Below, piece by piece: positions 1-64,000 of a DNA stretch of 64,000 nt (its first letter is position 1; each line of letters begins with the position of its first letter). The position numbers and the translations under genes were made by a program. Under the pieces are notes generated by a model. It was not told the origin of the DNA and searched no databases. It was given only the letters and a program-made list of their open reading frames with translations. This stretch comes from Paragorgia papillata (taxonomy: Eukaryota > Cnidaria > Anthozoa > Scleralcyonacea > Coralliidae), in NCBI GenBank assembly GCA_035771165.1, contig JAWNZC010000338.1, positions 62,001 to 126,000 of the forward strand. The letters run 5' to 3'.

Positions 1-268
1 ACGTACTCCTCTAACGATCCACGCACCTGGAAAGGCGTGTGTGTTAAATGTAACTGTAGTCGTAATCTCGTTACTGTACCTTCGTGTTGTTATTAGTGTG
101 TTAGTCGTACCGTTTCGTCTGATTGATTGTCCAGTATCTCATATTTTATAACTCGTTTGTTAAGGGGCCGCAGTAATTGGCTTTAGCTGTTGCGGTTACC
201 CAGCCTCATATAGTATAACTTTGTAGTTTCATATCTTAATTGTGTGTCTTGTATTGAGGCAAAGTTAA
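1..268. other. Non-coding left edge, nothing recognised
   Basis: No convincing exon, RNA gene or repeat is visible here. The only open frames are short, AT-biased and continue into the simple repeat that follows. It is probably intergenic or deep intronic. Confidence 0.5.
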
Positions 269-306
269 TAAATAAAAAAAAAATAAAAATAAAAATAAAA
301 ATAAAA
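269..306. repeat. Simple A-rich repeat (TAAAAA)n
   Basis: An A run is followed by several TAAAAA hexamers. The repeat ends exactly where the first 190 bp repeat copy begins, so it may be a tail or boundary of that repeat. It also creates meaningless low-complexity reading frames on both strands. Confidence 0.8.
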
Positions 307-2890
307 TATGCGGTTTTTACTCTCTCTATATATAACACCTTTAACCGAAAATACCACATTTTCGGAAAAGATGGAATGAATGAGTCAAATTGTCTGAAAT
401 TTTCAGATAAGTCTACCTTTACCAAGACAAAACTTTAGTTAAAATATCAAGAGAAACCATGAGGTCAAACAATGTGAACCAACACATCGCTCCATATATG
501 CGGCTTATACTCTCTCTATATATAACACCTTTAGCCGAAAATACCCCATTTTTGGAAAAGATGGAAGAAATCTGTCAAATGGTCTGAAATTTTGAAATTA
601 ATTTACTTTTACTAAGTTAGAACTATGGTTAAAATATAAAGAGAAACCATGAAGTCAAACAATGTGAACCAACACATCACCCCATATATGCGGTTTTTAC
701 TCTCTCTATATATAACACCTTTAGCCGAAAATACCACATTTTTGGAAAAGATGGAAGGAATGAGTCAAATTGTCTGAAATTTTCAGATAAGTCTACCTTT
801 ACCAAGATAAAACTTTAGTTAAAATATCAAGAAAAATTATAAAATCAAACAATGTGAACTGAGAGACATTATTCAAGGGAGACTATTTAGTCTCCCCTGC
901 GTGGAAAGGGAGACTAATTAGTCTCCCTTCAGATTTTAGGCTTGCCGTTTACATGGTACAAATTTGGAACAAATTTACCAAGTGCCAAGTTAAAAGTATG
1001 GTTATATGATTACAAAGTAACCAATCAGCGCTACTACCCGAATCTCGGTAGATTTTACGTCATCAGTATCATAAAAAATTATAAACTGATAAAGTCAGAC
1101 AATGTCAACGAACATATACGCACTCCGTGATATGCAGTTCATACTCTATATATAACACCTTTAGCCGAAAATACCCCATTTTTGGAAAAGATGGAAGAAA
1201 TCTGTCAAATGGTCTGAAATTTTGAAATTAATTTACTTTTACTAAGTTAGAACTATGGTTAAAATATAAAGAGAAACCATGAAGTCAAACAATGTGAACC
1301 AACACATCACCCCATATATGCGGTTTTTACTCTCTCTATATATAACACCTTTAGCCGAAAATACCCCATTTTTGGAAAAGATGGAAGAAATCTGTCAAAT
1401 GGTCTGAAATTTTGAAATTAATTTACTTTTGCTAAGTTAGAACTATGGTTAAAATATAAAGAGAAACCATGAAGTCAAACAATGTGAACCAACACATCAC
1501 CCCATATATGCGGTTTTTACTCTCTCTCTATATAACACCTTTAACCGAAAATACCACATTTTTGGAAAAGATGGAATGAATGAGTCAAATTGTCTGAAAT
1601 TTTCAGATAAGTCTACCTTTACCAAGATAAAACTTTAGTTAAAATATCAAGAGAAACCATGAGGTCAAACAATGTGAACCAACACATCGCTCCATATATG
1701 CGGCTTATACTCTCTCTATATATAACACCTTTAGCCGAAAATACCCCATTTTTGGAAAAGATGGAAGAAATCTGTCAAATGGTCTGAAATTTTGAAATTA
1801 ATTTACTTTTACTAAGTTAGAACTATGGTTAAAATATAAAGAGAAACCATGAAGTCAAACAATGTGAACCAACACATCACCCCATATATGCGGTTTTTAC
1901 TCTCTCTATATATAACACCTTTAGCCGAAAATACCACATTTTTGGAACAGATGGAAGGAATGAGTCAAATTGTCTGAAATTTTCAGATAAGTCTACCTTT
2001 ACCAAGATAAAACTTTAGTTAAAATATCAAGAAAAATTATAAAATCAAACAATGTGAACTGAGAGACATTATTCAAGGGAGACTATATTTAGTCTCCCCT
2101 GCGTGGAAAGGGAGTAGTCTCCCTTCAGATTTTAGACTTCATGTCGTTTACATGGTACAAATTTGAACACAGTTACCAAGTGCCAAGTTAAAAGTATGGT
2201 TAAAGTATCATAAATTGATAAAGTCAGACAATGTCAACCAACTTATGCGCACTCCGTGATATGCAGTTTATACTCTATATATAACACGTTTATTAGCCGA
2301 AAATACCCCATTTTTTGAAATGATGGAAGAAATCTGTCAAATGGTCTGAAATTTTGAAATGAATTTACTTTTACCAAGTTAGAACTATGGTTAACATATC
2401 AAGAGAAACCATGAAGTCGAAGAATGTGAACCAACACATATATAAAACCTTTAGGCCTAAAAAACACTTTTAGGAAATATTGAATAAATTAGTCAAATTT
2501 CCCGAAATTTTGAAAAGAGTCCACTTTTACCAAGTTACTGACTATGGGCAAAATATCGAGAGAAACCAAGAAGTCAAACAATGTGAACCAACACAACACC
2601 GTCGTATGCAGTTTAATTATACTCTCTATTTAACGTCTTTAGGTCGAAAATATTTCATTTTTGAAAAGAAGGAAGAAAAGTGTCAAATTTCTGAAATTTT
2701 GATGTGCAAGTACTTTTACCAAGTTAGAACTTTAGTTAAAATATCAAGCAAAATTATGAAGTCAGACAATGTTGACCATGTACCACAGTTATATGTAGTT
2801 TATACTCGCTATACAAGACATTTAGGTCAATATGTACCTATTCGAAATCGAAGACGTTTTCTTGTTGAAAATGATACAACTGTGTTGGCA
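306..2890. repeat. Tandem array of ~190 bp units with 1,200 bp higher-order period
   Basis: The motif ATATGCGG followed by TTTACTCTCTC starts copies at 306, 496, 686, 1316, 1506, 1696 and 1886, almost all exactly 190 bp apart. Diverged copies start near 1130, 2259, 2437, 2598 and 2797. Each unit ends with a GAAACCATGA-AGTCAAACAATGTGAACC block. Two subtypes alternate (CAGATAAGTCTACC versus GAAATTAATTTAC). The set 306-1505 is repeated at 1506-2630 with an exact 1,200 bp shift at its left part, so a whole block was duplicated after the units diversified. Copies decay to the right. Open frames inside are incidental. It looks like a local satellite or the internal repeats of a mobile element. Confidence 0.88.
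877..929. repeat. Pair of palindromes in the 190 bp repeat spacer
   Basis: At 877-896 the arms GGGAGACTA and TAGTCTCCC flank a TT centre. At 906-929 a perfect 24 bp palindrome has the core GGGAGACTAATTAGTCTCCC plus AA and TT at its ends. The two are 9 bp apart. A second, damaged pair occurs one 1,200 bp period later (about 2077-2132): one palindrome has gained 2 bp and the other has lost the middle of its arm. They could be a tiny foldback element or a cruciform-forming site carried by the higher-order repeat. Confidence 0.8.
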
Positions 2891-2921
2891 TGACCACATG
2901 ATCATTATTATCGTCGCCATT

Positions 2922-2963
2922 ATCATCATCATCATCATCATCATCATCATTATCGTCATCATC
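2922..2963. repeat. (ATC)n microsatellite
   Basis: About ten consecutive ATC/CAT triplets, then an interrupted extension with CGTC variants. The surroundings (2900-3050) are a degenerate cloud of the same triplet. Confidence 0.9.
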
Positions 2964-3050
2964 CCATCCTAAATGTAACCGTCATTGTCATCGTCGTCAC
3001 TATCATCTTACTTATGATAATATCATCCTATTCTTCATTATCATTATCAT

Positions 3051-3057
3051 ATTATTA

Positions 3058-3124
<67 letters not shown>
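3051..3124. repeat. (ATT)n microsatellite
   Basis: An almost uninterrupted run of ATT triplets, about 24 copies, only ~90 bp from the ATC microsatellite. It is likely polymorphic in length. Confidence 0.93.
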
Positions 3125-4099
3125 GATTGTTGTTGATAGATACATACATTTAATATATTTAGATAATGCGCTATAAAAATCTGTATGCACGTATATTGTA
3201 TACACAAGATTATATTAGCAAGATAGACTATATTATATAGACTATATAATATTATATTATATGACTATATAATATTATATTCTTTTAATGAAGGTTACTT
3301 AAAAATATATTTGCCACTGATCGTTCTCAGAAAATTGTATTTAAGTGCTTGGTTATTTAACTTTATACGGTTGTCGCTATATATAAATTATAAATGGTAT
3401 ATATTTTTAGAATTCTCAGTAAAGTATGACACCCAGACAGTCATCCTGAATAAATATTCGGTGCAGGTCTGAGACAGCATGACTGCTTCTTAAAAGACTT
3501 TTAATACGCGTCAAACAACCCGACCGTTTCAGACCTTCAGAGAATGTTGATTATCATTGCGCGCGTATTCCGTAGTGAAGTAAAGCGCTTGATTTATAAG
3601 CTTGCCTAATATATTATATTTTCAGAGTATGAGAGTTCACGCTCAGACTACATGCACTAGCTATCAAGCTATGCTCAGACTTAGATATCTTGACTTATTA
3701 TGCATTTATCCTCTCTTGCTATATTAAACATGCAGTAACTTAAAGAAATCGATTATTGAGTGGCAAGTTGTTTCAATTTGTATCACCCTTACTGAACTCA
3801 TATACTTCAACTCATCAAGTCTTGATCAAGACATCAACTTTTATATAAATTCCAAAAGCAAAGCCAAATATTTTGTGCTCTTTACCGATCTTATATTATA
3901 GCCGATGAGATTGAGAAGTGTCAATATAATCGAAAGGTCGTATTACACTTGCTATGAAGAACATATAAGGCGATATATGCCATATATGGCATGGGCCTTC
4001 TCGTGTATTTGGGTCCTTCTCATGTGTATCTTCTCAGGTACTGGCACTGCCAAGTATAATAGAAGAATCTTGGAGTATTTTGGAATCACGTGACCAGCC
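3125..4099. other. AT-rich unique DNA, no gene seen
   Basis: This contains a patch of ATTATAT/ATATAAT inverted repeats at about 3225-3285 and otherwise unremarkable unique sequence up to the sharp left edge of the giant minisatellite. A 62-codon open frame ending near 4093 lacks convincing splice sites or motifs, so I do not call a gene. Confidence 0.5.
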
Positions 4100-4424
4100 T
4101 TCAACTTTTTACTTTTGCGTTTCAACTTTTTATTTTGTCGTTTCAACTTTTTATTTTTATTTTTGCGTTTCAACTTTTTATTTTTAACTTTCAACTTTTT
4201 ACTTTTGCGTTTCAACTTTTTATTTTTGCGTTTCAACTTTTTATTTTGTCGTTTCTACTTTTAATTTTAATTTTTGCATTTCAACTTTTTATTTTTGCGT
4301 TTCAACTTTCAATTTTTATTTTTGAGTTTAAACTTTTTATTTTTGCGTTTCAACTTTTTATTTTTAACTTTCAACTTTTTACTTTTGCGTTTCAACTTTT
4401 AATTTTGTCTTTCAACTTTTTATT

Positions 4425-7400
4425 TTGTCGTTTCAACTTTTAATTTTTATTTTTGCGTTTCAACTTTTTATTTTTGCGTTTCAACTTTTTATTTTTAACT
4501 TTCAACGTTTTATTTTGTCGTTTCAACTTTTTATTTTGTCGTTTCAACTTTTTATTTTGTCGTTTCAACTTTTTATTTTTATTTTTGCGTTTCAACTTTT
4601 TATTTTTAACTTTCAACTTTTTACTTTTGCGTTTCAACTTTTTATTTTTGCGTTTCAACTTTTATTTTTAACTTTCAACTTTTTACTTTTGCGTTTCAAC
4701 TTTTTATTTTTAACTTTCAACTTTTTACTTTTGCGTTTCAACTTTTTATTTTTGCGTTTCAACTTTTTATTTTTAACTTTCAACTTTTTATTTTTGCGTT
4801 TCAACTTTTTATTTTTAACTTTCAACTTTTTACTTTTGCGTTTCAACTTCTTATTTTTGCGTTTCAACTTTTTATTTTTGCGTTTCAACTTTTTATTTTT
4901 GCGTTTCAACTTTTTATTTTTAACTTTCAACTTTTTATTTTTGCGTTTCAACTTTTTATTTTGTCGTTTCAACTTTTTATTTTGTCGTTTCAACTTTTTA
5001 TTTTTAACTTTCAACTTTTTACTTTTGCGTTTCAACTTTTTATTTTTGCGTTTCAACTTTTTATTTTGTCGTTTCAACTTTTTAATTTTGTCTTTCAACT
5101 TTTTATTTTGACGTTTCAACTTTTTATTTTGTCGTTTCAACTTTTAATTTTGTCTTTCAACTTTTTATTTTGTCGTTTCAACTTTTAATTTTTATTTTTG
5201 CGTTTCAACTTTTTATTTTTGCGTTTCAACTTTTAATTTTGTCTTTCAACTTTTTATTTTGTCGTTTCAACTTTTAATTTTTATTTTTGCGTTTCAACTT
5301 TTTATTTTTGCGTTTCAACTTTTTATTTTTAACTTTCAACGTTTTATTTTGTCGTTTCAACTTTTTATTTTGTCGTTTCTACTTTTAATTTTAATTTTTG
5401 CATTTCAACTTTTTATTTTTGCGTTTCAACTTTTTATTTTGTCGTTTCAACTTTTTATTTTGTCGTTTCAACTTTCAATTTTTATTTTTGCGTTTCAACT
5501 TTTTATTTTTGCGTTTCAACTTTTAATTTTGTCTTTCAACTTTTTATTTTGTCGTTTCAACTTTTAATTTTTATTTTTGCGTTTCAACTTTTTATTTTTG
5601 CGTTTCAACTTTTTATTTTGTCGTTTCAACTTTTTATTTTTATTTTTGCGTTTCAACTTTTTATTTTTAACTTTCAACTTTTTACTTTTGCGTTTCAACT
5701 TTTTATTTTTGCGTATTTTTATTTTTAACTTTCAACTTTTTATTTTGTCGTTTCAACTTTTTATTTTGTCGTTTCAACTTTTTATTTTTATTTTTGCGTT
5801 TCAACTTTTTATTTTTAACTTTCAACTTTTTACTTTTGCGTTTCAACTTTTTATTTTTGCGTTTCAACTTTTTATTTTTAACTTTCAACTTTTTACTTTT
5901 GCGTTTCAACTTTTTATTTTTAACTTTCAACTTTTTACTTTTGCGTTTCAACTTTTTATTTTTGCGTTTCAACTTTTTATTTTTGCGTTTCAACTTTTTA
6001 TTTTTAACTTTCAACGTTTTATTTTGTCGTTTCAACTTTTTATTTTGTCGTTTCAACTTTTTATTTTGTCGTTTCAACTTTTTATTTTTATTTTTGCGTT
6101 TCAAGTTTTTATTTTTGCGTTTCAACTTTTAATTTTGTCTTTCAAGTTTTTATTTTGTCGTTTCAACTTTTAATTTTTATTTTTGCGTTTCAACTATTTA
6201 TTTTTGTGTTTCAACTTTTTATTTTTAACTTTCAAATTTTTACTTTTGCGTTTCAACTTTTTATTTTTAACTTTCAAATTTTTACTTTTGCGTTTCAACT
6301 TTTAATTTTGTCTTTCAAGTTTTTATTTTGTCGTTTCAACTTTTAATTTTTATTTTTGCGTTTCAACTATTTATTTTTGTGTTTCAACTTTTTATTTTTA
6401 ACTTTCAAATTTTTACTTTTGCGTTTCAACTTTTTATTTTGTCGTTTCAACTTGTTATTTTGTCATTTCAACTTTTTATTTTGTCGTTTAACTTTTAATT
6501 TTTATTTTTGCGTTTCAACTTTTTACTTTTGCGTTTCAACTTTTTATTTTGTCGTTTCAACTTTTAATTTTTATTTTTGCGTTTCAACTTTTTACTTTTG
6601 CGTTTCAACTTTTTATTTTGTCGTTTCAACTTTTTATTTTTGCGTTTCAACTTTTTATTTTGTCGTTTCAACTTTCAACTTTTTACTTTTGCGTTCAACT
6701 TTTTACTTTTGCGTTTCAACTTTTTATTTTTACGTTTCAACTTTTTATTTTTGTGTTTCAACTTTTTATTTTAAACTTTCAACTTTTTATTTTAAACTTT
6801 CAACTTTTTACTTTTGCGTTTCAACTTTTAATTTTTATTTTTGCGTTTCAACTTTTTATTTTGTCGTTTCAACTTTTTACTTTTGCGTTTCAACTTTTTA
6901 TTTTTGCGTATTTTTATTTTTAACTTTCAACGTTTTATTTTGTCGTTTCAACTTTTTATTTTGTCGTTTCAACTTTTAATTTTGTCTTTCAACTTTTTAT
7001 TTTGTCGTTTCAACTTTTAATTTTTATTTTTGCGTTTCAACTTTTTATTTTTGCGTTTCAACTTTTAATTTTGTCTTTCAACTTTTTATTTTGTCGTTTC
7101 AACTTTTAATTTTTATTTTTGCGTTTCAACTTTTTATTTTTGCGTTTCAACTTTTTATTTTTAACTTTCAACGTTTTATTTTGTCGTTTCAACTTTTTAT
7201 TTTGTCGTTTCTACTTTTAATTTTAATTTTTGCATTTCAACTTTTTATTTTTGCGTTTCAACTTTTTATTTTGTCGTTTCAACTTTTTATTTTGTCGTTT
7301 CAACTTTCAATTTTTATTTTTGCGTTTCAACTTTTTATTTTTGCGTTTCAACTTTTAATTTTGTCTTTCAACTTTTTATTTTGTCGTTTCAACTTTTAAT

Positions 7401-10400
7401 TTTTATTTTTGCGTTTCAACTTTTTATTTTTGCGTTTCAACTTTTTATTTTGTCGTTTCAACTTTTTATTTTTATTTTTGCGTTTCAACTTTTTATTTTT
7501 AACTTTCAACTTTTTACTTTTGCGTTTCAACTTTTTATTTTTGCGTATTTTTATTTTTAACTTTCAACGTTTTATTTTGTCGTTTCAACTTTTTATTTTG
7601 TCGTTTCAACTTTTTATTTTGTCGTTTCAACTTTTTATTTTTATTTTTGCGTTTCAACTTTTTATTTTTAACTTTCAACTTTTTACTTTTGCGTTTCAAC
7701 TTTTTATTTTTGCGTTTCAACTTTTTATTTTTAACTTTCAACGTTTTATTTTGTCGTTTCAACTTTTTATTTTGTCGTTTCAACTTTTTATTTTGTCGTT
7801 TCAACTTTTTATTTTTATTTTTGCGTTTCAAGTTTTTATTTTTGCGTTTCAACTTTTAATTTTGTCTTTCAAGTTTTTATTTTGTCGTTTCAACTTTTAA
7901 TTTTTATTTTTGCGTTTCAACTATTTATTTTTGTGTTTCAACTTTTTATTTTTAACTTTCAAATTTTTACTTTTGCGTTTCAACTTTTTATTTTTAACTT
8001 TCAAATTTTTACTTTTGCGTTTCAACTTTTAATTTTGTCTTTCAAGTTTTTATTTTGTCGTTTCAACTTTTAATTTTTATTTTTGCGTTTCAACTATTTA
8101 TTTTTGTGTTTCAACTTTTTATTTTTAACTTTCAAATTTTTACTTTTGCGTTTCAACTTTTAATTTTGTCTTTCAAGTTTTTATTTTGTCGTTTCAACTT
8201 TTAATTTTTATTTTTGCGTTTCAACTTTTTATTTTTGCGTTTCAACTTTTTATTTTTAACTTTCAACGTTTTATTTTGTCGTTTCAACTTTTTATTTTGT
8301 CGTTTCAACTTTTTATTTTGTCGTTTCAACTTTTTATTTTTATTTTTGCGTTTCAACTTTTTATTTTTAACTTTCAACTTTTTACTTTTGCGTTTCAACT
8401 TTTTATTTTTGCGTTTCAACTTTTATTTTTAACTTTCAACTTTTTACTTTTGCGTTTCAACTTTTTATTTTTAACTTTCAACTTTTTACTTTTGCGTTTC
8501 AACTTTTTATTTTTGCGTTTCAACTTTTTATTTTTAACTTTCAACTTTTTATTTTTGCGTTTCAACTTTTTATTTTTAACTTTCAACTTTTTACTTTTGC
8601 GTTTCAACTTCTTATTTTTGCGTTTCAACTTTTTATTTTTGCGTTTCAACTTTTTATTTTTGCGTTTCAACTTTTTATTTTTAACTTTCAACTTTTTATT
8701 TTTGCGTTTCAACTTTTTATTTTGTCGTTTCAACTTTTTATTTTGTCGTTTCAACTTTTTATTTTTAACTTTCAACTTTTTACTTTTGCGTTTCAACTTT
8801 TTATTTTTGCGTTTCAACTTTTTATTTTGTCGTTTCAACTTTTTAATTTTGTCTTTCAACTTTTTATTTTGACGTTTCAACTTTTTATTTTGTCGTTTCA
8901 ACTTTTAATTTTGTCTTTCAACTTTTTATTTTGTCGTTTCAACTTTTAATTTTTATTTTTGCGTTTCAACTTTTTATTTTTGCGTTTCAACTTTTAATTT
9001 TGTCTTTCAACTTTTTATTTTGTCGTTTCAACTTTTAATTTTTATTTTTGCGTTTCAACTTTTTATTTTTGCGTTTCAACTTTTTATTTTTAACTTTCAA
9101 CGTTTTATTTTGTCGTTTCAACTTTTTATTTTGTCGTTTCTACTTTTAATTTTAATTTTTGCATTTCAACTTTTTATTTTTGCGTTTCAACTTTTTATTT
9201 TGTCGTTTCAACTTTTTATTTTGTCGTTTCAACTTTCAATTTTTATTTTTGCGTTTCAACTTTTTATTTTTGCGTTTCAACTTTTAATTTTGTCTTTCAA
9301 CTTTTTATTTTGTCGTTTCAACTTTTAATTTTTATTTTTGCGTTTCAACTTTTTATTTTTGCGTTTCAACTTTTTATTTTGTCGTTTCAACTTTTTATTT
9401 TTATTTTTGCGTTTCAACTTTTTATTTTTAACTTTCAACTTTTTACTTTTGCGTTTCAACTTTTTATTTTTGCGTATTTTTATTTTTAACTTTCAACTTT
9501 TTATTTTGTCGTTTCAACTTTTTATTTTGTCGTTTCAACTTTTTATTTTTATTTTTGCGTTTCAACTTTTTATTTTTAACTTTCAACTTTTTACTTTTGC
9601 GTTTCAACTTTTTATTTTTGCGTTTCAACTTTTTATTTTTAACTTTCAACTTTTTACTTTTGCGTTTCAACTTTTTATTTTTAACTTTCAACTTTTTACT
9701 TTTGCGTTTCAACTTTTTATTTTTGCGTTTCAACTTTTTATTTTTGCGTTTCAACTTTTTATTTTTAACTTTCAACGTTTTATTTTGTCGTTTCAACTTT
9801 TTATTTTGTCGTTTCAACTTTTTATTTTGTCGTTTCAACTTTTTATTTTTATTTTTGCGTTTCAAGTTTTTATTTTTGCGTTTCAACTTTTAATTTTGTC
9901 TTTCAAGTTTTTATTTTGTCGTTTCAACTTTTAATTTTTATTTTTGCGTTTCAACTATTTATTTTTGTGTTTCAACTTTTTATTTTTAACTTTCAAATTT
10001 TTACTTTTGCGTTTCAACTTTTTATTTTTAACTTTCAAATTTTTACTTTTGCGTTTCAACTTTTAATTTTGTCTTTCAAGTTTTTATTTTGTCGTTTCAA
10101 CTTTTAATTTTTATTTTTGCGTTTCAACTATTTATTTTTGTGTTTCAACTTTTTATTTTTAACTTTCAAATTTTTACTTTTGCGTTTCAACTTTTTATTT
10201 TGTCGTTTCAACTTGTTATTTTGTCATTTCAACTTTTTATTTTGTCGTTTAACTTTTAATTTTTATTTTTGCGTTTCAACTTTTTACTTTTGCGTTTCAA
10301 CTTTTTATTTTGTCGTTTCAACTTTTAATTTTTATTTTTGCGTTTCAACTTTTTACTTTTGCGTTTCAACTTTTTATTTTGTCGTTTCAACTTTTTATTT

Positions 10401-11946
10401 TTGCGTTTCAACTTTTTATTTTGTCGTTTCAACTTTCAACTTTTTACTTTTGCGTTCAACTTTTTACTTTTGCGTTTCAACTTTTTATTTTTACGTTTCA
10501 ACTTTTTATTTTTGTGTTTCAACTTTTTATTTTAAACTTTCAACTTTTTATTTTAAACTTTCAACTTTTTACTTTTGCGTTTCAACTTTTAATTTTTATT
10601 TTTGCGTTTCAACTTTTTATTTTGTCGTTTCAACTTTTTACTTTTGCGTTTCAACTTTTTATTTTTGCGTATTTTTATTTTTAACTTTCAACGTTTTATT
10701 TTGTCGTTTCAACTTTTTATTTTGTCGTTTCAACTTTTAATTTTGTCTTTCAACTTTTTATTTTGTCGTTTCAACTTTTAATTTTTATTTTTGCGTTTCA
10801 ACTTTTTATTTTTGCGTTTCAACTTTTAATTTTGTCTTTCAACTTTTTATTTTGTCGTTTCAACTTTTAATTTTTATTTTTGCGTTTCAACTTTTTATTT
10901 TTGCGTTTCAACTTTTTATTTTTAACTTTCAACGTTTTATTTTGTCGTTTCAACTTTTTATTTTGTCGTTTCTACTTTTAATTTTAATTTTTGCATTTCA
11001 ACTTTTTATTTTTGCGTTTCAACTTTTTATTTTGTCGTTTCAACTTTTTATTTTGTCGTTTCAACTTTCAATTTTTATTTTTGCGTTTCAACTTTTTATT
11101 TTTGCGTTTCAACTTTTAATTTTGTCTTTCAACTTTTTATTTTGTCGTTTCAACTTTTAATTTTTATTTTTGCGTTTCAACTTTTTATTTTTGCGTTTCA
11201 ACTTTTTATTTTGTCGTTTCAACTTTTTATTTTTATTTTTGCGTTTCAACTTTTTATTTTTAACTTTCAACTTTTTACTTTTGCGTTTCAACTTTTTATT
11301 TTTGCGTATTTTTATTTTTAACTTTCAACGTTTTATTTTGTCGTTTCAACTTTTTATTTTGTCGTTTCAACTTTTTATTTTGTCGTTTCAACTTTTTATT
11401 TTTATTTTTGCGTTTCAACTTTTTATTTTTAACTTTCAACTTTTTACTTTTGCGTTTCAACTTTTTATTTTTGCGTTTCAACTTTTTATTTTTAACTTTC
11501 AACGTTTTATTTTGTCGTTTCAACTTTTTATTTTGTCGTTTCAACTTTTTATTTTGTCGTTTCAACTTTTTATTTTTATTTTTGCGTTTCAAGTTTTTAT
11601 TTTTGCGTTTCAACTTTTAATTTTGTCTTTCAAGTTTTTATTTTGTCGTTTCAACTTTTAATTTTTATTTTTGCGTTTCAACTATTTATTTTTGTGTTTC
11701 AACTTTTTATTTTTAACTTTCAAATTTTTACTTTTGCGTTTCAACTTTTTATTTTTAACTTTCAAATTTTTACTTTTGCGTTTCAACTTTTAATTTTGTC
11801 TTTCAAGTTTTTATTTTGTCGTTTCAACTTTTAATTTTTATTTTTGCGTTTCAACTATTTATTTTTGTGTTTCAACTTTTTATTTTTAACTTTCAAATTT
11901 TTACTTTTGCGTTTCAACTTTTAATTTTGTCTTTCAAGTTTTTATT
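4425..11946. repeat. 3,761 bp higher-order repeat, two tandem copies
   Basis: Landmarks at 4425, 5259, 5577, 6155, 6356, 7091, 7409 and 7882 recur at 8186, 9020, 9338, 9916, 10117, 10852, 11170 and 11643, all shifted by exactly 3,761 bp, with identical translations. The copies are therefore 4425-8185 and 8186-11946. A nested, older 1,832 bp repetition links 5259 to 7091 and 5577 to 7409. The zero-indel match implies a very recent duplication or strong homogenisation. Confidence 0.9.
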
Positions 11947-12660
11947 TTGTCGTTTCAACTTTTAATTTTTATTTTTGCGTTTCAACTTTTTACTTTTGCG
12001 TTTCAACTTTTTATTTTTGCGTTTCAACTTTTTATTTTTAACTTTCAACTTTTTACTTTTGCGTTTCAACTTTTTATTTTTAACTTTCAACTTTTTACTT
12101 TTGCGTTTCAACTTTTTATTTTTGCGTTTCAACTTTTTATTTTTGCGTTTCAACTTTTTATTTTTAACTTTCAACGTTTTATTTTGTCGTTTCAACTTTT
12201 TATTTTGTCGTTTCAACTTTTTATTTTGTCGTTTCAACTTTTTATTTTTATTTTTGCGTTTCAAGTTTTTATTTTTGCGTTTCAACTTTTAATTTTGTCT
12301 TTCAAGTTTTTATTTTGTCGTTTCAACTTTTAATTTTTATTTTTGCGTTTCAACTATTTATTTTTGTGTTTCAACTTTTTATTTTTAACTTTCAAATTTT
12401 TACTTTTGCGTTTCAACTTTTTATTTTTAACTTTCAAATTTTTACTTTTGCGTTTCAACTTTTAATTTTGTCTTTCAAGTTTTTATTTTGTCGTTTCAAC
12501 TTTTAATTTTTATTTTTGCGTTTCAACTATTTATTTTTGTGTTTCAACTTTTTATTTTTAACTTTCAAATTTTTACTTTTGCGTTTCAACTTTTTATTTT
12601 TAACTTTCAAATTTTTACTTTTGCGTTTCAACTTTTAATTTTGTCTTTCAAGTTTTTATT

Positions 12661-13934
12661 TTGTCGTTTCAACTTTTAATTTTTATTTTTGCGTTTCAAC
12701 TATTTATTTTTGTGTTTCAACTTTTTATTTTTAACTTTCAAATTTTTACTTTTGCGTTTCAACTTTTTATTTTGTCGTTTCAACTTGTTATTTTGTCATT
12801 TCAACTTTTTATTTTGTCGTTTCAACTTTTAATTTTTATTTTTGCGTTTCAACTTTTTATTTTGTCGTTTAACTTTTAATTTTTATTTTTGCGTTTCAAC
12901 TTTTTACTTTTGCGTTTCAACTTTTTATTTTGTCGTTTCAACTTTTAATTTTTATTTTTGCGTTTCAACTTTTTATTTTTAACTTTCAACTTTTTACTTT
13001 TGCGTTTCAACTTTTTATTTTTAACTTTCAACTTTTTACTTTTGCGTTTCAACTTTTTATTTTTGCGTTTCAACTTTTTATTTTTGCGTTTCAACTTTTT
13101 ATTTTTAACTTTCAACGTTTTATTTTGTCGTTTCAACTTTTTATTTTGTCGTTTCAACTTTTTATTTTGTCGTTTCAACTTTTTATTTTTATTTTTGCGT
13201 TTCAAGTTTTTATTTTTGTGTTTCAACTTTTTATTTTTAACTTTCAAATTTTTACTTTTGCGTTTCAACTTTTAATTTTGTCTTTCAAGTTTTTATTTTG
13301 TCGTTTCAACTTTTAATTTTTATTTTTGCGTTTCAACTATTTATTTTTGTGTTTCAACTTTTTATTTTTAACTTTCAAATTTTTACTTTTGCGTTTCAAC
13401 TTTTTATTTTGTCGTTTCAACTTGTTATTTTGTCATTTCAACTTTTTATTTTGTCGTTTCAACTTTTAATTTTTATTTTTGCGTTTCAACTTTTTATTTT
13501 GTCGTTTAACTTTTAATTTTTATTTTTGCGTTTCAACTTTTTACTTTTGCGTTTCAACTTTTTATTTTGTCGTTTCAACTTTTAATTTTTATTTTTGCGT
13601 TTCAACTTTTTATTTTTAACTTTCAACTTTTTACTTTTGCGTTTCAACTTTTTATTTTTAACTTTCAACTTTTTACTTTTGCGTTTCAACTTTTTATTTT
13701 TGCGTTTCAACTTTTTATTTTTGCGTTTCAACTTTTTATTTTTAACTTTCAACGTTTTATTTTGTCGTTTCAACTTTTTATTTTGTCGTTTCAACTTTTT
13801 ATTTTGTCGTTTCAACTTTTTATTTTTATTTTTGCGTTTCAAGTTTTTATTTTTGTGTTTCAACTTTTAATTTTGTCTTTCAAGTTTTTATTTTGTCGTT
13901 TCAACTTTTAATTTTTATTTTTGCGTTTCAACTA
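12661..13934. repeat. 637 bp higher-order repeat, two tandem copies
   Basis: Landmarks at 12661 and 12930 recur at 13298 and 13567 with the same 72-residue and nearly the same 128/114-residue frames. The second copy lacks one internal sub-block near its end. Confidence 0.8.
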
Positions 13935-14808
13935 TTTATTTTTGTGTTTCAACTTTTTATTTTTAACTTTCAAATTTTTACTTTTGCGTTTCAACTTTTT
14001 ATTTTGTCGTTTCAACTTTTTATTTTGTCATTTCAACTTTTTATTTTGTCGTTTCAACTTTTAATTTTTATTTTTGCGTTTCAACTTTTTATTTTGTCGT
14101 TTAACTTTTAATTTTTATTTTTGCGTTTCAACTTTTTACTTTTGCGTTTCAACTTTTTATTTTGTCGTTTCAACTTTTAATTTTTATTTTTGCGTTTCAA
14201 CTTTTTACTTTTGCGTTTCAACTTTTTATTTTGTCGTTTCAACTTTTTATTTTTGCGTTTCAACTTTTTATTTTGTCGTTTCAACTTTCAACTTTTTACT
14301 TTTGCGTTCAACTTTTTACTTTTGCGTTTCAACTTTTTATTTTTACGTTTCAACTTTTTATTTTTGTGTTTCAACTTTTTATTTTAAACTTTCAACTTTT
14401 TATTTTAAACTTTCAACTTTTTACTTTTGCGTTTCAACTTTTAATTTTTATTTTTGCGTTTCAACTTTTTATTTTGTCTTTTCAACTTTTTACTTTTGCG
14501 TTTCAACTTTTTATTTTCTCTTTTGAACTTTTAATTTTTATTTTTTCGTTTCAACTTTTTACTTTTGCGTTCAACTTTTTATTTTGTCATTTCAACTTTT
14601 AATTTTTATTTTTGCGTTTCAACTTTTTACTTTTGCGTTTCAACTTTTTATTTTGTCGTTTCAACTTTTAATTTTTTTTTTTCGTTTCAACTTTTTACTT
14701 TTGCGTTCAACTTTTTATTTTGTCATTTCAACTTTTTATTTTCTCTTTTGAACTTTTAATTTTTATTTTTTCGTTTCAACTTTTTACTTTTGCGTTCAAC
14801 TTTTTATT

Positions 14809-16550
14809 TTGTCATTTCAACTTTTAATTTTTATTTTTGCGTTTCAACTTTTTACTTTTGCGTTTCAACTTTTTATTTTGTCGTTTCAACTTTTAATTTT
14901 TTTTTTTCGTTTCAACTTTTTACTTTTGCGTTCAACTTTTTATTTTGTCATTTCAACTTTTTATTTTTGCGTTTCAACTTTTTACTTTGTCGTTTCAACT
15001 TTTAATTTTTATTTTTGCGTTTCAACTTTTTACTTTTGCGTTTCAACTTTTATTTTGTCGTTTCAACTTTTAATTTTTATTTTTGCGTTTCAACTTTTTA
15101 CTTTTGCGTTTCAACTTTTATTTTGTCGTTTCAACTTTTAATTTTTATTTTTGCCTTTCATCTTTTTACTTTTGCTTTAAATTTTTATTTTTGCGTTTCA
15201 ACTTTTTATTTTGTCATTTCAACTTTTTATTTTGTCGTTTCAACTTTTAATTTTTATTTTTGCGTTTCAACTTTTTACTTTTGCGTTTTAACTTTTTATT
15301 TTGTCGTTTCAACTTTTTATTTTTGCGTTCAACTTTTTACTTTTGCGTTTCAACTTTTTATTTTTACATTTCAACTTTTTATTTTTGTGTTTCAACTTTT
15401 TATTTTAAACTTTCAACTTTTTATTTTAAACTTTCAACTTTTTACTTTTGCGTTTCAACTTTTAATTTTTATTTTTGCGTTTCAACTTTTTATTTTGTCG
15501 TTTCAACTTTTAATTTTTATTTTTGCATTTCAACTTTTTATTTTGTCGTTTCAACTTTTAATTTTTACTTTTGCGTTTCAACTTTTTATTTTCTCTTTTG
15601 AACTTTTAATTTTTATTTTTTCGTTTCAACTTTTTACTTTTGCGTTCAACTTTTTATTTTTGCGTTTCAACTTTTTATTTTGTCATTTCAACTTTTAATT
15701 TTTATTTTTGCGTTTCAACTTTTTACTTTTGCGTTTCAACTTTTTATTTTGTCGTTTCAACTTTTAATTTTTTTTTTTCGTTTCAACTTTTTACTTTTGC
15801 GTTCAACTTTTTATTTTGTCATTTCAACTTTTTATTTTTGCGTTTCAACTTTTTATTTTGTCGTTTCAACTTTTAATTTTTATTTTTGCGTTTCAACTTT
15901 TTACTTTTGCGTTTCAACTTTTATTTTGTCGTTTCAACTTTTAATTTTTATTTTTGCGTTTCAACTTTTTACTTTTGCGTTTCAACTTTTATTTTGTCGT
16001 TTCAACTTTTAATTTTTATTTTTGCCTTTCATCTTTTTACTTTTGCTTTAAATTTTTATTTTTGCGTTTCAACTTTTTATTTTGTCGTTTCAACTTTTAA
16101 TTTTTATTCTTGCGTTTCAACTTTTTATTTTTGCGTTTCAACTTTTTATTTTTGCGTTTCAACTTTTTATTTTGTCATTTCAACTTTTTATTTTTGCGTT
16201 TCAACTTTTTATTTTGTCGTTTCAACTTTTAATTTTTATTTTTGCGTTTCAACTTTTTACTTTTGCGTTTCAACTTTTATTTTGTCGTTTCAACTTTTAA
16301 TTTTTATTTTTGCGTTTCAACTTTTTATTTTTGCGTTTCAACTTTTTATTTTGTCGTTTCAACTTTTAATTTTTAACTTTCAACTTTTTACTTTTGCGTT
16401 TCAACTTTTTATTTTGTCGTTTCAACTTTTTATTTTTGCGTTTCAACTTTTTATTTTTGCGTTTCAACTTTTTATTTTTGCGTTTCAACTTTTTATTTTT
16501 GCGTTTCAACTTTTTATTTTTAACTTTCAACGTTTTACTTTTGCGTTTCA
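14809..16550. repeat. 871 bp higher-order repeat, two tandem copies
   Basis: Landmarks at 14809 and 15015 recur at 15680 and 15886. The match includes shared oddities such as TTTGCCTTTCATC and TTTGCTTTAAATTTT, which rules out chance similarity of simple units. It weakens in the second half. Confidence 0.75.
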
Positions 16551-17330
16551 ACTTTTTATTTTGTCGTTTCAACTTTTTACTTTTGCGTTTCAATTTTTTA
16601 TTTTTATTTTTGCGTTTCAACTTTTTATTTTTGCGTTTCAACTTTTTATTTTGTCGTTTCAACTTTTAATTTTTATTTTTGCGTTTCAACTTTTTACTTT
16701 TGCGTTTCAACTTTTATTTTGTCGTTTCAACTTTTAATTTTTATTTTTGCGTTTCAACTTTTTACTTTTGCTTTAAATTTTTATTTTTGCGTTTCAACTT
16801 TTTATTTTGTCGTTTCAACTTTTAATTTTTATTCTTGCGTTTCAACTTTTTACTTTTGCGTTTCAACTTTTATTTTGTCGTTTCAACTTTTCATTTTTAT
16901 TTTTGCGTTTCAACTTTTTACTTTTGCTTTAAATTTTTATTTTTGCGTTTCAACTTTTTATTTTGTCGTTTCAACTTTTAATTTTTAACTTTCAACTTTT
17001 TACTTTTGCGTTTCAACTTTTTATTTTGTCGTTTCAACTTTTTATTTTTGAAACGCAAAAATTAAAATTAAAAGTTGAAACGACAAAATAAAAAGTTGAA
17101 ACGACAAAATAAAAAGTTGAAACGCAAAAATAAAAATTAAAAGTTGAAACGACAAAATAAAAAGTTGAAAGACAAAATTAAAAGTTGAAACGCAAAAATA
17201 AAAAGTTGAAACGCAAAAGTAAAAAGTTGAAAGTTTAAAAATAAAAAGTTTAAACGCAAAAATAAAAAGTTGAAACGCAAAAATAAAAATTAAAAGTTGA
17301 AACGACAAAATAAAAAGTTGAAAGACAAAA

Positions 17331-20300
17331 TTAAAAGTTGAAACGCAAAAATAAAAAGTTGAAACGCAAAAGTAAAAAGTTGAAAGTTAAAAATAAAAAG
17401 TTTAAACGCAAAAATAAAAAGTTTAAACGCAAAAGTAAAAAGTTGAAAGTTAAAAATAAAAAGTTAAACGCAAAAATAAAAAGTTTAAACGCAAAAATAA
17501 AAATTAAAAGTTGAAACGACAAAATAAAAAGTTGAAACGCAAAAATAAAAAGTTGAAACGCAAAGATAAAAATTAAAAGTTGAAACGCAAAAATAAAAAG
17601 TTGAAACGCAAAAATAAAAATAAAAAATTGAAACGCAAAAGTAAAAAGTTGAAACGACAAAATAAAAAGTTGAAACGCAAAAGTAAAACGTTGAAAGTTA
17701 AAAATAAAAAGTTGAAACGCAAAAATAAAAAGTTGAAACGCAAAAATAAAAAGTTGAAACGCAAAAATAAAAAGTTGAAACGCAAAAATAAAAAGTTGAA
17801 ACGCAAAGATAAAAATTAAAAGTTGAAACGCAAAAATAAAAAGTTGAAACGCAAAAATAAAAAGTTGAAACGCAAAAGTAAAAAGTTGAAAGTTAAAAAT
17901 AAAAAGTTGAAACGCAAAAATAAAAAATAAAAGTTGAAACGACAAAATAAAAAGTTGAAACGCAAAAATTAAAATTAAAAGTTGAAACGACAAAATAAAA
18001 AGTTGAAACGTCAAAATTAAAAGTTGAAACGACAAAATAAAAAGTTGAAACGACAAAATAAAAAGTTGAAATAAAAAGTTGAAACGCAAAAATAAAAAAT
18101 AAAAGTTGAAACGACAAAATAAAAAGTTGAAACGCAAAAATTAAAATTAAAAGTTGAAACGACAAAATAAAAAGTTGAAACGTCAAAGTTAAAAGTTGAA
18201 ACGACAAAATAAAAAGTTGAAACGACAAAATAAAAAGTTGAAAGTCAAAATAAAAAGTTGAAACGACAAAATAAAAAGTTGAAACGCAAAAATTAAAATA
18301 AAAAGTGGAAAGTCAAAATAAAAAGTTGAAACGACAAAATAAAAAGTTGAAACGCAAAAATTAAAATTAAAAGTTGAAACGACAAAATAAAAAGTTGAAA
18401 CGACAAAATAAAAAGTTGAAACGACAAAAAAAAAGTTGAAACGCAAAAATTAAAATTAAAAGTTGAAACGACAAAATAAAAAGTTGAAAGACAAAATTAA
18501 AAGTTGAAACGCAAAAATAAAAAGTTGAAACGCAAAAGTAAAAAGTTGAAAGTTAAAAATAAAAAGTTTAAACGCAAAAATAAAAAGTTTAAACGCAAAA
18601 GTAAAAAGTTGAAAGTTAAAAATAAAAAGTTAAACGCAAAAATAAAAAGTTTAAACGCAAAAATAAAAATTAAAAGTTGAAACGACAAAATAAAAAGTTG
18701 AAACGCAAAAATAAAAAGTTGAAACGCAAAGATAAAAATTAAAAGTTGAAACGCAAAAATAAAAAGTTGAAACGCAAAAATAAAAATTAAAAGTTGAAAC
18801 GACAAAATAAAAAGTTGAAAGACAAAATTAAAAGTTGAAACGCAAAAATAAAAAGTTGAAACGCAAAAGTAAAAAGTTGAAAGTTAAAAATAAAAAGTTT
18901 AAACGCAAAAATAAAAAGTTTAAACGCAAAAGTAAAAAGTTGAAAGTTAAAAATAAAAAGTTAAACGCAAAAATAAAAAGTTTAAACGCAAAAATAAAAA
19001 TTAAAAGTTGAAACGACAAAATAAAAAGTTGAAACGCAAAAATAAAAAGTTGAAACGCAAAGATAAAAATTAAAAGTTGAAACGCAAAAATAAAAAGTTG
19101 AAACGCAAAAATAAAAAGTTGAAACGCAAAAGTAAAAAGTTGAAAGTTAAAAATAAAAAGTTGAAACGCAAAAATAAAAAATAAAAGTTGAAACGACAAA
19201 ATAAAAAGTTGAAACGCAAAAATTAAAATTAAAAGTTGAAACGACAAAATAAAAAGTTGAAACGTCAAAATTAAAAGTTGAAACGACAAAATAAAAAGTT
19301 GAAACGACAAAATAAAAAGTTGAAATAAAAAGTTGAAACGCAAAAATAAAAAATAAAAGTTGAAACGACAAAATAAAAAGTTGAAACGCAAAAATAAAAA
19401 GTTTAAACGCAAAAGTAAAAAGTTGAAAGTTAAAAATAAAAAGTTAAACGCAAAAATAAAAAGTTTAAACGCAAAAATAAAAATTAAAAGTTGAAACGAC
19501 AAAATAAAAAGTTGAAACGCAAAAATAAAAAGTTGAAACGCAAAGATAAAAATTAAAAGTTGAAACGCAAAAATAAAAAGTTGAAACGCAAAAATAAAAA
19601 TTAAAAGTTGAAACGACAAAATAAAAAGTTGAAAGACAAAATTAAAAGTTGAAACGCAAAAATAAAAAGTTGAAACGCAAAAGTAAAAAGTTGAAAGTTA
19701 AAAATAAAAAGTTTAAACGCAAAAATAAAAAGTTTAAACGCAAAAGTAAAAAGTTGAAAGTTAAAAATAAAAAGTTAAACGCAAAAATAAAAAGTTTAAA
19801 CGCAAAAATAAAAATTAAAAGTTGAAACGACAAAATAAAAAGTTGAAACGCAAAAATAAAAAGTTGAAACGCAAAGATAAAAATTAAAAGTTGAAACGCA
19901 AAAATAAAAAGTTGAAACGCAAAAATAAAAATTAAAAGTTGAAACGACAAAATAAAAAGTTGAAAGACAAAATTAAAAGTTGAAACGCAAAAATAAAAAG
20001 TTGAAACGCAAAAGTAAAAAGTTGAAAGTTTAAAAATAAAAAGTTTAAACGCAAAAATAAAAAGTTGAAACGCAAAAATAAAAATTAAAAGTTGAAACGA
20101 CAAAATAAAAAGTTGAAAGACAAAATTAAAAGTTGAAACGCAAAAATAAAAAGTTGAAACGCAAAAGTAAAAAGTTGAAAGTTAAAAATAAAAAGTTTAA
20201 ACGCAAAAATAAAAAGTTTAAACGCAAAAGTAAAAAGTTGAAAGTTAAAAATAAAAAGTTAAACGCAAAAATAAAAAGTTTAAACGCAAAAATAAAAATT

Positions 20301-22920
20301 AAAAGTTGAAACGACAAAATAAAAAGTTGAAACGCAAAAATAAAAAGTTGAAACGCAAAGATAAAAATTAAAAGTTGAAACGCAAAAATAAAAAGTTGAA
20401 ACGCAAAAATAAAAATAAAAAATTGAAACGCAAAAGTAAAAAGTTGAAACGACAAAATAAAAAGTTGAAACGCAAAAGTAAAACGTTGAAAGTTAAAAAT
20501 AAAAAGTTGAAACGCAAAAATAAAAAGTTGAAACGCAAAAATAAAAAGTTGAAACGCAAAAATAAAAAGTTGAAACGCAAAAATAAAAAGTTGAAACGCA
20601 AAGATAAAAATTAAAAGTTGAAACGCAAAAATAAAAAGTTGAAACGCAAAAATAAAAAGTTGAAACGCAAAAGTAAAAAGTTGAAAGTTAAAAATAAAAA
20701 GTTGAAACGCAAAAATAAAAAATAAAAGTTGAAACGACAAAATAAAAAGTTGAAACGCAAAAATTAAAATTAAAAGTTGAAACGACAAAATAAAAAGTTG
20801 AAACGTCAAAATTAAAAGTTGAAACGACAAAATAAAAAGTTGAAACGACAAAATAAAAAGTTGAAATAAAAAGTTGAAACGCAAAAATAAAAAATAAAAG
20901 TTGAAACGACAAAATAAAAAGTTGAAACGCAAAAATTAAAATTAAAAGTTGAAACGACAAAATAAAAAGTTGAAACGTCAAAGTTAAAAGTTGAAACGAC
21001 AAAATAAAAAGTTGAAACGACAAAATAAAAAGTTGAAAGTCAAAATAAAAAGTTGAAACGACAAAATAAAAAGTTGAAACGCAAAAATTAAAATAAAAAG
21101 TGGAAAGTCAAAATAAAAAGTTGAAACGACAAAATAAAAAGTTGAAACGCAAAAATTAAAATTAAAAGTTGAAACGACAAAATAAAAAGTTGAAACGACA
21201 AAATAAAAAGTTGAAACGACAAAAAAAAAGTTGAAACGCAAAAATTAAAATTAAAAGTTGAAACGACAAAATAAAAAGTTGAAAGACAAAATTAAAAGTT
21301 GAAACGCAAAAATAAAAAGTTGAAACGCAAAAGTAAAAAGTTGAAAGTTAAAAATAAAAAGTTTAAACGCAAAAATAAAAAGTTTAAACGCAAAAGTAAA
21401 AAGTTGAAAGTTAAAAATAAAAAGTTAAACGCAAAAATAAAAAGTTTAAACGCAAAAATAAAAATTAAAAGTTGAAACGACAAAATAAAAAGTTGAAACG
21501 CAAAAATAAAAAGTTGAAACGCAAAGATAAAAATTAAAAGTTGAAACGCAAAAATAAAAAGTTGAAACGCAAAAATAAAAATTAAAAGTTGAAACGACAA
21601 AATAAAAAGTTGAAAGACAAAATTAAAAGTTGAAACGCAAAAATAAAAAGTTGAAACGCAAAAGTAAAAAGTTGAAAGTTAAAAATAAAAAGTTTAAACG
21701 CAAAAATAAAAAGTTTAAACGCAAAAGTAAAAAGTTGAAAGTTAAAAATAAAAAGTTAAACGCAAAAATAAAAAGTTTAAACGCAAAAATAAAAATTAAA
21801 AGTTGAAACGACAAAATAAAAAGTTGAAACGCAAAAATAAAAAGTTGAAACGCAAAGATAAAAATTAAAAGTTGAAACGCAAAAATAAAAAGTTGAAACG
21901 CAAAAATAAAAAGTTGAAACGCAAAAGTAAAAAGTTGAAAGTTAAAAATAAAAAGTTGAAACGCAAAAATAAAAAATAAAAGTTGAAACGACAAAATAAA
22001 AAGTTGAAACGCAAAAATTAAAATTAAAAGTTGAAACGACAAAATAAAAAGTTGAAACGTCAAAATTAAAAGTTGAAACGACAAAATAAAAAGTTGAAAC
22101 GACAAAATAAAAAGTTGAAATAAAAAGTTGAAACGCAAAAATAAAAAATAAAAGTTGAAACGACAAAATAAAAAGTTGAAACGCAAAAATAAAAAGTTTA
22201 AACGCAAAAGTAAAAAGTTGAAAGTTAAAAATAAAAAGTTAAACGCAAAAAATAAAAAGTTTAAACGCAAAAATAAAAATTAAAAGTTGAAACGACAAAA
22301 TAAAAAGTTGAAACGCAAAAATAAAAAGTTGAAACGCAAAGATAAAAATTAAAAGTTGAAACGCAAAAATAAAAAGTTGAAACGCAAAAATAAAAATTAA
22401 AAGTTGAAACGACAAAATAAAAAGTTGAAAGACAAAATTAAAAGTTGAAACGCAAAAATAAAAAGTTGAAACGCAAAAGTAAAAAGTTGAAAGTTAAAAA
22501 TAAAAAGTTTAAACGCAAAAATAAAAAGTTTAAACGCAAAAGTAAAAAGTTGAAAGTTAAAAATAAAAAGTTAAACGCAAAAATAAAAAGTTTAAACGCA
22601 AAAATAAAAATTAAAAGTTGAAACGACAAAATAAAAAGTTGAAACGCAAAAATAAAAAGTTGAAACGCAAAGATAAAAATTAAAAGTTGAAACGCAAAAA
22701 TAAAAAGTTGAAACGCAAAAATAAAAAGTTGAAACGCAAAAGTAAAAAGTTGAAAGTTAAAAATAAAAAGTTGAAACGCAAAAATAAAAAATAAAAGTTG
22801 AAACGACAAAATAAAAAGTTGAAACGCAAAAATTAAAATTAAAAGTTGAAACGACAAAATAAAAAGTTGAAACGTCAAAATTAAAAGTTGAAACGACAAA
22901 ATAAAAAGTTGAAACGACAA
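17331..22920. repeat. 2,795 bp higher-order repeat, two tandem copies
   Basis: Landmarks at 17331, 17580, 17893, 18189, 18497, 18828 and 19147 recur at 20126, 20375, 20688, 20984, 21292, 21623 and 21942, all shifted by 2,795 bp. One extra A in a homopolymer near 22247 is the main difference noticed. It begins only about 280 bp to the right of the inversion point. Confidence 0.9.
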
Positions 22921-25900
22921 AATAAAAAGTTGAAATAAAAAGTTGAAACGCAAAAATAAAAAATAAAAGTTGAAACGACAAAATAAAAAGTTGAAACGCA
23001 AAAATTAAAATTAAAAGTTGAAACGACAAAATAAAAAGTTGAAACGCAAAAATTAAAATTAAAAGTTGAAACGACAAAATAAAAAGTTGAAACGTCAAAG
23101 TTAAAAGTTGAAACGACAAAATAAAAAGTTGAAACGACAAAATAAAAAGTTGAAAGTCAAAATAAAAAGTTGAAACGACAAAATAAAAAGTTGAAACGCA
23201 AAAATTAAAATAAAAAGTGGAAAGTCAAAATAAAAAGTTGAAACGACAAAATAAAAAGTTGAAACGCAAAAATTAAAATTAAAAGTTGAAACGACAAAAT
23301 AAAAAGTTGAAACGACAAAATAAAAAGTTGAAACGACAAAAAAAAAGTTGAAACGCAAAAATTAAAATTAAAAGTTGAAACGACAAAATAAAAAGTTGAA
23401 ACGACAAAATAAAAAGTTGAAACGCAAAAATAAAAATTAAAAGTTGAAACGACAAAATAAAAAGTTGAAAGACAAAATTAAAAGTTGAAACGCAAAAATA
23501 AAAAGTTTAAACGTAAAAATAAAAATTAAAAGTTGAAACGACAAAATAAAAAGTTGAAACGCAAAAGTAAAACGTTGAAAGTTAAAAATAAAAAGTTGAA
23601 ACGCAAAAATAAAAAGTTGAAACGCAAAAATAAAAAGTTGAAACGCAAAAATAAAAAGTTGAAACGCAAAAATAAAAAGTTGAAACGCAAAAATAAAAAG
23701 TTGAAACGCAAAAGTAAAAAGTTGAAACAACAAAATAAAAAGTTGAAACGCAAAAATTAAAATTAAAAGTTGAAACGACAAAATAAAAAGTTGAAACGAC
23801 AAAATAAAAAGTTGAAACGCAAAAATAAAAATTAAAAGTTGAAACGACAAAATAAAAAGTTGAAAGACAAAATTAAAAGTTGAAACGCAAAAATAAAAAG
23901 TTGAAACGCAAAAGTAAAAAGTTGAAAGTTTAAAAATAAAAAGTTTAAACGCAAAAATAAAAAGTTTAAACGCAAAAGTAAAAAGTTGAAAGTTAAAAAT
24001 AAAAAGTGAAACGCAAAAATTAAAAGTTGAAACGACAAAATAAAAAGTTGAAACGCAAAAATAAAAAGTTGAAATGCAAAAATTAAAATAAAAAGTTGAA
24101 ACGACAAAATAAAAAGTTGAAACGCAAAGATAAAAATTAAAAGTTGAAACGCAAAAATAAAAAGTTGAAACGCAAAAATAAAAATTAAAAGTTGAAACGA
24201 CAAAATAAAAAGTTGAAAGACAAAATTAAAAGTTGAAACGCAAAAATAAAAAGTTGAAACGCAAAAGTAAAAAGTTGAAAGTTAAAAATAAAAAGTTTAA
24301 ACGCAAAAATAAAAAGTTTAAACGCAAAAGTAAAAAGTTGAAAGTTAAAAATAAAAAGTTAAACGCAAAAATAAAAAGTTTAAACGCAAAAATAAAAATT
24401 AAAAGTTGAAACGACAAAATAAAAAGTTGAAACGACAAAATAAAAAGTTGAAACGCAAAAATAAAAATAAAAAATTGAAACGCAAAAGTAAAAAGTTGAA
24501 ACGACAAAATAAAAAGTTGAAACGCAAAAATTAAAATTAAAAGTTCAAACGACAAAATAAAAAGTTGAAACGACAAAATAAAAAGTTGAAACGCAAAAAT
24601 AAAAAGTTGAAACGCAAAGATAAAAATTAAAAGTTGAAACGCAAAAATAAAAAGTTGAAACGCAAAAATAAAAATAAAAAATTGAAACGCAAAAGTAAAA
24701 AGTTGAAACGACAAAATAAAAAGTTGAAACGCAAAAGTAAAACGTTGAAAGTTAAAAATAAAAAGTTGAAACGCAAAAATAAAAAGTTGAAACGCAAAAA
24801 TAAAAAGTTGAAACGCAAAAATAAAAAGTTGAAACGCAAAAATAAAAAGTTGAAACGCAAAGATAAAAATTAAAAGTTGAAACGCAAAAATAAAAAGTTG
24901 AAACGCAAAAATAAAAAGTTGAAACGCAAAAGTAAAAAGTTGAAAGTTAAAAATAAAAAGTTGAACGCAAAAATTAAAATTAAAAGTTGAAACGACAAAA
25001 TAAAAAGTTGAAACGACAAAATAAAAATTAAAATTTGAAACAACAAAATTAAAATTTGAAAGGACAAATAAAAAAGTTGAAACGACAAAATTAAAATTAA
25101 AAGTTGAAACGACAAAATAAAAAGTTGAAACGTCAAAATTAAAAGTTGAAACGACAAAATAAAAAGTTGAAACGACAAAATAAAAAGTTGAAATAAAAAG
25201 TTGAAACGCAAAAATAAAAAATAAAAGTTGAAACGACAAAATAAAAAGTTGAAACGCAAAAATTAAAATTAAAAGTTGAAACGACAAAATAAAAAGTTGA
25301 AACGTCAAAATTAAAAGTTGAAACGACAAAATAAAAAGTTGAAACGCAAAAATAAAAAATAAAAGTTGAAACGACAAAATAAAAAGTTGAAACGCAAAAA
25401 TTAAAGTTAAAAGTTGAAACGACAAAATAAAAAGTTGAAACGACAAAATAAAAAGTTGAAAGTCAAAATAAAAAGTTGAAACGACAAAATAAAAAGTTGA
25501 AACGCAAAAATTAAAATAAAAAGTGGAAAGTCAAAATAAAAAGTTGAAACGACAAAATAAAAAGTTGAAACGCAAAAATTAAAATTAAAAGTTGAAACGA
25601 CAAAATAAAAAGTTGAAACGACAAAATAAAAAGTTGAAACGACAAAAAAAAAGTTGAAACGCAAAAATTAAAATTAAAAGTTGAAACGACAAAATAAAAA
25701 GTTGAAACGACAAAATAAAAAGTTGAAACGCAAAAATAAAAATTAAAAGTTGAAACGACAAAATAAAAAGTTGAAAGACAAAATTAAAAGTTGAAACGCA
25801 AAAATAAAAAGTTGAAACGCAAAAGTAAAAAGTTGAAAGTTTAAAAATAAAAAGTTTAAACGCAAAAATAAAAAGTTTAAACGCAAAAGTAAAAAGTTGA

Positions 25901-28900
25901 AAGTTAAAAATAAAAAGTTAAACGCAAAAATAAAAAGTTTAAACGCAAAAATAAAAATTAAAAGTTGAAACGACAAAATAAAAAGTTGAAACGCAAAAAT
26001 AAAAAGTTGAAATGCAAAAATTAAAATTAAAAGTAGAAACGACAAAATAAAAAGTTGAAACGCAAAAATAAAAAGTTGAAACGCAAAAATAAAAAGTTGA
26101 AACGCAAAGATAAAAATTAAAAGTTGAAACGCAAAAATAAAAAGTTGAAACGCAAAAATAAAAATTAAAAGTTGAAACGACAAAATAAAAAGTTGAAACG
26201 CAAAAATAAAAAGTTGAAACGACAAAATAAAAAGTTGAAACGCAAAAATAAAAAGTTGAAACGCAAAAATAAAAAGTTGAAACGCAAAGATAAAAATTAA
26301 AAGTTGAAACGCAAAAATAAAAAGTTGGAACGCAAAAATAAAAATTAAAAGTTGAAACGACAAAATAAAAAGTTGAAATGCAAAAATAAAAATTAAAAGT
26401 AGAAACGACAAAATAAAAAGTTGAAACGCAAAAATAAAAAGTTGAAATGCAAAAATTAAAATTAAAAGTAGAAACGACAAAATAAAAAGTGGAAACGACA
26501 AAATAAAAAGTTGAAACGCAAAAATAAAAATAAAAAATTGAAACGCAAAAGTAAAAAGTTGAAACGACAAAATAAAAAGTTGAAACGCAAAAGTAAAACG
26601 TTGAAAGTTAAAAATAAAAAGTTGAAACGCAAAAATAAAAAGTTGAAACGCAAAAATAAAAAGTTGAAACGCAAAAATAAAAAGTTGAAACGCAAAAATA
26701 AAAAGTTGAAACGCAAAAATAAAAAGTTTAAACGCAAAAGTAAAAAGTTGAAAGTTAAAAATAAAAAGTTAAACGCAAAAATTAAAAGTTGAAACGACAA
26801 AATAAAAAGTTGAAACGCAAAAATAAAAAGTTGAAACGCAAAAATAAAAAGTTGAAACGCAAAGATAAAAATTAAAAGTTGAAACGCAAAAATAAAAAGT
26901 TGAAACGCAAAAATAAAAAGTTGAAACGCAAAAGTAAAAAGTTGAAAGTTAAAAATAAAAAGTTGAAACGCAAAAATAAAAATTAAAAGTTGAAACGACA
27001 AAATAAAAAGTTGAAACGACAAAATAAAAAGTTGAAACGCAAAAATTAAAATTAAAAGTTGAAACGACAAAATAAAAAGTTGAAACGACAAAATAAAAAG
27101 TTGAAACGCAAAAATAAAAATTAAAAGTTGAAACGACAAAATAAAAAGTTGAAAGACAAAATTAAAAGTTGAAACGCAAAAATAAAAAGTTGAAACGCAA
27201 AAGTAAAAAGTTGAAAGTTAAAAATAAAAAGTTTAAACGCAAAAATAAAAAGTTTAAACGCAAAAGTAAAAAGTTGAAAGTTAAAAATAAAAAGTTGAAA
27301 CGCAAAAATAAAAAATAAAAGTTGAAACGACAAAATAAAAAGTTGAAACGCAAAAATTAAAATTAAAAGTTGAAACGACAAAATAAAAAGTTGAAACGCA
27401 AAAATTAAAATTAAAAGTTGAAACGACAAAATAAAAAGTTGAAACGTCAAAATTAAAAGTTGAAACGACAAAATAAAAAGTTGAAACGACAAAATAAAAA
27501 GTTGAAATAAAAAGTTGAAACGCAAAAATAAAAAATAAAAGTTGAAACGACAAAATAAAAAGTTGAAACGCAAAAATAAAAATTAAAAGTTGAAACGACA
27601 AAATAAAAAGTTGAAAGACAAAATTAAAAGTTGAAACGCAAAAATAAAAAGTTGAAACGTCAAAGTTAAAAGTTGAAACGACAAAATAAAAAGTTGAAAC
27701 GACAAAATAAAAAGTTTAAACGCAAAAATAAAAATAAAAAGTGGAAAGTCAAAATAAAAAGTTGAAACGACAAAATAAAAAGTTGAAACGCAAAAATTAA
27801 AATTAAAAGTTGAAACGACAAAATAAAAAGTTGAAACGACAAAATAAAAAGTTGAAACGACAAAAAAAAAGTTGAAACGCAAAAATTAAAATTAAAAGTT
27901 GAAACGACAAAATAAAAAGTTGAAACGACAAAATAAAAAGTTGAAACGCAAAAATAAAAATTAAAAGTTGAAACGACAAAATAAAAAGTTGAAAGACAAA
28001 ATTAAAAGTTGAAACGCAAAAATAAAAAGTTTAAACGCAAAAGTAAAAAGTTGAAAGTTAAAAATAAAAAGTTAAACGCAAAAATAAAAAGTTTAAACGT
28101 AAAAATAAAAATTAAAAGTTGAAACGACAAAATAAAAAGTTGAAACGCAAAAATAAAAAGTTGAAATGCAAAAATTAAAATTAAAAGTAGAAACGACAAA
28201 ATAAAAAGTTGAAACGCAAAAATTAAAATTAAAAGTTGAAACGACAAAATAAAAAGTTGAAACGCAAAAATTAAAATTAAAAGTTGAAACGACAAAATAA
28301 AAAGTTGAAACGTCAAAGTTAAAAGTTGAAACGACAAAATAAAAAGTTGAAACGACAAAATAAAAAGTTGAAACGCAAAAATTAAAATAAAAAGTGGAAA
28401 GTCAAAATAAAAAGTTGAAACGACAAAATAAAAAGTTGAAACGCAAAAATAAAAATTAAAAGTTGAAACGACAAAATAAAAAGTTGAAACGACAAAATAA
28501 AAAGTTGAAACGACAAAATAAAAAGTTGAAACGCAAAAATAAAAATTAAAAGTTGAAACGACAAAATAAAAAGTTGAAAGACAAAATTAAAAGTTGAAAC
28601 GCAAAAATAAAAAGTTTAAACGCAAAAGTAAAAAGTTGAAAGTTAAAAATAAAAAGTTAAACGCAAAAATAAAAAGTTTAAACGTAAAAATAAAAATTAA
28701 AAGTTGAAACGACAAAATAAAAAGTTGAAACGCAAAAATAAAAAGTTGAAATGCAAAAATTAAAATTAAAAGTAGAAACGACAAAATAAAAAGTGGAAAC
28801 GACAAAATAAAAAGTTGAAACGCAAAAATAAAAATAAAAAATTGAAACGCAAAAGTAAAAAGTTGAAACGACAAAATAAAAAGTTGAAACGCAAAAGTAA

Positions 28901-29299
28901 AAAGTTGAAAGTTAAAAATAAAAAGTTGAAACGCAAAAATAAAAAGTTGAAACGCAAAAATAAAAAGTTGAAACGCAAAAATAAAAAGTTGAAACGCAAA
29001 AATAAAAAGTTGAAACGCAAAAATAAAAAGTTGAAACGCAAAAGTAAAAAGTTGAAAGTTAAAAATAAAAAGTTGAAACGCAAAAATTAAAATTAAAAGT
29101 TGAAACGACAAAATAAAAAGTTGAAACGACAAAATAAAAAGTTGAAACGCAAAAATAAAAATAAAAAATTGAAACGCAAAAGTAAAAAGTTGAAACAACA
29201 AAATAAAAAGTTGAAACGCAAAAATTAAAATTAAAAGTTGAAACGACAAAATAAAAAGTTGAAACGACAAAATAAAAAGTTGAAACGCAAAAATAAAAA

Positions 29300-31247
29300 T
29301 TAAAAGTTGAAACGACAAAATAAAAAGTTGAAAGACAAAATTAAAAGTTGAAACGCAAAAATAAAAAGTTGAAACGCAAAAGTAAAAAGTTGAAAGTTTA
29401 AAAATAAAAAGTTTAAACGCAAAAATAAAAAGTTTAAACGCAAAAGTAAAAAGTTGAAAGTTAAAAATAAAAAGTTAAACGCAAAAATTAAAAGTTGAAA
29501 CGACAAAATAAAAAGTTGAAACGCAAAAATAAAAAGTTGAAATGCAAAAATTAAAATTAAAAGTAGAAACGACAAAATAAAAAGTTGAAACGCAAAAATA
29601 AAAAGTTGAAACGACAAAATAAAAAGTTAAACGCAAAAATAAAAAGTTTAAACGCAAAAATAAAAATTAAAAGTTGAAACGACAAAATAAAAAGTTGAAA
29701 CGCAAAAATAAAAAGTTGAAATGCAAAAATTAAAATTAAAAGTAGAAACGACAAAATAAAAAGTTGAAACGCAAAAATAAAAAGTTGAAACGACAAAATA
29801 AAAAGTTGAAACGCAAAAATAAAAAGTTGAAACGCAAAAATAAAAAGTTGAAACGCAAAGATAAAAATTAAAAGTTGAAACGCAAAAATAAAAAGTTGAA
29901 ACGCAAAAATAAAAATTAAAAGTTGAAACGACAAAATAAAAAGTTGAAAGACAAAATTAAAAGTTGAAACGCAAAAATAAAAAGTTGAAACGCAAAAGTA
30001 AAAAGTTGAAAGTTAAAAATAAAAAGTTAAACGCAAAAATAAAAAGTTTAAACGCAAAAATTAAAATTAAAAGTTGAAACGACAAAATAAAAAGTTGAAA
30101 CGACAAAATAAAAAGTTGAAACGCAAAAATAAAAATAAAAAATTGAAACGCAAAAGTAAAAAGTTGAAACAACAAAATAAAAAGTTGAAACGCAAAAATT
30201 AAAATTAAAAGTTGAAACGACAAAATAAAAAGTTGAAACGACAAAATAAAAAGTTGAAACGCAAAAATAAAAATTAAAAGTTGAAACGACAAAATAAAAA
30301 GTTGAAAGACAAAATTAAAAGTTGAAACGCAAAAATAAAAAGTTGAAACGCAAAAGTAAAAAGTTGAAAGTTTAAAAATAAAAAGTTTAAACGCAAAAAT
30401 AAAAAGTTTAAACGCAAAAGTAAAAAGTTGAAAGTTAAAAATAAAAAGTTAAACGCAAAAATTAAAAGTTGAAACGACAAAATAAAAAGTTGAAACGCAA
30501 AAATAAAAAGTTGAAATGCAAAAATTAAAATTAAAAGTAGAAACGACAAAATAAAAAGTTGAAACGCAAAAATAAAAAGTTGAAACGACAAAATAAAAAG
30601 TTAAACGCAAAAATAAAAAGTTTAAACGCAAAAATAAAAATTAAAAGTTGAAACGACAAAATAAAAAGTTGAAACGCAAAAATAAAAAGTTGAAATGCAA
30701 AAATTAAAATTAAAAGTAGAAACGACAAAATAAAAAGTTGAAACGCAAAAATAAAAAGTTGAAACGACAAAATAAAAAGTTGAAACGCAAAAATAAAAAG
30801 TTGAAACGCAAAAATAAAAAGTTGAAACGCAAAGATAAAAATTAAAAGTTGAAACGCAAAAATAAAAAGTTGAAACGCAAAAATAAAAATTAAAAGTTGA
30901 AACGACAAAATAAAAAGTTGAAAGACAAAATTAAAAGTTGAAACGCAAAAATAAAAAGTTGAAACGCAAAAGTAAAAAGTTGAAAGTTAAAAATAAAAAG
31001 TTAAACGCAAAAATAAAAAGTTTAAACGCAAAAATAAAAATTAAAAGTTGAAACGACAAAAGTAAAAAGTTGAAACGACAAAATAAAAAGTTGAAACGCA
31101 AAAATTAAAATTAAAAGTTCAAACGACAAAATAAAAAGTTGAAACGACAAAATAAAAAGTTGAAACGCAAAAATAAAAAGTTGAAACGCAAAGATAAAAA
31201 TTAAAAGTTGAAACGCAAAAATAAAAAGTTGAAACGCAAAAATAAAA
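29300..31247. repeat. 974 bp higher-order repeat, two tandem copies
   Basis: Landmarks at 29300, 29475 and 29557 recur at 30274, 30449 and 30531 (shift 974). A third related block appears at 32162-32796. Confidence 0.8.
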
Positions 31248-33916
31248 ATAAAAAATTGAAACGCAAAAGTAAAAAGTTGAAACGACAAAATAAAAAGTTG
31301 AAACGCAAAAGTAAAACGTTGAAAGTTAAAAATAAAAAGTTGAAACGCAAAAATAAAAAGTTGAAACGCAAAAATAAAAAGTTGAAACGCAAAAATAAAA
31401 AGTTGAAACGCAAAAATAAAAAGTTGAAACGCAAAGATAAAAATTAAAAGTTGAAACGCAAAAATAAAAAGTTGAAACGCAAAAATAAAAAGTTGAAACG
31501 CAAAAGTAAAAAGTTGAAAGTTAAAAATAAAAAGTTGAAACGCAAAAATTAAAATTAAAAGTTGAAACGACAAAATAAAAAGTTGAAACGACAAAATAAA
31601 AATTAAAATTTGAAACAACAAAATTAAAATTTGAAAGGACAAATAAAAAAGTTGAAACGACAAAATTAAAATTAAAAGTTGAAACGACAAAATAAAAAGT
31701 TGAAACGTCAAAATTAAAAGTTGAAACGACAAAATAAAAAGTTGAAACGACAAAATAAAAAGTTGAAATAAAAAGTTGAAACGCAAAAATAAAAAATAAA
31801 AGTTGAAACGACAAAATAAAAAGTTGAAACGCAAAAATTAAAATTAAAAGTTGAAACGACAAAATAAAAAGTTGAAACGCAAAAATAAAAAGTTGAAACG
31901 CAAAAGTAAAAAGTTGAAAGTTAAAAATAAAAAGTTGAAACGCAAAAATTAAAATTAAAAGTTGAAACGACAAAATAAAAAGTTGAAACGACAAAATAAA
32001 AAGTTGAAAAGCAAAAATAAAAATAAAAAATTGAAACGCAAAAGTAAAAAGTTGAAACAACAAAATAAAAAGTTGAAACGCAAAAATTAAAATTAAAAGT
32101 TGAAACGACAAAATAAAAAGTTGAAACGACAAAATAAAAAGTTGAAACGCAAAAATAAAAATTAAAAGTTGAAACGACAAAATAAAAAGTTGAAAGACAA
32201 AATTAAAAGTTGAAACGCAAAAATAAAAAGTTGAAACGCAAAAGTAAAAAGTTGAAAGTTTAAAAATAAAAAGTTTAAACGCAAAAATAAAAAGTTTAAA
32301 CGCAAAAGTAAAAAGTTGAAAGTTAAAAATAAAAAGTTAAACGCAAAAATTAAAAGTTGAAACGACAAAATAAAAAGTTGAAACGCAAAAATAAAAAGTT
32401 GAAATGCAAAAATTAAAATTAAAAGTAGAAACGACAAAATAAAAAGTTGAAACGCAAAAATAAAAAGTTGAAACGACAAAATAAAAAGTTAAACGCAAAA
32501 ATAAAAAGTTTAAACGCAAAAATAAAAATTAAAAGTTGAAACGACAAAATAAAAAGTTGAAACGCAAAAATAAAAAGTTGAAATGCAAAAATTAAAATTA
32601 AAAGTAGAAACGACAAAATAAAAAGTTGAAACGCAAAAATAAAAAGTTGAAACGACAAAATAAAAAGTTGAAACGCAAAAATAAAAAGTTGAAACGCAAA
32701 AATAAAAAGTTGAAACGCAAAGATAAAAATTAAAAGTTGAAACGCAAAAATAAAAAGTTGAAACGCAAAAATAAAAATTAAAAGTTGAAACGACAAAATA
32801 AAAAGTTGAAAGACAAAATTAAAAGTTGAAACGCAAAAATAAAAAGTTGAAACGCAAAAGTAAAAAGTTGAAAGTTAAAAATAAAAAGTTAAACGCAAAA
32901 ATAAAAAGTTTAAACGCAAAAATAAAAATTAAAAGTTGAAACGACAAAATAAAAAGTTGAAACGACAAAATAAAAAGTTGAAACGCAAAAATAAAAATAA
33001 AAAATTGAAACGCAAAAGTAAAAAGTTGAAACGACAAAATAAAAAGTTGAAACGCAAAAATTAAAATTAAAAGTTCAAACGACAAAATAAAAAGTTGAAA
33101 CGACAAAATAAAAAGTTGAAACGCAAAAATAAAAAGTTGAAACGCAAAGATAAAAATTAAAAGTTGAAACGCAAAAATAAAAAGTTGAAACGCAAAAATA
33201 AAAATAAAAAATTGAAACGCAAAAGTAAAAAGTTGAAACGACAAAATAAAAAGTTGAAACGCAAAAGTAAAACGTTGAAAGTTAAAAATAAAAAGTTGAA
33301 ACGCAAAAATAAAAAGTTGAAACGCAAAAATAAAAAGTTGAAACGCAAAAATAAAAAGTTGAAACGCAAAAATAAAAAGTTGAAACGCAAAGATAAAAAT
33401 TAAAAGTTGAAACGCAAAAATAAAAAGTTGAAACGCAAAAATAAAAAGTTGAAACGCAAAAGTAAAAAGTTGAAAGTTAAAAATAAAAAGTTGAAACGCA
33501 AAAATTAAAATTAAAAGTTGAAACGACAAAATAAAAAGTTGAAACGACAAAATAAAAATTAAAATTTGAAACAACAAAATTAAAATTTGAAAGGACAAAT
33601 AAAAAAGTTGAAACGACAAAATTAAAATTAAAAGTTGAAACGACAAAATAAAAAGTTGAAACGACAAAATAAAAAGTTGAAACGACAAAATAAAAAGTTG
33701 AAATAAAAAGTTGAAACGCAAAAATAAAAAATAAAAGTTGAAACGACAAAATAAAAAGTTGAAACGCAAAAATTAAAATTAAAAGTTGAAACGACAAAAT
33801 AAAAAGTTGAAACGTCAAAATTAAAAGTTGAAACGACAAAATAAAAAGTTGAAACGCAAAAATAAAAAATAAAAGTTGAAACGACAAAATAAAAAGTTGA
33901 AACGCAAAAATTAAAG

Positions 33917-36900
33917 TTAAAAGTTGAAACGACAAAATAAAAAGTTGAAACGACAAAATAAAAAGTTGAAAGTCAAAATAAAAAGTTGAAACGACAAAAT
34001 AAAAAGTTGAAACGCAAAAATTAAAATAAAAAGTGGAAAGTCAAAATAAAAAGTTGAAACGACAAAATAAAAAGTTGAAACGCAAAAATTAAAATTAAAA
34101 GTTGAAACGACAAAATAAAAAGTTGAAACGACAAAATAAAAAGTTGAAACGACAAAAAAAAAGTTGAAACGCAAAAATTAAAATTAAAAGTTGAAACGAC
34201 AAAATAAAAAGTTGAAACGACAAAATAAAAAGTTGAAACGCAAAAATAAAAATTAAAAGTTGAAACGACAAAATAAAAAGTTGAAAGACAAAATTAAAAG
34301 TTGAAACGCAAAAATAAAAAGTTGAAACGCAAAAGTAAAAAGTTGAAAGTTTAAAAATAAAAAGTTTAAACGCAAAAATAAAAAGTTTAAACGCAAAAGT
34401 AAAAAGTTGAAAGTTAAAAATAAAAAGTTAAACGCAAAAATAAAAAGTTTAAACGCAAAAATAAAAATTAAAAGTTGAAACGACAAAATAAAAAGTTGAA
34501 ACGCAAAAATAAAAAGTTGAAATGCAAAAATTAAAATTAAAAGTAGAAACGACAAAATAAAAAGTTGAAACGCAAAAATAAAAAGTTGAAACGACAAAAT
34601 AAAAAGTTGAAACGCAAAAATAAAAAGTTGAAACGCAAAAATAAAAAGTTGAAACGCAAAGATAAAAATTAAAAGTTGAAACGCAAAAATAAAAAGTTGA
34701 AACGCAAAAATAAAAATTAAAAGTTGAAACGACAAAATAAAAAGTTGAAAGACAAAATTAAAAGTTGAAACGCAAAAATAAAAAGTTGAAACGCAAAAGT
34801 AAAAAGTTGAAAGTTAAAAATAAAAAGTTTAAACGCAAAAATAAAAAGTTTAAACGCAAAAGTAAAAAGTTGAAAGTTAAAAATAAAAAGTTAAACGCAA
34901 AAATAAAAAGTTTAAACGCAAAAATAAAAATTAAAAGTTGAAACGACAAAATAAAAAGTTGAAACGCAAAAATAAAAAGTTGAAATGCAAAAATTAAAAT
35001 TAAAAGTAGAAACGACAAAATAAAAAGTTGAAACGCAAAAATAAAAAGTTGAAACGACAAAATAAAAAGTTGAAACGCAAAAATAAAAAGTTGAAACGCA
35101 AAAATAAAAAGTTGAAACGCAAAGATAAAAATTAAAAGTTGAAACGCAAAAATAAAAAGTTGAAACGCAAAAATAAAAATTAAAAGTTGAAACGACAAAA
35201 TAAAAAGTTGAAATGCAAAAATAAAAATTAAAAGTAGAAACGACAAAATAAAAAGTTGAAACGCAAAAATAAAAAGTTGAAATGCAAAAATTAAAATTAA
35301 AAGTAGAAACGACAAAATAAAAAGTGGAAACGACAAAATAAAAAGTTGAAACGCAAAAATAAAAATAAAAAATTGAAACGCAAAAGTAAAAAGTTGAAAC
35401 GACAAAATAAAAAAGTTGAAACGCAAAAGTAAAACGTTGAAAGTTAAAAATAAAAAGTTGAAACGCAAAAATAAAAAGTTGAAACGCAAAAATAAAAAGT
35501 TGAAACGCAAAAATAAAAAGTTGAAACGCAAAAATAAAAAGTTGAAACGCAAAAATAAAAAGTTGAAACGCAAAAGTAAAAAGTTGAAAGTTAAAAATAA
35601 AAAGTTGAAACGCAAAAATTAAAATTAAAAGTTGAAACGACAAAATAAAAAGTTGAAACGACAAAATAAAAAGTTGAAACGCAAAAATAAAAATAAAAAA
35701 TTGAAACGCAAAAGTAAAAAGTTGAAACAACAAAATAAAAAGTTGAAACGCAAAAATTAAAATTAAAAGTTGAAACGACAAAATAAAAAGTTGAAACGAC
35801 AAAATAAAAAGTTGAAACGCAAAAATAAAAATTAAAAGTTGAAACGACAAAATAAAAAGTTGAAAGACAAAATTAAAAGTTGAAACGCAAAAATAAAAAG
35901 TTGAAACGCAAAAGTAAAAAGTTGAAAGTTTAAAAATAAAAAGTTTAAACGCAAAAATAAAAAGTTTAAACGCAAAAGTAAAAAGTTGAAAGTTAAAAAT
36001 AAAAAGTTAAACGCAAAAATTAAAAGTTGAAACGACAAAATAAAAAGTTGAAACGCAAAAATAAAAAGTTGAAACGCAAAAATAAAAAGTTGAAACGCAA
36101 AGATAAAAATTAAAAGTTGAAACGCAAAAATAAAAAGTTGAAACGCAAAAATAAAAAGTTGAAACGCAAAAGTAAAAAGTTGAAAGTTAAAAATAAAAAG
36201 TTGAAACGCAAAAATAAAAATTAAAAGTTGAAACGACAAAATAAAAAGTTGAAACGACAAAATAAAAAGTTGAAACGCAAAAATTAAAATTAAAAGTTGA
36301 AACGACAAAATAAAAAGTTGAAACGACAAAATAAAAAGTTGAAACGCAAAAATAAAAATTAAAAGTTGAAACGACAAAATAAAAAGTTGAAAGACAAAAT
36401 TAAAAGTTGAAACGCAAAAATAAAAAGTTGAAACGCAAAAGTAAAAAGTTGAAAGTTAAAAATAAAAAGTTTAAACGCAAAAATAAAAAGTTGAAACGCA
36501 AAAGTAAAAAGTTGAAAGTTAAAAATAAAAAGTTGAAACGCAAAAATAAAAATAAAAAGTTGAAACGACAAAATAAAAAGTTGAAACGACAAAATAAAAA
36601 GTTGAAACGCAAAAGTAAAAAGTGAAACGCAAAAATAAGAAGTTGAAACGCAAAAGTCAGAAATTGAAAGTTAAAAATAAAAAGTTGAAACGCAAAAATA
36701 AAAAGTTGAAACGCAAAAGTAAAAAGTTGAAACGCAAAAATAAGAAGTTGAAACGCAAAAGTCAGAAGTTGAAAGTTAAAAATAAAAAGTTGAAACCCAA
36801 AAATAAAAAGTTGAAACGCAAAAGTAAAAAGTTCAAAGTTAAAAGTAAAAAGTTGAAACGCAAAAGTAAAAAGTTGAAAGTTAAAAATGAAAAGTTGAAA

Positions 36901-39900
36901 CGCAAAAATAAAAAGTTGAAACGCAAAAATAAAAAGTTGAAACGCAAAAGTAAAAAGTTGAAATGCAAAAATTAAAATTAAAAGTAGAAACGACAAAATA
37001 AAAAGTTGAAACGCAAAAATAAAAAGTTCAAAGTTAAAAATAAAAAGTTGAAACGCAAAAGTAAAAAGTTGAAATGCAAAAATTAAAATTAAAAGTAGAA
37101 AAGACAAAATAAAAAGTTGAAACGACAAAATAAAAAGTTGAAACGCAAAAATAAAAATAAGAAGTTGAAACGCAAAAGTCAGAAGTTGAAAGTTAAAAAT
37201 AAAAAGTTGAAACCCAAAAATAAAAAGTTGAAACGCAAAAGTAAAAAGTTCAAAGTTAAAAGTAAAAAGTTGAAACGCAAAAGTAAAAAGTTGTAAAGTT
37301 AAAAATGAAAAGTTGAAACGCAAAAATAAAAAGTTGAAACGCAAAAATAAAAAGTTGAAACGCAAAAGTAAAAAGTTGAAATGCAAAAATTAAAATTAAA
37401 AGTAGAAACGACAAAATAAAAAGTTGAAACGCAAAAATAAAAATAAAAAATTGAAACCCAAAAGTAAAAAGTTCAAAGTTAAAAATAAAAAGTTGAAACG
37501 CAAAAGTAAAAAGTTGAAAGTTAAAAATAAAAAGTTGAAACGCAAAAGTAAAAAGTTGAAATGCAAAAATTAAAATTAAAAAGAAAAATAAAAAGTTGAA
37601 ACGCAAAAGTAAAAAGTTGAAATGCAAAAATTAAAATTAAAAGTAGAAAAGACAAAATAAAAAGTTGAAACGACAAAATAAAAAGTTGAAACGCAAAAAT
37701 AAAAATAAAAAGTTGAAACGACAAAATAAAAAGTTGAAACGACAAAATAAAAAGTTGAAACGACAAAATAAAAAGTTGAAACGACAAAATAAAAAGTTGA
37801 AACGCAAAAATTAAAAGTTGAAACGTCAAAATTAAAAGTTGAAACGACAAAATAAAAAGTTGAAACGACAAAATAAAAAGTTGAAACGACAAAATAAAAA
37901 GTTGAAATGCAAAAATAAAAATTAAAAGTAGAAACGACAAAATAAAAAGTTGAAGCGCAAAAATAAAAAGTTGAAACGCAAAAGTAAAAAGTTGAAAGTT
38001 TAAAATAAAAAGTTGAAACACAAAAAGAAAAAGTTGAAACGCAAAAATAAAAATTAAAAGTTGAAACGACAAAATAAAAAGTTGAAACGACAAAATAAGA
38101 AGTTGAAACGACAAAATAAAAAGTTGAAAGACAAAATTAAAAGTTGAAACGCAAAAATAAAAAGTTGAAACGCAAAAGTAAAAAGTTGAAAGTTAAAAAT
38201 AAAAAGTTTAAACGCAAAAATAAAAAGTTTAAACGCAAAAGTAAAAAGTTGAAAGTTAAAAATAAAAATTAAAAGTTGAAACGACAAAATAAAAAGTTGA
38301 AACGCAAAAATAAAAAGTTGAAACGCAAAAATAAAAAGTTGAAACGCAAAGATAAAAATTAAAAGTTGAAACGCAAAAATAAAAAGTTGAAACGCAAAAA
38401 TAAAAAGTTGAAACGCAAAAGTAAAAAGTTGAAAGTTAAAAATAAAAAGTTGAAACGCAAAAATTAAAATTAAAAGTTGAAACGACAAAATAAAAAGTTG
38501 AAACGACAAAATAAAAAGTTGAAACGCAAAAATAAAAATAAAAAATTGAAACGCAAAAGTAAAAAGTTGAAACAACAAAATAAAAAGTTGAAACGCAAAA
38601 ATTAAAATTAAAAGTTGAAACGACAAAATAAAAAGTTGAAACGACAAAATAAAAAGTTGAAACGCAAAAATAAAAATTAAAAGTTGAAACGACAAAATAA
38701 AAAGTTGAAAGACAAAATTAAAAGTTGAAACGCAAAAATAAAAAGTTGAAACGCAAAAGTAAAAAGTTGAAAGTTTAAAAATAAAAAGTTTAAACGCAAA
38801 AATAAAAAGTTTAAACGCAAAAGTAAAAAGTTGAAAGTTAAAAATAAAAAGTTAAACGCAAAAATTAAAAGTTGAAACGACAAAATAAAAAGTTGAAACG
38901 CAAAAATAAAAAGTTGAAATGCAAAAATTAAAATTAAAAGTAGAAACGACAAAATAAAAAGTTGAAACGCAAAAATAAAAAGTTGAAACGACAAAATAAA
39001 AAGTTAAACGCAAAAATAAAAAGTTTAAACGCAAAAATAAAAATTAAAAGTTGAAACGACAAAATAAAAAGTTGAAACGCAAAAATAAAAAGTTGAAATG
39101 CAAAAATTAAAATTAAAAGTTGAAACGACAAAATAAAAAGTTGAAACGCAAAAATAAAAAGTTGAAACGACAAAATAAAAAGTTGAAACGCAAAAATAAA
39201 AAGTTGAAACGCAAAAATAAAAAGTTGAAACGCAAAAATAAAAATTAAAAGTTGAAACGCAAAAAATAAAAAGTTGAAACGCAAAAATAAAAATTAAAAG
39301 TTGAAACGACAAAATAAAAAGTTGAAAGACAAAATAAAAAGTTGAAACGCAAAAATAAAAAGTTGAAACGCAAAAGTAAAAAGTTGAAAGTTAAAAATAA
39401 AAAGTTAAACGCAAAAATAAAAAGTTTAAACGCAAAAATAAAAATTAAAAGTTGAAACGACAAAATAAAAAGTTGAAACGACAAAATAAAAAGTTGAAAC
39501 GCAAAAATAAAAATAAAAAATTGAAACGCAAAAGTAAAAAGTTGAAACGACAAATAAAAAGTTGAAACGCAAAAATTAAAATTAAAGTTCAAACGACAAA
39601 ATAAAAAGTTGAAACGACAAAATAAAAAGTTGAAACGCAAAAATAAAAAGTTTGAAACGACAAAAAATAAAAAGTTGAAACGACAAAATAAAAAGTTGAA
39701 ACGCAAAAATAAAAAGTTGAAACGCAAAGATAAAATTAAAAGTTGAAACGCAAAATAAAAAGTTGAAACGCAAAAATAAAAATAAAAAATTGAAACGCAA
39801 AAGTAAAAAAAAGTTGAAACGACAAAATAAAAAGTTGAAACGCAAAAGTAAAACGTTGAAAGTTAAAAATAAAAAGTTGAAACGCAAAAATAAAAAGTTG

Positions 39901-42900
39901 AAACGCAAAAATAAAAAGTTGAAACGCAAAATAAAAAGTTGAAACGCAAAAATAAAAAGTTGAAACGCAAAGATAAAAATTAAAAGTTGAAACGCAAAAA
40001 TAAAAAGTTGAAACGCAAAAATAAAAAGTTGAAACGCAAAAGTAAAAAGTTGAAAGTTAAAAATAAAAAGTTGAAACGCAAAAATTAAAATTAAAAGTTG
40101 AAACGACAAAATAAAAAGTTGAAACGACAAAATAAAAATTAAAATTTGAAACAACAAAATTAAAATTTGAAAGGACAAAATAAAAAGTTGAAACGACAAA
40201 ATTAAAATTAAAAGTTGAAACGACAAAATAAAAAGTTGAAACGTCAAAATTAAAAGTTGAAACGACAAAATAAAAAGTTGAAACGACAAAATAAAAAGTT
40301 GAAAATAAAAAGTTGAAACGCAAAAATAAAAAATAAAAGTTGAAACGACAAAATAAAAAGTTGAAACGCAAAAATTAAAATTAAAAGTTGAAACGACAAA
40401 ATAAAAAGTTGAAACGTCAAAATTAAAAGTTGAAACGACAAAATAAAAAGTTGAAACGCAAAAATAAAAAATAAAAGTTGAAACGACAAAATAAAAAGTT
40501 GAAACGCAAAAATTAAAGTTAAAAGTTGAAACGACAAAATAAAAAGTTGAAACGACAAAATAAAAAGTTGAAAGTCAAAATAAAAAGTTGAAACGACAAA
40601 ATAAAAAGTTGAAACGCAAAAATTAAAATAAAAAGTGGAAAGTCAAAATAAAAAGTTGAAAACGACAAAATAAAAAGTTGAAACGCAAAAATTAAAATTA
40701 AAAGTTGAAACGACAAAATAAAAAGTTGAAACGACAAAATAAAAAGTTGAAACGACAAAAAAAAAGTTGAAACGCAAAAATTAAAATTAAAAGTTGAAAC
40801 GACAAAATAAAAAGTTGAAACGACAAAATAAAAAGTTGAAACGCAAAAATAAAAATTAAAAGTTGAAACGACAAAATAAAAAGTTGAAAGACAAAATTAA
40901 AAGTTGAAACGCAAAAATAAAAAGTTGAAACGCAAAAGTAAAAAGTTGAAAGTTTAAAAATAAAAAGTTTAAACGCAAAAATAAAAAGTTTAAACGCAAA
41001 AGTAAAAAGTTGAAAGTTAAAAATAAAAAGTTAAACGCAAAAATAAAAAGTTTAAACGCAAAAATAAAAATTAAAAGTTGAAACGACAAAATAAAAAGTT
41101 GAAACGCAAAAATAAAAAGTTGAAATGCAAAAATTAAAATTAAAAGTAGAAACGACAAAATAAAAAGTTGAAACGCAAAAATAAAAAGTTGAAACGACAA
41201 AATAAAAAGTTGAAACGCAAAAATAAAAAGTTGAAACGCAAAAATAAAAAGTTGAAACGCAAAGATAAAAATTAAAAGTTGAAACGCAAAAATAAAAAGT
41301 TGAAACGCAAAAATAAAAATTAAAAGTTGAAACGACAAAATAAAAAGTTGAAAGACAAAATTAAAAGTTGAAACGCAAAAATAAAAAGTTGAAACGCAAA
41401 AGTAAAAAGTTGAAAGTTAAAAATAAAAAGTTTAAACGCAAAAATAAAAAGTTTAAACGCAAAAGTAAAAAGTTGAAAGTTAAAAATAAAAAGTTAAACG
41501 CAAAAATAAAAAGTTTAAACGCAAAAATAAAAATTAAAAGTTGAAACGACAAAATAAAAAGTTGAAACGCAAAAATAAAAAGTTGAAATGCAAAAATTAA
41601 AATTAAAAGTAGAAACGACAAAATAAAAAGTTGAAACGCAAAAATAAAAAGTTGAAACGACAAAATAAAAAGTTGAAACGCAAAAATAAAAAGTTGAAAC
41701 GCAAAAATAAAAAGTTGAAACGCAAAGATAAAAATTAAAAGTTGAAACGCAAAAATAAAAAGTTGAAACGCAAAAATAAAAATTAAAAGTTGAAACGACA
41801 AAATAAAAAGTTGAAATGCAAAAATAAAAATTAAAAGTAGAAACGACAAAATAAAAAGTTGAAACGCAAAAATAAAAAGTTGAAATGCAAAAATTAAAAT
41901 TAAAAGTAGAAACGACAAAATAAAAAGTGGAAACGACAAAATAAAAAGTTGAAACGCAAAAATAAAAATAAAAAATTGAAACGCAAAAGTAAAAAGTTGA
42001 AACGACAAAATAAAAAGTTGAAACGCAAAAGTAAAACGTTGAAAGTTAAAAATAAAAAGTTGAAACGCAAAAATAAAAAGTTGAAACGCAAAAATAAAAA
42101 GTTGAAACGCAAAAAATAAAAAGTTGAAACGCAAAAATAAAAAGTTGAAACGCAAAAATAAAAAGTTGAAACGCAAAAGTAAAAAGTTGAAAGTTAAAAA
42201 TAAAAAGTTGAAACGCAAAAATTAAAATTAAAAGTTGAAACGACAAAATAAAAAGTTGAAACGACAAAATAAAAAGTTGAAACGCAAAAATAAAAATAAA
42301 AAATTGAAACGCAAAAGTAAAAAGTTGAAACAACAAAATAAAAAGTTGAAACGCAAAAATTAAAATTAAAAGTTGAAACGACAAAATAAAAAGTTGAAAC
42401 GACAAAATAAAAAGTTGAAACGCAAAAATAAAAATTAAAAGTTGAAACGACAAAATAAAAAGTTGAAAGACAAAATTAAAAGTTGAAACGCAAAAATAAA
42501 AAGTTGAAACGCAAAAGTAAAAAGTTGAAAGTTTAAAAATAAAAAGTTTAAACGCAAAAATAAAAAGTTTAAACGCAAAAGTAAAAAGTTGAAAGTTAAA
42601 AATAAAAAGTTAAACGCAAAAATTAAAAGTTGAAACGACAAAATAAAAAGTTGAAACGCAAAAATAAAAAGTTGAAACGCAAAAATAAAAAGTTGAAACG
42701 CAAAGATAAAAATTAAAAGTTGAAACGCAAAAATAAAAAGTTGAAACGCAAAAATAAAAAGTTGAAACGCAAAAGTAAAAAGTTGAAAGTTAAAAATAAA
42801 AAGTTGAAACGCAAAAATAAAAATTAAAAGTTGAAACGACAAAATAAAAAGTTGAAACGACAAAATAAAAAGTTGAAACGCAAAAATAAAAATTAAAAGT

Positions 42901-43580
42901 TGAAACGACAAAATAAAAAGTTGAAACGACAAAATAAAAAGTTGAAACGCAAAAATAAAAATTAAAAGTTGAAACGACAAAATAAAAAGTTGAAACGACA
43001 AAATAAAAAGTTGAAACGACAAAATAAAAAGTTGAAACGCAAAAGTAAAAAGTTGAAAGTTAAAAATAAAAAGTTTAAACGCAAAAATAAAAAGTTGAAA
43101 CGCAAAAGTAAAAAGTTGAAAGTTAAAAATAAAAAGTTGAAACGCAAAAATAAAAATTAAAAAGTTGAAACGACAAAATAAAAAGTTGAAACGACAAAAT
43201 AAAAAGTTGAAACGCAAAAGTAAAAAGTGAAACGCAAAAATAAGAAGTTGAAACGCAAAAGTCAGAAATTGAAAGTTAAAAATAAAAAGTTGAAACGCAA
43301 AAATAAAAAGTTGAAACGCAAAAGTAAAAAGTTGAAACGCAAAAATAAGAAGTTGAAACGCAAAAGTCAGAAGTTGAAAGTTAAAAATAAAAAGTTGAAA
43401 CCCAAAAATAAAAAGTTGAAACGCAAAAGTAAAAAGTTCAAAGTTAAAAGTAAAAAGTTGAAACGCAAAAGTAAAAAGTTGAAAGTTAAAAATGAAAAGT
43501 TGAAACGCAAAAATAAAAAGTTGAAACGCAAAAATAAAAAGTTGAAACGCAAAAATAAAAAGTTGAAATGCAAAAATTAA
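33917..43580. repeat. ~6.6 kb higher-order repeat
   Basis: Landmarks at 33917, 34253, 34758, 35832, 36622 and 36762 recur at 40519, 40856, 41361, 42435, 43227 and 43367, with shifts of 6,602 to 6,605 bp. Matching continues left with a changed shift (32162 to 38677, 6,515 bp). The right-hand copy carries single-base homopolymer indels near 39.2-40.7 kb and at 42.1 kb that the left copy lacks. Confidence 0.82.
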
Positions 43581-46500
43581 AATTAAAAGTAGAAACGACA
43601 AAATAAAAAGTTGAAACGCAAAAATAAAAAGTTCAAGTTGAAACGCAAAAGTAAAAAGTTGAAATGCAAAAATTAAAATTAAAAGTAGAAAAGACAAAAT
43701 AAAAAGTTGAAACGACAAAATAAAAAGTTGAAACGCAAAAATAAAAATAAGAAGTTGAAACGCAAAAGTAAAAAGTTGAAAGTTAAAAATAAAAAGTTGA
43801 AACCCAAAAATAAAAAGTTGAAACGCAAAAGTAAAAAGTTCAAAGTTAAAAATAAAAAGTTGAAACGCAAAAGTAAAAAGTTGAAAGTTAAAAATGAAAA
43901 GTTGAAACGCAAAAATAAAAAGTTGAAACGCAAAAATAAAAAGTTGAAACGCAAAAATAAAAAGTTGAAACGCAAAAATAAAAAGTTGAAACGCAAAATA
44001 AAAAGTTGAAACGCAAAAGTAAAAAGTTGAAAGTTAAAAATAAAAAGTTGAAACGCAAAAGAAAATTAAAAGTTGAAACGACAAAATAAAAAGTTGAAAC
44101 GACAAAATAAAAAGTTGAAACGCAAAAATAAAAAGTTGAAACGCAAAAGTAAAAAGTTGAAACGTCAAAATAAAAAGTTGAAACGCAAAAATAAAAATTA
44201 AAAGTTGAAACGACAAAATAAAAAGTTGAAACGACAAAATAAAAAGTTGAAACGCAAAAATAAAAATTAAAAGTTGAAACGACAAAATAAAAAGTTGAAA
44301 CGACAAAATAAAAAGTTGAAACGCAAAAATAAAAAGTTGAAACGACAAAATAAAAAGTTGAAACGCAAAAATAAAAAGTTGAAACAAAATAAAAAGTTGA
44401 AACGCAAAAATAAAAAGTTGAAACGTAAAAATAAAAAGTTGAAAGTTAAAATAAAAAGTTGAAACGACAAAATAAAAAGTTGAAACGCAAAAATAAAAAT
44501 TAAAAGTTGAAACGACAAAATAAAAAGTTGAAACGACAAAATAAAAAGTTGAAACGCAAAAATAAAAATTAAAAGTTGAAACGACAAAATAAAAAGTTGA
44601 AAGACAAAATTAAAAGTTGAAACGCAAAAATAAAAAGTTGAAACGCAAAAGTAAAAAGTTGAAAGTTAAAAATAAAAAGTTGAAACGCAAAAGTAAAAAG
44701 TTGAAACTTAAAAATAAAAAGTTGAAACGCAAAAATAAAAATAAAAAGTTGAAACAAAAAAATAAAAAGTTGAAACGACAAAATAAAAAGTTGAAACGCA
44801 AAAATAAAAAGTGAAACGCAAAAATAAAAAGTTGAAACGCAAAAGTAAAAAATTGAAAGTTAAAAATAAAAAGTTGAAACGCAAAAATAAAAAAAAACGC
44901 AAAAGTAAAAAGTTGAAACGCAAAAATAAGAAGTTGAAACGCAAAAGTCAGAAGTTGAAAGTTAAAAATAAAAAGTTGAAACCCAAAAATAAAAAGTTGA
45001 AACGCAAAAGTAAAAAGTTCAAAGTTAAAAGTAAAAAGTTGAAACGCAAAAGTAAAAAGTTGAAAGTTAAAAATGAAAAGTTGAAACGCAAAAATAAAAA
45101 GTTGAAACGCAAAAATAAAAAGTTGAAACGCAAAAGTAAAAAGTTGAAATGCAAAAATTAAAATTAAAAGTAGAAACGACAAAATAAAAAGTTGAAACGC
45201 AAAAATAAAAAGTTCAAAGTTAAAAATAAAAAGTTGAAACGCAAAAGTAAAAAGTTGAAATGCAAAAATTAAAATTAAAAGTAGAAAAGACAAAATAAAA
45301 AGTTGAAACGACAAAATAAAAAGTTGAAACGCAAAAATAAAAATAAGAAGTTGAAACGCAAAAGTCAGAAGTTGAAAGTTAAAAATAAAAAGTTGAAACC
45401 CAAAAATAAAAAGTTGAAACGCAAAAGTAAAAAGTTCAAAGTTAAAAGTAAAAAGTTGAAACGCAAAAGTAAAAAGTTGTAAAGTTAAAAATGAAAAGTT
45501 GAAACGCAAAAATAAAAAGTTGAAACGCAAAAATAAAAAGTTGAAACGCAAAAATAAAAAGTTGAAACGCAAAAGTAAAAAGTTGAAATGCAAAAATTAA
45601 AATTAAAAGTAGAAACGACAAAATAAAAAGTTGAAACGCAAAAATAAAAATAAAAAATTGAAACCCAAAAGTAAAAAGTTCAAAGTTAAAAATAAAAAGT
45701 TGAAACGCAAAAGTAAAAAGTTGAAAGTTAAAAATAAAAAGTTGAAACGCAAAAGTAAAAAGTTGAAATGCAAAAATTAAAATTAAAAGTAGAAAAGACA
45801 AAATAAAAAGTTGAAACGACAAAATAAAAAGTTGAAACGCAAAAATAAAAATAAAAAGTTGAAACGACAAAATAAAAAGTTGAAACGACAAAATAAAAAG
45901 TTGAAACGACAAAATAAAAAGTTGAAACGACAAAATAAAAAGTTGAAACGCAAAAATTAAAAGTTGAAACGTCAAAATTAAAAGTTGAAACGACAAAATA
46001 AAAAGTTGAAACGACAAAATAAAAAGTTGAAACGACAAAATAAAAAGTTGAAATGCAAAAATAAAAATTAAAAGTAGAAACGACAAAATAAAAAGTTGAA
46101 GCGCAAAAATAAAAAGTTGAAACGCAAAAGTAAAAAGTTGAAAGTTTAAAATAAAAAGTTGAAACACAAAAATAAAAAGTTGAAACGCAAAAATAAAAAT
46201 TAAAAGTTGAAACGACAAAATAAAAAGTTGAAACGACAAAATAAAAAGTTGAAACGACAAAATAAAAAGTTGAAACGACAAAATAAAAAGTTGAAACGCA
46301 AAAATAAAAAGTTGAAACGCAAAAGTAAAAAGTTGAAAGTTAAAAATAAAAAGTTGAAACGCAAAAATAAAAAGTTTAAACGCAAAAGTAAAAAGTTGAA
46401 AGTTAAAAATAAAAATTAAAAGTTGAAACGACAAAATAAAAAGTTGAAACGCAAAAATAAAAAGTTGAAACGCAAAAATAAAAAGTTGAAACGCAAAGAT

Positions 46501-48809
46501 AAAAATTAAAAGTTGAAACGCAAAAATAAAAAGTTGAAACGCAAAAATAAAAAGTTGAAACGCAAAAGTAAAAAGTTGAAAGTTAAAAATAAAAAGTTGA
46601 AACGCAAAAATAAAAATAAAAAGTTGAAACGACAAAATAAAAAGTTGAAACGACAAAATAAAAAGTTGAAACGCAAAAGTAAAAAGTGAAACGCAAAAAT
46701 AAGAAGTTGAAACGCAAAAGTCAGAAATTGAAAGTTAAAAATAAAAAGTTGAAACGCAAAAATAAAAATTAAAAGTTGAAACGACAAAATAAAAAGTTGA
46801 AAGACAAAATTAAAAGTTGAAACGCAAAAATAAAAAGTTGAAACGCAAAAGTAAAAAGTTGAAAGTTAAAAATAAAAAGTTTAAACGCAAAAATAAAAAG
46901 TTTAAACGCAAAAGTAAAAAGTTGAAAGTTAAAAATAAAAATTAAAAGTTGAAACGACAAAATAAAAAGTTGAAACGCAAAAATAAAAAGTTGAAACGCA
47001 AAAATAAAAAGTTGAAACGCAAAGATAAAAATTAAAAGTTGAAACGCAAAAATAAAAAGTTGAAACGCAAAAATAAAAAGTTGAAACGCAAAAGTAAAAA
47101 GTTGAAAGTTAAAAATAAAAAGTTGAAACGCAAAAATAAAAATAAAAAGTTGAAACGACAAAATAAAAAGTTGAAACGACAAAATAAAAAGTTGAAACGC
47201 AAAAGTAAAAAGTGAAACGCAAAAATAAGAAGTTGAAACGCAAAAGTCAGAAATTGAAAGTTAAAAATAAAAAGTTGAAACGCAAAAATAAAAAGTTGAA
47301 ACGCAAAAGTAAAAAGTTGAAACGCAAAAATAAGAAGTTGAAACGCAAAAGTCAGAAGTTGAAAGTTAAAAATAAAAAGTTGAAACCCAAAAATAAAAAG
47401 TTGAAACGCAAAAGTAAAAAGTTCAAAGTTAAAAGTAAAAAGTTGAAACGCAAAAGTAAAAAGTTGAAAGTTAAAAATGAAAAGTTGAAACGCAAAAATA
47501 AAAAGTTGAAACGCAAAAATAAAAAGTTGAAACGCAAAAGTAAAAAGTTGAAATGCAAAAATTAAAATTAAAAGTAGAAACGACAAAATAAAAAGTTGAA
47601 ACGCAAAAATAAAAAGTTCAAAGTTAAAAATAAAAAGTTGAAACGCAAAAGTAAAAAGTTGAAAGTTAAAAATAAAAAGTTGAAACGCAAAAGTAAAAAG
47701 TTGAAATGCAAAAATTAAAATTAAAAGTAGAAAAGACAAAATAAAAAGTTGAAACGACAAAATAAAAAGTTGAAACGCAAAAATAAAAATAAAAAGTTGA
47801 AACGACAAAATAAAAAGTTGAAACGACAAAATAAAAAGTTGAAACGACAAAATAAAAAGTTGAAACGCAAAAATTAAAAGTTGAAACGTCAAAATAAAAA
47901 GTTGAAACGACAAAATAAAAAGTTGAAACGCAAAAATAAAAAGTTGAAACGCAAAAATAAAAATTAAAAGCTGAAACGCAAAAATAAAAAGTTGAAACGC
48001 AAAAATAAAAAGTTGAAACGCAAAAGTAAAAAGTTGAAATGCAAAAATTAAAATTAAAAGTAGAAACGACAAAATAAAATGTTGAAACGACAAAATTAAA
48101 AGTTGAAACGACAAAATAAAATGTTGAAACGACAAAATTAAAAGTTGAAACGACAAAATAAAAAGTTGAAACGACAAAATAAAAAGTTGAAACGACAAAA
48201 TAAAAAGTTGAAATGCAAAAATAAAAATTAAAAGTTGAAACGACAAAATAAAAAGCTGAAACATAAAAATAAAAAGTTGAAACGACAAAATAAAAAGTTG
48301 AAACGACAAAATAAAAAGTTGAAACGCAAAAATGAAAAGTTGAAACGCAAAAATAAAAATTAAAACTTGAAACGACAAAATAAAAAGTTGAAACGCAAAA
48401 GTAAAAAGTTGAAAGTTAAAAATAAAAAGTTGAAACACAAAAATAAAAAGTTGAAACGCAAAAATAAAAATTAAAAGTTGAAACGACAAAATAAAAAGTT
48501 GAAACGACAAAATAAAAAGTTGAAACGACAAAATAAAAAGTTGAAACGCAAAAATAAAAAGTTAAACGCAAAAATAAAAATTAAAAGTTGAAACGACAAA
48601 ATAAAAAGTTGAAACGTCAAAATAAAAAGTTGAAACGCAAAAATAAAAAGTTGAAACGCAAAAATAAAAAGTTGAAACGACAAAATAAAAAGTTGAAACG
48701 CAAAAATTAAAGTTGAAACGTCAAAATAAAAAGTTGAAACGTCAAAATAAAAAGTTGAAACGTCAAAATAAAAAGTTGAAACGCAAAAATAAAAAGTTGA
48801 AACGCAAAA

Positions 48810-48922
48810 TGACTGTGTATTTTGTTTTTGATTCGCTTTGTTGTTTTTGATTCAGTTATACAACAACAAAAATACACTGTATATACAGTAATATCGTGTC
48901 TAATGCCTTTGCTTTTTCTTAG
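48810..48922 (+). other. Short unique spacer with splice acceptor
   Basis: This 113 bp piece separates the minisatellite from the first recognisable exon. It ends in a pyrimidine-rich stretch (CTTTGCTTTTTCTTAG) that makes a good acceptor at 48921-48922. There is no in-frame start codon that would make it a first exon, so the intron continues leftwards into the array. Confidence 0.65.
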
Positions 48923-51900
48923 GCTAAAGTTAATGTTGCCAGAACAAGTCTTGAGACTGCACGTGTCAATAGGGGCAAAGCTCCAGAAGCAAAATGTCCA
49001 GGGACTGAAATCCAGGTAAAACAAAATGAAAATGAGGATGTTTGATGCACTTAATAAGCACTGTTTATTTTGTTTTATGCAATTATATTTTTATTATTAG
49101 ATCAGTGCATTGGATGAGATAAAAAAAGCTAATCCTGATGGCAGGTTTTGGATAAAGATTGATGCCACCGATATCAAAGAAGCACTTATGGAGTCTGGGA
49201 AAAAAGTGTGGAATGGAGATGCTGATATGGGTGATGGTGCTTTGCAGGCTCTTCGTACAGAATATGAAGTGCTTGTAAAACTAGTAGAAGGTCTACAATC
49301 TATACCAATCAGCAAAGACACTGTTTCAAGTTCATTAAAAGTGTTTGTCAACCAACTAAATTTAGATTCTACATTTTTGGTCTGTGGTTTAAAGTGTGTC
49401 AGGAAAACCTTCTCGAAAAAATTTGACAAGCCAGGAACACTGGAAAACACACTCAAGAATTTGAGTTGGGAAATAATAGAGTACCAAACCCTAATTGAGC
49501 AAACACAGTCACTGAAAGGTAATTATTACAATGAGTACTAGAATATTTTCACAGGTTAAATTTATTATTAAATTTATTATTAAATTTATTATTAAACTTA
49601 AGGTGAATATGAACAGATCCTTAGTAACTTTGGAACATCAGAAAATCCTAACATGCAATTTGTAGAAATCTGCTTGAGAAATCTTCACCCTGGAACCATG
49701 AAGTACCTGAGGAATCTATTTAAGAAGAAAAGAACTCCAGCTACACATGTTTTGGTTGCAATGCTATCTGATGAGAAGAGAAACTGCAAACCTTACGCCC
49801 TACCTGTCCGTTATGTGCCCTACCACAACATTTCAGACAAATATATAAGGGAATTTACCGGAGAGTTAAAGGTGAAAATGGTTGAACGTGGTTTAATTGT
49901 AGTTGGTAAGTTACTGCACCTAAATAAAATATTTGTTCAATGATGCTACTGGTTCTAACAGCGTTCTATACAGCATTGTTGTTTTAGGAAAACTGTCACT
50001 GTATTCCAAGTAAGCTAGGGCAATAGAGCATATGAATTTTAGCTGTTTCAGAGGGGGAGGGGGGTTAATGAGGAAATACTGCAGGTTTAATTAAATTATA
50101 GCACTGTACATGTATGTACCTGAGGAATAAAGGCCCTGGATGTTATTATTTTATTTTTCGTTAATGGGGGCCTTGTTTGAAGAGAGAGCTTGTTAGAGGT
50201 AGTACCCTTACTACTGCCATTCTATTTTTAAATAGGAACAGTAACAGATGGAGAATTTTGCTCTCTGAGATGTAATGGGGAAACCCGTCCGTTGCATCTT
50301 TGGCAATTACTGCATAATGCTAAAGAAATTGCAAAGGAAACCAGGAAAAAGAATCTTCTTGGAATGTTGAAGCTATGTGGATGTTTGTAATTTAGATTTA
50401 CTATGAATATTAATTAACTTTGGTTTATACAATGTGTATAAAATTTCAAGTTATTTTACCCTTCCCCCCTCTACACTCCCTCCCTTCACAAACTCTATCT
50501 GCTTACAGTGGCAGCCATTTTCAACTTTGTTTTGTTTAGTCAACCCAGATGGCAGTCCACAAGTAAAACAACCAAATGCAAATGTACCTTCCAATCTTAT
50601 TACCATGCTGCATAATCTGCGCACAGTTCACAAGCTGTCCCTGGAGGATTCACTAAAGAAAATACGATCTGAAATGGTACCCCATGGTTATGTTCCATAC
50701 ACATTCCGTCGAAATACACCTGAATCTGTGTTGGACATGCTACGCTCTATTTATGCTACATGCGTGTTTCAAGCATCCATCGAGTACTGGAAAGAGCAAG
50801 ATATCGATTTTTCACTCTATTTCTACATTCCAGAGGTAGATCCAGTCACAGGAAACGTACGACATGACAGAGGAGATCATAACCATGTGTTCAGAAGAGA
50901 TGGGGAAAGTATTAGAAAAGGAAATAATGCCAACCTTGATTTTGATACTTTTGATGCTGTTCTTATGGATCCACAGAGTGGTCTCACTCATGCTGCCCTG
51001 ACAGCAAAGAGGAAACAGTCATTATTATATAGCATACTATCGGATATGAGCTTTTGCGTAATCTGATTGGTTCCCTACTACCAGGCTATCAGCTCATATC
51101 CTACTAGTAGAGGAAAAACAAGATGGCGGCACATTTTTTTAAACTGCCGAAAAGAGTTGAAATTGACGGATTTTTATACAGAAAAACATCAACACCCTCA
51201 AACCAATGTATAAAAAAACAACATTGTGTAAAAATACATTAACAAATACACAATTTAGCATGGTAAATGGTTAAATTCACCTACAAATTACGAATTTTTA
51301 CTTCAAAAACCTGACTAAATTAACGGGTTGATATTAATTTGTTGCCAAACAAAGAAACTCACGGTTAAAATCAAGCTTACAACACACATTTCGTAGGAGA
51401 TCACCAGTAAAGAGACATTTTTTATTTAGATAAGCATTTGGAGTAGTATAAAAAAGCATGTTCTTTTTCAAAAACAACCAACTAAGTAATTTAGTTTCAC
51501 TGCCGAAGGTGTTTCAGTTTCATTTTTGCATGAAATCAAAACCTTTTTCACGACAGCAACGCTAATATAAACAACTGACCCACCTTTTGACTTCATAAAG
51601 GTACCTTTTAATCTTTTTTGTTGATCTGCTTAACACATTTTTTGCCTCTCGAGCAACATTTATGCAACATTTCAAAGCTGTTTACCGAACAGCTCAGCGA
51701 GAAACTCTATGTGAATGCATCATTACGCATGGCGGAAGTATTAGTTGCCTATGCCGGAAGTTTGTCGTTTGAAACATTTCGCTGCATGTAATTTTGTCTC
51801 TTGTACAGTGCTTGGCTATATAATAAAACAGTTATACCATTCGCTCTCGTCGTATACGAACTAATAGCCAACTCGGCGAAGCGCCTCGTTGGCTATGAGC

Positions 51901-52984
51901 TCATATACGACTCGAGCTCATGGTATAACTGTTAATTAGTTGATGCAGAGCGCCTCATGTCTTCATTTGTAGCAACATCATTACAGAAGCATGGTTATGA
52001 AAAAGAAGCTAAGTTTGTGCAAATTCTTGCAGACTGGCATGCGGCCACAGATGGTAGAAGTTTGTCCCAGCTTGAAAGGTGCAGATACAATTATCAGATG
52101 CTGAATGCAATACTCGATGAATGGATGCCATGGCATATAAATAATTATGATCTATCCACTATTGACATCAACAGGTAAATTATGAAACATTTAAAATATT
52201 TATTGTATAGGTCCACAATTTTACTGTACATTAACATTGCATTTAAATGTAAAAATAAATTAAAATTATGTACCATTGTACATTATAAAACAAAGCTTTT
52301 CTACTTTTTTAGACCTATAGAACATATCTGTGGATTTTCGAGAGAGACAGTCATTGAGATTACGACCAACATTGAAAGCCAAGAGTACAGGAGACGGGAC
52401 AATGACATTGGTTACCCAGAGCATCCTCGGGCAGAGGGAACCAATGACTTGGAAAACTTCTTTGGTATGGTGCACAGGTACTTGGAAAATGTCTTTCTCC
52501 TCAAAGACTTCAAACAGATATGGCCTAGACTAGTAAGGTGTGTATTAGTCATGTACACGTACATTGTCAAAATCAAACCAAAAGATTTTAATTCGACTTC
52601 ATATTCAAGCTAAGACAAGAACTGAATTTCTAGTCCCCAAATCACACTTTTCAATTTGCCTATATTATTCATATTTCATGTTGTTTTAGAGAGTTTAAGA
52701 AGAGAATGGATGACAACCTTCCATTTTATTATTGGACCTTAAATGAAAGATACAGCCAAGTGCTACCATGTTTCGATGAGTGTCCTGAGTATGATGAAGA
52801 CAATGTAGATGAAAGAAATCATCCACTCCGACTTAAAAGACTAAAGATAAATCAAAGAGAAGACAGTTCAATTCTTGTTGCTGGTCGTGCTTTTCTTCCC
52901 CTTAGGAACCAAACTACTATAAGACACAGACTACATTGCCCAGTGGTAGGCTCAGCACCAGTGCCAAGTGAAGCTCAAATGTAG
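48923..52984 (+). CDS. Multi-exon gene of an unrecognised family, 5' end missing, probably interrupted
   Basis: Exons chained by GT-AG sites and matching phase are 48923-49015, 49101-49518, 49603-49905, 50236-50382 (weaker GTTTGT donor), 50540 to about 51024, 51936-52174, 52313-52537 and 52690-52984, ending in TAG. Together they encode roughly 730 aa. Visible motifs are GDADMGDGALQALRTEY in the second exon, HNHVFRRDGE and LTHAALTAKRKQS in the fifth, LDEWMPWHINNYDLSTIDIN, and a C-terminal HPRAEGTNDLENFFGMVHRY then LPFYYWTLNERY. I do not recognise an enzyme domain. I recall similar C-terminal motifs in multicopy uncharacterised cnidarian proteins, which suggests a repetitive or transposon-associated family (inference). 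No start codon with upstream signals is visible. No phase-compatible splice pair joins 51024 to 51936; simple removal of the insert does, so this copy may be a pseudogene. AATAAA lies 148 bp after the stop. Confidence 0.72.
49558..49593. repeat. 12 bp tandem repeat in intron
   Basis: AAATTTATTATT is present three times just before the acceptor of the 49603 exon. It lies entirely within an 84 bp intron. Confidence 0.85.
51042..51101. repeat. Foldback hairpin at left end of insertion
   Basis: GGATATGAGCT at 51042-51052 pairs perfectly with AGCTCATATCC at 51091-51101 across a 38 bp loop. Confidence 0.75.
51827..51933. mobile_element. 107 bp foldback (MITE-like) element
   Basis: The ends AACAGTTATACCAT and ATGGTATAACTGTT are perfect inverted repeats. 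Nested inside are TCGTATACGA/TCATATACGA-like arms and TAGCCAAC/GTTGGCTA. The whole element can fold into one long hairpin. It ends 2 bp before the reused frame at 51936 and occupies the place where an intron's pyrimidine tract would lie. Confidence 0.8.
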
Positions 52985-53131
52985 TTACCGTAATGGAAAT
53001 AGGCCTGGTTTGTAAGCCTAATCAGTAATGAAGTGTTGTCTAAGTTTTTTCTCACCGTTATGTAACTTTGTACACTCTCACATTTTTTTAATATAACATA
53101 GAATATCATAGTAGTTTCTGTATAATACAAA

Positions 53132-53137
53132 AATAAA
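53132..53137 (+). terminator. AATAAA polyadenylation signal
   Basis: A canonical hexamer lies 148 bp downstream of the TAG at 52982-52984, in AT-rich 3' flanking DNA. It probably serves the + strand gene. No canonical signal was found for the converging - strand gene in 53138-53608. Confidence 0.6.
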
Positions 53138-53608
53138 TATATTCTATACTCCAAGGTGTTCTCTTGTAAGCTACACTGCAACATTCCCATGCAACATTAA
53201 AATGTTGACCTGAGCAACTTGCAATTTTGTGAGATTTATATAAGAAATTCAATATTCTCTTATTTGAACTATTATGTACAGTACATGCCAGAAAATAATT
53301 CCTACTCACACAGAAGTAATATTTTACATATGAATTTGTATTTGAAATTTTACAGTTTTTGAAAGAAAGACAGGTTCTTTAAAAAAGGCTGCAAAATAAG
53401 TTTTCTTAACTCTTCTTACTCTTAACTTAATAACTCAAGCTAGATTGACAATCAACATTGCAAATAAGTACTGTAGCATCACAAGGAAACATCAGATTTG
53501 ACTGTAATACTTTAGAACAAAACATTTCCATTCTGCAGTTTACTGGCCTTCCAAACCAGGTTTAGTTCAGTAATACATTATTTGTCGTAATAAAATTATT
53601 GTACAGTA
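53138..53608. other. Tail-to-tail intergenic spacer
   Basis: This lies between the 3' ends of two convergent genes and probably includes the 3' UTR of the - strand gene. No repeat or RNA gene was recognised. Confidence 0.5.
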
Positions 53609-56600
53609 TCACAATTGGTTATACCTATATTTCTTTTCATCTGGTCCCCATCTTCCCCTCCTAACAACTACAATAACAGCAAAATAACAAAATTGGTCAG
53701 TTCCATAAACTAACTGTCTGAATATTCTGTCAATTGAATGTGATTCAATTGAATTACTTTGAATGGCTTTTGTAATTTTTGGGACTTTGATTCCTGGCAC
53801 ATACCCTAAAGACTGCCATTTTCCTTCGATCAAAGCTTGGAACACTAAGGCATTTTCATCTCGTAAATTTACTTGTTCAGAATCTATTCTAAATAAAATT
53901 TGTTCATTATTGGCTATGCGTTTATGGCATTTCTTTATTGTTCCTTGGAAATTTTTATGAAAACTACTTCCTTTTAGTCTGAATGATTCAGAATGGCAAA
54001 CAACATCTGTCTGGTGACTCTGGTCTAATCTATTATCATTCTGTTCATTTAGTTCAGCATTGTTAGTATGATTGCCAATACATGTAACTGCAGTTATGTC
54101 ATGTTCGTCATCCTGAATATGGACCTCTGACATGGCAGATATTACTTCACGATAGCAGGATTGATGGTTCTCATTGACAAGCACTGATCCAATACTAGGA
54201 TACGCTGAGCAGTTGCAAATACAATTATTTAAATCTGCCCATGGTAGGCGAGGCAATGGGTCGTCTTCATTATAATGCTCTATAGGCTTCATAAATGTAG
54301 CAGTATCACTCATTGACTGCATTATGTTAAATTCCAACAAGACAGCTATTTCTCTTTCTGGATCACTTGGATCTACCTAAAACAACAAAATTGAAGCAAT
54401 ATTAATATTTTTTTGGTGTAAAAGTAAGGATAGTTCATAATAAAGATAAATTGCCTAACACACTTAATTCTATGATTTTTATAACTCCATCCTTTATGCA
54501 ACATTCCATTTCTAACTCATACTTTGTAAAAATTAATTACTTATATACTTTTGGCAGGGGCGGCGCGCTAAGGTATTAAAGGTATTAGTCTAATACCTTT
54601 TTTCTCCAGATTGAAATGAATTGTAAAATAATATAATTATTCCAAGAACAGAGACGGATGGAAGAAAACAACATCTTTGTTTTTGATTGTTTGATTTCAA
54701 TTCCGCAGTACCGTACCGTCCTCGCTGATGCGCGCAACAACCTTAGCGACTTTAGCGACAAGTGTTTGAAAGGCTTAGACCTCAAGGTATTAGAATCTCA
54801 AAACTAATACCTTGGCTTGACAAGAAACGCGGATTTTCGGTGTTAAATTTCACCACAGGTGGTACAATATTTATATTTTAAAGTCAGACGCTTTACTATT
54901 TCGATTTAAAACTGCTTTTATTTCGCAGCGAGAAGTCTGCAATTCTTTTCACTTCATTACATTAACAATATATAACATCTCAATATATAAATCATCCATG
55001 TAGTATCGGCTGTATCGCCTATTTCACAAGGAAAGCTCCCAACACTGGAGTTCAACACTTCAATAATATGGAAACAAAGAGCAATTATTTATAACAATTT
55101 TGAAGCTTTGATATGGTGACTAGAATTTATCTGACGAAAGGAAAACCTTCTTGAATCCATATTTAACAAAAAAAAAGGCATAAGTCCTCCTTCAAAGGTA
55201 AGAACGATGCGAATATTTGTATATCTAACAACGCAATCCTACAAGGTATTAGTTTTTGCGATTCTAATACCTTGGCCGCCTGCGTTCGCAAAACCAGGCA
55301 GACGTTGCGCTGATCATATGTATTGTCGGCGCATCACGCAAGCTACTGTATTCACACCTGCCGCGCATCAGTATCGCTAAGATGGCGTTGCGGTGGCGAG
55401 GCGTGTGGCCATCGCTGGGATGTTTCAAAACTTTTTTCTTTACTATCGTGTCACAACTGTAAAGTGTAAACTTAAAAACTAAGTAAGAGAACAGTGAACA
55501 AGTTTGTTATACATTGCCATTATGTTTCTGAGTTGTGCCTGGTTTGTATTTCCAACAATCCCACAATTTTAAAAACGAAATATCGTTAAAGTAGACTTAC
55601 CGTTTGCCGTTTGAATATAAGGAATGTACTGCTACAATATTATTAGTCACATCATAGTATCAGACAGATATAATTCAATGGATGTTTCCGTTAATTTGGT
55701 CGTGAAGTCATCGAACTGCGTAAAATGCTTAGCATTTAGATCTTCACCTCGCTTGATTTTTTCAAAGAATATCTTCTGTAGAATGCTGGAAATAGCATTT
55801 CAGAGACTCTAGATTTCAAAATTTTCTGGGGGTGGATACCCCCAGACCCACCTACGTTATATACCACAACTAATACCAAAACATTTACGCTCCGCGCCGC
55901 CCCTGACTTTTGGATAGATATAATTTAAATACTTGGACTGACTGTACTACTGACAAGTTACATGTATAAATCCAAGTCTATAATATCATTAATATGAAAG
56001 TTATTGATTCATTCATTAGGCTGACTGAGAGTTCTCCATTTGACCAGTAAAATCGTTTAGCGTTAGATATAACAAAAGGGATGTTTTTGGCTAGCTCAGA
56101 CAGGAATAGGTTAAGATCCACTACATAAATTATTTGTTTGTTTCTTCAAAATTTGGTCGTATCATATTAAAGGTAAGAAGTTTAATAAAAAATAAGCTGA
56201 CAACGTCTCGATTCTCCAATATAATTCCACGGTTCCTTGTGCGTTACCAATATAATTCCACGGTTCCTTGTGCGTTACTACAGTCCTTTTATTACTACTT
56301 ATAAACATTTAAAGCATTTATAAACATGAACATTTTTACTTCACCTGAGCAAAACTGCTAGAGATGACTTCAACTACAACAGGACTGCTTACGTTTCTCA
56401 ACGAACCTAGGACACGTTCGGATTTTGGAAGTAGCACCAAATGTCGCTCCTTCAGGTTCTCCAAAAAACTAAGGTGTCCCAAGAACAAATCCGTGGTAAG
56501 AAATGGAAGCTGTTTTGGGCGTACTGAAAATGTAGCAGCAAAATCTCCACAATACAGGTAAAGGATGCAACCGGGAAGAAGAGGCTCGTTTTCGCTACAT

Positions 56601-56620
56601 GTTAACCGAACAGCGTCCAT
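53609..56620 (-). CDS. Two-exon gene, 347 aa protein with HIRAN-like C-terminal segment
   Basis: Exon 1 runs from ATG at 56620 to 56345 (92 codons, donor CAG|GTGAAG). Exon 2 runs from 54376 (acceptor TTTTAG) to a TGA at 53609 (255 codons). Both junctions are phase 0, so the join is clean. Exon 1 holds MDAVRLTCSENEPLLPGC and a hydrophobic, leucine-rich stretch; exon 2 begins VDPSDPERE. Residues about 264-290 (RDENALVFQALIEGKWQSLG then YVP) resemble the DxNA...GYxP pattern of HIRAN domains, which bind DNA ends in helicases of the HLTF/Rad5 type. There is no helicase or nuclease domain, so the function is unknown. The C-terminus has RRGRWGPDEKKYRYNQL. The intron (54377-56344) contains a hAT-type element. 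An in-frame upstream ATG at 56749 would add 43 low-complexity residues; I prefer the inner start. Confidence 0.68.
54555..55905. mobile_element. Non-autonomous hAT-type DNA transposon, 1,351 bp
   Basis: The terminal inverted repeats are CAGGGGCGGCGCG at 54555 and CGCGCCGCCCCTG ending at 55905 (one extra base inside). They are flanked by a perfect 8 bp target duplication ACTTTTGG at 54547-54554 and 55906-55913. CAGGGGCGG-type ends with 8 bp duplications are characteristic of hAT elements. Inside, the motif GGTATTAG/CTAATACC recurs as inverted pairs near 54572-54598, 54786-54814, 55243-55274 and 55869, and may be subterminal transposase binding sites. The longest open frames are 62-66 codons with no transposase motifs, so it must be mobilised in trans. 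It lies in the intron of the - strand gene. The perfect duplication suggests a fairly young insertion. Confidence 0.9.
56217..56278. repeat. 31 bp direct repeat, two copies
   Basis: A 31 bp block containing TTCCACGGTTCCTTGTGCG occurs twice head to tail with no mismatch noticed. It is in the intron of the - strand gene, 67 bp from the exon 1 donor. Confidence 0.9.
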
Positions 56621-56767
56621 GTTGAAAATGACGCGTCGTGTGGGTCGGCAGCAGAGGGTCGGCAGTAACCTCTCGCCTTCTCGCTCGCCCGCACCTCTGC
56701 CCGCGCTACCGGGTTTAGCGGGAGGCGGGAACAAATAAAGGCCTGACATTCAGGTTAGGTCGGCAGT

Positions 56768-56974
56768 AGCCTGGTACCCTGGCCCAATTTCAAAAGAAAT
56801 ATGGGCCAGGTAACCACTAATCTCATTCTCGCGTCATCAGGGCTAAATCCACTTATGACGATTGCAATTTCACTCATAGCCACTAAAAACGCGCGAAATT
56901 TCAACCAATAGGAAAGCAGAAGTCTTTAGTGGTTACCTGGCCCATATTCTTTGATTGGGCCAGGGTACCAGGCT
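56768..56974. mobile_element. 207 bp foldback MITE, copy 1
   Basis: It begins AGCCTGGTACCCTGGCCCAA and ends with the exact reverse complement. The arms continue inward (TGGGCCAGGTAACCACTAA against TTAGTGGTTACCTGGCCCA), giving about 50 bp of inverted repeat with a short indel. The interior includes AAACGCGCGAAATTTC. It is preceded by AGGTCGGCAGT, which also precedes the next copy. It lies upstream of the - strand gene's start codon and could overlap its promoter. Confidence 0.9.
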
Positions 56975-56985
56975 AGGTCGGCAGT

Positions 56986-57192
56986 AGCCTGGTTCCCTGG
57001 CCCAATTTCAAAAGAAATAAGGGCCAGGTAACCACTAATCTCATTCTCGCGTCATCAGGGCTAAATCCACTTATGACGATTGCAGTTTTACTCATAGCCA
57101 CTAAAAACGCGCGAAATTTCAACCAATAGGAAAGCAGAAGTCTTTAGTGGTTACCTGGCCCATATTCTTTGATTGGGCCAGGGTACCAGGCT
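56986..57192. mobile_element. 207 bp foldback MITE, copy 2
   Basis: It is the same length as the copy to its left and differs by only a few substitutions (for example AGCCTGGTTCCC at its left end, so that arm is no longer a perfect match). Together with the 11 bp AGGTCGGCAGT it forms a 218 bp tandem duplication. Confidence 0.9.
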
Positions 57193-57939
57193 GGTATAAA
57201 ATGTATAAATCAGCAACTAATGCTTACCCCATATGGATATAATACTTCAAACCAATGTACAGTATATTACTTGTAGATACAAATTAAAAAAACAATGCCT
57301 TGTAGTACGTTGTACAGCTATAAGAATATTATGTCACATATAACATATATAAAAAGTAATAAACACAGTGTCAACAGCCATAAGACAATATATTTTTTTG
57401 TTAAAAATATGAGGAGATACTACATACATGTTGATATATTAAAACTTGATCAGTCACTCAGCTAATTATGAAGATTTGGGGGTGATTGAAAGATGTAGCC
57501 ATCATTTATACGTTCCAAATGATACTTCTTGAAGTCAAATCCAGTGTCCATATGACGATATACCATAAATATTTAATTATTTTACATACAAGTACGGAAA
57601 ACTATGAAATCTGAAAAGTGAACTCGTCACGAAGCACGGTCACGATGCATGGGCCACGATGAATCTGTTATCTGTCATACTTTAAACTCGAACCAGAGTT
57701 CCAAAAATACCACAAAGGCAAGTAAGTATTTCTTGTCTCCTTGAAATGACTTTTGCAAAGGAATAACTCTCAATTTCTCAGATTAAGTCCCAATAAACAT
57801 GTTATTTCGCTTCACTCCTTCTCGAAAACAACCCATATTACATGAAGACCGCGATGGGAGAATGGGTGTGAAATTATCTGCGCAGCGCAGTAGGCGTCAA
57901 CGCGTTAAGCCAATCAGAGTCGATTTTCAAATGGATTGT
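57193..57939. other. Unique intergenic DNA, no gene seen
   Basis: AT-rich at first, then more mixed. No splice-compatible coding segment or repeat was recognised. An open frame that starts at 57799 runs through the adjacent hairpin and is not believed. Confidence 0.45.
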
Positions 57940-57978
57940 CCCAGAGCCATTCGCTTGCCGCGCGCGTATGGCTCTGGG
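57940..57978. repeat. Hairpin CCCAGAGCCAT / ATGGCTCTGGG, copy 1
   Basis: Perfect 11 bp arms flank a GC-rich loop containing CCGCGCGCG. The right side continues GTACGAGATTG. The same arm sequence recurs about 320 bp away, suggesting ends of a dispersed element. Confidence 0.75.
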
Positions 57979-58260
57979 TACGAGATTGCTGCTGAGGCTT
58001 CATTTTTAAGCCGCTTTTCCCATTTTTTTCCACAGAAAAATCAATGGCGGCATCTAGCGAGCAATTGTCGTGTCCTCTACCGTCTGTCATAATGAATTAA
58101 AGTAATATTTTCGCCAATATTCTGAAAACCTAAGTAAGAAATAGACTTCTCCAAAAGAGAATATTTCAACCGCGTATACAGATTCTAGAGAGCCTAGGTA
58201 CGAAATAACTACTGCGCAGGTCACGGGACACCCAATTTTTGGGTGTCTGAAATCGATTTG

Positions 58261-58310
58261 CCCAGAGCCATTATATTGGCCCGCGCGGCCGGGCATATTT
58301 GGCTCTGGGG
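58261..58310. repeat. Hairpin CCCAGAGCCA / TGGCTCTGGG, copy 2
   Basis: Similar arms flank GGCCCGCGCGGCCGGGC, itself nearly palindromic. It is followed by GACGAGATTG, matching the flank of the copy at 57940. Both copies are preceded by a CGATTT context (GTCGATTTTC and ATCGATTTGC), so they are probably two members of one repeat family. Confidence 0.75.
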
Positions 58311-60334
58311 ACGAGATTGAGGCCAACTCGGCCCAGTTTAAAAGACTACTAGAAATACATCAATGCAATTTTTATTAATTTATTTTTATTGCAAATATAT
58401 TAAGAATGTTGTGACACATCAAAATAGAGTAAACATTTAAAAGTATATATAGTACATGTTATATTTAAACTATGTTTTTTTGAATAGTACATGTATATAG
58501 TATATATATAGTACATGTTATGTTTAATTTTCACTACCGAAAATATATTTTAAACTTTAAAAAAATTCGGTCAAATCGGAAAATTGTTTTCAAATACGAT
58601 TTTTTTTTCAAGTCGGAAGGTATTTGTCAAGTCCGAAAAAAATATCAAACGAAAACATATTTCACTGCCGATAACAAACAGGCTCGAAAGAAAAACGAAA
58701 AAGAGTTGAGCCGAGTTGGCCTTGACAGTGGGCCGAGTCGGTTTGTTACTGGGCCGAGTTGGTTGGGCCGAGTTGGTAAGTGGGCCGAGTTGACCGGCTT
58801 CCCTAAACGAGTACTATTATGAAGTCTACATACGAAGCGCAATGACACAGCGCTTTTAATTTTGATACGGAAATCCACTGACAAAACGAGCCCGCGCTAG
58901 TGGGAGTCCATGTCCTATTTACACGAATCGCCATCCTTAGGTTAGGTTGTGTAAGTACTTGGGTTATGTAGGACATGGAATTATTACCCCACTGTGTCAG
59001 GATTATTGATTTATTGCACATTCATCTGACTCTGAGTTTCAGTCGGTTTCAGTATTCTAACGGTGGCTCCCGACGGTACGAGATGTCCTGGCTACTTGCG
59101 GAACACATTCCACGTTGAACGTTTGGTGTTTCATCCCTTATCTTTTTTTCTCTCCCTCCCCCCCTTTCCCTCTGCCACAGTCCCTCGCGCGTCTTTCGAG
59201 TCCACCACAGGGTGCCCACGCGCTGCCAAGATGGGCTCCCTGTGGTTTAGTATTTCAGTTTAAGGTTTCGGTTGCTGAGAAAAGTTGAGAAGAATTCATT
59301 ATTAATTTTTGGGTATTTATTTTGTAATACATAAAGAGAGTTCATAAAAACAGAGTTATTCTTGTCTCCACAAATTATATCTGGGTAGTCATTAAAGCCG
59401 CGTATACTGAGCACGGCACTAAATTATATTTATACAAACCCGTATTATATACTTCCAGTTTCCGTATGTGTTAATCAGAAGTTACCTGGCACTCTGAGTG
59501 TTATTGGTGTTAAATATCGTCAGTATACGTGGACTGTTTCTTTACTCGGAGAAATAGTAGTTATATTAAACTAACTGATACTTGAAGTGCTTTGTAGAAC
59601 ACCAACACTATACAATTATATTGCTGATACTTGATACACAAAGTATATACGTATGGGGGAGGGGAGGAAGTTGCACTCCTTCAAAGGAAGATGTTTCATG
59701 GGACCTGACTTTGGCCGGCGCTGGCAAGGTAAACGACACACTTTAGCCATGAGCATTCAATTGAGATCAAGATATACATAACCAAACCTTAATAACATCC
59801 CAAGCCACAAAAGTTTAGGTTTATTTTCAAGGACAAAAGTTTTCATTCACAAAGACAGCTTTACGTTCTACAAGCAACTGCTACAAATGACACGCGGAAT
59901 ATATCAGTGTCAAAAACTCCCACGTACTATGGAAATATGTACTATCAATTCATGTGGGGGCGAAATCACTGGCGGAAACAATGACTGACCTATATGCATC
60001 TACAAGGACTGCGAAACAGGGGGTGGAGGACACGGATCTGAATATATTATATACGACATAATGGGATATATTATACAGTATATTCCTATATATCACAGAA
60101 CTTCACATCCCTTTTATAAATTTAATACCTTCCCGTGCAGCAAGCGGGGGCGATTTTAGTGCATGTAAATTATTTCTGGTATATTCGGATTTAATAGTGG
60201 TATAGCTATAGGGAGCCAGTACGAAAGTTTTAAGCACCGAGCATTTTTTCCATGTTCGAACACGGTGATTAGTATCCAAGTTAGATGTTGTTCATTGAAA
60301 AAATCTTATTTCAACCATACATGGTATTTTTTTA
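58311..60334. other. Intergenic region with minor repeats, no gene seen
   Basis: A ~27 bp direct repeat containing TATATAGTACATGTTAT occurs at about 58442 and 58499. A cluster of GGCCGAGTTGG copies lies at 58709-58794. The rest (58820-60334) is unique and lacks credible exons. Confidence 0.45.
58709..58794. repeat. Cluster of GGCCGAGTTGG motifs
   Basis: GCCGAGTTGG or a one-base variant occurs five times in 86 bp at uneven spacing (13 to 31 bp). The same motif in reverse (CCAACTCGGCC) appears at 58322, so the segment is likely part of a degenerated minisatellite or element end. Confidence 0.75.

Positions 60335-60373
<39 letters not shown>
60335..60373. repeat. (AAT)n microsatellite
   Basis: About a dozen perfect AAT triplets after a T/A-rich lead-in. 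Confidence 0.93.
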
Positions 60374-60840
60374 CTTAATGCTATTAGTATTAGGGTTTTG
60401 GCCCATGTTTTCGTTGCGTTTAAGAAATAGGAAATGGTCGCCCGTGTTTATATAGCCAGATATGATGCAATCAAACTAGAGTCAAGTTAGGAGAATTCGA
60501 AAATTTATGTGAAAGTTTATGTAGGTTTACATGTAAAGTAATTTCGAAGTACTTTAACACGCGAGTGTGGCAACATGCAACTGTGCGGTTAATAATATAG
60601 AACCCAATACCCGGCATATTAAGTTAATAGTGAGATTACCAGGAGATCTCAACTTGACTAGTAAAATTGTCTGACGTTAGTTACAGAGTAAAATATGTAA
60701 GTTGCCAAATGGCAACAATGCTGGGTAAAGTGACATACATATAGCATCTATTTTCTTTTTCTTTTTGGAAGTAAAACTAATAATGTGTCGTGACTTAACA
60801 ACCGGTGTTTGCATGGTCTGATATATATTAATATACTATA

Positions 60841-61040
60841 ATAAACACGGTAGAGCAAAGTGAAAAGGTGGTAACTGCCAAGAATAGTTTTGATAACGAA
60901 ATACTGACGTCTCGAGTGGATCCGTGCTTTCAGCGGAGCCGCTCGAAACGTCACTATTTCGTTATCAAAACTATATATATACTGATTTAAAAACAGCTTA
61001 CCACCTTTTCACTTTGCTCTATCTAAAACACTGTGTTTAT
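60841..61040. mobile_element. 200 bp foldback MITE
   Basis: The ends ATAAACAC (60841) and GTGTTTAT (61040) are inverted. The next arms, GAGCAAAGTGAAAAGGTGG at 60853 and CCACCTTTTCACTTTGCTC ending at 61019, match perfectly. A third pair, ATAGTTTTGATAACGAAATA and its complement ending at 60972, lies further in. There is no open frame. The target duplication is not clear. Confidence 0.88.
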
Positions 61041-62048
61041 AAAAAAGAAGAGTGCGCAAGTGCGTAGGCGGTAATTGGTCGATCACAGCGTGGGCAAGAC
61101 ACAACCTATTTTACGAAACGTTTTATAGTATGTTACAAAACAGTGGCTTTCGTAATTATTACAATTTACAAAGTTTCTAGTAAAATACATGTATCCTGAC
61201 TTGGTGGGGGGAGTCAGATGTCAGAATACTCCTCTATCAGTCGTATCCCCTATTCCCCCAATATAAAACGTCTTCCGCTGAAACGATCTGAAAGACGCTT
61301 GATAACAGAAAGGCTTTATATAAATGTCTGTTTAATTCCATCGGAATTTGAAAACACGCTTCCGGCTATACACGGATCATACATCTGATACATGACGGCT
61401 AGCATACCGGAAATCGCCACTCGATATTTCTTGGAGCCAGCGCAATGTTTTTTATGTTTTTCGTGATCGACAACGAAGAGTCGAAGGTTCCAGTGTCTTT
61501 TCATTAAATCTGTAAGTACCCGTAGAATAAGTTATTATATTCTAAATTCGGTTGCCTACAATATTTTTGATTACTTGTCTGTCTGTCAATAGATCATGCA
61601 ACAGTGTCGCAATTTATATTTGCCATCGGAGGTGTAATTTATTATTATTACTTCGGTTCACTTCGATCTTCAATGTTGTACTGATCCACAGGTTTGATGA
61701 CTATAAATATTGTACGATATTGGTACAAAGGTATGTTCAACTGAGGTGGAAAGTAATCTAGTAGCTTTCAGATATTAAGTGAGCTATCATTTAATTATAG
61801 GTATATATTTTTATTTTCCTATATACTGTATTTGTACTCTTCAGTGACGACGAACTCGCAGCATTGAAATTTTATGTATATATGCGAGTTTTCCATGTAA
61901 TCAAAGAAACCATTGACTACAATGCTCAACATTTTTTTTAATTAAATTGTCCATATCTACAAAGATATGGGGAGAGGGGCTTAGTGGGCTAAGATAGGCC
62001 TAAAATACAAATACAAAATACACTTATATTGCTCTATTGATTACCCTG
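61041..62048. other. Unique DNA, no gene supported
   Basis: A 62-codon - strand frame (61504-61316, starting MKRHWNLRLFVVDHEKHKKH) is the only candidate. It has no recognised motif or clear splice partner, so it is not called. Confidence 0.4.
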
Positions 62049-62280
62049 TATCTACTAATGTAGTTCTTCAATATATTAGAAGACGATGTTAATATATTGA
62101 AGAACTACGTCAGTAGATACTGAACAACCAGAATCACACTGTCACAAGATCACAATGGCATAGTTACACACTTGCTTATATTATAAACAAGTGTGTAACT
62201 ATGCCATTGTGATCTTGTGTGATTCTGGTTGTTCAGTAGACTGAAAGCCAGCATGAGATCAGTGGCTGGCTTTCAGTCTA
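62049..62280. repeat. Three back-to-back hairpins
   Basis: Hairpin 1 (62049-62119) has 30 bp arms with two mismatches and an ~11 bp loop. Hairpin 2 (62120-62236) has 49 bp arms that pair perfectly except for a 6 bp TGTCAC bulge, with a 13 bp loop. Hairpin 3 (62237-62280) has perfect 16 bp arms (TAGACTGAAAGCCAGC) and a 12 bp loop. No base separates one hairpin from the next. GTTGTTCAG from the end of hairpin 2 is repeated directly after hairpin 3. They may be nested or tandem foldback transposons; if transcribed they would give long double-stranded RNA. Confidence 0.92.
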
Positions 62281-62838
62281 GTTGTTCAGTTGTTTTGTTT
62301 ATATGACCTAATCACCTGAACATGTCGAGCCAGCATGATCTGTTGGCAGTGGCATTAGCTCTGATCAAGACTTGAATCAACACTTCATCATGACAATAGC
62401 CCTTATATTCACTTCCACATTGTTTGTTCTTTTTTGTTGTGAGGGAGGGATATGTTCAATGCATGTATCTCCTGGAAATTGACCTACTGTGTTTTTTTAT
62501 AGGTGAATGGAATGAGAAAAATGTGTGTGTGTATGTGTGGGGGGTGGTGAAATTCCAATTTCCACAATTCTAGGAGTTTGGGGGTTAATGCTCCCCTGAA
62601 ACTTTTTGAAATTTTCTGAAATGGCTTTTCTCGCGATCAGACTGGACATTTGAGCAAAATTTTGAATGTTTTAAAACATATATTTTTGTATGTATTTTAA
62701 AAGTAACATATATTTTTAATGATATATTTGATTTTATCATTTTTACAAAAGGTTTTGTCCAAATTGGACATTTTTTAAACTTTTAATATTGAGAAAAACA
62801 CAGAACAGTAGTTACCCAAACACATGCAAGTTTAAGGA
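62281..62838. other. Unique AT-rich DNA, nothing recognised
   Basis: No exon or repeat was recognised apart from a short G-rich GTGTGTGTATGTGTGGGGGG stretch near 62523-62546. Confidence 0.4.
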
Positions 62839-63140
62839 TGCATGCATATATTGCATGCATATCAGTAGTACATTGTGCGCAAATTATTTAGATTTAGAGA
62901 TTTATGCATGCATGTAAGTACTGGAATTGCATGCATGCTCATGGACGTAGTTGGTATTTCATGCATACCAGCTATTAATGCAGTATGTGTGCATTCAAGT
63001 TATGATTGTGTGCATGCAAATAAGGATGCATGCATCCACCTTTAGTGCATGCTTGCAATACATGTATGCAAATATGGCTGCAAAATGCACAGGCCTGCAC
63101 GCATGTATGCAAAAGTGTTTGCAAGCATGCATGAATATTT
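62839..63140. repeat. TGCATGCA-rich degenerate repeat
   Basis: The octamer-like palindrome TGCATGCA and its one-base variants occur more than fifteen times in about 300 bp, at irregular spacing. This gives alternating purine-pyrimidine DNA and spurious open frames on both strands. Confidence 0.8.
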
Positions 63141-63368
63141 TGGAAGGGCCTGTATATATACCAAAGGTGAAATCTCTCAGCAATAAATAATAAACCACAG
63201 ATGTATTCTGACTTTCACAAACCCTCCCAGTTTTCGGGGACAGGTAATTACTAATAACCCTCAATGCCATGCATTTACTTATATTAAGCAACTGCCCTAT
63301 TACAGTAATTATTTTATGTGTGTTTCTTATTTATAAAGGTTATTTTGAGCGATTTTTGTGGTGCTGCT

Positions 63369-63534
63369 ATGGACAAACATGAAATGAGATTACGATCAAA
63401 TGTCTATTTCATAATCTTACTTTACCTTCGAGTTGCTGTTGCTATGGACGATTACTGTAATAAAAGCTTTGTTGATGAGGAAAATTATGTTTTTACATGT
63501 AACACCACTAAACTTACAAATTTGACCAGAAATA
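63369..63534 (+). CDS. Putative first exon of a secreted or membrane protein (partial)
   Basis: An ATG at 63369 opens 55 codons plus one base, up to a strong GTAAGT donor at 63535. The protein begins MDKHEMRLRS and then has a hydrophobic core (NVYFIILLYLRVAVA), a good signal peptide with likely cleavage after AVA. The 29 residues or so that follow contain three N-glycosylation sequons (NKS, NTT, NLT) and two cysteines, fitting an extracellular start. The next exon is beyond or late in the window and was not found, so the family is unknown. An in-frame upstream ATG at 63318 is possible. No promoter element is evident. Confidence 0.45.
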
Positions 63535-64000
63535 GTAAGTATATTGATATTTCTAGCAATCTGTAAACATCTACGACAGTACAAGTGACTCCAAAACCGA
63601 AATTTGACACACAATTTCTGTGTAATGAATTTAGCTATTTTATAAATTATGGATATACAATTTCCACTCTTTGGCCTCTTTGTGCTAAATATTCATACTA
63701 TTATTTGAGCCTTACATGTATTAATTTCAAGAGTTGAAAAAAATTACTATTGGTCATGCATAGAAAATGTGGGTGAGTTATTGTCTAGTAAATATCTTAG
63801 TATAAAATAATTTACTAAGTGAACAAACTCAATTGGGGCTATGCTCTGTTCCGCCACCTATTGCCATTACATGTATTTGGTAATAAAGTGATTAAAACAA
63901 AACAAACAAACAAACTAATAAATTCTCAACCATAAGCTAAATTTGCATAATTACATGTATTTACTGTACAATATTGAAACAATAGCTGTTTTTGTTTTCT
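63535..64000. other. Probable intron or flanking DNA to window edge
   Basis: AT-rich sequence with ACATGTA motifs and no further exon recognised. It is consistent with intron 1 of the putative secreted-protein gene. Confidence 0.4.

Follow-up and report, generated by a model that had tools for sequence, protein, structure and literature searches.

How does a genome come to hold tens of kilobases of a single short tandem repeat directly beside a gene? The origin of new satellites is a standing question, and the evidence brought to bear on it is often a mere resemblance between a satellite and a transposon. The window analysed here, i.e. the whole stretch of 64,000 nucleotides from Paragorgia papillata (C338:62001-126000, in a genome of 617.9 Mb and 473 contigs), contains such a block: from 4100 to 48810 it consists solidly of an AT-rich 21-bp repeat (44.7 kb, about 78% A+T). 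Its contig is 2.42 Mb long and begins 66 kb ahead of the array, the contigs being unplaced.

That this array is uninterrupted, as the first-pass annotation had stated, is borne out. TRF reports 21-bp arrays at 4100-17050 and 17064-48810, and five order-1 Markov versions of the sequence yielded TRF arrays of at most 130 bp. The array was split into units with the main units TTTCAACTTTTTATTTTTGCG and TTTCAACTTTTTATTTTGTCG, using anchors with at most one mismatch; as the largest distance between anchors is no more than 47 bp in both halves, there is no foreign block inside. The same annotation had put the copy number of a single 21-bp unit at about 2,100, which comes close to the 1,970 units found (575 in the left half and 1,395 in the right) but simplifies them, since only about half (267 + 755 = 1,022) measure 21 bp and the rest mostly 27, 28, 20 or 14 bp. 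It had also missed that the repeat, though continuous, changes strand near 17050, where the GC skew switches from about -0.28 to about +0.26. With this flip in orientation the block consists of two arrays placed head to head, 13.0 kb and 31.8 kb long, which meet with a microhomology of at most about 3 bp (by eye):

4100..17050, plus strand: left half of the array, unit TTTCAACTTTTTATTTTTGCG and its variants reading 5' to 3' with the T-rich strand up (TRF, unit split)
17040..17070, no strand: head-to-head junction, ...CAACTTTTTATTTTTG meeting AAACGCAAAAATT... (sequence, skew switch)
17053..48810, minus strand: right half of the array, the left-half unit in opposite orientation with the A-rich strand up (TRF, unit split)

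A genome-wide search for the unit, proposed in the first-pass annotation, found 2,912 copies of one exact 21-mer (1,841 on the plus and 1,071 on the minus strand; reversed control, 0), 320 of them inside the window. Extrapolated from the density of this 21-mer in the window, the genome holds roughly 0.4 Mb of the repeat, including further large arrays:

C381:1405036-1445594: array C381a, 40.6 kb, read whole
C381:2314275 to about 2364650: array C381b, about 50 kb, read whole except for 2350001-2360300, which was sampled at two 300-bp points
C473:4735614-4736176 plus 4764961-4770334: an array in two parts (C473a and C473b) with an insertion between them

Among the matches listed, contig C29 carries another array, whose exact units lie between 19.6 and 43.4 kb and resume at 160 kb, and C14 has one unit. 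Two arrays thus share the one 3.2 Mb contig C381, where an irregular poly-T patch occurs at 2331143. Ten 2-kb samples from other contigs contained no kilobase minisatellite; they held one 857-bp array with a 120-bp unit and several arrays below 100 bp. No alignment was found between the flanks of the other arrays and the borders of the window array. Dispersed repeats lying kilobases away from the arrays are common to flanks, up to 845 bp (right side of C473 and right of the window).

The left edges of the two C381 arrays show what the repeat is associated with. Their first 29 bases are identical, with different flanks outside, and they belong to a terminal inverted repeat (TIR), TATGGAAGCCCAGGAGGCTCACAACAAC, directly inside which the 21-bp unit lies elsewhere in the window's own genome. 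The first 23 bases of the TIR occur exactly at 19 places (reversed control, 0); 18 of these run straight into several 21-bp units, some of them degenerate, and one (C87:3346603) diverges after about one unit (both by eye). Because the repeat abuts the TIR in 18 of 19 copies, and does so in 0.7-kb as well as giant elements, it is a regular part of these elements rather than an occasional passenger. The annotation's suggestion of a satellite seed was close in that the repeat forms several large blocks; that the unit is the subterminal repeat of a TIR transposon was beyond what the window's letters could show it. The variant TTTTGTCG/TTTTGACG adds a detail of little weight: TTTTGACG occurs near several TIRs, and in the outer 500 bp of the window array it makes up 4 of 20 in the right half versus 0 of 2 in the left.

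With up to three mismatches, the 29-mer of the TIR is found at 45 places (22 plus, 23 minus; control, 0), of which 30 combine into 15 convergent pairs with spacings of 0.66 to 68.8 kb, leaving 15 unpaired. Twelve pairs (all except C77, C120 and C376) were checked for target site duplications (TSDs), and with the element end set at TATGG...CCATA seven have an exact duplication of 6 bp. For a fixed end, the chance of at least seven in 12 is about 4e-23, a figure to be read with the fact that the TATGG end was chosen after seeing the TIR matches. These exact duplications identify the pairs concerned as transposon insertions:

AGTTAG: C11 element, 44.7 kb
CTGAAG: element of 18.7 kb
TATAGG: C87 element, 9.9 kb
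TATATC: C381b element, 68.8 kb
GTTTAG: C470 element, 8.5 kb
GAGTTG: element of 0.7 kb
GGATTC: C349 element, 4.0 kb

At the left end of the C470 element the first 15 bases are duplicated, and the TSD was counted from the outer copy. An exact TSD is absent at the other five checked pairs. At C122 the flanks are reverse complements of each other; at C322 five of six bases are alike; C367a and C367b have a 6-base repeat, ACACGA, one base off the TIR; and C320, whose left flank is that of C367, has a right end CATGG that the TSD script did not parse. C367a, C367b, C320, C77, C120 and C376 have a left or a right flank in common and may go back to a single insertion.

The elements differ widely in what they carry. 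The 68.8-kb element contains the entire C381b array of about 50 kb, and C381a has a TIR at its left side only. The 4.0-kb C349 element reads T-array, short A-array, middle, short T-array, A-array and is palindromic, with arms 92.7% identical over 1,766 columns (computed on a slice shifted by 20 bases and thus for a slightly displaced element). Each arm holds its own small T-to-A switch; the one in the window could thus go back either to a single arm or to a complete element. Each arm also has exon-like pieces; joined into a 72-residue fragment they gave no Pfam match above the cut-off and one database match (E 3e-6, 63 aa) to an unnamed protein. In the C11 element, among the matches listed, a plus copy of the unit lies at the left end and seven minus copies at the right, with one plus copy further in. 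A foldback-type architecture, i.e. long inverted repeats made of tandem repeats, is thus seen in the C349 and C367 elements and in the C11 ends. In the part of the literature on them considered here, IS3EU/GingerRoot DNA transposons are described with TA..TA termini and usually a 6-bp TSD (PMC10045372); our TIR begins TATGG and ends CCATA, and the TSDs, where exact, are of this length. The carriers of the 21-bp repeat are foldback-like DNA transposons whose ends are of IS3EU type.

The window array itself has no such element ends. There is no TIR in the window, in the 10 kb to its left or in the 20 kb to its right, the best match having 11 mismatches in 28; nor is there one in the stretches read beside the C473 array, and none of the 45 TIR places is on C29 or C14. 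At the right border, what the array adjoins is part of a gene:

48811..48922, plus strand: 3' remainder of an intron, interrupted by the array border
48923..49015, plus strand: exon (AKVNVARTSLETARVNRGKAPEAKCPGTEIQ) of a multi-exon gene (sequence, translation; splice sites by eye)
49101..49518, plus strand: next exon of the same gene, with no Pfam match

The product of these two exons matches a public protein, P0053, at 95% identity over 80% of the query. The right flank is 98% identical over 735 bp to C3:784305-785044 and 99% over 147 bp to C87:540470-540616, so the gene has near-identical copies (or haplotypes) elsewhere. In both copies the intron is intact: in place of the array, the upstream sequence consists of further intron and an exon (by eye). 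This upstream part has no match in the window, in the 10 kb to its left or in the other loci compared, which makes the right border a breakpoint within the intron; the 5' part of this gene copy does not turn up on the other side of the array.

The internal duplications of the array bear on how it reached its present length; an exact-repeat scan gave these:

4417..11992, plus strand: tandem block duplication in the left half, 3,815 bp exact repeat at a lag of 3,761 bp
17106..22251, minus strand: block duplication in the right half, 2,351 bp exact repeat at a lag of 2,795 bp
34057..42016, minus strand: block duplication in the right half, 1,357 bp exact repeat at a lag of 6,603 bp

Exact copies of at least 200 bp within the same array account for 83% of the left half of the window array and 85% of its right half, and likewise 86% of C381a, 75% of C381b (35.7 kb part) and 86% of C473b; the 581 bp of C473a have none. 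A perfect best ungapped match exists for 57% of 500-bp windows in the left half and 33% in the right. Between independent loci, however, exact sharing of at least 200 bp is 0% among those compared, and the longest exact stretch common to the window array and another locus is 146 bp; array growth is thus local. The longest exact stretch common to the two window halves is 229 bp. Among the loci compared, each half therefore has its nearest relative in the other half, yet with no longer stretch in common the two appear to have expanded independently from the time they were brought head to head. Forming long tandem arrays at several loci that are homogenised locally, the 21-bp repeat is a satellite or minisatellite in the usual sense.

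Taken together, we consider it probable that the window block is an array grown from this TIR transposon family, whose ends were lost in rearrangement. The element is built as TIR, T-oriented 21-bp repeats, a middle part, A-oriented 21-bp repeats and TIR, with a 6-bp TSD, and an IS3EU-type transposase may have moved the family. After insertion the repeats expand in place by block duplications of hundreds to thousands of bases, for which we infer unequal exchange or break-induced copying, and at some sites the arrays reach 40-50 kb. The window array, most likely descended from such an element, would have kept the order of T left and A right while both TIRs and the middle disappeared; the right border, at least, is a secondary break within an intron. 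Decay and rearrangement of such an element thus offer the best reading of the array. Against this explanation we count that no TIR turned up in or beside the window and that no transposase was found, as well as the 15 of 45 unpaired TIR places, the five of 12 pairs without exact TSD, the C473 array without TIR, the C29 array and C14 unit without a listed TIR, and the single, left TIR of C381a.

Some of these same observations would fit an ordinary satellite, spread by recombination or circular DNA and merely picked up by a transposon, in which case the window array would never have belonged to an element: the window and C473 arrays have no TIR, none is listed on C29, and homogenisation is only local. 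We regard this as rather unlikely, since an accidental pick-up does not account for a repeat that directly adjoins 18 of the 19 exact TIR copies, in 0.7-kb and giant elements alike. In the opposite direction, the giant TIR transposons (45-69 kb, intact TSDs) might be satellite incubators that move whole arrays, with several unrelated tandem repeats carried by this and another family and spread by cut-and-paste instead of recombination; this, too, we think unlikely. Exact multi-kilobase duplicates such as the one of 3,815 bp strain an assembly, as the poly-T patch in C381 illustrates, and the 44.7 kb length or the head-to-head junction could in principle be an assembly artefact; yet the C381 arrays of 40.6 and about 50 kb have their own variants, which makes a one-off artefact improbable, and T-to-A junctions also occur in short, easily assembled elements (C349, C367).

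Being AT-rich, long and homogenised, the array might finally suggest an element selected by the host as a centromere-like block, boundary or origin. Its lack of intrinsic curvature, the presence of two arrays on one 3.2 Mb contig and the intron at its border make this very improbable, and nothing seen favours the chromatin boundary, fragile site or centromere that the first-pass annotation had offered. The array behaves like a satellite that a transposon has seeded; a host function is neither needed nor indicated.

Other readings of the sequence were tried and set aside. For bent DNA, the mean curvature computed from wedge angles was 3.0 and 3.4 degrees per turn in the two halves, below the 4.4-4.8 of the Markov controls and the 24-26 of controls with phased A-tracts. 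Coding function fails as an explanation because units of 20, 28 and 14 bp do not preserve the reading frame, and eight frames of the window gave no Pfam match. The window contains no tRNA and no Rfam match at gathering score. A 28-base unit pattern had 0 matches in viral contigs and 0 in prokaryote genomes (a search that may not include the records of the genome from which the window comes), and four strings of exact unit letters had none in the literature texts searched.

One genome here seems to hold a whole series, from 0.7-kb elements with a few units through a 4-kb element and elements of 45-69 kb with exact TSDs to arrays without ends. Since kilobase duplicates abound within every array, but exact stretches of 200 bp are never common to independent ones, in-place growth after insertion could be dated and measured locus by locus. 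In a limited literature search we found no earlier report that combines so short a unit, single arrays of 40-50 kb, ends of this type and a giant array within an element with an exact TSD.

The separate components have parallels in known systems. FB and TU elements have long inverted repeats that are internally repetitive, and we know of no arrays of tens of kilobases in elements of the Galileo, FB or TU kind. Helitrons have neither terminal inverted repeats nor target duplications, and it is by inverted repeats with target duplications that the ends here differ from those of the Crassostrea gigas Helentrons. The latter are similar in being mobile elements that carry dispersed satellite-like tandem repeats, at least in the portion of the report consulted (PMC7492417), and Galileo of Drosophila, a member of the P superfamily, has long, internally repetitive inverted repeats as here (PMC3573991, in part). 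With IS3EU/GingerRoot the present family, recognised by its ends and TSDs, has in common the TA..TA termini and the 6-bp TSD, whereas subterminal minisatellites, present here, are not mentioned in the sections of that account considered (PMC10045372).

The closest and direct precedent is Tetris of Drosophila virilis, a foldback-like element whose TIR-220 tandem repeats have expanded into satellite arrays with as many as 66 copies, according to the part of its description used here (PMC4079207). In both systems tandem repeats inside the inverted repeats have been amplified into satellite-like arrays, some of the repeats adjoin other DNA with the flanking domain missing, as in our TIR-less arrays, and no transposase has been found in either, as far as that part of the description goes (PMC4079207). 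The Tetris unit, however, is about 220 bp, ten times longer than the 21 bp here; its 66 copies amount by multiplication to about 14 kb compared with 40-50 kb; its TSD is 8-10 bp instead of 6 bp, and the ends differ, those found here pointing to another superfamily; and its amplification is tied to beta-heterochromatin (same part of PMC4079207). Unlike that precedent, so far as it is described there, one giant array here lies inside an element with an exact target duplication.

The gene or genes with multiple exons to the right of the window array (window 48923-52984) have no match in Pfam; one exon has 52 relatives in public sources (E <= 0.01). Elsewhere in the genome, a 94-base part of another exon has 22 matches (75-77%), so this sequence may itself be mobile. 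Tandem repeats also occur on either side of the array: to its left, 190-bp repeats (window 306-2059 and L026:4738-5914) are grouped as two clusters near one another, and at window 56751-57192 a 218-bp copy is present twice in tandem with an identity of about 98%, related sequence being found also to the right of the window.

On contig C381, the 40.6-kb array of the 21-bp repeat is followed directly, with no intervening sequence, by a second long array, built from the 15-bp unit TGGATTTTTGATGGA, in which a spacer recurs and which extends from C381:1445594 to about 1480300 (L049, L029-L033), as read continuously as far as 1450000 and in samples beyond. Within the ~50-kb array of the same contig, an irregular patch rich in poly-T (C381:2331143-2331246) is possibly low-quality consensus.

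The 44.7-kb element on contig C11 (C11:1116097-1160788, L094-L098; target site duplication AGTTAG), which is bounded by the transposon's terminal inverted repeats, seems to be full of a tandem repeat other than the 21-bp repeat: by eye, four of five 100-bp samples at 8-kb spacing contain one motif, and the fifth is tied in by another.

Finally, the array on contig C473 is interrupted by a 28.8-kb insertion (C473:4736178-4764958, L020-L022), three frames of which gave no match in Pfam. With inverted ends (AGTGGCAGTACGA), TTAA on either side, as seen by eye, and an internal 16.7-kb array of the 17-bp unit TTGCATCTTGTCTTGTC, this insertion is a second transposon-like element, of a different kind, that carries a giant minisatellite.
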